A stretch of DNA of 64,000 nucleotides from the NCBI RefSeq assembly GCF_000425305.1, contig NZ_AUDE01000017.1, forward strand, positions 1-64,000. The letters are read 5' to 3'. The stretch comes from Psychroserpens burtonensis DSM 12212 (lineage in GTDB: Bacteria > Bacteroidota > Bacteroidia > Flavobacteriales > Flavobacteriaceae). The translations under genes were made by a program, and so were the position numbers. The notes under the pieces were generated by a model that made no database searches, was not told where the DNA came from, and saw only the letters and a program-made list of their open reading frames with translations. The number at the start of each line of letters is the position of its first letter. The stretch's first letter is position 1. Below are positions 1-64,000 of the stretch, in pieces.

Positions 1-2162
1 AATTGCGCAAAACCATCTGCCAATAAATCATCACAGACCTCCAATGGCGTTGGTGATGCCCCTAATTGTGGTGTTGGATTAACCTCTAGTATTAATTCTA
101 CAATCGTTGCGCAGTTAGTCGCTATCGTTGAGCTTTCTACACGCACATAAATCGTTTGTTGGTCTTCTACAATATTATTGTATGGACTCGCTAATGGGTT
201 CACATTGTTATTTGCATCTGCCATAGTCTCATGGTAACTTACCGTTAAACTGGGATCGCCTCCTGTAATTTCATTATCCATACTCCCTAAATCAAATACC
301 CCAAAACCATCACTGTCTGGATCACAATCTTCTAATGGTGGTGGCGGGTTGGCTACTACTGGTTCTGTTCCTGAGATCTCCCAAGTACAGGCGATATCAT
401 TAAAAGTTGTTGATTCCCAACATTCAAGGCCAGTTGGCTCTAATGGTTGTGTTCCTGTCACATCCCAAATACACGTTGTGTTATTAAAAGTGGTGGTTTC
501 ATAACACTCTAATGTTGGTTGACTTGGTTGTGTTCCTGTGATATCCCAACTGCAGATTGTTGTATTAAAACTAGTTGTTTCCCAACATTCAAGCCCTGTC
601 GGTTGGGCTGGCTGAGTACCTGTAACTTCCCATAAACAGGTTGCAGTATTAAATGTTGCTGTTTCCCAACATTCTAGTCCTGAAGGTTGAGTTGGCTGAG
701 TACCTGTAACTTCCCATAAACAGGTTGCAGTATTAAATGTTGCTGTTTCCCAACATTCTATTGTTGGTTGACTTGGTTGTATTCCTGTGATATCCCAACT
801 GCAGGTTGTTGCATTAAAACTTGTTATCTCCCAACACTCAAGTCCTGAAGGTTGAGTTGGCTGAGTACCTGTAACTTCCCATAAACAGGTTGCAGTATTA
901 AATGTTGCTGTTTCCCAACATTCTATTGTTGGTTGACTTGGTTGTGTTCCTGTGATATCCCAACTGCAGGTTGCAGTATTAAATGTTGCTGTTTCCCAAC
1001 ATTCTATTGTTGGTTGACTTGGTTGTGTTCCTGTGATATCCCAACTGCAGGTTGTTGTATTAAAACTTGTTATCTCCCAACACTCAAGTCCTGAAGGTTG
1101 AGTTGGCTGAGTACCTGTGATTTCCCAATCGCACGTGACATCATTAATCGTTGCTATTTCCCAACATTCTATAGCAGGTTGAGTTGGTGCTTGAGTAATA
1201 ATAATTTCAAAAACATTTGAAAACGTATTACAATCGTTATTATTCAAATTAGAAGCAAATTCTGCTACTTTAGCTCTGTAATAAATTGTTGTTGTAACAC
1301 CCGAAACAGCTAAATTCTCGTTTGTTTCACCTGGGAGATCCGACCAAGAAACAGTATCAAAACTTTCTTGCCATTGATAGAAGTGACTGCTAAATACTAC
1401 GTTATCTGGCGTCGCTGTTAATATTGTATCGTATGGTGTAGAACTACTGCATAACGCAACAGAATCAAAAGAGTCCGTATTTAGTACTTCAATAAAATCA
1501 CCGCAACTTTTGAAAGTAATATCATCTATGGCTAAATCATTACCGCATCCTCCGGCTCCATTATTAATCATTTTTAATATGACAGATGTTTGACTTGTAA
1601 TCGTTTGAAATACTAATGCGAATTGTTGCCAATTAGGGGTAAATGTGCTACCTATATTTCCAGTATCTCCGGAGGCTAATAAATTAGTATCTGTATTATC
1701 CCAAATTTCAAATTTCACATTCACCGGTATTGCTCCAGCTCCACAAAACCCTGCAGCTGGTGTTAGATTTAATATCCAAGATGAGAATTCGTAAGACGTA
1801 TTTTCACATAAACCATTGATAGTTGTTCTATAAAACTCTCCTGCTGCCGCTGCTGAATTAACAACAAGCATTCTGCCATTGGTATCATCTGGTGTATGGT
1901 CCTGAACGCTAAACCAATCAAAGTAATTCGTATTACTACTTACAGTGTATCTTCCATCAAGTGGTTCTCCACCATTAGCGTATGTATATGTAGTCGTTCC
2001 TGCTGGTAAAGGTGAATCTGAAAGACCAGTACCAAAATTTTCAACAAAAATTTGATCACCAGAATTTCCTTGACAAAATTCTAATTGAGCATAAATATTT
2101 TCCGAAGAGAAAAAAATGCTGAAAATTATAATAACTTTAAGATAAATTAAGTGTTTATTCAC
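1..2162 (-). CDS. Large secreted repeat protein, partial (5' part only)
   Basis: An open minus-strand frame of 720 codons runs from a GTG at 2160-2162 off the left edge. A stop lies two codons upstream of the GTG and no ATG precedes the signal peptide, so GTG is the only sensible start. The N-terminus is a hydrophobic signal peptide ending NIYA before QLEFC. It is followed by a roughly 190-residue beta-rich N-terminal module with paired cysteines (residues about 30-220), of the kind seen in flavobacterial type IX cargo, and an Ig/PKD-like stretch. Then come ten tandem Cys/Trp repeats and a DSDGFGVFDL-type linker with modules resembling those in the two adhesins at 11-24 kb. The C-terminus is outside the window, so a type B sorting domain is expected but not seen. 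Role inferred: cell-surface adhesin or gliding-associated protein. Confidence 0.8.
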   Translation of the reverse strand, partial: MNKHLIYLKVIIIFSIFFSSENIYAQLEFCQGNSGDQIFVENFGTGLSDSPLPAGTTTYTYANGGEPLDGRYTVSSNTNYFDWFSVQDHTPDDTNGRMLVVNSAAAAGEFYRTTINGLCENTSYEFSSWILNLTPAAGFCGAGAIPVNVKFEIWDNTDTNLLASGDTGNIGSTFTPNWQQFALVFQTITSQTSVILKMINNGAGGCGNDLAIDDITFKSCGDFIEVLNTDSFDSVALCSSSTPYDTILTATPDNVVFSSHFYQWQESFDTVSWSDLPGETNENLAVSGVTTTIYYRAKVAEFASNLNNNDCNTFSNVFEIIITQAPTQPAIECWEIATINDVTCDWEITGTQPTQPSGLECWEITSFNTTTCSWDITGTQPSQPTIECWETATFNTATCSWDITGTQPSQPTIECWETATFNTATCLWEVTGTQPTQPSGLECWEITSFNATTCSWDITGIQPSQPTIECWETATFNTATCLWEVTGTQPTQPSGLECWETATFNTATCLWEVTGTQPAQPTGLECWETTSFNTTICSWDITGTQPSQPTLECYETTTFNNTTCIWDVTGTQPLEPTGLECWESTTFNDIACTWEISGTEPVVANPPPPLEDCDPDSDGFGVFDLGSMDNEITGGDPSLTVSYHETMADANNNVNPLASPYNNIVEDQQTIYVRVESSTIATNCATIVELILEVNPTPQLGASPTPLEVCDDLLADGFAQ
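366..1190 (-). repeat. Ten tandem 27/28-residue Cys/Trp repeats
   Basis: Exactly 825 bp encode ten in-frame units of 27 or 28 residues (27,28,27,27,28,27,28,28,27,28). The unit pattern is QPxQPxxECWExxTFNxxTCxWxxTGT: two cysteines and two tryptophans per unit. The 27-residue units carry TIE or TLE and most 28-residue units SGLE or TGLE before the CWE, so two sub-types are interspersed. Several units are nearly identical at the DNA level, which points to recent expansion or gene conversion. Function is not known to me; the regular Cys pair suggests one disulphide per unit in an extended stalk. Confidence 0.9.
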
Positions 2163-2239
2163 GTTTTATAACTATTGTAAAATGCTTAAATTAAGTATAT
2201 TTATTGTAAATATTTTTAATAAACACTCTTGTATAGTTC

Positions 2240-4591
2240 ATGTATAGTTTTTTCCAATTAATAAAGCGACATAAAAAGAAATCTGTAGTGTTTGCTCTAC
2301 TATTAATTGTGTATTACTTCTGCTTACCAAGTGATTTATTTAAGGATCCTACAGCAACCGTAATTACGAGTCAAAAGAATGAACTTTTGGGAGCACAAAT
2401 TGCATCTGACGGACAATGGCGTTTCCCTCACAATGATAGTCTTCCCGATAAATTTAAAATCTGTATAGTACAATTTGAAGACGCGTATTTCTATGAACAC
2501 CCTGGTTTTAATCCCATCTCCATTTTTAAAGCACTTAAAGATAATGTGAGTTCTGGAGAAGTAAAACGTGGCGGAAGCACCATAACTCAGCAAGTCATTA
2601 GACTATCTCGAAAAGGACAAGCTAGAACCTATCTAGAAAAAGCAAAAGAAATCATTTTAGCAACGCGATTAGAATTTAGAGATTCTAAAGAAGATATTCT
2701 AGCTTATTATAGCAGTAACGCTCCATTTGGAGGCAATGTTGTTGGCCTAGATGCTGCATCTTGGCGTTATTTTAATAGAGATGCGCACCAACTCTCTTGG
2801 GCAGAAAGCGCAACATTAGCCGTTTTACCAAACGCACCAAGTTTAATTTATCCAGGCAAGAATCAAAAACGTCTTTTACAAAAACGTAATCGATTACTAA
2901 AAAAGCTCCTTGAAAATGAGATCATAGATTCATTAACGTACAATTTATCAATCGCTGAAAGTTTGCCTGAAAAACCATATGCATTACCAGAAATCGCTCC
3001 TCATTTACTTCAAAAAGTAGCGACCACTAATCGTGGAGAACGGACGCAAACAACTATTGACAGTAAACTCCAAGAACGTGCCAATTACATTGTAAAAAAC
3101 CAATACAACGTCTTCAAACAAAATGAAATCTATAATGCATCAGTTTTAGTTTTAGACGTTCACACTAGAAAAGTTCTCGCATACGTGGGAAATACACCAA
3201 CAGATAGAGCACATCAAAAAGATGTGGATATTATTGATAAGCCACGAAGTACTGGCAGTATTTTAAAACCCTTCTTGTATGCTGCTATGCTTGATGCTGG
3301 AGATTTATTACCCAACACGCTAGTGACTGATATCCCGAGTCAGTTCGGGAGTTATAATCCTGAGAATTTCAATAAAGAATATGATGGTGTTGTGCCTGCA
3401 AGTAGAGCTTTATCTCGCTCTTTAAATGTACCTGCGGTACGTATGCTTCAGAGTTTTGGACTAGATCGCTTTCATCAATATCTAAAACAACTACAACTCA
3501 AAGATTTAAAATATAATGCCAATCATTATGGGTTATCACTGATACTTGGGGGAGCAGAGAGTAACCTCTGGGATTTATGTAAAAGTTATGCATCATTATC
3601 TTCAACCTTAAATCATTTTTCTGAAACGTCTAGCGCGTATTATAGCAATGAGTTTGTCGAACCTACTTTTTTTGCTTCGGAAACGATAAACTTTGGAGAA
3701 AAGTCTACAGAAAAAACACTTTTTGATGCTGCATCCATCTACCTCACATATGAAAGTATGAAAAAAGTGAATCGCCCCCAAGGTGACGAAAGCTGGGAGT
3801 TTTTTGACGACTCTAAACAAATTGCTTGGAAAACAGGAACTAGTTTTGGATTTAGAGATGCTTGGGCCATTGGCACAACAAAAGATTATGTGGTTGGTGT
3901 TTGGGTTGGAAATGCAGATGGTGAAGGTCGTCCAGGATTAGTTGGAGTACAAACTGCAGCTCCAATTCTATTTGATGTATTTGATATTTTGCCTAATAGC
4001 GATTGGTTCGCTAAACCTTATGATGAAATGCGAGAGGTTACGATTTGTTCTAAAAGCGGTCATCGTGCATCAACAAATTGTGATATTACCGAACAAAATT
4101 ATGTCCAAAATAGCGGATTGAAAACGGAGCCATGTCCATACCATATTTTAACTCATGTTGATGCAACAGAAACATATCAAGTTAATTCCTCGTGTGAAAA
4201 TTTAAGCAATATCAAACATAAATCTTGGTTTGTATTACCGCCTTTAAAAGCACATTATTATAAGACTAAAAACCCATTTTATAAACCGCTTCCTAAACTG
4301 CGTTTAGATTGTATGGGAGAAAATCAGGTGACCATGGATTTTATTTATCCCAAGAAAAACAATGCGCTTTTTCTTCCTAAGGATTTCGATGGTAAAACCA
4401 ATGAGCTCATTCTAAAAATTACCCATTCTAAACCAGAATCTAGTGTGTATTGGTATGTAGACAAAACCTATGTAGGCACTACCAAAGACATTCACGAATT
4501 AGCTATTTTACCGAAGAAAGGAAAACACACAATAACCGTTGTAGACGATTTTGGTAATGAAGTGAAACGGTTGATTTCAATTTCAGAATAA
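2240..4591 (+). CDS. pbpC: Penicillin-binding protein 1C
   Basis: A bifunctional peptidoglycan synthase of 783 residues, close to the usual length of PBP1C. One N-terminal membrane anchor (about residues 14-30) is followed by a GT51 glycosyltransferase domain with the catalytic EDAYFYEHPGF motif (Glu80) and GGSTITQQ (111-118). The transpeptidase domain has SILK (Ser340 nucleophile, Lys343), SLN (394-396) and KTGT (531-534). The C-terminal 80 residues form the beta-sandwich typical of PBP1C. All catalytic motifs are present. In other bacteria pbpC is often paired with an alpha-2-macroglobulin gene; none is seen here, since the upstream neighbour is the divergent repeat-protein gene. Confidence 0.95.
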   Translation: MYSFFQLIKRHKKKSVVFALLLIVYYFCLPSDLFKDPTATVITSQKNELLGAQIASDGQWRFPHNDSLPDKFKICIVQFEDAYFYEHPGFNPISIFKALKDNVSSGEVKRGGSTITQQVIRLSRKGQARTYLEKAKEIILATRLEFRDSKEDILAYYSSNAPFGGNVVGLDAASWRYFNRDAHQLSWAESATLAVLPNAPSLIYPGKNQKRLLQKRNRLLKKLLENEIIDSLTYNLSIAESLPEKPYALPEIAPHLLQKVATTNRGERTQTTIDSKLQERANYIVKNQYNVFKQNEIYNASVLVLDVHTRKVLAYVGNTPTDRAHQKDVDIIDKPRSTGSILKPFLYAAMLDAGDLLPNTLVTDIPSQFGSYNPENFNKEYDGVVPASRALSRSLNVPAVRMLQSFGLDRFHQYLKQLQLKDLKYNANHYGLSLILGGAESNLWDLCKSYASLSSTLNHFSETSSAYYSNEFVEPTFFASETINFGEKSTEKTLFDAASIYLTYESMKKVNRPQGDESWEFFDDSKQIAWKTGTSFGFRDAWAIGTTKDYVVGVWVGNADGEGRPGLVGVQTAAPILFDVFDILPNSDWFAKPYDEMREVTICSKSGHRASTNCDITEQNYVQNSGLKTEPCPYHILTHVDATETYQVNSSCENLSNIKHKSWFVLPPLKAHYYKTKNPFYKPLPKLRLDCMGENQVTMDFIYPKKNNALFLPKDFDGKTNELILKITHSKPESSVYWYVDKTYVGTTKDIHELAILPKKGKHTITVVDDFGNEVKRLISISE

Positions 4592-4608
4592 AATATCGTT
4601 TAAATTAT

Positions 4609-4616
4609 TACCTTTG
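4609..4616 (+). promoter_or_regulatory. Bacteroidota -7 box TACCTTTG
   Basis: TACCTTTG matches the Bacteroidota -7 consensus TAnnTTTG and lies 26 bp before the ATG of the next membrane-protein gene, within the short gap after pbpC. No clear -33 TTTG is found, so the small gene probably has its own promoter but this is a one-box prediction. Confidence 0.5.
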
Positions 4617-4642
4617 CGTTCATAATTTTAAAACCACCAACG

Positions 4643-5080
4643 ATGTACAATGTTGTTAAAATGATTCACTCTTATTGGGCTTATCTCGTATTTATTATGC
4701 TAGTTATAGCCACAATTAATGCATTGATAAAGTTTTTTAGAAAAAAAGAATTTCATGCCGTAGATTTTAGAATTTCTCTATTTACATTAATTGTATCACA
4801 TATTCAATTACTTATAGGAATCGTGCTTTTCTTTGCGTCCAATTATCTATCAACCATTAACGATATGGGAATGGGTGAGGTTATGAAAAATAAAGCTTTA
4901 CGCTCAAACATTATTGAGCATCCAATTGCTATGATTCTTGCTGTTGTATTAATCACAATGGGTTACTCTAAGCATAAGAAAAAATTAACGTCTAACTCAA
5001 AATTCAAAATGTTAGCTATTTTTTATACACTAGCATTGATATTAGTCTTGGCTAAAATTCCATGGAATGTTTGGTTCTAA
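4643..5080 (+). CDS. Small four-helix membrane protein, cytochrome b-like
   Basis: 145 residues with four predicted membrane helices (about 10-30, 46-67, 90-108, 122-142). Histidines sit at helix boundaries: IHSYW near the N-terminus, SHIQLLIG at the second helix and EHPIAM at the third. This matches a widespread Bacteroidota family often labelled cytochrome B, and the His positions would allow haem ligation, but no firm motif proves it. It follows pbpC by 51 bp with its own likely promoter and ends at a strong terminator. Function unknown. Confidence 0.75.
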   Translation: MYNVVKMIHSYWAYLVFIMLVIATINALIKFFRKKEFHAVDFRISLFTLIVSHIQLLIGIVLFFASNYLSTINDMGMGEVMKNKALRSNIIEHPIAMILAVVLITMGYSKHKKKLTSNSKFKMLAIFYTLALILVLAKIPWNVWF

Positions 5081-5096
5081 GACTTGTTAACATAAG

Positions 5097-5127
5097 AAAA
5101 TGCGCTATTAAATTAATAGCGCATTTT
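5097..5127. terminator. Bidirectional terminator hairpin
   Basis: A perfect 14-bp inverted repeat with a 3-nt loop (AAAATGCGCTATTA, then its complement) has A- and T-rich ends. It lies between the convergent membrane-protein gene and the EEP gene, so it can serve both strands. Confidence 0.85.
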
Positions 5128-5146
5128 CTTGTTCTTAAACTTATGA

Positions 5147-6214
5147 TTACTCCTTAACTTCTTTAATTAAGTAAACATAGACAGGGAAGTGATCACTAAA
5201 ACCTCCAGTAAAGCCACTAGAGAAACTTCTAAATGGGTAGCCTTTATAACGACCTCTTTTATTTGTCAAATATTGTTTATTATAAATACCTGCTTTGTAA
5301 AATCTAAATGACGTATAATCATCTTTTTTTATCAACTCTTTAGTGAACATGATTTGATCAAACAAACTCCAAGCATCTCTATAGGCTGTTGTCCCATAAC
5401 CGCTCTTTTTAAACATATCCTCGTAAGGATTATATATATCCTTCAAATCAACATCTTCTTTATCACTTTTTGCATTTAAAACATCCTTTACACTTTCATT
5501 AGTTGGATCATCATTTAAATCTCCCATAATAAAAATCTTTGCATAAGGATCTTTAACCTGTAAAGAATCTTTGATGTGTTTACTTACTTTTGCAGCAGCA
5601 ACACGTTTTGGTCTACTCCTTGCTTCGCCTCCACTTCTCGACGGCCAATGGTTAACTATGACATGAATAAGATCACCATCCAACTCACCAGTTACTAATA
5701 ATTGATCTCTTGTTTGTGTGCGCTTTCTTGTTTTATCGTCATAAATTTTAACCTCATAAGACCCGTGACTTATTGGTTTAAAAAGGTCTTTTTGATACAA
5801 TAAAGCAACATCAATTCCTCTGGCATCTGGAGAATCATAATGAATAATCCCATAATCTTTAGCCAATAAAAGAGGATCGTTAACAAGATCCACTAATACT
5901 TGCCTGTTTTCTACTTCACAGACACCAATAATAGCAGGTGTGTTACCTGTTACATCTGCACCAATATCTGCAATAACACGCGCCATATTCTTTACTTTTT
6001 TAACATAAATCGCCTCTCTATCTGCCTTGATTTCCATTATTGGACTTTTCTCATCAAACTTAGTGGTGTCATTAATAGTATCAAATAAATTTTCTAAATT
6101 ATAGAAGGCTACCGTGTGAATTTTGAATCGTTTTTCTTGTTTCTCACCCTGGGAAAAACCAGTAAATGTGATTAGAAAACAAATTAATATTAATGAAAAA
6201 TATTTTAGTCTCAT
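5147..6214 (-). CDS. Secreted endonuclease/exonuclease/phosphatase family protein
   Basis: 355 residues with a signal peptide (1-21, ending GFSQ). The EEP (DNase I-like) fold motifs are all visible: FYNLENLFD (37-45), CEVEN with the metal-binding Glu100, GIDVALLY (133-140), NHWPSR with catalytic His189 (188-193), GDLNDDP (231-237) and a C-terminal SDHFPVY. The family cleaves phosphodiesters in nucleic acids or small phosphoesters; the substrate cannot be read from sequence. The signal peptide places it in the periplasm or outside. It is divergent from a TonB receptor plus DUF5689 lipoprotein, a frequent grouping that suggests uptake of nucleic-acid-derived or phosphoester nutrients (inference). 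A paralogue without a signal peptide lies at 24669-25634. Confidence 0.9.
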   Translation of the reverse strand: MRLKYFSLILICFLITFTGFSQGEKQEKRFKIHTVAFYNLENLFDTINDTTKFDEKSPIMEIKADREAIYVKKVKNMARVIADIGADVTGNTPAIIGVCEVENRQVLVDLVNDPLLLAKDYGIIHYDSPDARGIDVALLYQKDLFKPISHGSYEVKIYDDKTRKRTQTRDQLLVTGELDGDLIHVIVNHWPSRSGGEARSRPKRVAAAKVSKHIKDSLQVKDPYAKIFIMGDLNDDPTNESVKDVLNAKSDKEDVDLKDIYNPYEDMFKKSGYGTTAYRDAWSLFDQIMFTKELIKKDDYTSFRFYKAGIYNKQYLTNKRGRYKGYPFRSFSSGFTGGFSDHFPVYVYLIKEVKE

Positions 6215-6258
6215 AGTAAGGTATTATATTATCGTTTTGATGCGAGCAAAACTTGAGC

Positions 6259-6294
6259 CAAAAGTATGTATTTATTATAAAAAATGTAAATTTG
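6259..6294. promoter_or_regulatory. Divergent promoter pair, EEP gene and TonB receptor gene
   Basis: On the minus strand TACTTTTG (6259-6266) faces the EEP gene. On the plus strand TAAATTTG (6287-6294) faces the TonB receptor gene. Both fit TAnnTTTG. They are only 20 bp apart, so the two transcription units may be co-regulated. No matching -33 boxes were found. Confidence 0.5.
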
Positions 6295-6351
6295 TACGCT
6301 TTAAATAACTATTATTTAATGCGCAACCAAATTATTAACTAAAGATTAGGC

Positions 6352-9201
6352 ATGAAAAAAAGTTTTTTAATTTTATTATTTGGGGTGTTCTCCGTGCTCA
6401 CATCATTTGCACAGGATACTATCATAAAAGGTAGCGTGCTTGATGGGACTACTGGTGAACCAATTCCTGATGTTACTGTTACCATTGAAGAAACTGCCCA
6501 GGTTGTGCGAACAGATGCCAATGGTGAGTTTCAATTCCCTGGTATTATCCCTTTGGGAGAACAGGTTTTAAAAATTGAGAAAATAGATTACGAAACCAAG
6601 CGTTATCCTATCGTTGTCAACGAAGGTAAAACTGTAGACATTAGTGGTATGACACTAGACTATGATTCAAGTGACAAAAAAGATTTATTCATTATTTCAA
6701 TTTCTGATGATAATTTAAATAGCGAAGATGACGGTCTTACAGATAACATCTCTGGCCTACTGCAAGCCTCTAGAGACGTGTTCTTAAATGCAGCTGCTTT
6801 TGATTTTAGCGCAACATTTTTTAGACCTAGAGGTTTAGATAATGCGAACGGTAAGATTCTTATCAATGGTATTGAAATGAACAAACAATTTAGTGGTCGA
6901 CCACAATGGGGAAATTGGGGTGGACTAAATGATATTCAACGAAACCAAGAATTTACTATGGGTATGTCTGCAAACGACTACACCTTCGGTGATTTGGCAG
7001 GATCAAATAACATTATAATGAGAGCCTCTAAATACAGAAAAGGAGGAAGAATTTCTTTCGCATCTGCTAATAGAAGTTATACAGGACGCGTTATGGCAAG
7101 TTATAATTCCGGAATACTTGAAGGTGGCTGGTCTTATTCTATTTTAGCATCTCGTCGTTATGGAGATGAAGGCTTTGTAGATGGTACATTATATGACTCT
7201 AATTCTTTCTTTGCAGCTGTTGAAAAAAAGATTAACGAAAAACACAGTATTAACTTTACCAGCATTTATGCTCAAAATAGAAGAGGACGTTCTACAGCAA
7301 TCACTCAAGAAGTATTTAATTTAAAGGGGAATACATACAATCCACTTTGGGGAGAACAAGATGGTGAAATTAGAAACTCTAGAGTTAGAGAAATTAATGA
7401 ACCAATTTTAATGTTAAACCACTTTTGGGACATCTCATCAAAAATTAAACTTAATACCAATGTCGCCTATCAATTTGGTACAATTGGAAACACTAGAGTA
7501 GATAATGGTGGAACACGACTAGTCGATTTTAATGGGCAAAACTCATACATTGGTGGTGCAAGGAATCCAGATCCAGCATATTATCAAAATCTACCTAGCT
7601 ATCACTTACGTTTTCCCAACTTAAGTCCTTACAACTATCAACAAGCTTATTTGGCAGAACAAGATTTTAGAAATGATGGTCAATTTGATTGGAACGCCTT
7701 GTATCTTGGAAATGACATTGCAAGAAATCAAGGTGGAAACTCTATTTATGCTATTCAAGAAGATAGAAATGATGATTCTCAATTTAGTATTAATACCATA
7801 TTAGACACTGACCTATCCGATCGTATTAGATTAAACGCAAACCTAAGCTACCGAAATCTTAAAAGTGAAAACTTTGCAGAGCTAAAAGATCTTTTAGGCG
7901 GTACCGGATTTTTAGACGTTGATTTCTTTGCTGAGGAAACCGTAGGAGGAACCCCTGTGTCATTAGAAGATTTAGCGCAAAGTGATACAAACAACCCAAA
8001 TAGAATTGTACAAGAAGGCGATCGTTATAAATATAATTATGACATAAATGCAGATGTCATTAGCGCATTTGCTCAAGCGCAGTTTAAATATAATAAAGTA
8101 GATTTCTATATTGGTGCTAATTTTTCACAAACATCGTATCAAAGAAATGGACTTTACGAAAATGGAAACTTCCTAAACAATTCATTTGGAAAAGGTGAAA
8201 AACTTGATTTTTCAAATTATGGTGTTAAAGCAGGAGCAACTTACAAGGTAACAGGACGTCATTTAATAGACGTGAATACAAGTTATTTTACGAAAGCGCC
8301 AACAATACGAAACTCATATAGCAACGCGAGACAAAATAACAACACTGTTACTGGTCTTGAAAGCGAAAGTGCACAAGCCATAGATCTAAGTTACATTTAT
8401 AGAAGCCCAATTGTAAAAGCAAGACTAACCGCTTTCTATTCTGGATTTGAAAACGGTACAGATGTAGGTTTTTATTTTACTGAAGATTTAGCAGGATTAG
8501 GAATTGATAATGGTGACGCCTTTGTACAAGAAGTCACCACTAATATTGGAAGACGTAATATTGGAGCAGAATTAGGAATTGAAGCTCAAATAACACCTAC
8601 TATTAAATTAAAAGGAGCTGCTTCTTTTGGTCAATACACCTTTTCAAACAATCCAAACTTATATTTAACTAGTGATAACTTTGATGGAGAAGTTCGTTTT
8701 GGAGATGGAACAACTAATTTAAAAGACTTACATGTTGCTGGAGGTCCAGAGCGCGCATACCAAATAGGATTTGAATATCGTGATCCAGATTATTGGTGGG
8801 TTGGAGCAACTTCAAACTTTTTCTCAAATGCTTATGTAGATGCGAGTGGCTTAAGACGATCTGCTAATTTTACAACAGATTATGACGGTCAACCCATCGT
8901 AGGTTATGATGATGATATCGCAAGAGGCTTATTAAAGCAGGAGCAATTTGATGATTATATGTTAGTAAATATTATAGGTGGTAAATCGTGGAGAATTGAC
9001 GGGTACTATTTAGGATTTTTCGCAACCATAAATAATGTATTTAATGAATCTTTTAGAACAGGAGGATTTGAGCAATCAAGGTTAGGAACTTATGATCGTG
9101 TTTTAGAAGATACTTCTCGACCTAATGGAGAAGTTTTTGGTTCTCGTTATTTCTTCGGAAATGGGACAACTTACTACTTAAACGTATATGTTAGATTTTA
9201 A
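6352..9201 (+). CDS. TonB-dependent receptor with carboxypeptidase-regulatory domain
   Basis: 949 residues. A signal peptide (about 1-20, ending TSFAQ) is followed by a carboxypeptidase regulatory-like domain (about 24-108, with GSVLDGTTGEPIPDV), a plug domain (about 115-235, containing RPRGLDN and ILINGIEMN) and a long beta-barrel ending in an aromatic residue (YVRF), as expected for an outer-membrane barrel. It imports large or scarce substrates through the outer membrane using TonB energy. The next gene, 48 bp downstream, encodes a surface lipoprotein that may act as its capture partner, in the manner of SusC/SusD pairs although it is not a SusD homologue. The divergent EEP gene suggests a nucleic-acid or phosphoester-derived substrate (inference). 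Confidence 0.9.
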   Translation: MKKSFLILLFGVFSVLTSFAQDTIIKGSVLDGTTGEPIPDVTVTIEETAQVVRTDANGEFQFPGIIPLGEQVLKIEKIDYETKRYPIVVNEGKTVDISGMTLDYDSSDKKDLFIISISDDNLNSEDDGLTDNISGLLQASRDVFLNAAAFDFSATFFRPRGLDNANGKILINGIEMNKQFSGRPQWGNWGGLNDIQRNQEFTMGMSANDYTFGDLAGSNNIIMRASKYRKGGRISFASANRSYTGRVMASYNSGILEGGWSYSILASRRYGDEGFVDGTLYDSNSFFAAVEKKINEKHSINFTSIYAQNRRGRSTAITQEVFNLKGNTYNPLWGEQDGEIRNSRVREINEPILMLNHFWDISSKIKLNTNVAYQFGTIGNTRVDNGGTRLVDFNGQNSYIGGARNPDPAYYQNLPSYHLRFPNLSPYNYQQAYLAEQDFRNDGQFDWNALYLGNDIARNQGGNSIYAIQEDRNDDSQFSINTILDTDLSDRIRLNANLSYRNLKSENFAELKDLLGGTGFLDVDFFAEETVGGTPVSLEDLAQSDTNNPNRIVQEGDRYKYNYDINADVISAFAQAQFKYNKVDFYIGANFSQTSYQRNGLYENGNFLNNSFGKGEKLDFSNYGVKAGATYKVTGRHLIDVNTSYFTKAPTIRNSYSNARQNNNTVTGLESESAQAIDLSYIYRSPIVKARLTAFYSGFENGTDVGFYFTEDLAGLGIDNGDAFVQEVTTNIGRRNIGAELGIEAQITPTIKLKGAASFGQYTFSNNPNLYLTSDNFDGEVRFGDGTTNLKDLHVAGGPERAYQIGFEYRDPDYWWVGATSNFFSNAYVDASGLRRSANFTTDYDGQPIVGYDDDIARGLLKQEQFDDYMLVNIIGGKSWRIDGYYLGFFATINNVFNESFRTGGFEQSRLGTYDRVLEDTSRPNGEVFGSRYFFGNGTTYYLNVYVRF

Positions 9202-9249
9202 AAAAGAAAAAACAACGTCCTTATCACTAAGGAAAAGAAAAGAAATAAG

Positions 9250-10674
9250 ATGAAAACAATGAATTTAAACAAAATTTTACTACTTCTTATAAGTTTAGTA
9301 GTATTCAGTGCCTGCGTGCAAGACGATGACTTTAAAACACCAAATGTAACCATAGTAGAACCAACATTAGATGGTCCTGTAGTAACTATGAGTTCAGTAG
9401 CTGGACAAGTAGCACAATCTGGAGGATTACACCTCTTTGATTTTGATGGTGCAAGTAATTACATGGAAGGCTATGTAATCTCCACAGATGAAGGTGGAAA
9501 TTGGTTTGAGGAACTAATTATTCAAGATAAATTAGAAAACCCAACTGTAGGTATCAAAATTCTACTTGATGTAAATCCATTATTTACAAAATATGATATA
9601 GGTAGAAAAATATATGTAAGACTTCAAGGTTTGAGTGTTGGCGATATTGATGGTGTACTGACAATGGGTATCATCTCAAACATAGGTAATGCGGAAAAAA
9701 TTCCTGCTTTTTCAGAAGAAGAAACTATTAAAAGATCTTCAGAATCTGGAACAGTAGTGCCACTAACTCTTACATTCAACGAATTTTCAAATGACAAAAC
9801 CAACTTATTTGTTAAGTTAGAGGATGTACAGTTTAATAGAGATGAGGTTTTAGGAGCTGATCCTAAAACATTCGCTTCAGAAATGTCTGATAGTTTTGAT
9901 GGTGAACGTTTGTTAGAAAGTTGCACTACAGAAGGTAGTGTTATTTTTAGCACGAGTACTTTTGCCGATTTTAAATCTTTAAATTTACCTACAACACGTG
10001 TATCTATGAATGTGATTTTATCAAAAAACTTCTTTGGTGATGCATTTAATGTCGTAGTTAACTCTCCAGAAGACATTACGTTTTCAAGTTCTGAAAGGTG
10101 TGATCCAATTGAATTAGAATGTGGACTAGCAGCAACAACTGGAACCAATAATTTATTTGAGGATGATTTTGAAGGACAATCTACAAACTCATTAATTTCT
10201 GGGAACGGTTGGACAAATTTCATCGAAGCAGGATCTGAAGGTTGGGAAGCATTTACCGCTGGAGGAACAAATGCTTCGCAAGGAGTCTCTGCTAGGGTTG
10301 GATCGTTTAATTCTGGTGATGTAAGTACTATTGCTTGGTTAATTACACCACAAATTGATTTAGATACAAATGCAGGAGCAACATTAAACTTTGAAACCTC
10401 TAGTAGTTTCTCAGATGGTAGTGAAATGGAGATTGTATTCTCAAATGACTGGGATGGCACTGAAGCTGGAGTAACATCTGCAACTTGGGGACTTGTTTCA
10501 GACGCTTATGTAACTCAAGACAGTGATTTCTTTGGAGATTGGTTTGAATCTGGTAATGTAGACTTATCGTGTGGCTCAGGTCAAATATATATCGCTTTCA
10601 AATATATTGGTAGTGGTCAATCTGATTTTGACGGAACTTACGAATTAGACTTTGTGAGTATAGACGCTCAGTAA
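9250..10674 (+). CDS. DUF5689 surface lipoprotein with choice-of-anchor J domain
   Basis: 474 residues. The N-terminus is a lipoprotein signal peptide with Cys22 (FSAC). The residues after the cysteine (VQDDD) are acidic, like the surface-export signal known for Bacteroidota lipoproteins, so exposure on the cell surface is likely. A DUF5689 region (about 50-265) has an OB-like beta-rich character. A second domain (about 300-474) has the FEDDFEGQ and ITPQIDLD features of choice-of-anchor J/MAM-like jelly rolls. It is probably co-transcribed with the TonB receptor 48 bp upstream and may deliver ligand to it. The binding partner is unknown. Confidence 0.8.
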   Translation: MKTMNLNKILLLLISLVVFSACVQDDDFKTPNVTIVEPTLDGPVVTMSSVAGQVAQSGGLHLFDFDGASNYMEGYVISTDEGGNWFEELIIQDKLENPTVGIKILLDVNPLFTKYDIGRKIYVRLQGLSVGDIDGVLTMGIISNIGNAEKIPAFSEEETIKRSSESGTVVPLTLTFNEFSNDKTNLFVKLEDVQFNRDEVLGADPKTFASEMSDSFDGERLLESCTTEGSVIFSTSTFADFKSLNLPTTRVSMNVILSKNFFGDAFNVVVNSPEDITFSSSERCDPIELECGLAATTGTNNLFEDDFEGQSTNSLISGNGWTNFIEAGSEGWEAFTAGGTNASQGVSARVGSFNSGDVSTIAWLITPQIDLDTNAGATLNFETSSSFSDGSEMEIVFSNDWDGTEAGVTSATWGLVSDAYVTQDSDFFGDWFESGNVDLSCGSGQIYIAFKYIGSGQSDFDGTYELDFVSIDAQ

Positions 10675-10692
10675 ACTAAAAAATATAATTAG

Positions 10693-10724
10693 AAAGCCAC
10701 ATCTTCTAGATGTGGCTTTTCTTT
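10693..10724 (+). terminator. Rho-independent terminator after the TonB/DUF5689 unit
   Basis: A perfect 12-bp stem AAAGCCACATCT with a 3-nt loop is followed by a T-rich run. It lies 19 bp after the stop codon of the lipoprotein gene. Confidence 0.85.
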
Positions 10725-10740
10725 TACAATACAATCAACT

Positions 10741-11121
10741 ATGAATATTTTCGACACACTCTTCTTTAATGTTTTTCAACATTACAAACCTACACATAAG
10801 AAAAAGGCAAATACAATAGCATTATATTACATTACCTCTTTACAATGTTCGTTACTGTTATTATCTGGTCTATTTGTATCCGCATTTTTAAATGAAATGA
10901 ATTCTAGAACCATGTCTTCTGGGAATGCTTGGGCATTATTTATTATGGCTAGTATATTCTTGATGTTCAAAAACTGGATTCAGTACAGCGGAAAGAAAAG
11001 AAAGGTTTTAAATGCAAAATTAAACAGTAAGCAAAAACCCGAATCTTATAATATCTGGTTGCTATGGTCTTTATTATTTGCTAGTATTTTACTATCCATT
11101 ATTATATTAATTGCATTATAA
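10741..11121 (+). CDS. Small membrane protein of unknown function
   Basis: 126 residues with an N-terminal amphipathic stretch (NVFQHYKPTHKKK) and three hydrophobic segments (about 29-50, 64-82 and 104-125). I recognise the general type as a small inner-membrane protein frequent in flavobacteria but no function is assigned. It stands alone between two strong terminators, so it should have its own promoter; no clear TAnnTTTG box is visible in the short upstream gap. Confidence 0.65.
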   Translation: MNIFDTLFFNVFQHYKPTHKKKANTIALYYITSLQCSLLLLSGLFVSAFLNEMNSRTMSSGNAWALFIMASIFLMFKNWIQYSGKKRKVLNAKLNSKQKPESYNIWLLWSLLFASILLSIIILIAL

Positions 11122-11144
11122 AAAAGCGCAACATAGTAAACATA

Positions 11145-11178
11145 AAAAACCTCTAACGAATTCACGTTAGAGGTTTTT
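11145..11178. terminator. Bidirectional terminator hairpin
   Basis: A 14-bp perfect stem (AAAAACCTCTAACG and complement) with a 6-nt loop sits between the convergent small membrane gene and the 1870-residue adhesin gene. Confidence 0.85.
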
Positions 11179-11203
11179 AGTAATCTAAAATTTTGGTTGA
11201 TTA

Positions 11204-14200
11204 TTAGTTTTCTCTTTGAATATAAACCCAGCCTGTTTCACTTTCTTTATCCTCAAATTCTACGGAGTAGAAATAGGTGCCAACAGGTAATTCATCTCCT
11301 TTATCTGATTGTCCAAACCATTCATCAACATAATTGTTTTTTTGATAAACAGATGAACCATATCTATTGAAGATTTCTAATCTCGTCACTCTAAAGTTAC
11401 TTAAATCGAAACTGTCATTTAATCCATCTCCATTTGGAGAAATCCCTTGCGGAATGAAACAGCTTTCTAGTTGAATAACTTCTTGTGATTGAGAGGACGT
11501 ACAACCCGTATCATTAAAAGAAATTTCAATCGTATAAATACCTCCTTCTAATACAGGAAGTGTTAAACCATTTTCTCCTGTAATTAGTTCTGGCGTTGCA
11601 CTCGCATCAAAAGCATAAAACCAACTAATTGATACTTGAGTCGTATCATAGTTTACCGGCGTAGCCTCTAAGATAATTGGCACTGTTGCCCCAGGACAAA
11701 CTTCATAATCAAAGTCCTCTGTAAACGTTGTTTCTGGTTTAGTACCTAGTACTAAATTAAAACTATTCGTTACAAAACAATCTATATAGTCAATAGATTC
11801 TAATCTAACATATATCGTTTCTCCTGAGCTGTCGTATAGTGACATCAATGGACTTATTCCTAAATCTGCATCTGCCTGTGTCGCATAATACGTTACTATA
11901 AATTGTGAAGCATCTAAACCATCAAGGACTAATACATCATGAGCCTCTAAATCAAACTCTCCCACTCCATCATTATCATTATCACATCCAATAATCTCAA
12001 CACTTGCTGCTGCAAATGATGGTTGGGAAGTTAGTAGACTAAATGTTGTAGTATTGAAACAACCGGTCACATTATTCTCTACTCTTGCATAGATTATCTG
12101 AGGATCGGATACATTAGAATAAGTTAATGCTAGTGGATTGGCATCGTTGTTAGCGTCGTCTTCTGTTTCATGATATGTTAATGTAAAATCAACTGGACTT
12201 TGTCCAGCTAAAACTTCATCATTATTAACGTTTAAGTCAAAAATAGCAAACCCCGTTGTTGAGCATTCTACAATATCAGCAGGCATGTTTGCAATTGGTA
12301 ATTGTAAAAACTCTATAATAATTTCATCCTCTATAATACAAGACGGTGAAAATATAATTTGGGTTGTATACGTACCATCTTCGGTAACAAGTAACGTATT
12401 AGTAGTTTCTCCAGGAATTTGGAAACCATCTTTGAACCATACATGAGCCACAGATGGTGCTTGTGTTTCCAAAATAATCTCCTCTCCAATACAAACTGCA
12501 GTTCCAGCATCAACTGTGATGTCTACTCCTAATTCAACCTCACCAATATCAAAACTTCCAGCTTTTAAGAATACCCCAGAATCTAATGCGGTATCACTTG
12601 CATCTGCGATCACTAATTTGATACTATATGTTGAACCTATATTTACTGGAGCAGATGCTGTAAACACTGTCGTTCTGCCATCAAAAGAAATTGGCGGTAA
12701 GTTTGGAGGTATATATCCACCGAAAAACTCTTCGTTTATTGCAGGACATCCAGGATTTTCTGGATGAATATTAGTCACTAAAATTGGTGTAGTCGTTCCT
12801 GGAAGTACCGCTAGATTAGTTGTAACCCCAAACTCATCAGTTAATAAAAAAGCAAAGGCATCTGAGAATGTACATTCAAAAGTACCTCCTGTGGATCCAT
12901 TATATTCTTCCGAAGCCATTAAGAAATCAAAACTAATTTCATCAGTTAAAGGCACGAAGTCAAACTCTATTATAGACGCATTATTAGAATTAATTCCAAC
13001 TGCAGCATCTAATTCAAGATCTCCAGCCCACGCAAAACCACCATCACTCATTGCATTAAAGTTAGGACCTCCAGCTAGTGCTGCATTCCCTGATGTTAGC
13101 AGAATCCCCTCTTCAAACGGGAAACTTCCTTCATCTGAAGAAAAGTAGCCTATACCATTGACATCTCCAAAATCTGATCCAGTAGATGATGTGATATTAG
13201 TAATTTGAGCACATGGACTATTTATTAAAATATCGGTTACTAACTCCTCAACTGTATAAGTTGTTTGATCGACCGATACATTTCCAGAACCCGGTCTTAT
13301 GCATAAGTCAAAAGTGTAATCTACACCTTCACTACCCGCAGAAAACACTCTTACAAAGTAAGTGTTACCAACCGTTAATGATGTCGTAAGACTTGCGTCA
13401 GCATCAGAACAATACAATTCTATAGGCGTATCACAAGCTCCTTCATAAAGGGCGTGATCTAAATTCTGAAAGAATCCTCCACCATCTATATTAGTTAATT
13501 GAATAATTTGAAATTCATTTAGTGCAGTAAATTCAAACCAAACGTCATCATCTGGATCACCTCCACACGTTCCATCTACAATTCCAGAATCTGTAGCTTC
13601 CAATAACGTTCCTGATGTAAAAACATCACAACTATCATCTGCATTAACTACAGCGACAGTTGCATTACACGGATTATCATTAACTGGAGGACAGGCTTCT
13701 AATCGAATAGCAGAACTGTTAATGACGCAGTTAACATCTTGATTATTGCTTAAAGTAATTACAACATCAGTAGCAAAAGGAAATGGTCCAACTTGGTACA
13801 CCCCTATTGCTGTTGCAGATATCGTATTTGCATCCATATTATTAGAAATAGTAAGCGATGTAGCATCTCCTAGTGATGTTACATTTACATCTACTAAAAA
13901 CTGATCTCCATTGGCACAATCATCAATAATTTGATAAGTAGCAGCAGGATTAATACAAGTTGCACAAGCAACAGTAAAGTCTATACCGTCAGTAAATGAA
14001 CCAGAGTCACAACTCACAGAACCATCTGAGAGCACTTGAATTGTAATTGTATCGGTAATAGATTGGAAGGTTAGACCAGAAATATCTCCGTTATCTCCTT
14101 CATCATTATATAATACTGTACCATCACCATCTGTTATCAATAAGAAATCGAAGGGAGCTCCTTCTATTTCACCTTGATTAATAGTTAAATTAAGTAATGA

Positions 14201-16816
14201 CCCATCAGAACTTGTGTATGTTAAAATTATAGAATCGTTATTTTCATAACACAAGAATCCGGTTACTGGACCTGAACCACAATCTACCGTAAAATCAGAT
14301 TCAATTGTCGTCGTAAATTCACCAGGACCGACCCACGTACTAAATCCATTAGCATCACAGTTTGCTCTTACCCAAACCTCATAATCTGTACTAAACTCTA
14401 AACCAGTAACTGCTACTGATGTTGTCGTTGTCACCGTACCAGATCCTGTTGGAGGACCTGTTCCCGCTGGAATCACTATATATTCCCAACTTGTTTCACC
14501 CGCTCCTGCATTCCATGTAACGTCTACAGTGGTTCCAGAAACATTTGATACTAATAACCCTGTTGGTTCTAAACAATCTGGTATAGCACGTACTCTAAAA
14601 TTATCAACAAAAACATCATTATCTGCTGTATCATCAACAGTCCCTTCAGAACCTAAAATACCAAATTGTACTATTTGTCCAGCATATGCTGTTAGGTCAA
14701 AGACTACTTGTGTTCCTGTCGCTGGCACAGCACTAGTATTATCAAACGTTACTAAATTTACCCATGTAGCTCCATTATCAGTACTTATTAATAACTGTAC
14801 TGTATCATCAGACCCTAAAGTTCCTGCAGTAGTACTACTACCAAATTGCATAATCCCAAAGTCAAAATCTACCTGAAATGGTCCACCTGTTAAATCAAAT
14901 TGTGGAGATAAAATCCAATCACTTTTTGCTGCTTGCCATAAGTTAATTTTATATGCGCCATTAAAACCGTTATTTAAAAATCCGTCTGGATTCCAATCAC
15001 CTGCACCTAAACCAGCAGGACCAGTTGTTGCGTCACCATTTCCTGCCTCATCCCAACAATCTGGAATAATAGTAGTAAAGTCTTCTAAATAATCTGGAAT
15101 AAATATGTCACAACCCGTCTGAAAATTAATTGGGCCGACCCAACTACTTAATCCACTTGCCACACAATCTGACCGTACCCAAACTTCATAATTTGTTACA
15201 GGAGTCAAAGTCGTTGCTGTATAAGGGTTGTCTTGTGTTGCAGTTCCTGGACCTGCCGGTAAACCAGTTCCAACTGGTTGTACAGCAATTTCCCAATCCA
15301 TCTCTGCTCCACCTGCTGTCCAGCTTATGTCTGCCGTAAAAGCAGTAATGCTATCGACAGCTAATCCAGTTGGCTCTGGACAGGTTGGAATTGCTCGTAC
15401 TCTAAAGTTATCGACAAAAACATCATTATCCTCTGCGTCGTCAACCGTGCCCTCAGATCCTAGTATACCAAATTGTACTATTTGTCCAGCATATGCTGTT
15501 AGCTCAAACACTACTTGTGTTCCTGTCGCGGGTAAAGCACTAGTATTATCAAACGTTACTAAATTCACCCATGTAGCTCCATTATCAGTACTTATTAATA
15601 ACTGTACTGTATCATCAGACCCTAAAGTTCCTGCTGTAGTACTGCTACCAAATTGCATAATCCCAAAGTCAAAATCTAACTGAAATGGTACACCTGTTAA
15701 ATCAAATTGTGGAGATAAAATCCAATCACTTTTTGCTGCTTGCCATAAGTTAATTTTATACGCACCATTAAAACCGTTATTTAAAAATCCGTCTGGATTC
15801 CAATCACCTGCACCTAAACCAGTAGGACCAGTTGTTGCGTCACCATTTCCTGCTTCATCCCAACAATCTGGAATAATAGTTTCAAAATTTTCAACATATT
15901 CTGGTGTAAACACAGAACATCCTGATTGAAAATTAACAGGACCTGACCAAGAACTAAATCCATCAGCATCACAATCAGATCTCAAATAAACTTCATATTC
16001 TGTGACTGGTGTGAGACCATTAGCAGTATATGGATTGTTATTTGTTGCTGTCCCTGTACCCGTTGGTAGTCCTATTCCTATAGGTTGTACTAAAATTTCC
16101 CAATCCATTTCAGACCCTCCAGCTATCCATGAAATATCTACAGTAGTTGCAGTTATATTATCGACAGAAATCCCAAAAGGTTCTGGGCAATTGACGTCAA
16201 AAATTGATATTGTATCAAAAGCAAAACCTTCATCTTGAACAGAACCGTCAGAACCAAAAGCAACTCTAAGAACGACATTTGATTCTCCTCCAAGTCCTGT
16301 AAGTGCGTGACGTGCAACAACCCAGCCTGCGGAACTTGTAGTCCCACGACCAGACCAACCTTCTTGTTGACCTCCTGGGTTACCATTAATAGAGTTGTCA
16401 TTATACCAATTATTAGGATCACCAAAAGCTCCAACATTTTGCCAACTGGCACCATCATCTATGGAGGATTGTAAAACCATTCCATCCCAACTAAATTCTG
16501 AATTCCACCATATACTCATTTGTATAGACGGTGCATTTAAAACAGATAAATCAAAAAGCGGACTTGTTACAAGGCCACCGTCATTGGCGTTGTAGTTACC
16601 CGTTAAATTAGTCACCCATGCATTAGTACCTGAATCGGCGCTATTAATTAATGTAGCAGCTGGTGCTCCAAGAGCCCAACTTCCTCCATCAGTGTTATCT
16701 ACTATCCAACCTCCATCTCCAGATTCAAAATCTTCAGAATATGGATATGATGTAATTTGAGCATCTACCAACGAACAGGTAAAAATAAATGCCATTATTA
16801 AAATAATTTTTTTCAT
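11204..16816 (-). CDS. Type IX-secreted multidomain adhesin, type B sorting domain
   Basis: 1870 residues. After a signal peptide (about 1-19, ending VDAQ) comes a choice-of-anchor J/MAM-like jelly roll (about 22-206), then alternating fibronectin type III (about 210-297) and MAM-like modules. Two MAM-like modules are near-identical copies 269 residues apart. Further on are a CUB-like region (FLCYENNDS), a choice-of-anchor L-like domain (GDVNGIGYFSSDEG; GILLTSGNAAL), Ig/PKD-like modules with DxDNDGVGEFDL linkers, and a C-terminal type B sorting domain (IPQGISPNGDGLNDSF; LPVGTYFYSVEF). Type B cargo needs a PorP/SprF-family partner, and one lies two genes upstream. The domain mix suggests an outer-surface adhesin for gliding or attachment. 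A terminator separates it from the OmpA gene, so it may have its own promoter. Confidence 0.9.
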   Translation of the reverse strand: MKKIILIMAFIFTCSLVDAQITSYPYSEDFESGDGGWIVDNTDGGSWALGAPAATLINSADSGTNAWVTNLTGNYNANDGGLVTSPLFDLSVLNAPSIQMSIWWNSEFSWDGMVLQSSIDDGASWQNVGAFGDPNNWYNDNSINGNPGGQQEGWSGRGTTSSAGWVVARHALTGLGGESNVVLRVAFGSDGSVQDEGFAFDTISIFDVNCPEPFGISVDNITATTVDISWIAGGSEMDWEILVQPIGIGLPTGTGTATNNNPYTANGLTPVTEYEVYLRSDCDADGFSSWSGPVNFQSGCSVFTPEYVENFETIIPDCWDEAGNGDATTGPTGLGAGDWNPDGFLNNGFNGAYKINLWQAAKSDWILSPQFDLTGVPFQLDFDFGIMQFGSSTTAGTLGSDDTVQLLISTDNGATWVNLVTFDNTSALPATGTQVVFELTAYAGQIVQFGILGSEGTVDDAEDNDVFVDNFRVRAIPTCPEPTGLAVDSITAFTADISWTAGGAEMDWEIAVQPVGTGLPAGPGTATQDNPYTATTLTPVTNYEVWVRSDCVASGLSSWVGPINFQTGCDIFIPDYLEDFTTIIPDCWDEAGNGDATTGPAGLGAGDWNPDGFLNNGFNGAYKINLWQAAKSDWILSPQFDLTGGPFQVDFDFGIMQFGSSTTAGTLGSDDTVQLLISTDNGATWVNLVTFDNTSAVPATGTQVVFDLTAYAGQIVQFGILGSEGTVDDTADNDVFVDNFRVRAIPDCLEPTGLLVSNVSGTTVDVTWNAGAGETSWEYIVIPAGTGPPTGSGTVTTTTSVAVTGLEFSTDYEVWVRANCDANGFSTWVGPGEFTTTIESDFTVDCGSGPVTGFLCYENNDSIILTYTSSDGSLLNLTINQGEIEGAPFDFLLITDGDGTVLYNDEGDNGDISGLTFQSITDTITIQVLSDGSVSCDSGSFTDGIDFTVACATCINPAATYQIIDDCANGDQFLVDVNVTSLGDATSLTISNNMDANTISATAIGVYQVGPFPFATDVVITLSNNQDVNCVINSSAIRLEACPPVNDNPCNATVAVVNADDSCDVFTSGTLLEATDSGIVDGTCGGDPDDDVWFEFTALNEFQIIQLTNIDGGGFFQNLDHALYEGACDTPIELYCSDADASLTTSLTVGNTYFVRVFSAGSEGVDYTFDLCIRPGSGNVSVDQTTYTVEELVTDILINSPCAQITNITSSTGSDFGDVNGIGYFSSDEGSFPFEEGILLTSGNAALAGGPNFNAMSDGGFAWAGDLELDAAVGINSNNASIIEFDFVPLTDEISFDFLMASEEYNGSTGGTFECTFSDAFAFLLTDEFGVTTNLAVLPGTTTPILVTNIHPENPGCPAINEEFFGGYIPPNLPPISFDGRTTVFTASAPVNIGSTYSIKLVIADASDTALDSGVFLKAGSFDIGEVELGVDITVDAGTAVCIGEEIILETQAPSVAHVWFKDGFQIPGETTNTLLVTEDGTYTTQIIFSPSCIIEDEIIIEFLQLPIANMPADIVECSTTGFAIFDLNVNNDEVLAGQSPVDFTLTYHETEDDANNDANPLALTYSNVSDPQIIYARVENNVTGCFNTTTFSLLTSQPSFAAASVEIIGCDNDNDGVGEFDLEAHDVLVLDGLDASQFIVTYYATQADADLGISPLMSLYDSSGETIYVRLESIDYIDCFVTNSFNLVLGTKPETTFTEDFDYEVCPGATVPIILEATPVNYDTTQVSISWFYAFDASATPELITGENGLTLPVLEGGIYTIEISFNDTGCTSSQSQEVIQLESCFIPQGISPNGDGLNDSFDLSNFRVTRLEIFNRYGSSVYQKNNYVDEWFGQSDKGDELPVGTYFYSVEFEDKESETGWVYIQREN
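14590..15880 (-). repeat. Two near-identical MAM-module copies, 807-bp offset
   Basis: DNA at 14590-15073 and 15397-15880 is nearly identical (offset exactly 807 bp, 269 codons). For example, the 13-mer at 15061-15073 recurs at 15868-15880. The intervening FN3-like module is more diverged. This shows a recent in-frame duplication or gene conversion inside the adhesin gene and a likely hot spot for slippage or assembly error. Confidence 0.9.
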
Positions 16817-16891
16817 TTGAGCGGTTGTTATATTAAATTCTTCTCGTGTTTATTTAAGTTTTTGTTGAAAAACCTTTGGATATAATCAATA

Positions 16892-16921
16892 AAAGCCCTG
16901 ATTGATTAATTTCAGGGCTTT
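16892..16921 (-). terminator. Terminator after the PorE-like gene
   Basis: A 10-bp perfect stem (AAAGCCCTGA and complement) with a 10-nt loop lies between the OmpA-family gene and the downstream adhesin. Read on the minus strand it ends in TTTTATT. It would attenuate read-through into the 1870-residue adhesin. Confidence 0.7.
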
Positions 16922-16954
16922 ATATTGTTTATTCAATCATTTAAGTTTTTTTAA

Positions 16955-18868
16955 TTATTGTGCTTGAGGTCCTCCACTAACAATAATAAATTCTGATCTT
17001 CGATTAAGTTGATGCTCTTCATCTGTACAATTTGAACCACACTTCACCTTTAATTCATTTTCACCTTTACCCATTCCAGAAATTCTTGACTTATCAATTC
17101 CTTTAGAAATCACATACTGCACCGTTGTTTTTGCTCTTCTATCTGATAATTTTTCATTATAAGGAGCGTTACCTCTGCTATCCGTATGCGATGTAGCGTT
17201 TATTACTAAATCTGGATATGTATTCATTATTTGAACTAGTTTATCTAACTCAAAAGCTGCCTGAGCCGTTACGTTTGATTTATCAAAATCAAAATAAATA
17301 GGATCTAAATTAATTGATTCTGGCCCTACTATCTCTTCAATTGGATCTAAAGCAATTCTCACTTCAACTTCTTCTTCTTCAGAAGCTGAAACTGTAATTC
17401 TTTGACTTTCAAAACCATCCCTAGTAACTTCTAATTCTGAAGATTTACCACATTCAACAATAAATTCAACAGTACCATCAGAATTGGTGACTTTTGACAA
17501 TACTTTATTTCCTTGATCATCATACATCGCGACTGACGCTGCATTAATCGGATCACCCGATTTACTATCTGTAACTGTCCCTGAAATTAAAACATCACAT
17601 AAAGGCTGTAATTTTTTAATAGCATAAACATCGTCGCTACCTACTCCACCATCTCTGTTTGAAGACACGTAACCCTCTTCTGATTCTTCGTCTAAATAAA
17701 AAGCGAAGTCATCTGCATTACTATTAATTGGAATTCCAACATTTCTAATTGGAGCCATTTTACCATCTATTTCTTTTGTGTAAAAAACATCTAAATTACC
17801 TAGACCTAAGTGTCCGTTTGAAGAAAAGTATAATGTACTATTACTGCTTATATAAGGAAACATTTCTTGACCTTGTGTATTTACCTTTTGACCTAGATTA
17901 ACTGGCTCACCTAAAGAACCATCGGTGTTAATACTCGCTTTATAAATATCAAACAAACCATAGCCTCCAGGCATATCTGATGCGAAGTATAAAGTTTTAC
18001 CATCTGTACTTACTGCAGGATTTTTTACTGAATAATTTTCACTGTTTAAGGCAAAACCTTCTACGTTATTCCATTTACCATCGCTTTTCTTCGCTTTAAA
18101 TAAATGTAATAAACTGTATCTATATTTTGAAATAGAATCTTTTTCATACTCCTTTTCAAAAAAGCTTTCTCTTGAAAAATACATCGTCTTACCATCTGGA
18201 GAAAAGGATACTAGACCTTCATGATACTTAGTATTTACCTTATCTTCCACTAATGCTGCTGCTTGGTAGCTACCGTCATCACTTTTCGCTAATTCATATA
18301 TATCCAAAAATGGTTCTTCAGTCCAACCATATGTTTTTCGAGACGTATTTCTAGCAGAAGTAATATATAATTTTCCATCTTTAAGGGTTCCTCCAAAATC
18401 TGAAAACTTGGTATTAAATTCTAAATTCTGAATATTAAACTTCTTTCCTTTTTCTAATATTTTTGGTAAATAGTCTGGATTGTTATTGTACGCTATTGCT
18501 CTATCATCACTAGGTCTCATTTTTGCAAATTTGGCCATTTGAACATTAGACGCCTCGTATTTCCCGTTAGCCTTAAGCATTTGAGAATATTTAAACATCA
18601 TTTCTGGACTATCAGAACCTTCAAGAGCTTTTGCATACCAGCGTTCTGCCTCTTGAGTATTGAAGACATTATAATAAGCTTCAGCTAACTGACTGTAGAC
18701 GTAAGAATCTCCCTTACCATTTTCAATTAGTTTAGCATAATCCTCCGCTGCTTCAACAAATTCAAATCTTTTGAAATGTTTATCTGCTTTTTTTGTACTT
18801 GCATTTTGAGCAATTAAGCTAAAACTACTTAACGCTGCAATTGTAATAAGTGTTAATATTTTATTCAT
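16955..18868 (-). CDS. PorE-like OmpA-family protein (TPR, WD40-like, CRD, OmpA domains)
   Basis: 637 residues. Domain order: signal peptide (1-20), TPR-like helices (about 22-110), a PD40/WD40-like propeller (about 150-420, with repeats such as FSPDGKTMYFS and VSTDGKTLYFAS), a carboxypeptidase-regulatory-like domain (about 428-510) and an OmpA peptidoglycan-binding domain (about 520-635, with YFDFDKSNV and NEKLSDRRAKTTVQYV). This order is the one described for PorE of the type IX secretion system, which ties the outer-membrane machinery to peptidoglycan. It starts 18 bp after the PorP/SprF gene, so the two are co-transcribed. Here it probably supports export or anchoring of the neighbouring adhesins rather than being the core PorE (inference). 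Confidence 0.88.
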   Translation of the reverse strand: MNKILTLITIAALSSFSLIAQNASTKKADKHFKRFEFVEAAEDYAKLIENGKGDSYVYSQLAEAYYNVFNTQEAERWYAKALEGSDSPEMMFKYSQMLKANGKYEASNVQMAKFAKMRPSDDRAIAYNNNPDYLPKILEKGKKFNIQNLEFNTKFSDFGGTLKDGKLYITSARNTSRKTYGWTEEPFLDIYELAKSDDGSYQAAALVEDKVNTKYHEGLVSFSPDGKTMYFSRESFFEKEYEKDSISKYRYSLLHLFKAKKSDGKWNNVEGFALNSENYSVKNPAVSTDGKTLYFASDMPGGYGLFDIYKASINTDGSLGEPVNLGQKVNTQGQEMFPYISSNSTLYFSSNGHLGLGNLDVFYTKEIDGKMAPIRNVGIPINSNADDFAFYLDEESEEGYVSSNRDGGVGSDDVYAIKKLQPLCDVLISGTVTDSKSGDPINAASVAMYDDQGNKVLSKVTNSDGTVEFIVECGKSSELEVTRDGFESQRITVSASEEEEVEVRIALDPIEEIVGPESINLDPIYFDFDKSNVTAQAAFELDKLVQIMNTYPDLVINATSHTDSRGNAPYNEKLSDRRAKTTVQYVISKGIDKSRISGMGKGENELKVKCGSNCTDEEHQLNRRSEFIIVSGGPQAQ

Positions 18869-18886
18869 AATAATTAGCTTAAATGT

Positions 18887-19789
18887 TTAGAAAAATCTAG
18901 GTGAACGTGAAACTTTTTTCGGGAAATTTAAATCAAATAATAGCATAAATTCATGAGATGCAGGTGCGTACCTACTAATGTCTGAAGTCACACTGTCGTA
19001 AGCATATCCTACTCTCAATGATGGTGTTATAGCAAAATTAACTAAACCAGAAAAAGAATCATCTAATCTATATGATCCACCTACTTCAAATTTATTCCAA
19101 AGTAATGCATTAAGGTTAACATCAAAAGACGTTGGTGCATCAAAAGCCGATTTCACCAAAAACGATGGCTTAAGTTTTGTATTTGCAGATAAATCAAATA
19201 CATACCCACCTGTAAAAAAGTAATGCGCCACTTCTGATCCAATTTTATTTCCATTAGCATCTAAATGAACAGAATTTAAAATATTAGGAACAGATCCCGC
19301 AAAATAATAGCTATCTGTGTAATAAAAGAATCCAGCTCCAATATTAGGTGTCGTAGTGCTTATATTTTCAAAAAATGGATCATTAGGATCTATTAAGTCA
19401 ATACCTGCTAGACCTATATCATGAAATGTAGCTCCTGCTTTAAGCCCAAAAGCCAAATTGTGTTCTCCTCCTAATTTTAATGTGTATGAAAAATCCACAT
19501 AAGCATTAGTCTCTTTAACGGGTCCTACCTCATCAGAGATAACAGATAAACCTAGTCCTACTTTCTCACCTATTGGAGAATGCGCAAAAAATGTTGCTGT
19601 TTTTGGAGCACCATCAATACCTGCCCATTGTGTACGATAAAGCAATCCAAAAGACAAATTCTCTTTAGAACCTGCGTATGCTGGATTGATTACATTCATA
19701 TTATACATGTACTGTGTATATTGAGGGTCCTGCTGTCCATACACCTGTGTTGCTATGAGCAATACAATAACGATATAAAAATTTTTCAT
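18887..19789 (-). CDS. PorP/SprF family type IX secretion outer-membrane protein
   Basis: 300 residues with signal peptide (1-18) and the family hallmark start QQDPQYTQYMYNMNVINPAY, followed by YRTQWAGIDGAPKT. The rest alternates as a 14-strand-type outer-membrane barrel and ends near SRSPRFF. SprF-type members are known to be needed for secretion of cargo with type B C-terminal domains, which both flanking adhesins carry. It lies 68 bp after the upstream adhesin gene and 18 bp before the PorE-like gene, which argues for a dedicated export and anchoring operon. Confidence 0.92.
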   Translation of the reverse strand: MKNFYIVIVLLIATQVYGQQDPQYTQYMYNMNVINPAYAGSKENLSFGLLYRTQWAGIDGAPKTATFFAHSPIGEKVGLGLSVISDEVGPVKETNAYVDFSYTLKLGGEHNLAFGLKAGATFHDIGLAGIDLIDPNDPFFENISTTTPNIGAGFFYYTDSYYFAGSVPNILNSVHLDANGNKIGSEVAHYFFTGGYVFDLSANTKLKPSFLVKSAFDAPTSFDVNLNALLWNKFEVGGSYRLDDSFSGLVNFAITPSLRVGYAYDSVTSDISRYAPASHEFMLLFDLNFPKKVSRSPRFF

Positions 19790-19857
19790 TTGTTAGTTGT
19801 TTGATTTTAGTTGTTTGGTCGAATTCGAGAATTCTTATTGTGTTTATTAATTGGTTC

Positions 19858-22800
19858 TTATTGTTGGCGTTGTATGTAAATCCAAGCGCTTCTTTGTTTA
19901 CCATCTTCATATTCCATTGTATAGAAATAAGTTCCTACTGGTAATTCATCACCCTCGTTTGTTTGACCAAACCATTCGTCAGTATAGTTTGTTTTAGAAT
20001 ACACTAATGTTCCATTACGATTAAATACCTCTAGTTTACTTACATCGTAGCTACTTAAATCAAACGTATCATTCATCCCATCTCCATTTGGAGAAATACC
20101 TTGTGGAATAACACAGCTTTCTAGCTCTATTATATCTTGACTTATAATATTAGTACATTGAGTAGCATCATTAAATGTCACTTCTATTTCATATAAACCT
20201 GCTTCGAGTACAGAAAGCGTTAAACTATTCTCTCCAGTAATAATACCACCATCTTGGTACCAAACAATAGTCACTTCAGACTCTGAATAGTTATTTGCTG
20301 TTGCAGTTATTAGAATTGGAACCGTTGCATTAGGACACACCTCATAATCAAAATCTGTTGTAAATGAAGTACTCGGTAATGGTCTTACAATTAGATCGAT
20401 AGACACTACTGTGAAACAATCAAACGCAACGTTACTTTCTACACGTACCCAAATCGTTTGAGATGTACTTGTAAATAAAAGTGCAATTGGACTTGTTGCT
20501 GTGTTTGCATCTGTTTCCGAAGCATAATAAGAGACTGTAAAGTCTGCTGCACTTTGACCATCTAAGACATTAATACTATGTGCTGCTAAATCAAAATCAG
20601 CACTTCCATCTGTATCATCATCACACACTTCTAACGGAATGCTAGTGGCTGTTGGTGTTGGGCCAGATATTATTAAATCAAAACTAGCTGTTGCGAAACA
20701 AAACTGAGCATTTGCATCTTCAATCCTAACAAAAATTGTTTGTGGGTTTGAAATATTAGTATAAGGAGATGTTAATGCTCCTGAGTCTGCTTGAGCCTCT
20801 GCTAAAGTTAAGTGATAAGTCACATTAAAATCTGCTGCAATTTGTGCTCCTAAAACTCCATCAGTTCGTATTTCTAAATCAAAGTCTTCGATCTCATCTG
20901 CAGAACTGTCATCACAGGTAATAATATCATCAACAGTATTTGCTACCGGTTCTTGACCAAAATTGACAGTTACAGAGTCTTGAGCTTGAGAATCACATTG
21001 CTCATCATATGCAATTACCGTATATGTGCTAGAACCTGTAATAATTAATGTAGGCCCAGATTCCCCGTCAATAATAAAGCCATCATCATACCACTCATAA
21101 GTGTCAGCAAACGGAGAATCTGCATTTAATTCAAAGTCTGCGAATCCACAAAAGTTTTGATCTGCTCCTAAATCGACTTCTATTTCTGCCGTAATATCAC
21201 CGTCACTATCGCCTCCTGTATTTGTTTGACTAATTGAAATTGTTCCTGGATCGTCAGAAAAATTAGTCACCAATAATAAATAGATTTCTCCTGTTTGAGC
21301 GTTATCAATTGTTAAGTTTTCTACAGAAACAAATGAATAACTACAATCTACAATATTTCCAGAAGGATAAAAATCTGGATCACCTGTGTTATTAGGACAA
21401 TCACCTGGATTTGGACAACCTACATCTAAGCCATCACAGGCCCCTTCTAAATCACTAAATGGTCCCCAAAGCACGAAATCAACATCTAAGCCATTTCCAG
21501 CTTCATCTACTTGAGAGATTTCTATTTCAATCAATCCAGGTTCACCAATTTGAATAATACTCCAAGTTGGGTTTGGAGCAGAAAAGAGACAAGCGATATC
21601 TGTTGGATCTGGAATACCAATAATATTAGATGTTGTTAAAGCCCCTCCTTCTTCTGCGCAAAAGTTTTCAGCATTTTCACAAATAATATTAGTTGGTGCT
21701 TCTTTTATACATAAATCAAATGTTGTCGTTTCAGCATTATTTCCTCCTGAAAACACTCTAACATAGTACGTATTACCTACGACTAACTGAGGTGTTACAC
21801 TTGCTGTACCATCTGTACATTCTATTTCTACTAAATTATCACAATCGCCTTCGTATAAAGCATGATCTGTATTGAAACCTCCACCAGCGATATTCACGAT
21901 TGAAATTAATTGTACTTCATTTAATGCTGTAAATTGAAACCAAACATCATCATCTGGATTTCCACCACAACTTCCGTTAGGCACACCAGAGTCTGTTGCC
22001 TCAATTAATGTTCCTGCTGTAACTATATCGCATGATTGGTCATCATTTACTACAGCAACCACGGCACCACAAGGGTTATCATTTTCTGGAGGACAAGCTA
22101 ATAATTGAATTGGGCTACTATTAATTACACAATTAACATCTTGATCGTTACTCACCGAAACGACAACATCAACCAAAAACGGGAATGGCCCAATTTGATA
22201 CGTTCCAATTGCAGTAACTGGCACTGTAGTTCCATCACTGTTATTAGATATTGTTAATGATGTAGCGTCTCCAAGATCTGTAATATTAACATCAATTAAA
22301 AATTGATCTCCATTATCACAATCATCAATCACTTGATATGTTGCTATTGGATTCACGCATGTAGCGCAGGCTACTGTGAAATCTATACCCTCTGTAAACG
22401 AACCAGATTCGCAACTCACAGAACCATCTGAAGTTATTTGAATTGTAATAATATCTGTAATAGATTGAAACGTTAAGCCATCTAGCACTCCATCGTTACC
22501 TTCATCATTATACAACACCGTTCCATTTCCGTCAGTCACTAATAAAAAATCAAAAGGCGCACCTTCTATTTCTCCTGTATTTATAGTAAGGTTTAATGCT
22601 GCCCCACCAGAACTCGTATATGTAAATATTTCTGAATCATTATTTCCATAGCAAATAAAACTATTGGTAGGTCCTACTGCGCAGTCTACATCAAAATTAG
22701 TTTGAATAGTTGTTGTGAAATTTGATGGTCCAGACCATATACTAAATGTTCCTCCGCCACAATCTGCTCTAACCCATACTTCGTATTCCGTAGAAAAATC

Positions 22801-24453
22801 TAAACCAGAAATACTAACTGAAGGTGTTGCAATGGTAGTTCCAGGACCCGAAGGCTCTCCTGTTCCCACTGGAACAACAACATATTCCCATGAGGTTTCT
22901 CCATTATTAGCAGTCCAACTTATATCTGCAGATGTTCCTGTGATATTAGCTACTGTAATTCCACTAGGTGGAATACAAAAGTTTCCACATGATTCTACTC
23001 TTATAAAGTCAATAGACATATCTCCTTCAAAACCTGTACCTGCTGCTCCATAACTAAATTCTAAATATATAACTTGACCTAAATACGCGTCTAAATTAAT
23101 ACCCACTGGCACCCAAGCTTCTGTATCTGTAATTTGTAAATCTCCAACCCATGCGAATACGTTTGTGAATGGACCTGCTGGATCATTAGAAATGCCGACA
23201 TTAAGCGTTCCCATATCTTCGCCAAAAGCATGGAAAAAGAAAGAAAGCTCTGCACCATCTATTGCCGCAGATAAATCAATTGCTGGACTGATCGCTGATG
23301 CGATAGCCGTAGCACTGCCAGATGCTTCATACTCCATATGTGTTCCTGTCCCTCCATCAAAGGTGTTCGCAGGACCTGTACCAAATGAATTGGCACCTGC
23401 TGCGGTTATGTCCCAATTTCCATCAGTACCAGAAAAGCCAGTTCCTGTCCAACCTGAAGGCGGATCTTGATCAAAGTTTTCAGTGAAAATAAACGAAGAA
23501 CTTCCTGCAGCACAGGTTACTCCTACTGGAGCAGGTGGTGGCACATTTAATGTTGAGAAATTAATTGGGCCAACCCAGTTACTAAATCCGTCTGCACCAC
23601 AATCACTTCTTACGTATACTTCGTAAGCTGTGCTTGGTGTTAATGTTATTGCATTATAAGGATTATTATCCATTGTAGATATTCCCGCACCAGTTGGTAT
23701 ACCAGTACCCGCTGTTTGCACAGCTATTCCCCAAGTTGTTTGTGCTCCACCAGGAACCCAACTTATATCTACTGAATTTTCTGTGACTGCTGCAATTGTA
23801 ATTCCTGAAGGCTCTGGACAAGTCACTTCAAAAATTGAAACCGTATCAAAAGCGACACCTTCATCCTGAACTGAACCATCAGACCCAAAAGCAATTCTTA
23901 AAATTACATTAGTCTCACCGCCTAATCCGTTTAATGCGTGTCTTGCAACTAACCAACCCGCTGAACCAGAAGCACCTCTCCCTGTCCAACCTTCTTGTTG
24001 TCCTCCCGGGTTTCCAGCTATAGAATTATCATTGTACCAATTATTTGAATCACCATTTGCACCTACGTTTTGCCATGTTGCACCTCCATCTATTGACGAT
24101 TGTAGAACCATACCATCCCAACTGAATTCCGAATTCCACCAAACACTCAATTCAATAGATGGAGAAACCAATGAAGACAAATCAAAAACTGGACTTGTTA
24201 CAATACCATTTTCATTTGCAACATAATCACCTGTTAAATTTGTGACCCATGCGTTTGCACCTGAGTCTGCCGAATTAATAACTGTTGCGGCTGGTGTTCC
24301 TAAAGCCCAAGACCCTGGATTAGCTGCATCTACGACCCAACCTCCATCGCCTGACTCAAAATCCTCAAGATAAGGATAAGCCGTAATTTGTGCATCAGCA
24401 CACCAAATTGAAAAAACAAAAATAAATGGTAACGAGAGTAATATTTTTTTCAT
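19858..24453 (-). CDS. Type IX-secreted multidomain adhesin, type B sorting domain (first in operon)
   Basis: 1531 residues, paralogous to the adhesin at 11204-16816. The N-terminal 210 residues (signal peptide ending CADAQ, then a MAM-like jelly roll) and the C-terminal 90 residues (IPQGISPNGDGMNDTF; LPVGTYFYTMEY) are closely alike in the two. The middle differs: FN3 modules, one different jelly roll (about 310-490), a CUB-like region, a Cys-rich module around CPNPGDCPNNTGDPDF and several Ig/PKD-like modules. It is the first gene of a unit with PorP/SprF and the PorE-like protein downstream, so it is the likely primary cargo. Function inferred: surface adhesion or gliding. The 215 bp upstream hold no TAnnTTTG box that I can see. 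Confidence 0.9.
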   Translation of the reverse strand: MKKILLSLPFIFVFSIWCADAQITAYPYLEDFESGDGGWVVDAANPGSWALGTPAATVINSADSGANAWVTNLTGDYVANENGIVTSPVFDLSSLVSPSIELSVWWNSEFSWDGMVLQSSIDGGATWQNVGANGDSNNWYNDNSIAGNPGGQQEGWTGRGASGSAGWLVARHALNGLGGETNVILRIAFGSDGSVQDEGVAFDTVSIFEVTCPEPSGITIAAVTENSVDISWVPGGAQTTWGIAVQTAGTGIPTGAGISTMDNNPYNAITLTPSTAYEVYVRSDCGADGFSNWVGPINFSTLNVPPPAPVGVTCAAGSSSFIFTENFDQDPPSGWTGTGFSGTDGNWDITAAGANSFGTGPANTFDGGTGTHMEYEASGSATAIASAISPAIDLSAAIDGAELSFFFHAFGEDMGTLNVGISNDPAGPFTNVFAWVGDLQITDTEAWVPVGINLDAYLGQVIYLEFSYGAAGTGFEGDMSIDFIRVESCGNFCIPPSGITVANITGTSADISWTANNGETSWEYVVVPVGTGEPSGPGTTIATPSVSISGLDFSTEYEVWVRADCGGGTFSIWSGPSNFTTTIQTNFDVDCAVGPTNSFICYGNNDSEIFTYTSSGGAALNLTINTGEIEGAPFDFLLVTDGNGTVLYNDEGNDGVLDGLTFQSITDIITIQITSDGSVSCESGSFTEGIDFTVACATCVNPIATYQVIDDCDNGDQFLIDVNITDLGDATSLTISNNSDGTTVPVTAIGTYQIGPFPFLVDVVVSVSNDQDVNCVINSSPIQLLACPPENDNPCGAVVAVVNDDQSCDIVTAGTLIEATDSGVPNGSCGGNPDDDVWFQFTALNEVQLISIVNIAGGGFNTDHALYEGDCDNLVEIECTDGTASVTPQLVVGNTYYVRVFSGGNNAETTTFDLCIKEAPTNIICENAENFCAEEGGALTTSNIIGIPDPTDIACLFSAPNPTWSIIQIGEPGLIEIEISQVDEAGNGLDVDFVLWGPFSDLEGACDGLDVGCPNPGDCPNNTGDPDFYPSGNIVDCSYSFVSVENLTIDNAQTGEIYLLLVTNFSDDPGTISISQTNTGGDSDGDITAEIEVDLGADQNFCGFADFELNADSPFADTYEWYDDGFIIDGESGPTLIITGSSTYTVIAYDEQCDSQAQDSVTVNFGQEPVANTVDDIITCDDSSADEIEDFDLEIRTDGVLGAQIAADFNVTYHLTLAEAQADSGALTSPYTNISNPQTIFVRIEDANAQFCFATASFDLIISGPTPTATSIPLEVCDDDTDGSADFDLAAHSINVLDGQSAADFTVSYYASETDANTATSPIALLFTSTSQTIWVRVESNVAFDCFTVVSIDLIVRPLPSTSFTTDFDYEVCPNATVPILITATANNYSESEVTIVWYQDGGIITGENSLTLSVLEAGLYEIEVTFNDATQCTNIISQDIIELESCVIPQGISPNGDGMNDTFDLSSYDVSKLEVFNRNGTLVYSKTNYTDEWFGQTNEGDELPVGTYFYTMEYEDGKQRSAWIYIQRQQ

Positions 24454-24668
24454 ATCAAAAAATGCTGTTAATCAATCTAAATAATTGATAATTAATATCT
24501 TAAAATTAGTCACTGGGGCAGAACTGACGATCTTAAACAAAATTAGTCTAACAAAGAAGACTCCCACAAGAACCGAAGATAAAAAAAATGGCAGTTAACA
24601 AACTGTTAACATTGGTATAATAGATAAAAAGCAATTATCATCGGTAAAAAGAAAAAGTTTTTTTGAAC

Positions 24669-25634
24669 TTAAGGTTTCGTCATATTTAATTGGATATAAA
24701 CGGGAAAGTGATCACTATAACCTCCTTTATACTTTTTACCTGCATAAGTTCTAAATGGCTGACCTTTAAATTTTCCTTTATTTTGTTTTAAAAATGCTTC
24801 ATCAAAAATATTAGCTTCGTCAAATTTGAGAGCATTCATTTCAGTTTCGAAAAAATTTGTAGAAAACAATATTTGATCAAAAATATTCCATTTAAAATTA
24901 TGGCTAACACTACCTCTACTATAAGACATTAATGTGTCCATAGGATTATAAAGCTCTCCTGCCTTAGATAGAAACTTAAGGCTCTCGTTACTTGGGTTAT
25001 CATTAAAATCTCCCATCACTAATATTTTAGGATTTAAATGGGCTTTTTTAAGACTATCCATAATTTCAACCACTTTTTGAGCAGCTTTTGCACGTTTAGG
25101 CTTAGACTCCAGTTCCCCTTCCCTTCTTGAAGGCCAGTGATTGATGATAAGGTGCAATTTTTCAGAATAAAACATTCCAGATACTAATAGAATATCTCTT
25201 GTATAATCTTGCTCACCTTTATGATCTTCTAAATATACCGAATATGTTTTAGAATCTTCAACAATGAATACGGATTTATCATAAATCAATGCCACGTCAA
25301 TACCACGCTCATCTTTAGAATCGTAGTGAACAAACCCATAGTCATAGGGCTCTAACTCTTTACCTTGTAATAAGTCTTGAATAACCTTTTTATTCTCAAT
25401 CTCTGCCAAACCAACAATTGCAGGTGGTTTTTGAGTATCATCAAAACCAATTTTAGAGATCACTTGTCCTAGTTTATAAAGTTTTTCCTCGTAGCGCTTT
25501 TTTGTCCAGCGTTTTTCTAAACCTAGCAAGAAATCACCATCGTGTTTTGTCGAATCATTATGTATATCGAATAGGTTTTCGAGATTATAAAATGCAATAG
25601 TATGTGCTGATGTTTTTAATTCTTTGGGTTTCAC
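24669..25634 (-). CDS. Cytoplasmic endonuclease/exonuclease/phosphatase family protein
   Basis: 321 residues, a paralogue of the secreted EEP protein at 5147-6214 with the same motif order: FYNLENLFD, AEIENKKV, GIDVALIY, INHWPSRREGE, GDFNDNPSNES and SDHFPVY. It has no signal peptide, and the frame opens with GTG at 25632-25634. A TAAATTTG box ends only 4 bp upstream of that GTG, so the transcript would begin at or almost at the start codon, and a longer N-terminus is excluded. The protein therefore probably acts in the cytoplasm, unlike its paralogue. Substrate unknown. Confidence 0.88.
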   Translation of the reverse strand: MKPKELKTSAHTIAFYNLENLFDIHNDSTKHDGDFLLGLEKRWTKKRYEEKLYKLGQVISKIGFDDTQKPPAIVGLAEIENKKVIQDLLQGKELEPYDYGFVHYDSKDERGIDVALIYDKSVFIVEDSKTYSVYLEDHKGEQDYTRDILLVSGMFYSEKLHLIINHWPSRREGELESKPKRAKAAQKVVEIMDSLKKAHLNPKILVMGDFNDNPSNESLKFLSKAGELYNPMDTLMSYSRGSVSHNFKWNIFDQILFSTNFFETEMNALKFDEANIFDEAFLKQNKGKFKGQPFRTYAGKKYKGGYSDHFPVYIQLNMTKP

Positions 25635-25638
25635 GATA

Positions 25639-25689
25639 CAAATTTAAGTTTTAAAATGCAATACACGAACGTTCAATTATGTAACTTTG
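25639..25689. promoter_or_regulatory. Divergent promoter pair, EEP paralogue and hflX
   Basis: The minus-strand box TAAATTTG (25639-25646) lies 4 bp from the GTG of the EEP gene. The plus-strand box TAACTTTG (25682-25689) lies 16 bp before the hflX ATG. Both match the TAnnTTTG consensus. The near-zero leader on the minus side implies a leaderless or almost leaderless mRNA. Confidence 0.55.
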
Positions 25690-25705
25690 TTTTTTACTGA
25701 AATTT

Positions 25706-26920
25706 ATGATTGAAAAAAAAAATATAGCCTTAGAAAAAGCAGTACTCATTGGCGTCGTTACTAAAGCACAAAACGAAGAACAGTCTAATGAATATTTAGA
25801 TGAATTAGAGTTTTTAACTTACACAGCTGGTGGAGAAGTTTCAAAACGATTCACTCAAAAAATGGACATGCCAAACCCTAAAACTTTTATAGGTACTGGT
25901 AAAATGATTGAGGTACAAGAATACATTGAAAATAATAACATAGGAACTGCTATTTTTGATGATGAACTATCCTCGGCTCAAGAGCGTAATATAAGCAAAA
26001 TATTAGGCTGTAAAGTACTAGACAGGACCAACCTCATTCTAGATATATTTGCTCAACGTGCAACGACAAGTTATGCACGTACTCAAGTAGAATTAGCGCA
26101 ATGTGAATATTTGTTGCCTAGACTAAAAGGAATGTGGACTCACCTTGAAAGACAAAAAGGTGGTATTGGGATGCGCGGTCCCGGTGAAACAGAAATAGAA
26201 ACAGATAGACGTATTGTTCGTGACAAGATAGCCTTGCTCAAAGCAAAAATAAAAATCATAGATAAGCAAATGGCTGTGCAACGGGGTAATCGTGGCAAAA
26301 TGGTTCGTGTTGCTTTAGTTGGTTATACTAATGTTGGTAAGTCTACATTAATGAATGTTATTAGTAAAAGTGACGTTTTTGCTGAAAACAAACTCTTTGC
26401 AACACTAGACACAACGGTTAGAAAAGTTGTTATTCAAAATCTTCCATTTTTGCTAACAGACACTGTTGGTTTTATTCGAAAATTACCAACTCAATTAATC
26501 GAGTCTTTTAAAAGCACATTGGATGAAGTAAGGGAAGCTGACTTATTACTGCATATTGTAGATATTTCTCACCCAAATTTTGAAGAACATATAGACTCAG
26601 TAAATAAAGTTCTAGGTGAAATTGACAGTTCTAATAAGCCTACAATCATGGTGTTTAATAAGATTGATGCTTACGAGGCAGAACCTTTTGATGATGACGA
26701 CTTGGTTACAGAAAGAACCTCATTACATTACTCGCTTGATGAGTGGAAAAAAACGTGGATGAATCGTGTTGGAAACAATGCGCTATTTATTTCTGCATTG
26801 AACAAAAAGAATATTGATATATTCAAAAAACGCATTTATGACGAAGTAAGGGAGATACATGTCACTCGTTTTCCTTACAATAACTTTCTATATCCAGATT
26901 ATTCTGAAGAGGAAGAATAA
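25706..26920 (+). CDS. hflX: GTPase HflX
   Basis: 404 residues. The N-terminal HflX domain carries TRTQVELAQCEYLLPRL and GGIGMRGPGETEIETDRR (about 152-169). The G domain has the P-loop GYTNVGKST (206-214), switch II DTVGFI, G4 FNKID and a SAL-type G5. HflX binds the 50S subunit and splits stalled ribosomes after stress. Length and motifs are normal. It has a promoter box 16 bp upstream and ends before a shared terminator. Confidence 0.96.
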   Translation: MIEKKNIALEKAVLIGVVTKAQNEEQSNEYLDELEFLTYTAGGEVSKRFTQKMDMPNPKTFIGTGKMIEVQEYIENNNIGTAIFDDELSSAQERNISKILGCKVLDRTNLILDIFAQRATTSYARTQVELAQCEYLLPRLKGMWTHLERQKGGIGMRGPGETEIETDRRIVRDKIALLKAKIKIIDKQMAVQRGNRGKMVRVALVGYTNVGKSTLMNVISKSDVFAENKLFATLDTTVRKVVIQNLPFLLTDTVGFIRKLPTQLIESFKSTLDEVREADLLLHIVDISHPNFEEHIDSVNKVLGEIDSSNKPTIMVFNKIDAYEAEPFDDDDLVTERTSLHYSLDEWKKTWMNRVGNNALFISALNKKNIDIFKKRIYDEVREIHVTRFPYNNFLYPDYSEEEE

Positions 26921-26932
26921 CTCCTTAAAATT

Positions 26933-26959
26933 AAAAAGCACCTCTATGAGGTGCCTTTT
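26933..26959. terminator. Bidirectional terminator after hflX
   Basis: A 12-bp stem with one mismatch (AAAAAGCACCTC against GAGGTGCCTTTT) and a 3-nt loop lies between the convergent hflX and DUF3078 genes, with A/T runs on both sides. Confidence 0.75.
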
Positions 26960-26982
26960 AATTTATATAAAACTAGTACATT

Positions 26983-27921
26983 TTAGAATTTGTAAGTCAA
27001 TCCTAATGTATAATACGTTTGTAAACCGTTCTCTACATTATCAAAGGTTGGAGTATCTGCAAGAACACCTGTAAAATTAGACTGAGCAAAATTTAATGCT
27101 TCTTGTTTGTTACTTCTTAATCCAAAGTCAAAACCAACACCAATCATTTTCCAAAGGGTATAGCTAAATGAGTTTGTCCAAGTTACGTTAGATAAATCTC
27201 CACTCTTATAACTTTGAAACATAGATAAATTAGATTTAAAACCTATAGCCCCAATTTGACGTGTATAATCAGCCATGATTTTAGCTCCTAAAGACGACTC
27301 AAATACAGTATCATTATCAGCAAAAACGAAGTTGTAGTTTAATGGGTGAATCACAATAATTAGATTTTCTATTGGCATCCAAGCCCCACCAATACCAACA
27401 TCTAAATATCCTGGTTCATTAAAGTTACTTAACACAGTTGTTCTATATTCCATTAATGCAGAAGCTGCTAATTTAGAGGTAATATTTCTCCCGTACAAAG
27501 AAGAAATATTAAATATATCTGTTGTAGGTTCAAAATCTTCAGAGTCGAAATCTGAATCTTTATTATCTAACTTCACCCAACTAAAATTAGTTGTTAATGA
27601 ATTTCTCCAAAAGTACTTATCTTCAATTTTATTAGCAAAACCATTAAATGTAATACCAATATTACCCGAAGTGTTATTAGGAGCTCCTTGAGAATACCAA
27701 TTATTAAAGTTAGATAAGCTTCCTCCAACAACACCAAACCCACCTATTCTCCATCCTGGAAGTACGTCTATTTGGCTTTGTAAAGCGTCTGCTTCTGCTT
27801 GTGCCGCATCAGCAATTCCTTGTTTTTCTGCTTTTTGTATTTGTAGTTCTTCTTTTGTTTGAGAAAAACCAAAAGCCATTGACAAGAACAATGTTGTTGT
27901 TAAAAGTAATTTTTTAGTCAT
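26983..27921 (-). CDS. DUF3078 outer-membrane protein
   Basis: 312 residues: signal peptide (1-20), a short coiled-coil (about 23-52, AEKQGIADAAQAEADALQ), then a beta-rich domain ending YYTLGLTYKF, typical of an outer-membrane barrel. The region GWRIGGFGVVGGSLSNFNNW and WRNSLTTNFSWVK fits DUF3078, a Bacteroidota family of unknown function. It follows the SUF accessory genes but has its own promoter, so it is likely a separate transcription unit. Confidence 0.85.
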   Translation of the reverse strand: MTKKLLLTTTLFLSMAFGFSQTKEELQIQKAEKQGIADAAQAEADALQSQIDVLPGWRIGGFGVVGGSLSNFNNWYSQGAPNNTSGNIGITFNGFANKIEDKYFWRNSLTTNFSWVKLDNKDSDFDSEDFEPTTDIFNISSLYGRNITSKLAASALMEYRTTVLSNFNEPGYLDVGIGGAWMPIENLIIVIHPLNYNFVFADNDTVFESSLGAKIMADYTRQIGAIGFKSNLSMFQSYKSGDLSNVTWTNSFSYTLWKMIGVGFDFGLRSNKQEALNFAQSNFTGVLADTPTFDNVENGLQTYYTLGLTYKF

Positions 27922-27952
27922 AATCTTAATGGTTTATAATATATTAATTGCG

Positions 27953-27983
27953 CAAATATAATTCATTCCTTAATTATTCCAAA
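27953..27983 (-). promoter_or_regulatory. Full promoter of the DUF3078 gene
   Basis: On the minus strand a -33 TTTG (27980-27983) is followed by a 19-bp spacer and a -7 TATATTTG (27953-27960). Both boxes and the spacing fit the Bacteroidota consensus. The ATG is 31 bp further on. Confidence 0.7.
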
Positions 27984-28054
27984 ATTCGCTTTAAGCTCAT
28001 CAGGTAGTTCTTTTATTAGATACTACTTTAAAATAAAGTCACAAGTGAAGTTGT

Positions 28055-28561
28055 TTATTTTCTTTTGAATAATGGAACCGAAGAACACGCCTCACCATAC
28101 ATAATGGATTTAGCTACTGGTTTTAATTTGCTGGTTAACATAATATAAGCATTTGAAGGTACTGGCTTATGAGCACACCCTTTTATAATAAGCGGTTTAT
28201 CGTGATAAGGCTCCACGTCTAAACCATTAATAATATCTTGATAAATTGACGTTTCAAGAGACTCTAAATCTCCTACATTAACTTTTCTAGCATACGGTTG
28301 CAATTCTATAGTCAATAGCATATAAGCCCAGGCGGGAATTATGGCATCTGTAGAACAAGTTAAAGCTACAAATTGATTTTCATGTTTTGACCAATTATAA
28401 TCAGTAACCAATTGCCTGAAGTCTTTTTCTCTTAAAACAAAACCTTCATACAACCAATCTTTGATATCAAAAATAATGCGCTCACCTTCTGGATAGTAGT
28501 CCTCAAGATCCACTACCATTAATTTACTTAAGGCAACTCTATTTATAATTTCCTTACCCAT
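28055..28561 (-). CDS. DUF2480 family protein in the SUF cluster
   Basis: 168 residues, soluble, with the family opening MGKEIINRVALSKLMVVDLE and the core VALTCSTDAIIPAWAYMLL. A cysteine occurs in IKGCAHKP. DUF2480 genes travel with suf genes in Bacteroidota, but no activity is assigned. Its ATG directly follows the sufT stop codon, so it is the last gene of the sufS-to-DUF2480 unit. A link to Fe-S assembly is inferred from position only. Confidence 0.85.
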   Translation of the reverse strand: MGKEIINRVALSKLMVVDLEDYYPEGERIIFDIKDWLYEGFVLREKDFRQLVTDYNWSKHENQFVALTCSTDAIIPAWAYMLLTIELQPYARKVNVGDLESLETSIYQDIINGLDVEPYHDKPLIIKGCAHKPVPSNAYIMLTSKLKPVAKSIMYGEACSSVPLFKRK

Positions 28562-28888
28562 TTACAACATTCCTAATTCTAATTTAGCCTCGTCGCTCAT
28601 TAAATCCTGAGTCCAAGGCGGATCAAAAGTAATCTCAACCTCTGCTGTTTTAACATCGTTTAAAGATTTTACTTTTTCTTCAACTTCTAATGGTAATGTT
28701 TCTGCCACAGGGCAATTTGGAGTCGTTAACGTCATTAATATTTTAACCTCATAATCTTCATTTACAAAGACATCATAAATAAGACCTAGCTCATAAATGT
28801 CTACTGGTATTTCTGGATCAAAGATTGTTTTTAAAACGCGTACTATTTTTTCACCTAATAGGTTCGTATCGATTTTTGTATCGCTCAT
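28562..28888 (-). CDS. sufT: SufT, MIP18-family Fe-S assembly factor
   Basis: 108 residues, a stand-alone DUF59/MIP18 domain with IFDPEIPVDIYELGLIY and TTPNCPVAETLP, where the conserved cysteine sits. These proteins assist maturation or transfer of Fe-S clusters. It starts 6 bp after the sufE stop and abuts the DUF2480 gene, so it is in the same transcript. Confidence 0.92.
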   Translation of the reverse strand: MSDTKIDTNLLGEKIVRVLKTIFDPEIPVDIYELGLIYDVFVNEDYEVKILMTLTTPNCPVAETLPLEVEEKVKSLNDVKTAEVEITFDPPWTQDLMSDEAKLELGML

Positions 28889-28894
28889 TTTAAA

Positions 28895-29317
28895 TTAATT
28901 TAATTGTGTTTGGTATGCAAGAGCATACATTTTAATTTGTTTTATCATACTTACCAATCCGTTCGCTCGTGTTGGTGATAAATGTTCTTTTAATCCAATC
29001 GTATCGATGAACTCGGTATTACCCTCTATAATGTCTTTTGGATGCTGATTAGAAAATACTCTAATCAATATAGCTATAATACCCTTGGTAATAATAGCAT
29101 CACTATCTGCGGTGAATTCAACTTTATCATTATTCATATTGGCATGTACCCAAACTTTGCTTTGACAGCCTGTGATTATGTTGTCATCCGTTTTGTATTC
29201 TGAGCTAATAAGAGGTAAGGTTTTGCCAAGATCAATCATGTACTGATAGCGTTCTTGCCAATCATCAAACATTGAAAATTCTTCGATTATTTCGTTTTGT
29301 ATTTCTGTAATTGTCAT
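28895..29317 (-). CDS. sufE: SufE, cysteine desulfurase activator
   Basis: 140 residues from the ATG at 29315-29317 (MTITEIQNEI). A longer frame with 14 extra residues exists, but that N-terminus is not family-like. The sulphur-accepting cysteine lies in ITGCQSKVWV (Cys51). SufE takes persulfide from SufS and passes it to the SufBCD scaffold. The gene is separated from sufS by one small gene of unknown function. Confidence 0.93.
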   Translation of the reverse strand: MTITEIQNEIIEEFSMFDDWQERYQYMIDLGKTLPLISSEYKTDDNIITGCQSKVWVHANMNNDKVEFTADSDAIITKGIIAILIRVFSNQHPKDIIEGNTEFIDTIGLKEHLSPTRANGLVSMIKQIKMYALAYQTQLN

Positions 29318-29374
29318 TTTTATATTTTTGTCTATTTGACCATTATCTTCCAAAAACACAAAGATACAATATCT

Positions 29375-29869
29375 CTATTGTTTCTCGAACATAGTTTTAA
29401 TTGATAACATCTTTTCTACTAGTAATCCAATTGATTTTGGAGCATTCCCATGATCAAATGCGACTGTTCTATAGGAATCCTCGCCATTAGTGATTTCAAG
29501 GGTTGCTATAGCTGCTCCATCAAATTGATGTCTTATTGATGGTGCCTCCAAATCTGGTAGCGTTTTTTCGTCAAGTTCATCTATAAGTTTCATAAGGTCT
29601 TCCTTTTCCTCTTTTGGAATTTGATGTGTCGAAATAGCTTTTAAGGTGTTATCTGAAGTGTACTTTATAGAATCGCCTTCAATCCAAATTTCTAAATAAG
29701 AACCTCTTGTAACAGCGCGATAATTAATTTTCATACCCTTTTGCATTTTCCAATTAGAGCTTTCTGTAGTCGTCGCTTCGGAAACGTTCTCACTCGTCAA
29801 TTGTGCTTTGTTTTTATCACAGTCCTTAGTTGATATCAACATCAAGAGAACACATATTATTAGTTTCAT
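29375..29869 (-). CDS. Small exported protein between sufS and sufE
   Basis: 164 residues. A hydrophobic N-terminus (MKLIICVLLMLIS) precedes a cysteine in STKDC. The lipobox is atypical, so a lipoprotein is possible but not certain. The rest is a soluble beta/alpha domain with IWIEGDSIKYTSD and ATLEITNGEDSYRTVAFDHG. I do not recognise a function. It sits 53 bp after sufS and 57 bp before sufE, inside the suf transcript. It resembles, in size and position only, the other exported protein embedded between sufB and sufC. Confidence 0.7.
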   Translation of the reverse strand: MKLIICVLLMLISTKDCDKNKAQLTSENVSEATTTESSNWKMQKGMKINYRAVTRGSYLEIWIEGDSIKYTSDNTLKAISTHQIPKEEKEDLMKLIDELDEKTLPDLEAPSIRHQFDGAAIATLEITNGEDSYRTVAFDHGNAPKSIGLLVEKMLSIKTMFEKQ

Positions 29870-29922
29870 AGTTTTAAGTTTTACTATTTATGTTAGTAAT
29901 AACACAAAAAAGAAGCCAAAAT

Positions 29923-31137
29923 TTAAGAAAGCATCATTTTTGCGGTCTTAACACCTTCAACCAATGCATCTATTTCTTGCTTCGTATTATAAAAGGCAAA
30001 TGATGCTCTAACAGTTCCTGGGATTTTATAAAAATCCATAATAGGCTGTGCGCAATGGTGACCTGTTCTAACGGCAATACCCATTTTATCTAGAATGGTA
30101 CCTATATCATAAGGGTGTATACCTTGAATATTAAAAGAAATTACAGAGGTTTTTTCTTTTGCCGTACCGTATATTTTCAAACCTTCAATATCTAAAAGTT
30201 GCTGAGTAGCATAATCTAAAAGTTCATGCTCATAACTAGCTATAGCGTCAAAACCAATCCCATTCAAATAATCTACTGCAGCTCCAAAAGCGATACCTCC
30301 ACAGATATTTGGAGTACCTGCCTCAAATTTATGAGGTAAGCCAGCATAGGTAGTTTTCTCAAAAGTAACTTGATCTATCATCTCGCCTCCACCTTGATAT
30401 GGCGGTAATTTGTTAAGCCATTCTTCTTTTCCATAGAGTAAACCAACACCAGTTGGCCCACACATTTTGTGCGCTCCTACAACATAAAAATCAACATCTA
30501 AATCTTGAACATCTGGTTTGATATGCGGACAAGATTGTGCGCCATCAACAAGAACAGCAGCACCAACCTCATGTGCCATTTCAATTATTTTCTTTATTGG
30601 ATTTATGGTTCCTAAAGCATTAGAAATATGATTTACGAACACTAATTTTGTTTTTTGTGAAAGTAGGGCCTCATAATCACTCATAATCAATTCCCCTTGC
30701 TCATTCATTGGGATCACTTTAAGAGTCGCACCTGTGCGCTCACATAACATTTGCCAAGGCACAATATTACTGTGATGTTCTAGAGCCGAAACCAAAACCT
30801 CATCTCCTTTTTCTAACAGAGAAGAAAAGCTACTAGCTACTAAATTTATACCATGAGTTGTACCAGATGTTAGTATGATTTCATAATTGTGCTTTGCATT
30901 AAAATGCTTCTGGATTTTTAATCGTGCTCCTTCATATAAATCGGTTGCTTCTTGACTTAAAGTATGCACTCCTCTATGAATATTTGCATTGTAATTCGAA
31001 TAATAATCAACAATCACATCAATAACCTGTTGCGGTGTTTGTGAGGTTGCAGCATTATCAAAATATATTAAGGGTTTCCCGTTTACCTTTCGATTTAGAA
31101 TTGGAAAATCTTCTCTTATTTTATCGACATTTATCAT
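29923..31137 (-). CDS. sufS: Cysteine desulfurase SufS
   Basis: 404 residues, a group II cysteine desulfurase: the PLP lysine in GAHKMCGPTG (Lys224) and the persulfide cysteine in RTGHHCAQP (Cys362). It releases sulphur from cysteine for Fe-S cluster building with SufE. In related genomes it usually follows sufD directly; here an oppositely oriented PadR cassette lies in between, so sufS needs its own promoter. A weak box TAACTTTA (31143-31150) sits 5 bp before the ATG and may be it. Confidence 0.96.
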   Translation of the reverse strand: MINVDKIREDFPILNRKVNGKPLIYFDNAATSQTPQQVIDVIVDYYSNYNANIHRGVHTLSQEATDLYEGARLKIQKHFNAKHNYEIILTSGTTHGINLVASSFSSLLEKGDEVLVSALEHHSNIVPWQMLCERTGATLKVIPMNEQGELIMSDYEALLSQKTKLVFVNHISNALGTINPIKKIIEMAHEVGAAVLVDGAQSCPHIKPDVQDLDVDFYVVGAHKMCGPTGVGLLYGKEEWLNKLPPYQGGGEMIDQVTFEKTTYAGLPHKFEAGTPNICGGIAFGAAVDYLNGIGFDAIASYEHELLDYATQQLLDIEGLKIYGTAKEKTSVISFNIQGIHPYDIGTILDKMGIAVRTGHHCAQPIMDFYKIPGTVRASFAFYNTKQEIDALVEGVKTAKMMLS

Positions 31138-31215
31138 AGTTGTAAAGTTACGAGATGTTTAATTAAAATGATATTCTAAAAACAAAACTTATGCATTTTT
31201 TAATAGTTTATTAAA

Positions 31216-31241
31216 ATACATTTAAATAAAATGTATATTTG
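31216..31241 (+). promoter_or_regulatory. PadR promoter with overlapping palindrome
   Basis: A perfect inverted repeat ATACATTT-N5-AAATGTAT (31216-31236) overlaps the -7 box TATATTTG (31234-31241). The half sites ATACAT/ATGTAT resemble known PadR-type operators (ATGT-N8-ACAT). A third half site AAATGTAT occurs at 31244-31251 over the start codon. This is a likely autoregulatory site. The ATG at 31246 begins 4 bp after the -7 box, so the mRNA would be nearly leaderless. Confidence 0.55.
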
Positions 31242-31245
31242 TAAA

Positions 31246-31584
31246 ATGTATAGCAAAGAACTCACGAAAGGAACATTACAACCCATAATTTTAAAACTGA
31301 TAGACAGTAGGGATAAAATGTATGGTTACGAAATAACACAAGAAGTCAAAAAATTAACCTCTGGAAAAATTGATATATCTGAAGGCGCTTTATATCCTAT
31401 TCTTCACAAACTAGAAGCTAAAGGTGTTTTAGAGACAGAAAAAGTATATATAGGAAAACGCGTTAGGAAGTATTATAAAGTCACAAAGGATGGCAAAATG
31501 ATGGTGACAGAAGTCACAAAAGAAATAAATGATTTTATGGACACCTTACATCTTATTTTTAATTCTGAAACTTTAAAATCATGA
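31246..31584 (+). CDS. PadR family transcriptional regulator
   Basis: 112 residues from the ATG at 31246; an earlier ATG at 31231 lies inside the -7 promoter box and is rejected. The winged-helix motifs are clear: GTLQPIILKLI, MYGYEITQEV, ISEGALYPILHKLEAKG and YYKVTKDGK. PadR proteins are usually repressors of neighbouring membrane or defence genes and of themselves. The stop overlaps the start of the next gene (ATGA), so the two are translationally coupled. The cassette lies inside the suf cluster on the opposite strand. Confidence 0.92.
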   Translation: MYSKELTKGTLQPIILKLIDSRDKMYGYEITQEVKKLTSGKIDISEGALYPILHKLEAKGVLETEKVYIGKRVRKYYKVTKDGKMMVTEVTKEINDFMDTLHLIFNSETLKS

Positions 31585-32009
31585 TACTAACCGATCAACA
31601 TATTAAATTTATTGAAAACAACTTAAATCTTTATGGTGTAAAATCTAAAGACTTAAGAGAAGACTTACTCGATCATATTTGCACTTATATAGAAACAAGT
31701 AATTCTCAAGATTTTGATGGTTCATATCAAGAAACACTTCAAAAATTTGGAGGTTATACTAGTTTTCAAAATCTGCAATTAGAGACAAATTTACAAAAAT
31801 TTGCACTACATGCTATTCGATTAAAGCGTGTACTTCATTTGGCATCAACAATTGCTGTTCTGTTAATTATGACAGGATTACTTTTTAAAGTAATGCATTG
31901 GCCTTATGCCACAATACTTTTGTTTTCAGGATGTATAGTTTTCATTTTAGTTGTGATTCCAACATATTTCTATGATCGCTACAAATCATCAATCCACAAA
32001 TTTTCATAA
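31581..32009 (+). CDS. PadR-linked membrane protein (HAAS/DUF1700-like plus TM hairpin)
   Basis: 142 residues. The N-terminal 75 residues are soluble and helical (LREDLLDHICTYIE, then a Gly-rich turn KFGGYTSF), like the HAAS/DUF1700-type domain often encoded after padR. Two membrane helices follow (about 88-108 and 112-132), with FKVMHWPYA between or at the start of them. That FKxMHWP string resembles the hairpin of the gliding motor protein GldL, but the rest does not. It is coupled to padR by an ATGA overlap. Likely partner or target of the regulator (inference). Confidence 0.8.
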   Translation: MILTDQHIKFIENNLNLYGVKSKDLREDLLDHICTYIETSNSQDFDGSYQETLQKFGGYTSFQNLQLETNLQKFALHAIRLKRVLHLASTIAVLLIMTGLLFKVMHWPYATILLFSGCIVFILVVIPTYFYDRYKSSIHKFS

Positions 32010-32019
32010 TTCATTTACT

Positions 32020-32199
32020 ATGACAAAATCATTTTATGTTCTGGGCTTTATTACTTTTTTCATCTTAGGTATTGGAGCCATGTTTGAATTTCTAACATGG
32101 CCCTACAGAGGAATTATCGTTTTTATAGGCTTCTTGTTTCTGAATTTTGGTTTAATCCCTAGTTACTTTTATCAAAAATATAAGCAATGTCAAAGTTAA
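32020..32199 (+). CDS. Tiny two-helix membrane protein, paralogous to the hairpin upstream
   Basis: 59 residues from the ATG at 32020; an upstream in-frame start at 31972 would overlap the previous gene by 38 bp and is less likely. Two membrane helices flank a short loop: FEFLTWPYRGIIVFIG, then LIPSYFYQKYK. The second gene-product half upstream has FKVMHWPYATILLFSG and VIPTYFYDRYK, so the two hairpins are clearly related. It lies 10 bp after its neighbour in the same operon. Function unknown. Confidence 0.75.
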   Translation: MTKSFYVLGFITFFILGIGAMFEFLTWPYRGIIVFIGFLFLNFGLIPSYFYQKYKQCQS

Positions 32200-32865
32200 A
32201 GATTTGTTGCATTGTCCTATTTGTATTTTACTATGCTAAAGGGTTTGGGATTGCAAATTTAGAACACATCATAAAAAACAGAGACTCTCAATTTTTAGTT
32301 TAGCATCTATTAGCAAACAATTTACATCTGCTGTGATATGGACATTGACCAAAGACGGGAAGTTAAGTTTAGATAATACGATACTTCAATTTTTCCCAAG
32401 CTTTCCAGAACATGGTACATACAAACTATACTATTTTAGCATTAATTATTGAGAAGAGATCTAATCAAATTGTAAATATGTTGCTCATTTCAAAAGAAAA
32501 AGAATCAAAAAAAAACAGATAAAGAGGATCTGATTGTGTCCTTTGGCTGAACACTATTTTATTTTAAACCGGCCCACCTAATCACAAAATCGTCTTCTGG
32601 TTTAAGCGAGTACGTGGGTAACTATTTTTCCGAAGAATTAGAAACTAACTATACTTTTGCATTAGAAAATAAAGCACTAAAATTATCTTATTATAACAAC
32701 TTAGATATAACCCTTTACCCTGTTGAAATTAACAAATTTGGGAACCAAAACAGAACATTATATCATTTTACAACCAACAAGAGTGGCAAAATAATAGGCC
32801 TGTTGTTGTCTTGTGACGGACAAGTAAAAAACATTGAGTTTCTTAAAGATCAAACCCAAGATTAA
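32187..32865 (+). pseudogene. Decayed serine hydrolase (beta-lactamase family)
   Basis: The stretch reads as fragments of one gene. The ATG at 32187 opens a signal peptide-like start that stops at 32303. In the next frame (to 32452) FSLASISKQFTSAVI carries the SxxK active-site motif and is followed by GKLSLDNTI and FFPSFPEHG. A third frame gives YTILALIIEKRSN, so the segment normally lying between is deleted. The end (about 32587-32865, SEYVGNYFSEELE and SGKIIGLLLS) is the C-terminal accessory domain. At least two frameshifts and large internal deletions are present. It overlaps the preceding gene by 13 bp, so it was once the fourth gene of the PadR operon, and its 3' end overlaps sufD by 23 bp. 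Confidence 0.88.
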
Positions 32866-34156
32866 CGCCTAATTTGTTAGCAATAATCTTAGTAATACGT
32901 TGTTTGATTTCAGGGATTTTAACTGAATTTAAAACGTTATTACTAAATGCAAACATTAATAAGGCTTTGGCTTCTTTTTCTGGAATACCTCGAGAACGCA
33001 TATAAAACATGGCACTTTCATCTAATTGACCAATAGTACATCCGTGAGAACATTTTACGTCGTCTGCAAAAATCTCTAGTTGAGGCTTGCTATTAATTGA
33101 CGCCTTATCACTCAATAATATGTTATTATTAGACTGAAACGCATTTGTCTTTTGAGCTTCTTTATTTACAACGACTTTTCCATTGAAAACACCTGTAGAC
33201 TGATCTCCGAAAATGCCTTTATAATCTTGGTGGCTCTCACAGTTAGGCTCTATATGATGAACCAATGTATTATGATCTACGTGTTGCTTGTCTCCAATAA
33301 TAGTGACACCATTTAAAGTGGAGTCTATACGCTCTCCATTTTGGTAGAATTTGAGATTGTTACGTGTTAGCTTACCTCCAAAAGAAAACGTGTGAACTGA
33401 GGCATGACTCTCACGCTTTTGATTGATAAAGGTATTATCAATCAACGACGCACTTTGTTTATCATTTTGGATTTTATAATAGTCAACAATCGCTCTTTTA
33501 TTAGCAAATATCTCTGTAACGCTATTAGTCAACACAGGATTTTCTGTCAAACTTTGGTGACGTTCTATAATTTGAACATGAGAGTTTTCGTCAACAACAA
33601 TTAAATTACGTGGTTGTAACATTAACGCCGATTCATTTCCAGTAGAAAAATGTATAATTTGAATTGGTTTTTGCACCAATTTATTCTTCGGAACATGAAT
33701 ATAAGCACCCTCTTTAGAAAAAGCAGTGTTTAATGAAGATAAACCATCTTTTGTAGCAACTTTATTAAAATAGTTTTCAATAATTAGTTGATACTTTGGT
33801 TTTGATAGAGCAGACGACATCAAGCATATATCTATTCCGTCATGAGTCGTTTGTGACAAATGAGAGGAGTATTTACCATCTATAAAAATGATTTTATAAC
33901 TATCAATATCGTGTATAAAGTATTTTTTTACATCATTATATTCTATCGCATTCTCTTGTTTAGGGAATACACTATAATCATGCTTCAAAATACTTTTAAG
34001 TGAGGTATATTTCCAATCTTCTTCACGCTTGGAAGGAAACCCTTTATCTTCAAAAATCTCTATGGCTTTGTCACGAACATCATGGACAGAAGAATTAACA
34101 TCTACTGTGTCTTCAAATGCCATATATGACGATACTAATTTATCTTTTAATTCCAT
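32843..34156 (-). CDS. sufD: Fe-S scaffold subunit SufD
   Basis: 437 residues with the SufB/SufD core: REEDWKYTSL near residue 41, the beta-helix with HNTLVHHIEPNCESHQDYKG, and the C-terminal CSHGCTIGQLDESAMFYMRSRG. SufD forms the SufBC2D scaffold with SufB and SufC. Its start codon lies 2 bp from an unusual array of heptamer repeats that fills the gap after sufC. Its 3' end overlaps the serine hydrolase pseudogene convergently. Confidence 0.95.
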   Translation of the reverse strand: MELKDKLVSSYMAFEDTVDVNSSVHDVRDKAIEIFEDKGFPSKREEDWKYTSLKSILKHDYSVFPKQENAIEYNDVKKYFIHDIDSYKIIFIDGKYSSHLSQTTHDGIDICLMSSALSKPKYQLIIENYFNKVATKDGLSSLNTAFSKEGAYIHVPKNKLVQKPIQIIHFSTGNESALMLQPRNLIVVDENSHVQIIERHQSLTENPVLTNSVTEIFANKRAIVDYYKIQNDKQSASLIDNTFINQKRESHASVHTFSFGGKLTRNNLKFYQNGERIDSTLNGVTIIGDKQHVDHNTLVHHIEPNCESHQDYKGIFGDQSTGVFNGKVVVNKEAQKTNAFQSNNNILLSDKASINSKPQLEIFADDVKCSHGCTIGQLDESAMFYMRSRGIPEKEAKALLMFAFSNNVLNSVKIPEIKQRITKIIANKLGVNLGFDL

Positions 34157-34158
34157 TA

Positions 34159-34240
34159 TTTCAGTCTTCAGCTTTCAGTCTTCAGTCTTCAGTCTTCGCA
34201 AGTTTATTAAAACTGCTTACTGAATACTGCCTACTGCCAA
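34159..34240. repeat. Two adjoining heptanucleotide arrays in the sufC-sufD gap
   Basis: Array 1 (34159-34200) is six 7-bp units: TTTCAGT, CTTCAGC, TTTCAGT, CTTCAGT, CTTCAGT, CTTCGCA. After 11 bp, array 2 (34212-34239) has four units ACTGCTT, ACTGAAT, ACTGCCT, ACTGCCA, with a degenerate fifth running to the sufC stop. On the coding strand the arrays form the whole leader of sufD up to 2 bp before its ATG. Similar degenerate 7-mers occur between genes in some bacterial lineages; their role is not established. Confidence 0.85.
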
Positions 34241-34245
34241 CTAGT

Positions 34246-35013
34246 TTATGCTTCAACTTCTTCTTTAATCCAATCGTAACCTTTTTCTTCTAGCTCATGA
34301 GCTAACTCTTTAGTTCCCGTCTTTACAATACGTCCATTATATAAAACATGTACAAAATCTGGAACGATATGGTCTAATAACCTTTGATAGTGTGTAATAA
34401 CGATTACCGCATTATCTTTACTCTTCAATTTATTAACGCCATTAGCCACAATACGTAAAGCATCAATATCTAAACCAGAATCTGTTTCATCAAGAATTGC
34501 TAATTTTGGTTCGAGCATTGCCATTTGAAAAATCTCATTTCGCTTTTTCTCACCTCCAGAAAATCCTTCGTTTAAAGATCGTGATAAAAACTTTCTATCA
34601 ATTTCTAAAAGCTCAGATTTTTCACGGATCATTTTCAACATATCTTTTGCTGGCATGTCTCCTAGTCCTTTTGCTTTTCTATTTGCGTTGATCGCTGTTT
34701 TTATGAAATTAGTGACACTAACTCCAGGAATCTCGATTGGGTATTGAAAAGATAAAAACACACCTTTGTGAGCGCGTTCTTCGGCAGATAATTCTTCAAT
34801 ATCTTGACCGTCTAAAAGAATTTGCCCTTTTTCAACATCGTATTCATCTTTACCCGCAATTACCGAAGCCAATGTACTTTTACCGGAACCATTTGGTCCC
34901 ATAATAGCATGTATTTCTCCTGCTTTTACTTCTAAATTGATTCCTCTTAAAATACCTTTACCTTCTACACTTGCGTGCAAATCTTTTATTTCTAACATAC
35001 TATTTGTTTCCAA
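34246..35013 (-). CDS. sufC: SufC ATPase
   Basis: 255 residues, an ABC-type ATPase with Walker A GPNGSGKST (39-47), a signature region FSGGEKKRNE and Walker B LAILDETDSGLD. It powers the SufBCD scaffold. Its start overlaps the 3' end of the upstream exported-protein gene by 14 bp, so translation is probably coupled. Confidence 0.97.
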   Translation of the reverse strand: METNSMLEIKDLHASVEGKGILRGINLEVKAGEIHAIMGPNGSGKSTLASVIAGKDEYDVEKGQILLDGQDIEELSAEERAHKGVFLSFQYPIEIPGVSVTNFIKTAINANRKAKGLGDMPAKDMLKMIREKSELLEIDRKFLSRSLNEGFSGGEKKRNEIFQMAMLEPKLAILDETDSGLDIDALRIVANGVNKLKSKDNAVIVITHYQRLLDHIVPDFVHVLYNGRIVKTGTKELAHELEEKGYDWIKEEVEA

Positions 35014-35431
35014 TTTTTATAACATCGTTTGCCTCAGGATTAGGAGGCGAAACTTTCAAAATTTCTTTAATCTCAATTTTATCTTCCCAACCTTCTTCGT
35101 TTGGATTTTTTTTAAACATGCGACCTCTAATAGTCACAGGAACCATATCTGTATCTTCTTTTTTAAAAGCTTTTACTTGGCCTTGCAATTCGTGCATTTT
35201 ATCGTTGAGAATTACACCATACATTTTTGTTGACGTTTTTAAAACGGCTGCCTCTTCGTAATAAATAAAATCACCTTGAATTGCAACTAACCCATCGCTT
35301 TGCTTTATTGTTTTACCATCCTCAGCCACGATTGTTTGATTGTCAGCAGTCGCCTCAGCTTCTGATTTCTTCTCACCTTTACAGCTTAACGTTACTGCAA
35401 AGACTATAAGTATTAAAAATGCTTTTTTCAT
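35000..35431 (-). CDS. Lipoprotein embedded in the suf operon
   Basis: 143 residues from the ATG at 35429-35431 (a second ATG two codons upstream at 35437 is possible). Lipoprotein signal peptide with Cys17 (VTLSC, then KGEKK). The mature part has GLVAIQGDFIYYEEAAVL and VPVTIRGRMFKKNPNEEGW, a small beta-barrel-like pattern. I do not recognise a function. It sits between sufB and sufC and overlaps sufC by 14 bp, which would fix expression to Fe-S assembly. Periplasmic or outer-membrane location conflicts with a direct role in cytosolic cluster assembly. Confidence 0.78.
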   Translation of the reverse strand: MKKAFLILIVFAVTLSCKGEKKSEAEATADNQTIVAEDGKTIKQSDGLVAIQGDFIYYEEAAVLKTSTKMYGVILNDKMHELQGQVKAFKKEDTDMVPVTIRGRMFKKNPNEEGWEDKIEIKEILKVSPPNPEANDVIKIGNK

Positions 35432-35437
35432 AGTCAT

Positions 35438-35455
35438 CTTCCATGAAAATGGAAG
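35438..35455 (-). promoter_or_regulatory. Hairpin just before the suf lipoprotein start
   Basis: A perfect 7-bp stem (CTTCCAT/ATGGAAG) with a 4-nt loop directly abuts the first possible ATG of the lipoprotein gene. It contains an out-of-frame ATG. It could limit translation from that start or mark a processing point in the suf transcript. Function inferred only. Confidence 0.4.
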
Positions 35456-35515
35456 TCTTATTAATTAAACTTCAACCTAAGTTTTAAAGAGTCCCATTGT
35501 CAAGGGAATAGGTTT

Positions 35516-36964
35516 CTAGCCTACAGATCCCTCTAAACTTATCTCTAATAATTTTTGAGCTTCAACAGCAAATTCCATTGGTAAGTTATTAAGTACCTCT
35601 TTACTAAATCCATTAACGATTAAAGCAATCGCTTTTTCAGTATCTATACCTCTTTGGTTACAATAGAAAATTTGATCTTCACCAATTTTACTAGTCGTAG
35701 CTTCATGCTCTATTTGAGCAGATTTATTTTTTACTTCTATGTAAGGAAACGTATGAGCGCCACACTCATTACCCATTAACAAACTATCACATTGAGAGAA
35801 ATTACGAGCATTTTCTGCCCTTGAGCTTATTTGCACTAATCCTCTATATGAGTTTTGCGATTTCCCAGCGGAAATCCCTTTAGAAATAATCGTAGATTTT
35901 GTGTTTTTCCCTAAGTGAATCATCTTTGTACCCGTATCGGCTTGTTGATAATTATTAGTCACTGCAATAGAGTAAAACTCTCCTACAGAATTATCCCCTT
36001 TTAATATACAAGATGGATATTTCCAAGTTACCGCGCTTCCTGTTTCTACCTGCGTCCATGAAATTTTTGCGTTTGTCTCACATATACCTCTTTTAGTTAC
36101 AAAGTTGTAAACACCACCTTTACCTTCAGCATTTCCTGGATACCAGTTCTGTACTGTAGAGTATTTAATTTCGGCATCGTCTAAGGCAATCAATTCTACA
36201 ACTGCTGCATGTAACTGGTTCTCATCACGACTAGGTGCTGTACAACCTTCTAGGTATGACACATAACTACCTTCATCTGCAATTAGCAGTGTTCTTTCAA
36301 ACTGACCAGTTCCTGCTTGATTGATTCTAAAATACGTAGAGAGTTCCATTGGGCAACGAACGCCTTTTGGTATGTAACAAAAACTTCCATCACTAAAAAC
36401 GGCGCTATTTAAAGCGGCATAGAAATTATCTTTCTGAGGAACAACAGTTCCTAAATATTTTCTCACTAATTCGGGATGCTCCTTGATAGCGTCAGAAATA
36501 CTCATAAAAATGATTCCCTTCTCTCCTAAAGTCTTTTTAAATGTTGTTGCTACAGAAACTGAATCTACAACAATATCCATTGCTACATTATTCATCTTCT
36601 TTTGCTCATCAACAGAGATACCCAATTTTTTATACATTGCTAGTAAATCTGGATCTACATCATCCAATGTTTTATTTGGGTCCATTTTTGTTGGCGCAGA
36701 ATAATAGGCAATCGCTTGAAAATCTGGCTTTTTATAATGTACATTAGCCCATTCTGGCTCAGTCATTTCTTTCCAAATTCTAAAAGCTTCTAATCGCCAT
36801 TCTGTCATCCATTCTGGCTCTTCCTTCTTTTTTGAGATTGCTCTCACGACATCTTCATTTAAACCTATTGGGAATGTTTCAGATTCTATATCAGTATAAA
36901 AACCATATTCATATTCTTTGGTTTTTAATTCTTCTCTTAAATCATCCTCTGTATATTTAATCAT
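35516..36964 (-). CDS. sufB: Fe-S scaffold subunit SufB
   Basis: 482 residues with SufB hallmarks: [16 protein letters not shown] near the N-terminus, [43 protein letters not shown] and a C-terminal [16 protein letters not shown]. It builds the nascent cluster together with SufC and SufD. It follows sufA by 21 bp. Confidence 0.97.
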
Positions 36965-36985
36965 GCTTAGAGTTTATTATTAAAA

Positions 36986-37315
36986 TTAAAGTGAAAATGA
37001 TTCTCCACAACCACAAGTTCTATTGGCATTAGGATTGTTAAATACAAATCCAGCCCCATTTAAACCTCCCGAATATTCTAAAGTAGTCCCTATTAAATAT
37101 AGAAAACTCTTCTTGTCGACGATTATTTTTACATCATTATCTTCAAAGACTTTATCATCTTCCTTTTGCTCATTATCAAACTTTAAATCGTACGATAGGC
37201 CAGAGCATCCTCCACTTTTGACACCAACGCGTACATAGTCTGAAATAGCGTTAAAACCTTCGTCTGTCATTAGTTCAATGACTTTCTTTTTAGCTGTTTC
37301 TGATACTTTTATCAT
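36986..37315 (-). CDS. sufA: A-type Fe-S carrier SufA/IscA
   Basis: 109 residues with the three conserved cysteines: GGCSGLSY (Cys37) and CGCGESF (Cys101, Cys103). A-type carriers accept clusters from the scaffold and pass them to apo-proteins. It is the first gene of the suf operon, with a promoter box about 30 bp upstream. Confidence 0.95.
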   Translation of the reverse strand: MIKVSETAKKKVIELMTDEGFNAISDYVRVGVKSGGCSGLSYDLKFDNEQKEDDKVFEDNDVKIIVDKKSFLYLIGTTLEYSGGLNGAGFVFNNPNANRTCGCGESFSL

Positions 37316-37345
37316 TTGTTATATAGATATTGTCTAAATAGAGTA

Positions 37346-37353
37346 CAAACATA
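37346..37353 (-). promoter_or_regulatory. suf operon -7 box
   Basis: On the minus strand TATGTTTG matches TAnnTTTG and lies 30 bp before the sufA ATG. No -33 TTTG is found at normal spacing. No clear IscR- or Fur-type palindrome is seen in the gap. Confidence 0.5.
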
Positions 37354-37474
37354 CGACATAAGTCTATTTTTACCATACGTCCTAACATAATATTAGTAAA
37401 TGACTGCATAAGAAATTGTAATGCATAAAAATTAATCTGGCATCAGTTAAAAGGAATAAAATAATGTTGATTTT

Positions 37475-37714
37475 TTACACGGAAATGTGCCTTCGAGAAT
37501 ACTGACTTTGTAAAATAAAAAGTTCCTGTAAAGCGGTTCTAATTTCTTTATTTTTAAAAGGATACATATTTAAATTATCAAGATCGCAGTCGTCTTGATT
37601 AGACTGGCAAGTGACACAAGCTAATACATGTGCTTTTTTTGTTTTTCTTGAGGTATACCTTAGGTTATGTCCAAAAATGGAACACAACAACCGATTAGTA
37701 GTAGTTCTTTGCAT
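37475..37714 (-). CDS. Small C-x4-H/CxxC protein, divergent family member
   Basis: 79 residues. LLCSIFGHNL (C-x4-H) and CVTC form a possible four-ligand zinc site. The C-terminal half (NKEIRTALQEL) is helical, like the EIN...L segment of the three similar proteins at 38920-39878. It lacks the TT-G-LT segment of those proteins, so it is the most divergent of the four. It stands alone between sufA and thiL. Function unknown; a small nucleic-acid-binding or regulatory protein is possible. Confidence 0.7.
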   Translation of the reverse strand: MQRTTTNRLLCSIFGHNLRYTSRKTKKAHVLACVTCQSNQDDCDLDNLNMYPFKNKEIRTALQELFILQSQYSRRHISV

Positions 37715-37864
37715 AGTAGGTTAATAAGATTTGGGAAGACTAAAGTAACTCTTTTTTTTAAAAATACCGATTAAACACATTTTTTTTCGTTGAAATACAT
37801 ATTTTAAAATTTCTATTCGCCTTAAAAATACCTTAAATCTATACCTTACTACAAAAAAGCTGCC

Positions 37865-37872
37865 TATTTTTG
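37865..37872 (+). promoter_or_regulatory. thiL -7 box with almost no leader
   Basis: TATTTTTG fits TAnnTTTG and ends 4 bp before the thiL ATG. The expected transcription start falls at or next to the start codon, so the thiL mRNA is probably leaderless. No TPP riboswitch can fit between this box and the ATG. Confidence 0.5.
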
Positions 37873-37876
37873 CACC

Positions 37877-38929
37877 ATGATAGAAGATAAAAATCAACAA
37901 CGTACGGCATTAGAAAAACTTGGAGAATTTGGCCTTATAGATCATCTAACCAAAAACTTTGAAATCAACCAAAAATCTACAATTAAAAGTATTGGAGATG
38001 ATGCTGCAGTTTTAGATTTTAAATCTAAACAACTAGTGGTCACTACAGATTTGTTAGTAGAACATGTGCATTTTGATTTAAGCTATGTGCCCCTTAAACA
38101 TTTAGGCTACAAGGCTGTAATGGTGAATTTAAGTGATGTGTATGCCATGAATGCTAGTGCCACTCAAATTACAATCTCTATTGCTGTATCTAATAGATTT
38201 CCTCTAGAAGCTTTAGAGGAGCTATATGCTGGAATTGAAACTGCTGCCAAAATTTATGACATAGACGTTATTGGCGGCGATACAACCTCATCAACTACTG
38301 GTCTCATTATTTCTATTACTGCTATTGGTGAGATTGATGCAAAAGACGTGATATATCGAAGTGGTGCAAAACCAAATGATTTGGTTGTTGTTTCTGGAGA
38401 TATTGGTGCTGCCTATATGGGCTTACAAGTTTTAGAGCGCGAGAAAGAAGTATTTAAAGTAAACCCAAAGAATCAACCAGATTTAGATCACTACGCGTAT
38501 ATTATTGAGCGACAGTTAAAACCAGAAGCAAGAAGAGACATTATAGAGCTTCTTAAAAAATTAGAGGTTAAACCAACGTCAATGATTGATATTAGCGACG
38601 GCCTTTCATCTGAAATCATGCACATCTGCAAACAAAGCGAGGTTGGTGTAGCCATTTATGAAAATAAAATCCCTTTAGACCCACAAGTTATTTCGGCATG
38701 TGAAGAATTTAATATTGACAGTACTACAATCGCCTTAAATGGTGGTGAGGATTATGAGTTATTAATGACGATTTCTCAGGAAGACTTTCCAAAAATAAAA
38801 GGCAACCCAAACATAACTGTAATAGGTTATATAACAGAAAAAGCTAGAGGTATGAATTTAATCACTCGAGATGAACAATCAGTACCAATTATAGCGAAAG
38901 GATGGAACTCTTTAGAAAATCAAGAATAA
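37877..38929 (+). CDS. thiL: Thiamine-monophosphate kinase
   Basis: 350 residues with ThiL motifs: GDDAAVLDF, TTDLLVEHVHFDL, GYKAVMVNLSDVYAMNA (ATP/metal site), IGGDTTSS and SMIDISDGLSSE. The C-terminal LNGGEDYELL is the usual signature. It phosphorylates thiamine monophosphate to thiamine diphosphate, using ATP. It is alone, without other thi genes. Its 3' end overlaps the convergent small gene at 38920 by 10 bp. Confidence 0.96.
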   Translation: MIEDKNQQRTALEKLGEFGLIDHLTKNFEINQKSTIKSIGDDAAVLDFKSKQLVVTTDLLVEHVHFDLSYVPLKHLGYKAVMVNLSDVYAMNASATQITISIAVSNRFPLEALEELYAGIETAAKIYDIDVIGGDTTSSTTGLIISITAIGEIDAKDVIYRSGAKPNDLVVVSGDIGAAYMGLQVLEREKEVFKVNPKNQPDLDHYAYIIERQLKPEARRDIIELLKKLEVKPTSMIDISDGLSSEIMHICKQSEVGVAIYENKIPLDPQVISACEEFNIDSTTIALNGGEDYELLMTISQEDFPKIKGNPNITVIGYITEKARGMNLITRDEQSVPIIAKGWNSLENQE

Positions 38930-39138
38930 GATTTTTTGAATTTTAAGCGCTTTTTATAAAGATGCCTTAGGGTTCTATTAATTTCCTTACGCCTATCAGT
39001 TAAAGGAATTGTCTTTCCTGTATCACTCGTCGTAAATTCTTTATGACAACGAATACAATTATATTCTTTGACAATCTGAGTTACGTTTTCCTTAACGACT
39101 AGTTCGTGATTAAAAAACTTACAAAATAAATGTTTCAA
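38920..39138 (-). CDS. Small C-x4-H/CxxC protein, family member 2
   Basis: 72 residues: LFCKFFNHEL, then VKEYNCIRCHKEFTTSDTGK, then PLTDRRKEINRTLRHLYKKR. The order C-x4-H, CxxC, TT-x3-G, LT, EIN-x2-L and basic tail is shared with the genes at 39266-39535 and 39612-39878. It overlaps thiL convergently by 10 bp. The likely zinc site and basic helix suggest nucleic-acid binding, but no function is known to me. Confidence 0.75.
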   Translation of the reverse strand: MKHLFCKFFNHELVVKENVTQIVKEYNCIRCHKEFTTSDTGKTIPLTDRRKEINRTLRHLYKKRLKFKKSYS

Positions 39139-39265
39139 GATTTAAGAGTTTTAGGTATTTTTAATAATACTCAAAACGAATAAAAGTTAAAAATTTATCG
39201 CGTTAAACTATTACTAAGTATGTACTGTTACTAATTTTACAATAGATATTTATACAAATGAAATG

Positions 39266-39535
39266 CTATGAGAAATGAGGCGTGAAATTTAAAACCACAT
39301 CTTCATGTGTTTTTAAATTTCCGTTTTGTTTTATTCTAGCGACTCTTCTATTGTGAATTCTGGATAAGACAGAATTGATTTCTTTATATTTTGGAGTTAG
39401 AGGTGTTAAATGACCATTTCCACTTGTTGTAACTTGAGTGTTACAATGAGAACATTTGTATTCTTTTACGTGATAGGTAACATTTTTTGAGACTTCATAT
39501 TGATGTCCAAAAAATGAGCAGTAGAGGCTTTTCAT
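39266..39535 (-). CDS. Small C-x4-H/CxxC protein, family member 3
   Basis: 89 residues: LYCSFFGHQY, VKEYKCSHCNTQVTTSGNGH, LTPKYKEINSVLSRIHNRR. It is closely related to the next gene (39612-39878), with the same spacing between the C-x4-H, CxxC and EIN elements, and carries a C-terminal extension of about 20 residues. No clear promoter box is seen in the 76-bp gap upstream. Confidence 0.75.
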   Translation of the reverse strand: MKSLYCSFFGHQYEVSKNVTYHVKEYKCSHCNTQVTTSGNGHLTPLTPKYKEINSVLSRIHNRRVARIKQNGNLKTHEDVVLNFTPHFS

Positions 39536-39611
39536 CTTATGTTGATATTAGATATTAATTTTAGAGGATTCCTAAATATATGAAAACTAAATACTAACGT
39601 AAGGTTTTACC

Positions 39612-39878
39612 TTAATAAATCGATGAACTGAATGATTCTTGCTTTAAACGTGACATTCTTCGTGTATAAATGTCTGCTAAAATGATATTAATCTCTTCAT
39701 ATTTTGGCGTGAGCTCTGTGAGCTTACCATTACTGTTTGTAGTTAGCTGACGCTTACAACATTTACAGGTATATTCTTTAACGTGAGAGGTTACTTTTTT
39801 AGTCATCTCGTAATTATGACCAAAAATATCGCAATAAATTCTTAATGGACTCGTAGTCTTTGTAATAGCTTTTTTCAT
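39612..39878 (-). CDS. Small C-x4-H/CxxC protein, family member 4
   Basis: 88 residues with a 12-residue N-terminal extension, then IYCDIFGHNY, VKEYTCKCCKRQLTTNSNGK and LTPKYEEINIILADIYTRR. It has an extra cysteine next to the CxxC. Together with the genes at 38920 and 39266 it forms a tandem minus-strand row of three paralogues, with a fourth on the other side of thiL. The C-x4-H start recalls short prophage-type DUF1660 proteins, but the match is weak. Confidence 0.75.
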   Translation of the reverse strand: MKKAITKTTSPLRIYCDIFGHNYEMTKKVTSHVKEYTCKCCKRQLTTNSNGKLTELTPKYEEINIILADIYTRRMSRLKQESFSSSIY

Positions 39879-39930
39879 GGCAGTTTAGTTTGAGGACCAT
39901 AAATTTATAAAAAAAAGCAACTTAAAACGT

Positions 39931-40716
39931 TTATAAGTGTGTAAATTCGATTAAATGCTTAATTAAGTAAGATAATTCCGATTTATTTTCAATATAACTC
40001 ATATGACCATATGATAATTCTTTATATTGAATATCTGTGTCTTCAATTTCACTTATAATGAGTTCTCCGTCAATAACAGGATCTTTTTTTCCAATAATGA
40101 TAAGTTTATGAGCGTCTAAATTCTTAAAAAAATCAAACTTATCTTTTCTTAAAAGCATCCCTTCTTGACCTGCGATATAGCCTTGTGGTACCGTTTTTAA
40201 AGCCTCATCTATTGCCTTGTCAATATCCTTTCTATGAGTTACTCTACTTTCCGAAGAAAATAAATTTGCTACAGACATCCTTACCATACTTTCAAAATTA
40301 GTCTGAATCATTATATTCGCTCTCTTACGCAATGCCTTGCGCTCTTCATCATCTGCGTGATAGGTAGAATTCATAAGACATACACATAAAATAGCCTTTG
40401 GGTTTTTCTCCGCAATAGCTAGAGCCACATATCCACCCATGGAGTGTCCAATTAAACTATATGTTTTAAGTTTTAAATGATCCAATACTGCTAATGCAGC
40501 ATCTCCCATGTCTGTCATCGTATGACTGTAGCCCAAACAATCTGTTTGACCATGTCCTAACAAATCAATACAAATAACTCTTTTGTTTTTTACAAATAGA
40601 GGCTTAATATCCTTCCACATTGTTGAGTTAGCTAAAAAGCCGTGCAATAAAATGATAGCGTCACCTTGACCTTCATCTTCATAATAAACAGGAACCCCCT
40701 TATACTGTAAAACCAT
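39931..40716 (-). CDS. Alpha/beta hydrolase
   Basis: 261 residues with a complete catalytic layout: oxyanion region LLHGFLANSTMW, nucleophile elbow GHSMGG (Ser92), acid in GKKDPVID and catalytic His238 in YGHMSYIE. No signal peptide, so cytoplasmic. The substrate cannot be read from sequence; related proteins include esterases and C-C hydrolases. It has its own promoter box and is divergent from the serine hydrolase gene. Confidence 0.9.
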   Translation of the reverse strand: MVLQYKGVPVYYEDEGQGDAIILLHGFLANSTMWKDIKPLFVKNKRVICIDLLGHGQTDCLGYSHTMTDMGDAALAVLDHLKLKTYSLIGHSMGGYVALAIAEKNPKAILCVCLMNSTYHADDEERKALRKRANIMIQTNFESMVRMSVANLFSSESRVTHRKDIDKAIDEALKTVPQGYIAGQEGMLLRKDKFDFFKNLDAHKLIIIGKKDPVIDGELIISEIEDTDIQYKELSYGHMSYIENKSELSYLIKHLIEFTHL

Positions 40717-40721
40717 AGTGA

Positions 40722-40770
40722 CAAAGATAATATTTGAATAGATTTTGAACCTAAGTATTTAGTATATTTG
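40722..40770. promoter_or_regulatory. Divergent promoter pair, alpha/beta hydrolase and serine hydrolase
   Basis: The minus-strand TATCTTTG (40722-40729) ends 6 bp before the hydrolase ATG, giving a nearly leaderless mRNA. The plus-strand TATATTTG (40763-40770) lies 26 bp before the serine hydrolase ATG. Both fit TAnnTTTG. Confidence 0.55.
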
Positions 40771-40796
40771 ACCATAACTATTATAAAGTACATCTT

Positions 40797-42347
40797 ATGC
40801 TTTTAAAAAAATGTCTTGCCATTATTGTACTCTTTTCGTGCTTTAACACTTATGCTCAAATTGAAGAACAACAGTTAGATGAACTTATAAAAAAAACACT
40901 GACAACGTTTGATGTTCCTGGGATTTCTGTTGGTATTTTAAAAAATGGAGAAATAATCTATGCCAAAGGCCATGGTGTACGCTCACTTACAAATAAAAAA
41001 GACATGAATGAAAACACCTTAGTTGGTGTGGCTTCAAATAGTAAAGGGTTTACCTGTTTTGCACTGGCGATGATGGTAGGCGAAGGCAAACTTAATTGGG
41101 ATGATAAAGTACGTAAACACATCCCAGAATTCAAATTATATGAGGCTTGGGTAACTGAAGCGTTTACAGTAAGAGATTTAGTGACACATCGCAGCGGAAT
41201 GGCTCTAGGTGCTGGAGATTTAATGTTTTTTCCCGAAGGAAACAACTTTGACGTCAATGATGTGATTTCAAATGTAAAATATTTAGAGCCTAAAAGTTCT
41301 TTTCGTAGTGAATTTGCCTATAATAACAACATGTTTATCATCGCTGGTGAAGTCCTAAAACGCGTTAGCGGTTTATCTTGGGAAGAATTTATCGAGACTA
41401 AAATAATGAAACCTGTTGGCATGTCCAATAGTAAGGCGTCTTATAATCGTGTAATAGATCGATCTAATATTATTGATGCGCATACCAGAACAGACGGTGA
41501 AGTTGTTCAAATTCCGCATGACTGGAGTGCAACTGCAAACCCAGCTGGAGGGATTATAAGTAACGTTCCAGACATGTTAACTTGGGCAAAATTTTTAATG
41601 AATGACGGAGTCACTTCCGAAGAAAAAAGACTCCTAAGCACTGAGCAGTTGCATGAACTTTGGCAATTGCAAACGCCTTTAAGCGTGAAAAAAAATGACT
41701 CTTATGATTCTAATTTTAAAGGTTATGGTTTAGGTTGGTTTTTGACAGATGTAAAAGGTGGTCACAAGCAGGTTTATCATACTGGTGGATTGCTTGGTAC
41801 TGTAACGCAGTTTACGATGATTCCAGATTTAAATCTAGCCATCGTGGTACTTACTAATCAAATGGTAGGCGCAGCTTTTAATACGATTACAAACACCGTA
41901 AAAGACAGCTATTTGGGCTACGACGATAGAAATTGGCTCAAAAATTATGGTGATAGAAACACCAATTACATCACTTATAATGATAGTATTAAAAAAGCAG
42001 TGTACGCTAAAGTAGCTCTAGCAGCTAAAGACAAAAATTCACCAAAACCCTATCAAATTACTGGCACTTATAGAGATGATTGGTTTGGCACTATTACCAT
42101 CTCTCACAACGAGAAAAGCTACACTATAACCTGTGAGCGTTCCCCTAATTTGCAAGGCGAGTTATTGCCTTTTAATGCCACAACTTTTGTCGCTAAATGG
42201 AATAATAGAAGTTATGATGCAGATGTTTTTGTACATTTTACGTTTGACGAAACAGGAAACGCAACTGGCGCAACCATGAGTTATATTGCGCCAATTACAG
42301 ATTTCAGTTTTGATTTTCATGATCTCAATCTTAAAAAGACCAACTAA
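40797..42347 (+). CDS. Exported serine hydrolase (class C beta-lactamase/PBP4-like)
   Basis: 516 residues: signal peptide (1-20), a beta-lactamase-like domain (about 25-375) and a C-terminal accessory domain (about 405-510) of DUF3471 type. Active-site motifs are SNSK (Ser80, Lys83), YNN (175-177) and HTGG (328-331) in place of KTG. Such proteins are peptidases or esterases; beta-lactamase activity is not implied. The next gene (brnQ) starts directly after its stop codon, so both are co-transcribed. The pseudogene at 32187-32865 is a decayed relative. Confidence 0.9.
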   Translation: MLLKKCLAIIVLFSCFNTYAQIEEQQLDELIKKTLTTFDVPGISVGILKNGEIIYAKGHGVRSLTNKKDMNENTLVGVASNSKGFTCFALAMMVGEGKLNWDDKVRKHIPEFKLYEAWVTEAFTVRDLVTHRSGMALGAGDLMFFPEGNNFDVNDVISNVKYLEPKSSFRSEFAYNNNMFIIAGEVLKRVSGLSWEEFIETKIMKPVGMSNSKASYNRVIDRSNIIDAHTRTDGEVVQIPHDWSATANPAGGIISNVPDMLTWAKFLMNDGVTSEEKRLLSTEQLHELWQLQTPLSVKKNDSYDSNFKGYGLGWFLTDVKGGHKQVYHTGGLLGTVTQFTMIPDLNLAIVVLTNQMVGAAFNTITNTVKDSYLGYDDRNWLKNYGDRNTNYITYNDSIKKAVYAKVALAAKDKNSPKPYQITGTYRDDWFGTITISHNEKSYTITCERSPNLQGELLPFNATTFVAKWNNRSYDADVFVHFTFDETGNATGATMSYIAPITDFSFDFHDLNLKKTN

Positions 42348-43655
42348 TTGAATTCTAGAAAAGAACTTCTCATTACTAGTTTTGGATTATTCTCTCTATT
42401 TTTTGGAGCAGGAAATCTATTATTACCACCACTTTTAGGCTACAATGCTGGAGAAAATTGGTTTTGGGTTGCTATAGGTTTTATGGTCACTGCTGTAGTA
42501 ATCCCCATTATTGGTATTCTAGCTCATGCACGATTGCAGGGTACTTTATATGACTTCGGAAAAAAGGTGTCTCCTCAATTTAGTCTTATTTATTGCATTC
42601 TTATTTACGTGATTGCAGTTGCAATTCCGTCACCTAGAACTGCAGCAGCAACTCATGAAATTGCTATATTTCCCATATTTGGTTCAGACCCATTGTGGAC
42701 AAGTGCTATTTATTTTGCTTTAGTATTGGTATTTGTTCTTAATCGTTCAAAAATATTAGGATTCATCGGTAAATTTCTAACACCTTTAATTGTGATTATG
42801 TTGCTTTTGGTGATTGGCATCGGACTTTTCTCTTCGGAAATGTTAACCTCTGCATCCCAATTTGATACACCTATCGCTAAAGGGGTTTTAGAGGGCTACC
42901 AAACCTTTGACGCCATTGGTGCTGTCGTTGTTGGCGCAGTCATCATTATATCTATTAACTTTAGAAATAAAGGCAGTTTTGAAGAGAAAAAAACACTCAT
43001 TGCAAAGTCAGGTTGGATTGCAGGTTTTGGACTATTTATCATTTATGCTGGACTCATTTCGGTTGGTGCGTACTACGGATCAGAAATAAATATCAATGAC
43101 GAATTATCTAGCGATATGCAACGCGCAAATTTACTTAGGAAAATTAGTATCGCCTCTCTAGGTGGCTTTGGAAATACCGTTTTAAGCATTTTAATTTCTC
43201 TAGCTTGTTTTACTACCGCAGTAGGAATCATTGCTGGTACAGCAGATTATTTTAAAGGCTTACTTGAGAATTCACAATTGGTTTACATCGTTACAGCAAT
43301 TATTGCTAGTGTATTTGGAATCATTGTTGGACAGTTAGATTTCAATTCTATCATCATTGTTGCAGTACCAGTGCTTCTATTTATTTATCCAATCACGATC
43401 GTTTTAATTTTACTCAATGTGCTTCCCCAACGATTTTCAACACCTCTGGTATTTAGAGCAGTTGTTATTGTTACCTTTATCTTTAGTATTCCAGATGTAG
43501 TTAGTTTTATTTCTCCTTCGGAAGGATTGAAACGTATCACAGAATATATTCCTTTAACTCAGTTTAGCTTAGGATGGGTATTGCCTGCTTTAGTGGCTTG
43601 TTTGGGTATTGGATTATTAAATCCAACGGCTAATAACCAACTTTACGAAGATTAG
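42348..43655 (+). CDS. brnQ: Branched-chain amino acid transporter BrnQ (TTG start)
   Basis: 435 residues, about 12 membrane helices, with the family start ELLITSFGLFSLFFGAGNLL. It imports leucine, isoleucine and valine with sodium or protons. The start is TTG at 42348-42350, immediately after the stop codon of the serine hydrolase. The next in-frame ATG would remove the conserved first helix, so TTG is firmly supported. The zero spacing suggests translational coupling. A link between exported peptidase and amino acid uptake is a plausible inference. Confidence 0.93.
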   Translation: MNSRKELLITSFGLFSLFFGAGNLLLPPLLGYNAGENWFWVAIGFMVTAVVIPIIGILAHARLQGTLYDFGKKVSPQFSLIYCILIYVIAVAIPSPRTAAATHEIAIFPIFGSDPLWTSAIYFALVLVFVLNRSKILGFIGKFLTPLIVIMLLLVIGIGLFSSEMLTSASQFDTPIAKGVLEGYQTFDAIGAVVVGAVIIISINFRNKGSFEEKKTLIAKSGWIAGFGLFIIYAGLISVGAYYGSEININDELSSDMQRANLLRKISIASLGGFGNTVLSILISLACFTTAVGIIAGTADYFKGLLENSQLVYIVTAIIASVFGIIVGQLDFNSIIIVAVPVLLFIYPITIVLILLNVLPQRFSTPLVFRAVVIVTFIFSIPDVVSFISPSEGLKRITEYIPLTQFSLGWVLPALVACLGIGLLNPTANNQLYED

Positions 43656-43664
43656 CAACAACAA

Positions 43665-43691
43665 AAAGCCTAAATCAAATATTTAGGCTTT
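43665..43691. terminator. Bidirectional terminator after brnQ
   Basis: A perfect 11-bp stem (AAAGCCTAAAT and complement) with a 5-nt loop lies between the convergent brnQ and aminopeptidase P genes. Confidence 0.8.
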
Positions 43692-43713
43692 CAAATTTTT
43701 ATCAAAAACTAAT

Positions 43714-45006
43714 TTAAGAATTCATAATATCTTCAATCTCATCAGCTTCAATTGGGATATTGCGCATCAAATTAAAAGGTTCTCCTTTGTCTTGAATTAC
43801 TAAATCATCTTCTAAACGAATCCCAAAACCTTCCGCAGGAATATAAATCCCCGGCTCTACGGTAAATACGTTGTTGGCTTGCATTGGTTCTGTTAGCATA
43901 CCGTAATCATGTGTATCTAACCCTATATGATGTGAAGTTCCATGCATAAAGTATTTTTTGTAAGCTGGCCAATCTTTATCTTCGTTTTGCACATCGGCTT
44001 TATCTAATAGCCCAAGTCCTAATAATTCTGAAGTCATTAAATGTCCAACCTCAACATGATACTCCGCCCAAAGTGTTCCTGGTGTGAGCATTTTTGTTGC
44101 GTCGTTCTTAACACGGTTAACGGCATTATACACGTCTTTTTGACGTTTAGTAAAACGACCTGAAACGGGTATCGTTCTTGTCATATCACTAGCAAAATTG
44201 GCATATTCGGCACCTGCATCAATAAGTATAAGTTCACCAGCCTTGCACTGTTGATTATTTTCTATATAATGAAGCACATTTGCGTTTTTACCCGATGCAA
44301 TAATTGGTGTATAAGAAAACCCTTTAGAGCGGTTATTTAAAAACTCATGCATAAATTCTGCCTCGATATTGTATTCCCAAACATCTGGTTTCACGAAATT
44401 CAATACGCGACGAAAGCCTTTTTCTGTAATATCACATGCTTTTTGCATCAAATCAATTTCAACCTGAGCTTTTACAGAGCGTAAACGTTGTAAAATAGGG
44501 TTGCTTTTTGCGACACTATGCGCAGGGTATTTATCTTTTAGCCATTTGGTAAAACGGTCTTCGCGAGTTTCGGTTTCTACAGAGGCTCTATAATGTTCAT
44601 TGGTATTTATATAAACGGTATCGCATTGTGTCATGAGCTCAAACATGATTTTCTCCATGTCTTTGAGCCAATACACGGTCTTAATACCGCTAGTGTCTAA
44701 TGCGGCTTCTTTGGTCAGTTTTTCACCTTCCCAAACTGCAATATGCTCATTCGTTTCTTTTAAGAATAGAACCTCTCTGTGATTTTCTTTTGGACAATCG
44801 GGAAACAAAACCAAGACACTTTCTTCTTGATCAACGCCACTTAAATAAAAAATATCACGATGCTGTGCAAAAGGCATTGTACTGTCTGCACTTATTGGAT
44901 AAATGTCATTAGAATTAAAAACCGCTAAACTATTGGGTTTCATTTTAGAAATAAAGTTATGACGATTGTTGATAAAGAGACTACTATCTATTTTGTGATA
45001 TTTCAT
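43714..45006 (-). CDS. Aminopeptidase P family Xaa-Pro peptidase
   Basis: 430 residues: an N-terminal creatinase-like domain (about 1-170), then a pita-bread catalytic domain with the five metal ligands visible in LIDAGAEYANFASDMTRT (two Asp), GTSHHIGLDTHD (His), VEPGIYIP (Glu) and GIRLEDDLVI (Glu). It removes N-terminal residues preceding proline, using Mn2+ in the known family. No signal peptide. A weak box TACCTTTA lies at 45025-45032 on the minus strand. Confidence 0.93.
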   Translation of the reverse strand: MKYHKIDSSLFINNRHNFISKMKPNSLAVFNSNDIYPISADSTMPFAQHRDIFYLSGVDQEESVLVLFPDCPKENHREVLFLKETNEHIAVWEGEKLTKEAALDTSGIKTVYWLKDMEKIMFELMTQCDTVYINTNEHYRASVETETREDRFTKWLKDKYPAHSVAKSNPILQRLRSVKAQVEIDLMQKACDITEKGFRRVLNFVKPDVWEYNIEAEFMHEFLNNRSKGFSYTPIIASGKNANVLHYIENNQQCKAGELILIDAGAEYANFASDMTRTIPVSGRFTKRQKDVYNAVNRVKNDATKMLTPGTLWAEYHVEVGHLMTSELLGLGLLDKADVQNEDKDWPAYKKYFMHGTSHHIGLDTHDYGMLTEPMQANNVFTVEPGIYIPAEGFGIRLEDDLVIQDKGEPFNLMRNIPIEADEIEDIMNS

Positions 45007-45071
45007 GGCTGTAATTTTATAATGTAAAGGTAATTAGATTAAGCAATTTTATCGAATTATCGGTAAATTGT

Positions 45072-45079
45072 TATATTTG
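45072..45079 (+). promoter_or_regulatory. Promoter box of the secreted protease gene
   Basis: TATATTTG fits TAnnTTTG and lies 41 bp before the ATG of the metalloprotease-like gene. No -33 TTTG at the right spacing. Confidence 0.5.
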
Positions 45080-45120
45080 AGAGGAAATACACCCTTTTAA
45101 AAATAATTCAATTCCATACC

Positions 45121-46926
45121 ATGAATAAAACGACATGCTCTACAATGTTATTAGCGCTATTCTTATCTATAGCCATGACAGTCAAATCATTTGCTCAAGA
45201 ACTTATGGTGGAAGTTCCATTAAGCACCCAAGTACAATCATCTTCACAAATTATTGAAGGTAAAGTCCTTTCAAAATCATCATTTTGGGATAACAATCAA
45301 CGCAATATTTATACAGTACATACCATTGAGGTTTACAAAGTATTTAAAGGCCAAGTACTTACCGAAACCATAGAGGTAGTTACTCCTGGAGGAGCAGTAG
45401 GCAATGACTCTGAAGTTGTCACTCCTAGCTTATCAATTAAAGTAGGAGACATTGGTGTATTTATGCTTCATAGCAATAATGTTGCAATTAGCAATGGGAC
45501 CTCTCAAACTAAATTTAAACCTTTTGCCTCTTCCCAAGGGTTTTATAAATATGATTTATCTACAAATACTGTTTATAATCCTTTTATGAGTAAACAAGGG
45601 ATTACCACAACCTTCTATAATGACATTAGATCATTAACAAATAATATATCTGTAATAGAAATGTCGAGCTTTGATGCTCAAGATATTTATAATAACAACA
45701 TTATAAATCGCAATGTTGCTGGATCAGCACAAATCACAAATTTTTCTCCGACGACCTTAAATGGTGGTGTAAGGGATTTGTTAACCATAAATGGCGTGGG
45801 TTTTGGAAACACACAAGGAACGGTTAATTTTAGAGACGCTAATTTTGGAGGTAGTCAATACTTTACAGCCTTAGACTCGCAAGTGATAAGCTGGAATGAT
45901 ACTCAAATAGTGATTGAAGTTCCTTCTAGAGCAGGTACTGGAGATTTACAAGTTGTCACATCAACTTCAATTACACTTACATCTAGCGCGACACTTACTG
46001 TTTTTTACTCTCAGATTAACCCAGGAAATCCTGCCAGTGATTTCCAATCACAACATTTTAATCTTAACGGAAATGGAGGATATACTTGGCAAATGCATAC
46101 AGAATTTAATGCTAATACAGCTGCTAATGCATCATTTCTAAGAGCGTTTGACTCTTGGGTTTGCACTACAGGAATCAATTGGGAAATTGGAGCGGTAACA
46201 GCTGTAGATATTATTGCCGATGACGATATTAATGTCATTCGTTTTGATGATGGTGCTGAATTACCCAATGGTGTTTTAGGTCGAACAACAACTCGATTTA
46301 CTGCTTGTAGCAACCCTTCTTCTCCAGGAGGACTAGATGTTTTAGTGAACGAATTAGACATGGTGTTTAACGACGCATTTGTAGGTGACTTTTCAGCATT
46401 ATCTTGGGAGTTTGGTCCTGGAACAGCGACTGGACTTGAAATTGATTTTGAAAGTGTAGCTGTTCATGAGTTAGGGCATGCACATCTATTGGCACATATT
46501 ATCAATCCAGGTGAGGTTATGCATTTTGCAATTGCCAATTCTCAAAATAGTCGAGATCTTGGTGCTAGCGATTTGGCTGGAGCAGCCGATGTTATGGATA
46601 GAAATATTAATAGTCCCGCTTGTGGCACGGGAGCAATGATCGCCTCAGAATGTTCGTCACTTGGAGTAGATGATGTTTCTCTATTAGAGAACATTGCCAT
46701 GTATCCAAATCCCGCAAAAAATAGCTTGAATATTTCTATAGCGCCATCATTAACATTAGAGCAAATATCTATTTATGATGCACAAGGAAGACAAGTAATT
46801 ACTAAAATGCTACAAGATTCTAATAGACTAAATACTTTTGATGTAAGTGCCCTTAATACAGGATTATACTTTGTTATGATGACTGTGAATTCACAAACTA
46901 TCAGCAAAAAATTAGTTATAGAATAA
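45121..46926 (+). CDS. Secreted matrixin-like metalloprotease, type A sorting domain
   Basis: 601 residues. Signal peptide (1-25, ending SFAQ), an N-terminal beta domain (about 30-190), an IPT/TIG domain (about 203-290, FSPTTLNGGVRDLLTINGVG) and a metzincin-type catalytic domain with HELGHAHLLAH (His449, Glu450, His453, His459), followed by a likely Met-turn at EVMHF. The middle Gly of HExxHxxGxxH is Leu here. The last 80 residues are a type A sorting domain (MYPNPAKNSLNI; LNTGLYFVMM). It is exported by type IX secretion and probably released or anchored at the surface. The substrate is unknown. Confidence 0.88.
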   Translation: MNKTTCSTMLLALFLSIAMTVKSFAQELMVEVPLSTQVQSSSQIIEGKVLSKSSFWDNNQRNIYTVHTIEVYKVFKGQVLTETIEVVTPGGAVGNDSEVVTPSLSIKVGDIGVFMLHSNNVAISNGTSQTKFKPFASSQGFYKYDLSTNTVYNPFMSKQGITTTFYNDIRSLTNNISVIEMSSFDAQDIYNNNIINRNVAGSAQITNFSPTTLNGGVRDLLTINGVGFGNTQGTVNFRDANFGGSQYFTALDSQVISWNDTQIVIEVPSRAGTGDLQVVTSTSITLTSSATLTVFYSQINPGNPASDFQSQHFNLNGNGGYTWQMHTEFNANTAANASFLRAFDSWVCTTGINWEIGAVTAVDIIADDDINVIRFDDGAELPNGVLGRTTTRFTACSNPSSPGGLDVLVNELDMVFNDAFVGDFSALSWEFGPGTATGLEIDFESVAVHELGHAHLLAHIINPGEVMHFAIANSQNSRDLGASDLAGAADVMDRNINSPACGTGAMIASECSSLGVDDVSLLENIAMYPNPAKNSLNISIAPSLTLEQISIYDAQGRQVITKMLQDSNRLNTFDVSALNTGLYFVMMTVNSQTISKKLVIE

Positions 46927-46948
46927 TCACTTTATATAAACATTATTA

Positions 46949-46983
46949 AAAAAGGTATTCAATTATGTGTTGGATACCTTTTT
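46949..46983 (+). terminator. Terminator after the metalloprotease gene
   Basis: A 14-bp stem with one G-U pair (AAAAAGGTATTCAA against TTGGATACCTTTTT) and a 7-nt loop begins 23 bp after the stop codon and ends in a T run. Confidence 0.82.
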
Positions 46984-47050
46984 CTTTTCTTCGGAGGAAT
47001 CATAACTCATATTTAGTATCTTTAGTCCCATAATTCTAACCCTATCAACG

Positions 47051-49891
47051 ATGCAAAAAAATTTACTATTTAGTTTTCTGATTTTATGTTCACTATCGCT
47101 AAATTCTCAACAACAGGATTCTAAAGCAACAGAAATTGAAGAAGCGCTCCAACAAAAACAAGAGTTATCAAAACAATCACTTGTAAAAAATGTGGCGTTT
47201 AAAAACATAGGGCCAACAGTAATGAGTGGTCGTGTTGTTGATTTAGCAGTTAACCCAGAAAACCCAACAGAATTCTATGTTGGCTATGCCTCTGGTGGTG
47301 TCTGGCACACTATTAATAATGGGACAACGTTCACACCTATTCTTGATACATCTCAAACCCAAAATGTTGGAGATCTCGCTGTAAATTGGAAAAACAAAAC
47401 TATTTGGGTCGGTACAGGAGAAAATAACGCATCACGCTCTAGCTACGCAGGAATTGGGATTTTAAAATCCACAGATAACGGTAAGACTTGGAAAAACATG
47501 GGACTCAAAGATTCTCATCATATTGGTCGCATTCTCATCAATCCTAATAATCCTGATGAAGTTGTTATTGGTGTGACTGGTCATTTGTACTCTGCAAACC
47601 AAGAACGAGGTATCTATAAAACAACCGATGGCGGAATAACTTGGACGCAAAAATTATTTGTTGACGATATGAGCGGAATTATAGATGTCCAAACCAACCC
47701 AAACGACTACAATGTAATGTTTGCATCGTCTTGGACCAAAAACCGAAAAGCATGGAATTTTGATGGGAGTGGGAATAACTCTGCCATCTATAAGAGCACA
47801 GATGCAGGGACTACTTGGACTAAAGTTTCTACTGAAAAAAGTGGTTTTCCAACTGGTCAAGGTGTTGGTAGAATTGGATTAGCAGTATATGATAACAATA
47901 TTGTTTATGCAGTTCATGATAGTCAGTTTCGCAGACCTTCAGAAGAAAAAAAGGAAAGCTCAAACATGTTGTCAAAAGATGATTTCAAAACGATGACAAC
48001 TGATACTTTTCTAAAGTTAGAGGACAAAAGATTAAATGAATACTTGAAAATGAATGGGTTTCAAGAAAAATACAAAGCAGAAAACGTAAAACAAATGGTG
48101 AGAAGTGGCAACGTTGAGCCCATTGATCTCTCCAAATATCTTGAAGACGCTAATTTTATGTTATTTGATTCGCCTGTTATTGGAACCGAAGTTTATAAAA
48201 GCACAGATGGCGGTATTACTTGGAAAAAAACGCATGACGATTATTTAGATGATATTTATTACAGTTACGGTTATTATTTTGGACATATTTATGTCGCTCC
48301 TAACAATGCAGACAATATTTATATTTATGGTGTACCGATAGTTAAATCTAAAGATGGTGGTAAAACATACACGTCGATTAGTGCAGAAAATGTGCATGCA
48401 GATCATCACGCACTTTGGATCAATCCTAAAAACCCTAATCACCTCATCAATGGTAATGATGGTGGTGTAAACATTACCTATGATGATGGTGACAATTGGA
48501 TTAAAAATAACTCCCCTTCGGTTGGACAGTTTTATGCTATTAATGTAGACAATGAAAAACCTTATAATGTTTATGGAGGTTTACAAGATAATGGTGTTTG
48601 GAAAGGTGCTTTTGGTGCTCCCGAAGATAAAAGCTGGCATCAAACTGGACAATATCCTTGGAAAAGCATTATGGGTGGAGACGGTATGCAAATTCAAATT
48701 GATAGTAGAGACCATAACGTCGTTTATACGGGTTACCAATTTGGAAACTATTACAGACTTAATCTAAAAACTGAAGAGCAAACTTATATCCAACCAAAGC
48801 ATAAATTAGGAGAAACACCGTATCGCTTTAATTGGCAAACACCTATTTTACTCTCTCCTCACAATCAAGATATTTTATATCTAGGTGGAAATAAATTGAT
48901 GCGTTCCATGAATCAAGGAACAGATTTTACAGCTATTTCTGGTGATCTCACTAATGGAGGTAAAAAAGGAAATGTGGCTTATGGTACGTTAACTTCAATT
49001 AGTGAATCTCCTTTTCAATTCGGGTTAATTTACACGGGCAGTGATGATGGATTAATATACCTTACAAATGATGCCGGTGGCAATTGGAGAAACATCTCAA
49101 AAACACTACCAAAAGATCTCTGGGTAAGTCGTGTTATAGCTTCAAAGCACAAAAAAGGAAGGGTTTATGCAACACTTAACGGTTACCGTTTTGATGATTT
49201 TAAGGTCTACGCTTATATGAGTGATGACTATGGGGAAACTTGGACAGACATTAGCTCTAATATTCCTTCATCACCAGTTAATGTGATACGAGAAGATTCT
49301 GAAAATGAAAACATTTTATATTTAGGAACCGATAATGGCGCCTATATCTCATTCAATAATGGAAACAATTGGGAAGCATTTAGCAACGGACTTCCAAATG
49401 TTGCAGTCCATGATATTGTGATTCAACCAGAAGCAAAGCACTTATTAATTGGAACACATGGTCGAAGCATATACCAAACAGACATTGCACCATTGCAACA
49501 AATGAATGCTGAAATGCAGTCTAAAAATACAACTCTATTTAAGAGTAATGACATTAGGTTTTCTTCACGTTGGGGAAGTGCATGGAGTAAGTGGTTTGAT
49601 GCTTACGAGCCAGAAATAGACGTCACTTTTTATTCTAATGTTTCCGAAGAAAAAACAATGAAAATTTATTCTGAAAAAGGAGCATTATTAAACAACTTAA
49701 CAGTTAAAGCAGACAAAGGCTATAATTACACAATATACGATTTAACTATTACTGAAAAAGGCCGAAAATCATTGCTCAAAGAAAACTCTAGTATTACTAT
49801 TAATAAGGCTAAAAATGATAAGTATTACGTAGCAAAAGGTATATACACAATTCAAGTTGGCAATGAAAAAACAACATTTGAAGTAAAATAA
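47051..49891 (+). CDS. Secreted VPS10/sortilin-like BNR propeller protein
   Basis: 946 residues with signal peptide (1-19). Many Asp-box motifs of the S-x-D-x-G-x-T-W type are visible: STDNGKTW, TTDGGITW, STDAGTTW, STDGGITW, SKDGGKTY and SDDYGETW. They form one or two beta-propellers (about 50-800). A charged helical insertion (about 300-355) interrupts the propeller. A C-terminal beta domain (about 830-946) lacks a recognisable type IX sorting signal. Databases often label this type glycosyl hydrolase, but Asp boxes are structural and no glycosidase residues are seen. Function unknown; a weak box TATCTTTA lies at 47017-47024. Confidence 0.85.
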   Translation: MQKNLLFSFLILCSLSLNSQQQDSKATEIEEALQQKQELSKQSLVKNVAFKNIGPTVMSGRVVDLAVNPENPTEFYVGYASGGVWHTINNGTTFTPILDTSQTQNVGDLAVNWKNKTIWVGTGENNASRSSYAGIGILKSTDNGKTWKNMGLKDSHHIGRILINPNNPDEVVIGVTGHLYSANQERGIYKTTDGGITWTQKLFVDDMSGIIDVQTNPNDYNVMFASSWTKNRKAWNFDGSGNNSAIYKSTDAGTTWTKVSTEKSGFPTGQGVGRIGLAVYDNNIVYAVHDSQFRRPSEEKKESSNMLSKDDFKTMTTDTFLKLEDKRLNEYLKMNGFQEKYKAENVKQMVRSGNVEPIDLSKYLEDANFMLFDSPVIGTEVYKSTDGGITWKKTHDDYLDDIYYSYGYYFGHIYVAPNNADNIYIYGVPIVKSKDGGKTYTSISAENVHADHHALWINPKNPNHLINGNDGGVNITYDDGDNWIKNNSPSVGQFYAINVDNEKPYNVYGGLQDNGVWKGAFGAPEDKSWHQTGQYPWKSIMGGDGMQIQIDSRDHNVVYTGYQFGNYYRLNLKTEEQTYIQPKHKLGETPYRFNWQTPILLSPHNQDILYLGGNKLMRSMNQGTDFTAISGDLTNGGKKGNVAYGTLTSISESPFQFGLIYTGSDDGLIYLTNDAGGNWRNISKTLPKDLWVSRVIASKHKKGRVYATLNGYRFDDFKVYAYMSDDYGETWTDISSNIPSSPVNVIREDSENENILYLGTDNGAYISFNNGNNWEAFSNGLPNVAVHDIVIQPEAKHLLIGTHGRSIYQTDIAPLQQMNAEMQSKNTTLFKSNDIRFSSRWGSAWSKWFDAYEPEIDVTFYSNVSEEKTMKIYSEKGALLNNLTVKADKGYNYTIYDLTITEKGRKSLLKENSSITINKAKNDKYYVAKGIYTIQVGNEKTTFEVK

Positions 49892-49898
49892 AGCTATA

Positions 49899-50445
49899 AG
49901 TATTAGCACTATTTTAAGTACAAACGATCATTGGTCCTATGGTTTCTTCGGAAATATAAGAACATCTACGTTTAGTAATTATGAGTTTTTTTGGAGATTA
50001 ACACCCGCTATAGCGTGTAGTTTTTTTAAGTATCAAAAATCGGCTAAGAAGCAATTAATTATATCCAGTGTTCTTCTGTATTTGGAGAGGATAAAGAACC
50101 CCTATTTCAACACTCCGTTCAATTGTAAGGAAGCATCCGTCAAGAATGCGGGGGAACTTAATTTGGGAACGTCATTCAATCAGTATTTATACGATACTAA
50201 ATAATTTAGACTTTTTGTAAGGGTAAATATTCATGTTTTTAAAAGCTTAAATTTTTAATGTCAGCGGAAATTACAGAATAACTAGAGGCCAAATAAATCT
50301 TCCAGCAGGCGATGTATCCTTAGAAGAATTGCTACTCCAACAGCAACAATTACAAACGGGATATAACTATTTTATGAGTGTCGGTTTTAGTTGTCAATTT
50401 GGTTCCATTTACAATTCTATTGTAAACTTGAGATTCAACTTTTAA
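49899..50445 (+). pseudogene. Decayed outer-membrane barrel protein, C-terminal remnant
   Basis: Between the VPS10-like gene and sdhC, two pieces of one barrel protein are readable. The first (49899 to about 50203) gives GFFGNIRTSTFSNYEFFWRL and GELNLGTSFNQYLYDT and ends in a stop. The second, in another frame (about 50257-50445), gives VSGNYRITRGQINLPAGDVS, SLEELLLQQQQLQTGYNYF and a barrel-like end FGSIYNSIVNLRFNF. At least one frameshift and several stops separate them, and no N-terminus is present. A degraded outer-membrane barrel is the best reading; the family is not certain. The 650-bp gap otherwise holds only the sdhC promoter. Confidence 0.8.
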
Positions 50446-50482
50446 TTATACCCATTCTAAATAAATAAAATAGAAAGTAAAA

Positions 50483-50514
50483 TTTGCTGTACAAGCCTAT
50501 GAGCCCTATCTTTG
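50483..50514 (+). promoter_or_regulatory. Full promoter of sdhCAB
   Basis: The -33 TTTG (50483-50486), a 20-bp spacer and the -7 TATCTTTG (50507-50514) match the Bacteroidota consensus in sequence and spacing. The leader to the sdhC ATG is about 25 bp. Confidence 0.75.
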
Positions 50515-50541
50515 TAGCACAAATAATTAACTACAATTATA

Positions 50542-51228
50542 ATGAGCGGAATTTTAAATTCATCGATTGGAAGAAAATTTGCTATGGCACTTTCAGCACT
50601 CTTCCTAATGATTTTTTTACTTCAACATTTTGCAATTAATATCCTATCGGTTTTTAGTGCAGATACTTTTAACGAGGCGTCTCACTTTATGGGAACATTT
50701 TGGGCAGTGCAATTTATTGCGCAACCCATTTTGATTTTTGGTGTTGTTTTCCATTTTGTAATGGGATTTGTTTTAGAAATTAAAAACAATAATGCAAGAC
50801 AAATTAGTTATGCTAAAAATAATGGTGGTGCAAATTCTACCTGGATGAGTAGAAACATGATTTGGAGTGGTTTAGCTATTTTAGGATTTATGGGACTTCA
50901 TTTTTATGACTTCTGGTTTCCCGAAATAAATATCAAATTTATAGAAGGCGATATGTCTGGTCTTATAGACCCAAACAACGCAGAAAGTGGTTATAGATAT
51001 ATGGAACATTTACAACATAAGTTTGTAGATGTGTGGAGAGTTGCACTTTATGTCGTTTCTTTTATATTTCTATCACTACATTTATTACATGGTTTCAACT
51101 CTGCATTCCAATCGGTTGGAGCAAATAATAAATATACCAAAGCATTAGTCGGGTTTAGTAAAGTGTACGCTATTGGTATTCCTTTAGGATTCATTTTTAT
51201 TGCACTGTTTCATTACTTTAATCATTAA
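50542..51228 (+). CDS. sdhC: Succinate dehydrogenase/fumarate reductase cytochrome b subunit
   Basis: 228 residues with five membrane helices (about 12-34, 52-76, 104-125, 158-184, 205-226), the single-polypeptide dihaem anchor typical of Bacteroidota. Candidate haem-ligand histidines are in LLQHFAIN, VFHFVMGF, MGLHFYDFW, EHLQHKF and LHLLHGF. It anchors SdhAB and passes electrons between menaquinone and the Fe-S subunit. First gene of sdhCAB. Confidence 0.95.
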   Translation: MSGILNSSIGRKFAMALSALFLMIFLLQHFAINILSVFSADTFNEASHFMGTFWAVQFIAQPILIFGVVFHFVMGFVLEIKNNNARQISYAKNNGGANSTWMSRNMIWSGLAILGFMGLHFYDFWFPEINIKFIEGDMSGLIDPNNAESGYRYMEHLQHKFVDVWRVALYVVSFIFLSLHLLHGFNSAFQSVGANNKYTKALVGFSKVYAIGIPLGFIFIALFHYFNH

Positions 51229-51243
51229 TACACAGAGAGATTT

Positions 51244-53241
51244 ATGGCTTTAGATTCAAAAATACCTCAAGGTCCAATTGCAGACAAATGGACCAATTAT
51301 AAAAATCACATCGATTTAGTCAATCCAGCAAACAAACGTAACATAGATGTTATCGTTGTTGGTACTGGCTTAGCTGGTGGATCTGCCGCGGCTACATTAG
51401 CAGAACTTGGTTATAATGTTAAAGCATTTTGCTTTCAAGATTCTCCAAGACGTGCGCACTCAATTGCAGCACAAGGTGGAATAAACGCAGCAAAAAACTA
51501 TCAAGGTGATGGAGATTCAACATACCGATTATTTTATGACACTGTAAAAGGAGGCGACTACCGTTCTCGTGAAGCTAATGTATATCGTTTAGCTGAAGTG
51601 TCTACAAATATTATTGACCAATGCGTTGCTCAAGGTGTTCCTTTTGCTCGTGAATATGGTGGATTATTAGATAATCGTTCATTTGGAGGCGTACTTGTCT
51701 CAAGAACATTTTATGCAGCTGGCCAAACTGGACAACAATTATTATTGGGAGCTTATTCTGCTATGAACCGTCAAATAGGTCGTGGTAAAATCAAAATGTA
51801 CAACCGTCATGAGATGTTAGACGTTGTAAAAGTTGATGGAAAAGCTAGAGGAATTATCACAAGAAACCTAATTACAGGTGAAATAGAAAGACATTCAGCT
51901 CATGCCGTAGTTTTAGGAACTGGAGGATATGGAAACGTCTTTTTCTTATCTACTAATGCTATGGGGTCTAATGTAACCGCAGCTTGGAAAGCACACAAAC
52001 GTGGTGCAAACTTCGCAAATCCTTGTTACACACAAATTCACCCAACATGTATTCCTGTTTCTGGAGATCATCAGTCTAAATTAACATTAATGTCTGAGTC
52101 TTTACGTAATGATGGACGTATTTGGGTTCCAAAACATTTAAAAGATGTTGAAGCTATAAAAAATAAAACATTAAAACCAACACAACTTTCAGAAGAAGAT
52201 CGTGATTACTATTTAGAGCGCCGTTATCCTGCGTTTGGTAATTTAGTACCTCGTGATGTAGCCTCTCGTGCTGCCAAAGAACGTAGTGATGCTGGTTTTG
52301 GAGTCAATGCTACTGGTGAAGCTGTCTATCTTGATTTTGCTTCAGCTTTTATGCGTTACGGAAAAGAGCAAGCCCATGTTAAAGGTTTGGATGAAGATGA
52401 TGACGCTCTAGTTAAAAAATTAGGACAAGAAATTGTCAAGACCAAATATGGAAATTTATTCCAAATGTATGAGAAAATCGTTGATGAGAATCCTTATGAA
52501 ACTCCAATGATGATTTATCCTGCAGTACATTATACAATGGGTGGACTTTGGGTAGATTACAACCTAATGACTAATGTTCCTGGATTATACGCTATTGGCG
52601 AAGCTAATTTCTCAGATCATGGCGCCAATAGACTAGGTGCATCAGCATTAATGCAAGGATTAGCAGATGGTTATTTTGTGTTACCGTATACCATAGGAGA
52701 TTATTTATCTGATGATATTCGTACAGGTCCAATTTCTATAGACACACCAGAGTTTGAAAAGGCCGAAGCTGAAGTACGAAAAAACATTGACCATTTAATT
52801 AACAATAAAGGAACACACTCTGTAGATTATTTCCATAGACGTTTAGGAAAAATTATGTGGGATAAATGTGGAATGGCAAGGAACGCAGAAGATTTAAAAT
52901 CTGCAATTACTGAAATTTCCGAACTCAGATCAGAATTTTGGAAAGATGTTCGTGTCCCAGGAACAGAGAATGAATTCAACGAAGAATTAGCGAAAGCTGG
53001 TCGTGTTGCAGATTTCCTAGAACTTGGAGAATTATTCGCTAAGGATGCTTTACAACGAGAAGAATCTGCTGGTGGACACTTTAGAGAAGAATACCAAACA
53101 CCCGAAGGAGAAGCTGTTCGTAGAAAAGAATTTCAATATGTCTCTGCTTGGGAATATAAGGGAGAGCCAAAGGATGCAATACTTCATAAAGAAGAATTGA
53201 CATACGAGAATATTAAAGTGAAAGAAAGAAGTTATAAATAA
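51244..53241 (+). CDS. sdhA: Succinate dehydrogenase/fumarate reductase flavoprotein
   Basis: 665 residues with the FAD-binding [18 protein letters not shown] near the N-terminus, the covalent-FAD region [14 protein letters not shown] (around residue 75), the active-site region [15 protein letters not shown] and the C-terminal [18 protein letters not shown]. It interconverts succinate and fumarate. It starts 15 bp after sdhC and 9 bp before sdhB. Confidence 0.97.
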
Positions 53242-53250
53242 AGAAAAGCT

Positions 53251-53997
53251 ATGGATTTAACGTTAAAAATATGGCGTCAAAAAAACGCTAACGATAAAGG
53301 AAAAATGGTTGATTACCAAATCAGCGATATCTCTCCGGATATGTCTTTTCTTGAAATGTTAGACGTCTTAAATAATGAATTAATAGAGAAAGGAGACGCA
53401 CCTGTTTCATTTGATCACGATTGCCGTGAAGGAATTTGCGGTTCATGCTCATTATATATCAATGGAGAAGCGCATGGCCCTGACCGCCTTGTAACAACAT
53501 GTCAATTGCACATGCGTACATTTAAAGATGGAGAAACTATAGTTATTGAGCCATGGAGAGCTAAGGCTTTTCCGGTGATTAAAGACTTAGTAGTTGATAG
53601 AACAGCTTTTGACCGTATCCAACAAGCAGGTGGATTTATATCTGTTAATACTTCAGGGAACACTATTGATGCTAATACCATTCCTATTGAAAAAGAAGAT
53701 GCAGATAATGCCTTCATGGCAGCGACTTGTATCGGTTGTGGCGCTTGTGTAGCGAGTTGTAAAAACTCATCAGCAATGTTATTTGTTGGTGCAAAAGTAT
53801 CTCAATTTGCACTATTACCTCAAGGTCAAATAGAGGCAACAGATCGCGTTTTAAATATGGTTAAGCAAATGGATGAAGAGGGATTTGGTAACTGTACCAA
53901 TACCGGAGCATGTGAAGTGGAATGTCCTAAAGGTATTTCTTTAGAAAATATAGCACGTTTAAACCGTGAATATTTATCAGCATCACTGAAGGGTTAG
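53251..53997 (+). CDS. sdhB: Succinate dehydrogenase/fumarate reductase Fe-S subunit
   Basis: 248 residues. The [2Fe-2S] ligands are in [13 protein letters not shown] plus TTCQLHM. The other clusters use [13 protein letters not shown] and [14 protein letters not shown]. Electrons pass from FAD through these clusters to the cytochrome b subunit. The operon ends in a strong terminator 28 bp downstream. Confidence 0.97.
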
Positions 53998-54024
53998 TAA
54001 AACCACTATAATAAAAATATATTT

Positions 54025-54053
54025 AAACCCAAGTTGTAACAACTTGGGTTTTT
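54025..54053 (+). terminator. Terminator of sdhCAB
   Basis: An 11-bp perfect stem (AAACCCAAGTT and complement) with a 5-nt loop ends in five Ts. It covers the region where a longer start for the next gene would fall, which supports the downstream ATG. Confidence 0.88.
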
Positions 54054-54079
54054 CGTTTCTTTATGACTTAAATGAACCT

Positions 54080-55852
54080 ATGGACCATTCAATAACATTT
54101 TATAAAAACCAATTAGAAAAGCATATCATAAAAGTTAGTACACTTAAAAAGCAACTCCTAACGTATAGCTTGTTACGTTTAATAACCTTTCTAGTTACAG
54201 GATTTGCAATTTATATAGTACTACCCAATTGGCAAACTGCTATAGCTACTGGTGTTTTAGGAATAGCAATTTTTATTTTTCTATTGTCAAAATACACCAA
54301 TAAAAAAGCGAAACGAGAACTCCATAAATCCTTAGTGACTATTAATGAAGAAGAATTAAAAATAGCTTCTGGTGATTTTCATCATAGACAGTCCGGCGAG
54401 CAATTTCAAGATCCACTACATTTTTATAGTTTGGATATTGATCTCTTCGGAAAAGGATCCTTTTTTCAGTATATCAATAGGACTAGTTCTTCGGAAAGTG
54501 AATCGCAACTTGCAAACGCATTAAAAGCAAATAACGTTTCTGATATTGAAAACAGACAAGAAGCCATCAACGAATTATCACACAAAACGGAATGGACTCA
54601 ACTTTACACCGCAACAGCACGCCTCATAAAAACGGAAACTCCGGCACACACAGTAATAAATTGGCTTAAGACTCACAAAACATTTATTCCAAAACCGATG
54701 CTTTTCGCTACTTGGTTATTTGCATCCATATCTGTAATCTTACTAGGCTTGGCAATCTTGAAAGTCTTAGGAATTAGCTATTTTGGATACTGGATTTTCG
54801 CCGGTTTAGGTATAACAGGAATCTACTTTAAAAAAGTTAATATATTAGCTCTAAATGCAGATAAAACGAAAGAGACTTTTAGACAATATGCCTCCTTATT
54901 ATTACAAATAGAAAACGCGACATTTACATCAAAGGTTTTACAAAGCAAGCAGCAACAAATTAATTCTGAGAACACAAAAGCTTCACAAATTTTCGCTGAA
55001 TTTTCCAAATGCTTAGATGCCCTAGACAACAGAAATAATCTATTTGGCGCCATATTGGGCAACGGCTATTTACTACTAGACATCAGAAACGCATATAGAG
55101 TAGAACACTGGATTTCTAATTACGCCGATAAGGTTGACGACTGGTTTCAGATGGTCTCCTTCTTTGACGCTTATAATAGTTTAGGCAATTATGCATTTAA
55201 TCATCAAACACATACCTATCCTGAGATTTCCAAAGAAAATGTTGTCATTGACGCTAAAGGCTTAGGGCATCCTTTATTGGACAAAACGAAACGAATTAAC
55301 AGCGACCTTAACATACATAATCAAGAGTTCTTTATTGTTACAGGAGCCAACATGGCGGGAAAGAGTACCTTTCTACGTACCGTATCCTTACATATTGTTA
55401 TGGCTAATGTTGGGTTACCCGTTTGTGCAACATCAAGTATTTACTCTCCAGTAAAACTAATTACAAGCATGCGTACTAGTGATTCTTTAACAGATGACAG
55501 TAGTTACTTCTTTTCAGAATTAACCCGCTTAAAATTTATAGTTGACGCTATAGATAAAGAACCATATTTTATTATTCTAGATGAAATATTAAAAGGTACT
55601 AACAGCACAGATAAAGCTATTGGCTCAAGAAAGTTTGTGGAGAAATTAGTCGCAGGAAACGCTACAGGTATTATTGCCACCCACGATTTGAGTCTGTGTG
55701 AAATATCCCAAGAACTCAACGAAGTAAAAAACTACTACTTTGATGCCGAAATCGTTAACGACGAGCTCTATTTTGATTATAAATTTAAAAAAGGTATTTG
55801 TCAAAATATGAATGCCAGTTTTCTATTAAAAAAGATGAAGATTGTGGATTAA
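54080..55852 (+). CDS. Membrane-anchored MutS-like ATPase
   Basis: 590 residues from the ATG at 54080. A longer frame starts at 54044 inside the sdh terminator and is rejected. The C-terminal third is a MutS-family ATPase: Walker A GANMAGKST (422-430), SYFFSELTRLK, Walker B YFIILDEILKGTNS and ATHDLSL. Two pairs of hydrophobic helices (about 27-75 and 205-255) lie upstream. The N-terminal mismatch-recognition domain with its Phe-x-Glu motif is absent. Such proteins are usually labelled MutS in Bacteroidota, but a role in mismatch repair is unlikely given the membrane helices. Actual function unknown. Confidence 0.88.
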   Translation: MDHSITFYKNQLEKHIIKVSTLKKQLLTYSLLRLITFLVTGFAIYIVLPNWQTAIATGVLGIAIFIFLLSKYTNKKAKRELHKSLVTINEEELKIASGDFHHRQSGEQFQDPLHFYSLDIDLFGKGSFFQYINRTSSSESESQLANALKANNVSDIENRQEAINELSHKTEWTQLYTATARLIKTETPAHTVINWLKTHKTFIPKPMLFATWLFASISVILLGLAILKVLGISYFGYWIFAGLGITGIYFKKVNILALNADKTKETFRQYASLLLQIENATFTSKVLQSKQQQINSENTKASQIFAEFSKCLDALDNRNNLFGAILGNGYLLLDIRNAYRVEHWISNYADKVDDWFQMVSFFDAYNSLGNYAFNHQTHTYPEISKENVVIDAKGLGHPLLDKTKRINSDLNIHNQEFFIVTGANMAGKSTFLRTVSLHIVMANVGLPVCATSSIYSPVKLITSMRTSDSLTDDSSYFFSELTRLKFIVDAIDKEPYFIILDEILKGTNSTDKAIGSRKFVEKLVAGNATGIIATHDLSLCEISQELNEVKNYYFDAEIVNDELYFDYKFKKGICQNMNASFLLKKMKIVD

Positions 55853-55914
55853 TAGACTGTTCTTAATTATAAAAACTCACAATCTTTAAAATCTGTGAGG
55901 TCAAAAAACAAAAA

Positions 55915-55937
55915 ACCCATTCTAGTTTAGAATGGGT
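55915..55937 (-). terminator. Terminator of rplU-rpmA
   Basis: A 10-bp perfect stem (ACCCATTCTA and complement) with a 3-nt loop; read on the minus strand it is followed by TTTTTTG. A weaker hairpin (CTCACA ... TGTGAG, 55876-55899) nearby may serve the plus-strand gene. Confidence 0.8.
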
Positions 55938-55963
55938 CTTAAATATTTTGAGATAAAATTCGA

Positions 55964-56224
55964 TTAAGCTTCAAAAGGCTCAATAGAAATATAAGACTTA
56001 TTGTCTCTTTTCTTTGTGAATTTTACTAAACCATCTACTTTAGCATGTAAAGTGTGATCTTTTCCGCCATACACATTGTCACCAGGATGATGTGTATTAC
56101 CTCTTTGTCTCACGATAATATTTCCAGCTAATGCAGCTTGACCACCAAATATCTTAACACCTAAACGTTTTGATTCTGATTCTCTACCATTTTTAGAACT
56201 ACCTACTCCTTTTTTATGAGCCAT
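55964..56224 (-). CDS. rpmA: Ribosomal protein bL27
   Basis: 86 residues, starting [20 protein letters not shown] and containing [13 protein letters not shown], both diagnostic for bL27. The N-terminal cleavage extension known from Firmicutes is absent. It follows rplU by 26 bp in the usual order. Confidence 0.98.
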
Positions 56225-56250
56225 TGTCTTAAGGTTTTATTTGTTAGTAT

Positions 56251-56775
56251 TTAGCTTAAAGCAGCAATTAAATCAGCTTTCTTCATAGAAGAAAGACCTT
56301 CGATTCCTTTCGCTTTTGCCATTTCTTTTAACTCAGCAACAGTCATTTGGCTTAAATCTTGAGTGTTCTCTTCAACTTTCGCGGCTGGCTTAGCTTCTGC
56401 TTTTTTAGTTTCTTTTTTTGGAGCTGCTTTCTCAGCTTTCGCTGGACTAGATTTTTTAGCTCCTGAAGCAACAATGCTTTCAATTACGATTTCAGATAAA
56501 GATTGTCTGTGACCGTTTTTTACACGGTAACCCTTTCTTCTTTTCTTTTTGAAAACGATTACTTTGTCACCTTTAAGGTGCCTTAAGACTTTTACACCTA
56601 CTAGTGCTCCGTCTATAGCTGGGGCGCCTAAAGTAATATTGTCACCATCACCAATTAAAAGAACGTTATCGAAATCTACTTTCTTACCTTCTTCTGTTGC
56701 TAAACGGTTAACAAAAACTTTTTGGTCTTTTTCAACTTTAAATTGATGCCCTGCTATCTCTACAATTGCGTACAT
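56251..56775 (-). CDS. rplU: Ribosomal protein bL21 with C-terminal SAP/Rho-N-like extension
   Basis: 174 residues, against about 103 in most bacteria. Residues 1-104 are a normal bL21 (YAIVEIAGHQFKVEKDQ; FKKKRRKGYRVKNGHRQ). Then come a Lys/Ala/Pro-rich linker (about 105-140) and a compact helical end (about 142-174, MTVAELKEMAKAKGIEGLS, MKKADLIAALS) that resembles Rho N-terminal or SAP-type nucleic-acid-binding motifs. The extension is in frame with no sign of frameshift. A full promoter lies upstream. Confidence 0.95.
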   Translation of the reverse strand: MYAIVEIAGHQFKVEKDQKVFVNRLATEEGKKVDFDNVLLIGDGDNITLGAPAIDGALVGVKVLRHLKGDKVIVFKKKRRKGYRVKNGHRQSLSEIVIESIVASGAKKSSPAKAEKAAPKKETKKAEAKPAAKVEENTQDLSQMTVAELKEMAKAKGIEGLSSMKKADLIAALS

Positions 56776-56834
56776 AGCGTTTTTATTAATTATATTTTGT
56801 TAAAAATGTATGCTTTCCACTCAGAAAGCGGATG

Positions 56835-56866
56835 CAAATATACATTCTAATTCGTTAATTGACAAA
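56835..56866 (-). promoter_or_regulatory. Full promoter of rplU-rpmA
   Basis: On the minus strand a -33 TTTG (56863-56866), a 20-bp spacer and a -7 TATATTTG (56835-56842) match the consensus exactly. The leader is about 60 nt. A leader-binding site for L21 cannot be recognised. Confidence 0.75.
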
Positions 56867-57023
56867 CTATACATAAATTTTCAAGAAGATAATACGTTTT
56901 AACCTTGCTTTTCTAGTTTTGAAATCCAAAAAATAGTCTTCTAGCTTTCATTTTCAATCCTTTCCATTGCAATTTTATGATATATTTTGCATTAAAAACA
57001 ATAAAATAAGTCCTGCTATTTAC

Positions 57024-57031
57024 TATTTTTG
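57024..57031 (+). promoter_or_regulatory. -7 box upstream of the M16 peptidase pair
   Basis: TATTTTTG fits TAnnTTTG and lies about 94 bp before the first M16 gene. Together with the rplU promoter it accounts for the otherwise empty 350-bp gap between rplU and this gene. Confidence 0.45.
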
Positions 57032-57125
57032 TAGGATTCGTGTAACATTTTAACGAAATGAAACACTTGTATTGCATATTGAAAAAATTAACACAAAACC
57101 ATAATTAACTTAAAACAAACTCACA

Positions 57126-58460
57126 ATGAAAAACTACCTATTAATTTTAGCCTCTTTGATGCTAGTTGGCTTTTCTGCCAAGGCTCAGCAGGTTGAATTT
57201 GAAGAATTTGACTTAGATAACGGACTTCACGTTATTTTACACCAAGATAACACTGCTCCTGTAGTAACTGTTGGTGTGATGTATAATGTTGGAGGAAAAG
57301 ATTTAGGAGGAACAGCTGTCGCTCCTCGCACAGGTTTTGCTCACTTTTTTGAGCACCTCTTATTTGAAGGAACTAAAAATATAGACCGTGGAGAATGGTT
57401 TAAGATTGTATCTTCAAATGGCGGTAGTAATAATGCGAATACATCTCTTGATAGAACCTATTATTACGAAGTATTTCCATCTAATAATTTAGAGTTAGGT
57501 CTTTGGATGGAATCTGAACGCATGCTTCACCCAGTTATTGACCAAGTTGGCGTTGATACTCAAAACGAAGTTGTAAAAGAAGAAAAACGCTCGAGCTACG
57601 ACAACCAGCCTTATCGTCAGTTCCTATTTGCAATAAGTGAGAACTTATTTAAAGTTCATCCTTATAAAAATAAGAATATTGGTGAAATGGCAGATCTAGA
57701 TGCCTCTACTCTAGAAGAATTCAAACAATACTTTAAAGACTGGTATGGACCTAATAATGCAGCTTTAGTTGTTGCTGGTGATATTGACAAAAAAGAAGCT
57801 AAGAAATTAGTTGAAAAATATTTTAAAGATGTTGAGAGTAGACCAACACCAACTAGAAATTTCTCAAAAGAAGAACCAATTGATGAAACTATTAAGGCTA
57901 CGTTTTATGATCCAAACATACAAATACCAGCAATTATGGCTGGATATAGAACTCCAGGATTTAAAGAACGTGACTCTTATATTTTAAATATGGTTTCTGC
58001 TTATCTAAGTGATGGGAAAACATCTAAATTATTTAAGGAGTTAGTTGATGACAAGAAATTGGCACTTCAAACTGGAACACTATACGTAGAGCAAATGGAT
58101 GGTGGTATGTATATTCTTTATGGACTTCCATTAGGTGAAACAACTTTAGAAACCTTACTTACTGAAATTGATGAGGAAATCGTAAAAATGCAAAATGACT
58201 TAATTTCTGAAAATGATTTTCAAAAACTTCAGAATAAATTTGAAAACAGATACGTGAATTCTAATTCAAGTATTCAAGGTATCGCTGGATCTTTAGTGAC
58301 AAATTACATGTTATACGATGATATTAATCTTATCAATACTGAAATTGAGATCTATAGATCAATCACTAGACAGGAAATTCAAGATGTGGTAAAGAAATAC
58401 TTGAATCCTAACCAACGTGTTGAATTAGAATACTTACCAAAAGAAAACACGGACAACTAA
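57126..58460 (+). CDS. M16 zinc peptidase (catalytic partner)
   Basis: 444 residues with signal peptide (1-20, ending SAKAQ). The inverted zinc motif HFFEH (His73, Glu76, His77) lies in GFAHFFEHLLFEGT, and a downstream EVVKEEKR supplies the third ligand. Two M16 half-domains are visible (about 25-215 and 225-430). Such periplasmic peptidases degrade or process peptides. The next gene, 22 bp downstream, encodes a second M16 protein without the zinc motif, so the two probably form the known active/inactive heterodimer. Confidence 0.93.
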   Translation: MKNYLLILASLMLVGFSAKAQQVEFEEFDLDNGLHVILHQDNTAPVVTVGVMYNVGGKDLGGTAVAPRTGFAHFFEHLLFEGTKNIDRGEWFKIVSSNGGSNNANTSLDRTYYYEVFPSNNLELGLWMESERMLHPVIDQVGVDTQNEVVKEEKRSSYDNQPYRQFLFAISENLFKVHPYKNKNIGEMADLDASTLEEFKQYFKDWYGPNNAALVVAGDIDKKEAKKLVEKYFKDVESRPTPTRNFSKEEPIDETIKATFYDPNIQIPAIMAGYRTPGFKERDSYILNMVSAYLSDGKTSKLFKELVDDKKLALQTGTLYVEQMDGGMYILYGLPLGETTLETLLTEIDEEIVKMQNDLISENDFQKLQNKFENRYVNSNSSIQGIAGSLVTNYMLYDDINLINTEIEIYRSITRQEIQDVVKKYLNPNQRVELEYLPKENTDN

Positions 58461-58482
58461 AAAACAAATTAAAAACATACAC

Positions 58483-60558
58483 ATGAAATTAAAAATATCA
58501 GTAATAATAGTAGCATTTTTAATGTCGGTTGGTGCGTTTGCACAAGTTGATCGCTCTAAAATGCCAGAACCAGGTCCTGCTCCGAAAATTTCATTCGAGA
58601 AACCTGAAGAATTTACACTAAAAAACGGATTAACTGTTTTAGTTGTAGAAAACCATAAATTACCTAGAGTATCTTTCTCGTTAACTATTGATAATAAGCC
58701 GATGACTACTGGTGATAAAGCAGGAGTTGAGAGCTTAATTGGAAGTATGATGGGTAATGGTACCAAAAATATTTCTAAAGATGAGTTCAATGAAGAAGTA
58801 GATTTCTTAGGAGCGAATATCAACTTTAGTACTCGTGGTGCTTCTGCTAGCTCATTATCAAAATACTCAGATCGTATTTTAGAATTAATGGCAGATGCAG
58901 CAATCAACCCATTATTAATTGCAGAAGAGTTTGATAAAGAAAAAGCACAACTTATAGACGGTTTAAAGTCTAATGAAAAAAGCATAGATGCTATTGCTGG
59001 TAGAGTCGGTAGCGCTTTATCTTATGGAAAAAAGCATCCTTATGGCGAATTCACAACTGAAGAAACAGTAAAAAATGTTACGTTTGGTGACGCGGTAGCA
59101 TTTTATGAAACATACTTTAATCCAAACGACGCTTATTTAGTTGTTGTTGGTGATGTCAAGTATAAAGATGTTAAAAAGCAAATAGAAAAATATTTTTCTA
59201 AATGGGAAAAATCTGTAGGCGTAGAATATACTGTACCAAATGAAGCTCCCAATGCACAATACACTCAAATTAACTTTGTAGATATGCCCAATGCCGTACA
59301 ATCTAATATTTCAATAACGAATAATGTAGATTTACAAACAAAAGACGAAGACTATCATGCGGTATTAATTGCAAATAGAATTTTTGGAGGAGATTTTAGT
59401 AGTTACTTAAACATGAATCTTCGTGAAGCGAATGGGTATACTTATGGCGCACGTTCTAATGTAGGGACTGATAAATACGCAGCTCGATTTACAGCTGGAG
59501 CATCTGTTAGAAATATGGTAACAGATAGCGCTGTGGTTCAAACCTTAAAAGAAATGAATCGTATTAGAACAGAACCTGTAGAACAAGAAACACTTAAAAA
59601 TGTAAAAGCTGCATACGTTGGTCAATTTGTAATGGCGCTAGAAAGCCCTCAAACAATTGCCCGCTTCGCACTAAACATAAAGTTAAATGATCTTCCAGAT
59701 GATTTCTACAAAACGTTTTTACAAAAAATTAATGCAGTAACCGCAGATGATGTAACACGTGTAGCTAATAAATACATGAAACCTGAAAATGCTAGAATTA
59801 TAATTGTTGGTAAAGGTAGCGACGTATTAGAAAACCTTGAAAAAACAGGAATTCCAATAATGTATTTTGACAAGTATGCAAATTCAGTTGATAAACCCGT
59901 TTTTTCAAAACCAATCCCTTCAGGAGTAACAGCACAAACAGTAATTGATAACTACATCACAGCTATAGGAGGAAAAAGTAATTTAGAAAAAGTAAACTCG
60001 GTATTATCTAATGCAGATGTTACAATTGAAGGAGCTCCTTTCAAACCAAAAGCAATTATAAAAGTCATGGCTCCAAATAAAACGTCTATGGAAATGATGA
60101 TTGAAGGTATGGGTACTGTAATGAAACAAAAGTTTGATGGTGCTGCAGGATACAGTGAACAACAAGGAATGAAAATTCCAATGACTGAAAAAGAGCTTTC
60201 TAGCAAACAAGCTGAAAAGGGATTGTTTCCGGAAATTCATATGGCGGCGACCTCGCTAGAGTTAGAAGCTATCGTTCCTTTAAGTGGTGTCGATGCTTAC
60301 AAAATCAAAGTGACTAATGGTGGCGAAGTTTCACATAGATTCTACAATGTAGAAACTGGTTTACTAATGCGATCAGAATCTACCACAGAAGCGCAAGGTC
60401 AAAGTGTAACGACTATTGAAGATGTATCAAACTATAAAGAAGTAGATGGTGTGATGATGCCTTTTACTCAAAAAATTACTGCTGGTCCACAAATTATTAT
60501 ATTAAATTCTACTGATATTAAATTTAATGAAGGTGTAACAGAAGCAGATTTTAAGTAA
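58483..60558 (+). CDS. M16 peptidase-like partner fused to a LolA-like domain
   Basis: 691 residues with signal peptide (1-20, ending GAFAQ). Two M16 half-domains (about 35-245 and 255-465) lack the HxxEH motif: the corresponding region reads GVESLIGSMMGNGTKN. It is thus the non-catalytic partner of the upstream peptidase. Residues about 475-691 form an extra domain (TVIDNYITAIGGKSNLEKV; FDGAAGYSEQQG; VDAYKIKVTNGG) that resembles LolA/LolB-type lipoprotein-carrier folds. Its ligand is unknown; it could bind lipidated or hydrophobic peptides (inference). Confidence 0.9.
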   Translation: MKLKISVIIVAFLMSVGAFAQVDRSKMPEPGPAPKISFEKPEEFTLKNGLTVLVVENHKLPRVSFSLTIDNKPMTTGDKAGVESLIGSMMGNGTKNISKDEFNEEVDFLGANINFSTRGASASSLSKYSDRILELMADAAINPLLIAEEFDKEKAQLIDGLKSNEKSIDAIAGRVGSALSYGKKHPYGEFTTEETVKNVTFGDAVAFYETYFNPNDAYLVVVGDVKYKDVKKQIEKYFSKWEKSVGVEYTVPNEAPNAQYTQINFVDMPNAVQSNISITNNVDLQTKDEDYHAVLIANRIFGGDFSSYLNMNLREANGYTYGARSNVGTDKYAARFTAGASVRNMVTDSAVVQTLKEMNRIRTEPVEQETLKNVKAAYVGQFVMALESPQTIARFALNIKLNDLPDDFYKTFLQKINAVTADDVTRVANKYMKPENARIIIVGKGSDVLENLEKTGIPIMYFDKYANSVDKPVFSKPIPSGVTAQTVIDNYITAIGGKSNLEKVNSVLSNADVTIEGAPFKPKAIIKVMAPNKTSMEMMIEGMGTVMKQKFDGAAGYSEQQGMKIPMTEKELSSKQAEKGLFPEIHMAATSLELEAIVPLSGVDAYKIKVTNGGEVSHRFYNVETGLLMRSESTTEAQGQSVTTIEDVSNYKEVDGVMMPFTQKITAGPQIIILNSTDIKFNEGVTEADFK

Positions 60559-60583
60559 GCTTACTACATATTTTATTTAAAAA

Positions 60584-60616
60584 AATCCGGAGTAATTAAT
60601 ACTTCGGGTTTTTTTT
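60584..60616 (+). terminator. Terminator after the M16 pair
   Basis: A 10-bp stem with two G-U pairs (AATCCGGAGT against ACTTCGGGTT) and a 7-nt loop is followed by TTTTTT. It overlaps the last codons of the convergent EamA gene. Confidence 0.7.
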
Positions 60617-61492
60617 ATACCTTCCTTTGTTAGCCAAATAAACACCCAATAAGATAATCACACTAGCAACAATCTGCAAAGGCCCAAATGTTTCGCCATC
60701 CAATAAACCCCAAGCCAAAGCAACAACTGGCATCAAATAGGTTACCGAAGAGGCAAATACTGGTGTAGATATTTGAACCAGTGTATTAAATAAAACCTTG
60801 GCAAGTGCTGTTCCAAATAAAGACAAAACAATAACATATACCATTGACATTTCAAAATCTTTATGTGTAAATGTACTTTCAGAAAAGAAATCTGTAAACA
60901 GTAATACTATAATGGCAGGAATCATAATTGCAACATAATTACCTGTGGCAATACTCAAAGGTTTTACATTTTGAAGATACTTCTTTATAATGTTCACATT
61001 AAGGGCATACATAACTGTTGAAATAATTACGAAGCCTGCATATAAATAATTTTGATCTGGATTTAAATCTGCACCTTGAAAAATCAATATACTTGTACCA
61101 ATAAACCCAATAATAACGCCAAACAATTGGCGTCTTGAGAAACCAATTTTAAAAATTGCAAACCCTAGTAAAATAGCATTCAATGGGACCAATGAATTTA
61201 AAATTGAAGTAATCGCACTATCAATTTCGGTTTCTGCAATTGCAAATAAGAAGGCAGGTATAAATGAGCCTAGAAAACCTGAAATCACAACCCATTTCCA
61301 TTCGTTTTTTTTAATAGCTCTCAAGCTCTTTAACCCAACTGAAAACAAAAACAAACCAGAAATAATAGTTCGCAATGCACCTAATTGGTAAGGTGTTAGT
61401 CCCAATAAGGATTTTTTAATCAAAATAAACGAGCTTCCCCAAATTAGCGCTAATACAAACAGGAATACCCATTTTTTGGTCGTTTCTCTCAT
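60596..61492 (-). CDS. EamA/DMT family transporter
   Basis: 298 residues from the ATG at 61490-61492 (MRETTKKWVFLF). A frame 18 residues longer exists, but its extra N-terminus is not family-like. Ten membrane helices are arranged as two EamA halves (about 5-135 and 145-285), with LIWGSSFILIKK at the first helix. The family exports metabolites such as amino acids or nucleosides; the substrate is unknown. Confidence 0.92.
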   Translation of the reverse strand: MRETTKKWVFLFVLALIWGSSFILIKKSLLGLTPYQLGALRTIISGLFLFSVGLKSLRAIKKNEWKWVVISGFLGSFIPAFLFAIAETEIDSAITSILNSLVPLNAILLGFAIFKIGFSRRQLFGVIIGFIGTSILIFQGADLNPDQNYLYAGFVIISTVMYALNVNIIKKYLQNVKPLSIATGNYVAIMIPAIIVLLFTDFFSESTFTHKDFEMSMVYVIVLSLFGTALAKVLFNTLVQISTPVFASSVTYLMPVVALAWGLLDGETFGPLQIVASVIILLGVYLANKGRYKKNPKY

Positions 61493-61553
61493 AAGATTTC
61501 TTAAGTAATTCACAAATTTCGTTAATTTATATGCAAGGGACATCAATATTTAT

Positions 61554-61561
61554 TATGTTTG
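61554..61561 (+). promoter_or_regulatory. -7 box of the HMA lipoprotein gene
   Basis: TATGTTTG fits TAnnTTTG and lies 24 bp before the ATG at 61586. It falls within a longer upstream frame, so the shorter start is preferred. Confidence 0.5.
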
Positions 61562-61585
61562 TTTGAACAATTATTAAAAACTCTT

Positions 61586-62098
61586 ATGAAGACCTTGAAA
61601 AACATATTGGCTATTGCATTAATTTCAACATCACTAGTTGCCTGTAAAAGTGATAAAGAACCAGAAGTGAAAACTGTTGAAATTACTTCTGAAATCAATA
61701 CAAATGCAGCTAAAAAATTAAATCCCAATGCCACTTATGCCAAGGCAGAATTTGGTATTGAAGGTATGACTTGTGCAATGGGTTGCGCTAAGACTATTGA
61801 AAAGAAAATTGCTAAAATGGATGGTGTGAAATCTGCAAAAGTAGATTTTGAGAAAGAATTAGCAATGGTAGAGTACGACGAAGCTATGGTAACTCCAAAT
61901 ACATTGGAAGAAGCTGTTGCAAAAGCAGGAGATACTTACAAAGTAAAAAACATGCGTACCGTAAAAGATTTTTCTTCGGAAAAGCATGAATGCGAAGCAG
62001 ATTGCTCTAAAGCTTGCTGTACAGATAAAGCAAAAGACGCTAAAAAAATGGCTTGTGCAGACGATTGTAAAAAAGACTGTTGCGCTAAGAAAATCTAG
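61586..62098 (+). CDS. Lipoprotein with HMA metal-binding domain and Cys-rich tail
   Basis: 170 residues from the ATG at 61586, which gives a clean lipoprotein signal with Cys20 (SLVAC). An HMA-like domain (about 51-120) carries EGMTCAMGC, with Cys63 and Cys67 spaced C-x3-C instead of the usual C-x2-C. The last 40 residues hold eight cysteines in CEADCSKACC and CADDCKKDCC blocks. The likely role is copper or another soft-metal binding in the periplasm or at the outer membrane. No ATPase or regulator is adjacent. Confidence 0.88.
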   Translation: MKTLKNILAIALISTSLVACKSDKEPEVKTVEITSEINTNAAKKLNPNATYAKAEFGIEGMTCAMGCAKTIEKKIAKMDGVKSAKVDFEKELAMVEYDEAMVTPNTLEEAVAKAGDTYKVKNMRTVKDFSSEKHECEADCSKACCTDKAKDAKKMACADDCKKDCCAKKI

Positions 62099-62117
62099 TA
62101 AGTCTTCAAAATAATTA

Positions 62118-62169
62118 AAAACTACTCTTTGTACATTACGCTAGTCGAAATGATAAATAGAGTGGTTTT
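62118..62169. terminator. Terminator between HMA and CYTH genes
   Basis: An 11-bp stem with one G-U pair (AAAACTACTCT against AGAGTGGTTTT) closes a 30-nt loop and is followed by a T run. The long loop lowers confidence. It lies between convergent genes. Confidence 0.5.
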
Positions 62170-62640
62170 TTATACCCAATTTTTGAAAGGGTGCCGACTT
62201 AATTGAGAATTATAATAGCGTTTGTCACCTGTGACTTCTTGTCCGAGCCAATTTGGTTTCTCAAAAGTTTCTTCTTCGTGACTTAATTCAACTTCAGCAA
62301 TTATTAAACCTTGATTTTCTTCAGAAAACACATCCACTTCAAACACATGTTGTCTAATTTTAACCTCGTATCTGATTTTATCAATAAGACCTTTTTCACA
62401 CAATTTAAAAAGTGCTTCAGCATCTAATTTAGAGATTTCTTTCTCCCACTCAAAACGAGATAAACCATCGTTAGTTGATTTTCCTTTAACAGTTAGATAC
62501 CCTTTATCTCCTTTCAATCTCACTCTAACTGTTCGTTCAGGATTCGTATTTAAAAACCCCTGAATAATTCGTGTGTGTTTATGAGATTCTGTTTTAAAAT
62601 CTTCTGATTTGACTAAAAATTTACGTTCTATTTCTATCAT
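62170..62640 (-). CDS. CYTH domain protein (triphosphate tunnel metalloenzyme)
   Basis: 156 residues starting MIEIERKFLV, the ExExK motif (Glu3, Glu5, Lys7) that defines CYTH enzymes. Further charged strands, RTVRVRLKGDKGYLTVKG and FEWEKEI, line the expected tunnel. Bacterial members hydrolyse inorganic triphosphate or thiamine triphosphate; adenylate cyclase activity is less likely. Upstream, 31 bp away, is the DUF2238 gene in the same direction. Confidence 0.93.
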   Translation of the reverse strand: MIEIERKFLVKSEDFKTESHKHTRIIQGFLNTNPERTVRVRLKGDKGYLTVKGKSTNDGLSRFEWEKEISKLDAEALFKLCEKGLIDKIRYEVKIRQHVFEVDVFSEENQGLIIAEVELSHEEETFEKPNWLGQEVTGDKRYYNSQLSRHPFKNWV

Positions 62641-62671
62641 CTTTAGTTCCCCTAAAAACGGGAATCTCTTA

Positions 62672-63277
62672 TTAATTTAACTCGTGTTTGTTTATTTGTC
62701 TGATATGATATTTTCCGAAGAAAATCAAAGCTAAAATTGCACCAATCGTTGCATAAAACATATCAGATTGCGTATCCCAAATATACCCTTGAGTTCCTAA
62801 AAAAGAATCTCCCCCTTCACCTGTTAAAAGCGACACTACCCATTCTATAAACTCATAGGTCACACTTATTGCCATGGCAATACATACGACAACGAAATTG
62901 AGCCAACTATTAGACTGCACAACTTTTTTGCGAAATAATAATTCTCTTGTAATCATTGCCGGCACAAAACCTTGCGCAAAGTGACCTATCTTATCATAAT
63001 TATTTCTGGATTGATTAAAAGCCTCTTGAATCCAATCAAATAATGGGACTTCTGCATAAGTATAGTGACCACCTATAATAAGAATTGTACAATGGAGAAA
63101 AATAAGTACATATACAAAATTTGTAAATCTAAATTTTTTAAAGGTAATGACAAGAACCACGACACCGATTATAGCTGGTAAAACCTCTAAAAACCATGTA
63201 AAATAGTCGTAAGGATTTATAGCAGACCATACTAATAATAAAAAAGTAAATCCTAAAAGTGTTTGTATAAGTTTCAT
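62672..63277 (-). CDS. DUF2238 (YjdF-like) membrane protein
   Basis: 201 residues with about six membrane helices. Conserved polar residues typical of the family lie in HYTYAEVPLFDW, NYDKIGHFAQGFVPA, TYEFIEWVVSL and YIWDTQSDMFYATIG. Function is not established. It has a promoter box overlapping that of the divergent dinB and is probably co-transcribed with the CYTH gene. Confidence 0.9.
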   Translation of the reverse strand: MKLIQTLLGFTFLLLVWSAINPYDYFTWFLEVLPAIIGVVVLVITFKKFRFTNFVYVLIFLHCTILIIGGHYTYAEVPLFDWIQEAFNQSRNNYDKIGHFAQGFVPAMITRELLFRKKVVQSNSWLNFVVVCIAMAISVTYEFIEWVVSLLTGEGGDSFLGTQGYIWDTQSDMFYATIGAILALIFFGKYHIRQINKHELN

Positions 63278-63297
63278 AAATGAAGCGTCAATTAAAT

Positions 63298-63316
63298 CAA
63301 AGATATTATAAATTTG
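63298..63316. promoter_or_regulatory. Back-to-back promoter boxes, DUF2238 gene and dinB
   Basis: The minus-strand TATCTTTG (63298-63305) and plus-strand TAAATTTG (63309-63316) are only 3 bp apart. The plus box ends 4 bp before the dinB ATG, so dinB mRNA would be nearly leaderless. Polymerase binding on one side should exclude the other. No LexA-type box was recognised. Confidence 0.55.
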
Positions 63317-63320
63317 CTTT

Positions 63321-64000
63321 ATGCTAAATGATTTACCAATTAGAAAGATTATTCATGTGGATATGGACGCGTTTTACGCCTCTGTAGCGCAGCTTGACAA
63401 TCCAGAACTTAGAGGTAAGGCCATTGCAGTTGGTGGCGGTGGTGCAAGGGGTGTCATTAGCGCTGCAAGTTATGAAGCACGAAAATTTGGTGTAAAAAGC
63501 GCAATGTCTGGACGATTAGCGATAAAGCTATGTCCAGAACTCATATTTGTAAAGACAAATTTTGATCGCTATAATGAGATTTCTAAAAAAGTACGACACA
63601 TATTTCATGACTACACAGATCTTGTTGAACCCTTATCCCTTGACGAAGCTTATCTTGATGTTACTGCGAATAAAAAAGGCAACCCAAGTGCTTCATTATT
63701 AGCTCAAGAGATTAGAAACCGGATTTCTACTGAGGTAGGCTTAACAGCCTCTGCGGGAATTTCTATTAACAAGTTTATTGCTAAAGTAGCTAGCGATTAT
63801 AACAAACCCAACGGACAAAAAACAGTTAATCCAGAGGAAGTACTTCAGTTCTTAGAAGATTTAGACATCAGGAAATTTTATGGTGTTGGTAAAGTGACGG
63901 CCGAAAAAATGTACCAAAAAGGGATTTTTACTGGTCAAGATTTAAAAGGAAAATCATTAGAATATCTAGAGGACCACTTCGGAAAGTCAGGTAGCTACTA
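63321..64000 (+). CDS. dinB: DNA polymerase IV, partial (3' end outside window)
   Basis: The first 226 codons are present of an expected length around 350-365. Y-family motifs are clear: HVDMDAFYASVAQLDNPELR (catalytic Asp14), PLSLDEAYLDV (Asp108, Glu109), and the helix-hairpin-helix region RKFYGVGKVTAEKM. DinB carries out translesion synthesis. The start ATG at 63321 follows a promoter box by 4 bp. Confidence 0.97.
   Translation, partial: MLNDLPIRKIIHVDMDAFYASVAQLDNPELRGKAIAVGGGGARGVISAASYEARKFGVKSAMSGRLAIKLCPELIFVKTNFDRYNEISKKVRHIFHDYTDLVEPLSLDEAYLDVTANKKGNPSASLLAQEIRNRISTEVGLTASAGISINKFIAKVASDYNKPNGQKTVNPEEVLQFLEDLDIRKFYGVGKVTAEKMYQKGIFTGQDLKGKSLEYLEDHFGKSGSY

What the first reader, a model, noticed from the sequence alone, without database searches (positions are those of the whole stretch)
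2100..63984. Over-represented octamer CTTCGGAA scattered over both strands
I find 19 exact copies of CTTCGGAA or its complement TTCCGAAG. They start at 2100, 3675, 9153, 12908, 20515, 29776, 32628, 33686, 40249, 41615, 42832, 43516, 49642, 49946, 54445, 54489, 61974, 62713 and 63977. With about 1/6 C and G and 1/3 A and T, chance predicts roughly one or two in 64 kb. Flanks tend to TTTCTTCGGAAA. Nearly all sites lie in coding DNA but in different reading frames (Phe-Phe-Gly, Ser-Ser-Glu, Ser-Glu), on both strands, and two lie in pseudogenes. Protein constraint alone is therefore a poor explanation. Possibilities are an uptake sequence, a Chi- or KOPS-like site, a methylation target, or a UUCG-tetraloop RNA hairpin (TTC-TTCG-GAA closes a small stem at many sites). 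No function is known to me.
Basis: partly seen in the sequence, partly recalled or inferred. Interest (0 to 1): 0.72.

Follow-up and report, generated by a model that had tools for sequence, protein, structure and literature searches.

The report
Likely DNA-uptake word in marine flavobacteria
A short DNA word is scattered about a thousand times through this marine bacterium's genome, far more than chance allows, and it has most of the marks of a tag by which cells recognise and take up DNA of their own kind, although uptake itself has not been tested.

Summary
In 349 kb of the genome, synonymous-codon shuffles give 6.1 where 108 are seen. In this genus the word sits in TTTTTT-CTNCGGAA-A; it shows no bias by gene or replication strand and is better conserved between two congeners than control octamers. 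It is patchy across Flavobacteriaceae: 10 to 18 times the control in the richest genomes, background in most. The hairpin and KOPS readings fail. The window, from a Psychroserpens-like bacterium, itself carries an adjacent gene pair (a predicted TonB-dependent-type outer-membrane transporter and a DUF5689 lipoprotein) whose Riemerella counterparts are essential for natural transformation. Best explanation: a DNA uptake signal spread by preferential import and recombination (confidence 0.6). A Chi-like recombination site is the main rival. Two reported habits of known uptake sequences (even spacing, preference for non-coding DNA) were not seen, and most genomes with the transporter lack the word. 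If confirmed it would be, as far as my searches show, the first uptake sequence in Bacteroidota, tied to a TonB-type import route.

The parts
2100..2107 (-). copy of CTTCGGAA, in an ORF that runs off the window start; also present in congener G008
3675..3682 (+). copy; sense, Ala-Ser-Glu, in a penicillin-binding protein gene; shared with G008
9153..9160 (+). copy; sense, Phe-Gly, inside the transporter gene; one mismatch in G008
12908..12915 (-). copy; sense; one mismatch in G008
20515..20522 (-). copy; sense; not conserved in G008
29776..29783 (+). copy; antisense; not conserved in G008
32628..32635 (-). copy; outside listed ORFs; one mismatch (CTTCAGAA) in G008
33686..33693 (+). copy; antisense in a SufB/SufD-type gene; shared with G008
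40249..40256 (-). copy; sense; shared with G008
41615..41622 (-). copy; antisense; not conserved in G008
42832..42839 (+). copy; sense; shared with G008
43516..43523 (+). copy; sense; shared with G008
49642..49649 (-). copy; antisense; shared with G008
49946..49953 (+). copy; outside listed ORFs; not aligned to G008
54445..54452 (+). copy; sense, Phe-Gly, in a MutS domain V gene; shared with G008
54489..54496 (+). copy; sense, Ser-Glu, same gene; shared with G008
61974..61981 (+). copy; sense; CTACGGAA in G008
62713..62720 (-). copy; sense, Phe-Gly; not aligned to G008
63977..63984 (+). copy; sense, Phe-Gly, in an ORF that runs off the window end; shared with G008
6352..9201 (+). outer-membrane transporter gene (949 aa, CarboxypepD_reg; predicted TonB-dependent-receptor fold), taken as the counterpart of RA0C_RS04915 of Riemerella, essential there for natural transformation: proposed DNA import channel
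   Evidence: Pfam; model, Foldseek; PMC8459023 sections read. The match to the Riemerella gene rests on domain content, adjacency and that paper's distribution table, not on an alignment made here
9250..10674 (+). DUF5689 protein (474 aa; DUF5017 below its cut-off) with a lipobox-like Cys22 invariant in 21 aligned sequences, taken as the counterpart of RA0C_RS04920, essential for transformation in Riemerella: proposed surface DNA-binding partner
   Evidence: Pfam; alignment; model; Foldseek and VIA-align; PMC8459023
5147..6214 (-). Exo_endo_phos_3 nuclease gene beside the pair; possible but untested link

Best explanation
CTTCGGAA is the core of a DNA uptake signal. Shown: it is enriched about tenfold or more over model expectation in the own genome, on both strands alike, in and between genes, within a wider consensus TTTTTT-CTNCGGAA-A in this genus, conserved between two congeners above control octamers, and, among the genomes sampled, strongly enriched only in a scatter of Flavobacteriaceae. 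Inferred: the competence machinery (DUF5689 surface protein plus TonB-type outer-membrane transporter, then ComEC, DprA, RecA) binds or imports DNA carrying the word preferentially; incoming fragments from relatives replace the resident allele, so that point mutations creating the word are favoured at each transformation and the word accumulates where the protein sequence tolerates it. Which protein reads the word is not known.
For: (1) Excess not due to composition, codons or dipeptides. (2) No orientation bias by gene (341 sense, 317 antisense, p 0.37, samples of five genomes) or by replichore (215 of 409 leading, my sum, terminus assumed opposite dnaA), as reported for known uptake sequences (PMC1626085, section 3). 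(3) A strong core with one clearly tolerant position (in G008 CTACGGAA 62 against 5.7, CTGCGGAA 80 against 5.2, CTCCGGAA 10 against 3.5) and a one-sided T-rich flank, resembling USS with AT-rich flanks. (4) Conservation: 10 of 18 alignable window sites identical in G008, against 107 of 765 composition-matched octamers; the 8 unshared sites show no gap in the partner, as expected for point change. (5) Patchy, fast-changing density: 278 to 2174 copies among the 23 genomes of the genus; 37 of 299 family genomes at twice the control or more, in 26 genera, four of them with under 250 copies and a low control; outside the family the highest count is 497 (control 267) in the genomes seen. (6) The window holds the transformation gene pair; in the 67 genomes whose fetched loci were examined (fetched for one of the two genes) both were found. 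Word-rich genomes cluster on the transporter tree (6 changes against 16.4 in shuffles, 48 genomes). Among genomes at least 90% complete, 0 of 20 without the transporter and 42 of 231 with it reach 1.5-fold (Fisher p 0.03). In one genus the member without transporter and ComEC (G052) has 91 copies, the one with both (G277) 516, and both keep PF12705 (AddAB-type) proteins. (7) Riemerella columbina prefers its own DNA in competition (PMC7965970, section 16); a tonBA mutant of R. anatipestifer transforms less (PMC8383284, abstract and section 20).
Against: No uptake experiment on these bacteria was seen. Spacing is random (KS p 0.29 to 0.90), not more even, and intergenic sites are 103 against 95 expected, so two reported habits of known uptake sequences are not seen. 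Most genomes with the transporter (218 of 265) are not enriched, so the genes do not predict the word; the p of 0.03 is not corrected for relatedness, is 0.15 at a 2-fold threshold, and 0.09 (47 of 265 against 2 of 34) without the completeness filter. One very rich genome (G223) has neither transporter nor ComEC, though it is only 68% complete. The clustering on the transporter tree may just follow the species tree. The DUF5689 protein of G002 is only 33% identical, yet G002 is rich (1520 copies), so it is not a simple reader of the word. The T-rich flank is strong in this genus but short in G262 and nearly absent in G034. Similar codon pairs are kept between G000 and G008 in about half of cases (29 of 55), so part of the conservation is protein constraint. 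G052 and G277 are far apart (7.8 of 20 kb align, 73%). Of nine word-poor or moderate genomes sampled for substitute words none gave a clear dialect; G139 has a weak one, CTGCGGAT, 23 against 2.5, about six of them in near-identical repeats.
Confidence: 0.6

Rival explanations
1. Chi-like site: the octamer is recognised by AddAB during double-strand-break repair, which switches the enzyme from degradation to recombination, and is selected for genome-wide.
For: An octamer at about 0.27 per kb resembles E. coli Chi in density (recalled). AddAB-type proteins (PF12705, open frames about 920 and 1055 aa) match in 52 of 52 genomes tested, with two matches in 48, and in the own genome on the window's contig at C12:82-88 kb.
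Against: No leading-strand bias: 88 of 164 and 127 of 245; Chi of E. coli is about 75% leading (recalled), though a word of balanced composition need not be biased. The AddAB-type proteins are equally present in the word-poor genomes tested, G052 among them. Copy number varies eightfold within the genus; AddAB was tested in 10 of those 23 genomes and present in all 10. A conserved one-sided flank is not usual for Chi (recalled).
Confidence: 0.17
2. Another genome-wide motif of unknown function, like HIP1 of cyanobacteria, kept up by a modification enzyme, biased repair or an unknown binding protein.
For: Random spacing and lack of non-coding preference; a second, unrelated word (GCTTTCGCGAA and its palindrome) is massively enriched in 4 of 299 genomes of the family.
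Against: HIP1 is a palindrome (recalled); this word is not, and it has a one-sided flank. Nothing specific supports it.
Confidence: 0.15
3. UUCG-tetraloop RNA or DNA hairpin (TTC-TTCG-GAA).
For: The tolerant position is the N of UNCG, and the T-rich upstream flank is complementary to AAA. Of five column pairs tested, -5/+10 shows a slight excess of pairing (232 against 212.1, 48 of 1000 shuffles as high).
Against: Of 761 CTTCGG followed by AA only 283 have both flanking T-A pairs; alternatives with two compensated pairs are 40, expected 43.3; pairs -3/+8 (323 against 322.2) and -4/+9 (211 against 229.8) show no excess; 341 sense and 317 antisense copies.
Confidence: 0.03
4. KOPS-like chromosome segregation site.
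For: Number of copies is in the range (recalled).
Against: No skew and no visible origin-terminus trend in samples of G008 and G262.
Confidence: 0.01
5. By-product of protein coding (Ser-Glu, Phe-Gly codon pairs).
For: 18 of 20 window copies are in open frames.
Against: Synonymous shuffles: 108 seen, 6.1 expected; likewise in samples of four other genomes. Both strands, several frames, and intergenic copies at the expected share.
Confidence: 0.01

Closest known systems
Uptake signal sequence (USS) of Pasteurellaceae
   Same: Short word on both strands, strong core with AT-rich flank, hundreds to thousands of copies, shared patchily by relatives, consistent with point change rather than insertion
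   Different: Different sequence and side of flank; density 0.27 to 0.7 per kb rather than about 1; random spacing, no non-coding preference; candidate machinery differs; uptake preference unproven
DNA uptake sequence (DUS) of Neisseriaceae, read by ComP
   Same: Family-wide accumulation with species differences
   Different: DUS is read by a minor pilin (recalled); here the candidate machinery is a TonB-type transporter with a DUF5689 partner
Chi sites (RecBCD/AddAB)
   Same: Enriched octamer near 1000 copies
   Different: No replication-strand bias; patchy among relatives that have AddAB-type genes
HIP1 of cyanobacteria (recalled)
   Same: Very abundant short word in coding DNA
   Different: HIP1 is palindromic; this is not

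Membership tests
DNA uptake sequence (USS/DUS) | Needed for efficient DNA uptake | not testable with these tools
   requires an experiment
DNA uptake sequence (USS/DUS) | Hundreds to thousands of genomic copies, far above expectation | tested here: met
   1060 against 173 for the reversed control in the own genome; up to 2678 in G299; below the roughly 1 per kb of the classical cases
DNA uptake sequence (USS/DUS) | No orientation bias | tested here: met
DNA uptake sequence (USS/DUS) | Perfect copies outnumber singly mismatched ones | tested here: inconclusive
   G008: 245 perfect; each of 24 single variants 2 to 80, but their sum (411, expected 222) exceeds 245, largely through the tolerant third position
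DNA uptake sequence (USS/DUS) | Overrepresented in some relatives | tested here: met
   23 of 23 genomes of the genus above the reversed control (1.1 to 18-fold); 37 of 299 family genomes at 2-fold or more
DNA uptake sequence (USS/DUS) | Arises by point mutation, not insertion | tested here: met
   8 of 8 unshared but aligned window sites show no gap in G008; no outgroup was used
DNA uptake sequence (USS/DUS) | More even spacing than random (reported habit) | tested here: not met
   KS p 0.29 to 0.90 in samples of five genomes
DNA uptake sequence (USS/DUS) | Preference for non-coding DNA (reported habit) | tested here: not met
   103 intergenic, about 95 expected
DNA uptake sequence (USS/DUS) | Close inverted pairs (reported habit) | tested here: inconclusive
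   within 100 bases 35 inverted and 23 same-strand neighbour pairs
DNA uptake sequence (USS/DUS) | Host has a competence system | tested here: met
   gene presence only: transporter and DUF5689 in the window, ComEC at C17; DprA, ComF and competence itself not tested
Chi site | Recognised by AddAB or RecBCD | not testable with these tools
   AddAB-type genes present in word-rich and word-poor genomes alike
Chi site | Leading-strand bias (common, not universal; recalled) | tested here: not met
   215 of 409
KOPS | Strong skew from origin to terminus | tested here: not met
UUCG hairpin element | Compensatory pairing in the stem | tested here: not met

The most novel reading that the evidence does not exclude
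A third, independent origin of sequence-specific DNA uptake, in Bacteroidota, working without type IV pili: a TonB-powered outer-membrane transporter with a DUF5689 surface protein imports kin DNA tagged with TTTTTT-CTNCGGAA-A, and genera that share the word exchange DNA, including the import locus itself (the transporter and DUF5689 genes of G084 group with those of genus g28, not with its congener G299, and all of these are word-rich).
Probability: 0.42. Interest if true: 0.88.

Novelty: new variant of a known kind. Interest (0 to 1): 0.74.

Why it matters
Uptake sequences are the clearest case of bacteria choosing whose DNA to take up, and were stated in 2006 to be known only in Pasteurellaceae and Neisseriaceae (PMC1626085). 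A case in marine flavobacteria would show that this evolved again with different machinery, could explain the own-DNA preference reported in Riemerella columbina, and would give a ready handle (one octamer, two genes) for transforming marine flavobacteria.

Tried and rejected
Apparent plus-strand-only stretch in contig C1: an artefact of the place list, which is cut and favours forward hits; the whole contig has 57 forward and 68 reverse. A supposed dialect ACACGTTG in congener G006 turned out to be attC-like sites of an integron array. A supposed dialect TTCGCGAAAGC in G263 and G211 is a 16-base palindrome, another kind of word. CTGCGGAT in G139: a weak excess, left open. DUF5689 as sole reader of the word: not supported, since very divergent versions occur in word-rich genomes and the label clusters less on its tree (9 changes) than on the transporter tree (6). 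Order-6 Markov test: blind here. The N-terminal part of the DUF5689 model gave weak Foldseek hits to OB-fold DNA-binding proteins (5z7d, 8aaj) which VIA-align did not list, its list being filled by the C-terminal adhesin/MAM-like domain; not used as evidence. Sequence searches of both proteins against solved structures found nothing. Literature: in what I saw there was no description of this word or of a defined uptake sequence in Flavobacteriaceae; the listings were partial (20 of 852 papers containing the letters: 15 of 79: 12 of 24). Four papers were opened: PMC7965970, PMC8459023, PMC8383284, PMC1626085, each in part. PMC7965970 lists only A/T-rich k-mers as candidates.
Full report
Observation. 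Shuffles give 1.06. It is the top 8-mer under an order-2 model, while an order-6 model expects 18.5 because the excess already lies in its 7-mers. In the whole genome (3,976,448 bases, 68 contigs) there are 1060 copies against 173 for the word read backwards.

Source. Pfam and NCBIfam point to a flavobacterium (type IX sorting domain, PorP/SprF, SUF genes). Among named relatives of the transporter gene the closest are mostly Psychroserpens (79 to 83% identical), then Winogradskyella, so the genus is Psychroserpens or next to it (inference).

Not codons. In 349 kb of contig C1, shuffling synonymous codons leaves 6.1 (largest 10 in 50 runs) where 108 are found in coding DNA; window 16 against 0.94, G299 135 against 13, G034 57 against 5; G008 206 against 10.7, G262 136 against 22. 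Sense and antisense copies are equal over samples of five genomes (341 and 317; in the window alone 14 and 4, counting the two cut ORFs), and intergenic copies are at their expected share (103 against about 95).

Shape of the word. In C1 (125 sites) the six positions upstream are 62 to 81% T and the next base downstream 63% A; other flanking positions carry little information. In G008 (245 sites in 400 kb) the third base varies to A or G with strong excess; CTTCCGAA (47 against 6.3) is largely the reverse reading of CTTCGGAAG, and other variants deviate less. The flank is shorter in G262 (three T) and G299 (mainly one T) and nearly absent in G034. G299 and G262 also enrich CTTCAGAA. So the unit is about TTTTTT-CTNCGGAA-A in this genus, with variants elsewhere.

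Not a hairpin, not KOPS. The UNCG pattern invited the tetraloop idea. But the stem pair -3/+8 does not covary, compensated stems are not in excess (40 against 43.3), and there is no sense bias; only one outer pair, -5/+10, shows a slight excess. In the single-contig genomes G262 (dnaA at 415) and G008 (dnaA at 1,520,668), sampled at 20 evenly spaced 20-kb stretches each, 88 of 164 and 127 of 245 copies are on the leading strand (terminus assumed opposite dnaA), with no visible trend from origin to terminus.

Distribution. The 23 genomes of the genus, the own one included, hold 278 to 2174 copies. In 299 genomes of the family the median ratio to the reversed word is 0.7; 37 genomes in 26 genera reach 2, and the highest is 10.9; four of the 37 have under 250 copies. 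In 246 genomes of the order and 296 of the phylum (both sets include family members) the highest count outside the family is 497, against 267 for its control (G537); that family, f5, shows mild excess in several members. Named loci around the transporter gene with many copies include Altibacter HG106 (14 in 22.9 kb), Psychroserpens SPM9 (10), Flavobacteriaceae UBA3611 (8), Arcticiflavibacter luteus (7) and P. algicola (6), of 80 loci counted; 38 of the 80 have none, and samples are small.

Conservation. The window aligns with the syntenic part of G008 at 78.7%. Of 20 sites 18 align, 10 are identical, 4 differ by one base (one of them the tolerated CTACGGAA, one CTTCAGAA). Composition-matched octamers are identical in 107 of 765 cases. 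Of 32 alignable G008 sites there, 10 are present in the window. In a second set (23 gene pairs) 6 of 8 sites were kept, against 32 of 233 control octamers; similar codon pairs were kept in 29 of 55 cases, so part of this is ordinary protein constraint. Unshared sites show no gap in the partner.

Link between word and machinery. 278 of 299 family genomes match the transporter; counting 13 weak matches (E 1e-42 to 1e-21) as absent, 265 have it. Enrichment of 1.5-fold or more: 47 of 265 with and 2 of 34 without (p 0.09); among genomes at least 90% complete 42 of 231 and 0 of 20 (p 0.03); at 2-fold 31 of 231 and 0 of 20 (p 0.15); none corrected for relatedness. ComEC is in 49 of 52 tested genomes (absent in G052, G120 and the incomplete, word-rich G223); PF12705 proteins are in 52 of 52, two matches in 48. 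G052 lacks the transporter and ComEC and has 91 copies; its congener G277 has both and 516. In one 20-kb stretch each, G052 has no copy and G277 five, three of which align and none of which is kept; only 7.8 kb align, at 73%. This is one diverged pair. On the transporter tree of 48 genomes the word-rich label needs 6 changes (shuffles 16.4, none of 500 as low), on the DUF5689 tree 9 (shuffles 16.2). I could not compare with a species tree.

How it would work. Steps shown: excess, shape, symmetry, conservation, distribution, presence of the genes. Steps inferred: preferential binding, import by the TonB-type channel, ComEC passage, RecA recombination and the resulting drive that multiplies the word. 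I hold this at 0.6, a Chi-like role at 0.17 and an unknown motif role at 0.15. It works like an uptake sequence in most tested respects; I do not file it as a proven member, because uptake is untested and two reported habits (even spacing, non-coding preference) are not met.

Noticed in passing
G263, G032, G211, G227; named loci L265, L268, L269, L242, L246, L251: A 16-base palindrome CGCTTTCGCGAAAGCG (outer bases 86 to 97% conserved in G263, less in G211) is repeated roughly 500 to 1000 times per genome in 4 of 299 family genomes (GCTTTCGCGAA both-strand counts 998 to 1983); its core is seen in named Nonlabens and Dokdonia loci. No paper in the library holds GCTTTCGCGAAAGC. In G108, G236 and G099 listed copies cluster within 11 to 41 kb, as if on transferred islands.
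   Followed up: partly
G006 (L162-L165); G001:C14:140-186 kb and C1:3-18 kb: Arrays of attC-like repeats around ACACGTTG in G006, and dense runs of the same octamer in G001, suggesting large chromosomal integrons in this genus.
   Followed up: partly
G139 (L166-L169): Weak excess of CTGCGGAT (23 against 2.5 in 80 kb), resembling the word; about six copies sit in near-identical repeats.
   Followed up: partly
window 360-1188: Tandem repeats of about 84 bases (and multiples) in a large open frame on the minus strand, Thr/Trp/Cys-rich protein repeats.
   Followed up: no
window 5147-6214 and 24669-25634: Two Exo_endo_phos_3 nucleases, one next to the competence pair.
   Followed up: no
G084 (L196) and G299 (L195): Same genus, but transporter and DUF5689 proteins fall in different clades; the G084 pair groups with genus g28, suggesting transfer of the locus.
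   Followed up: partly
G262 samples (L041-L060): A second repeated word around CAAAAATGGCATT: 55 copies of CAAAAATGGC in 400 kb against 3.2 expected.
   Followed up: no
G299 (L027-L036): A short tandem array with a unit near GTGAGCA (12-mers such as CTCACTGCTCAC, 12 copies each).
   Followed up: no
own genome C12:82455-88410: AddA/AddB-type genes lie on the same contig about 20 kb past the window.
   Followed up: no
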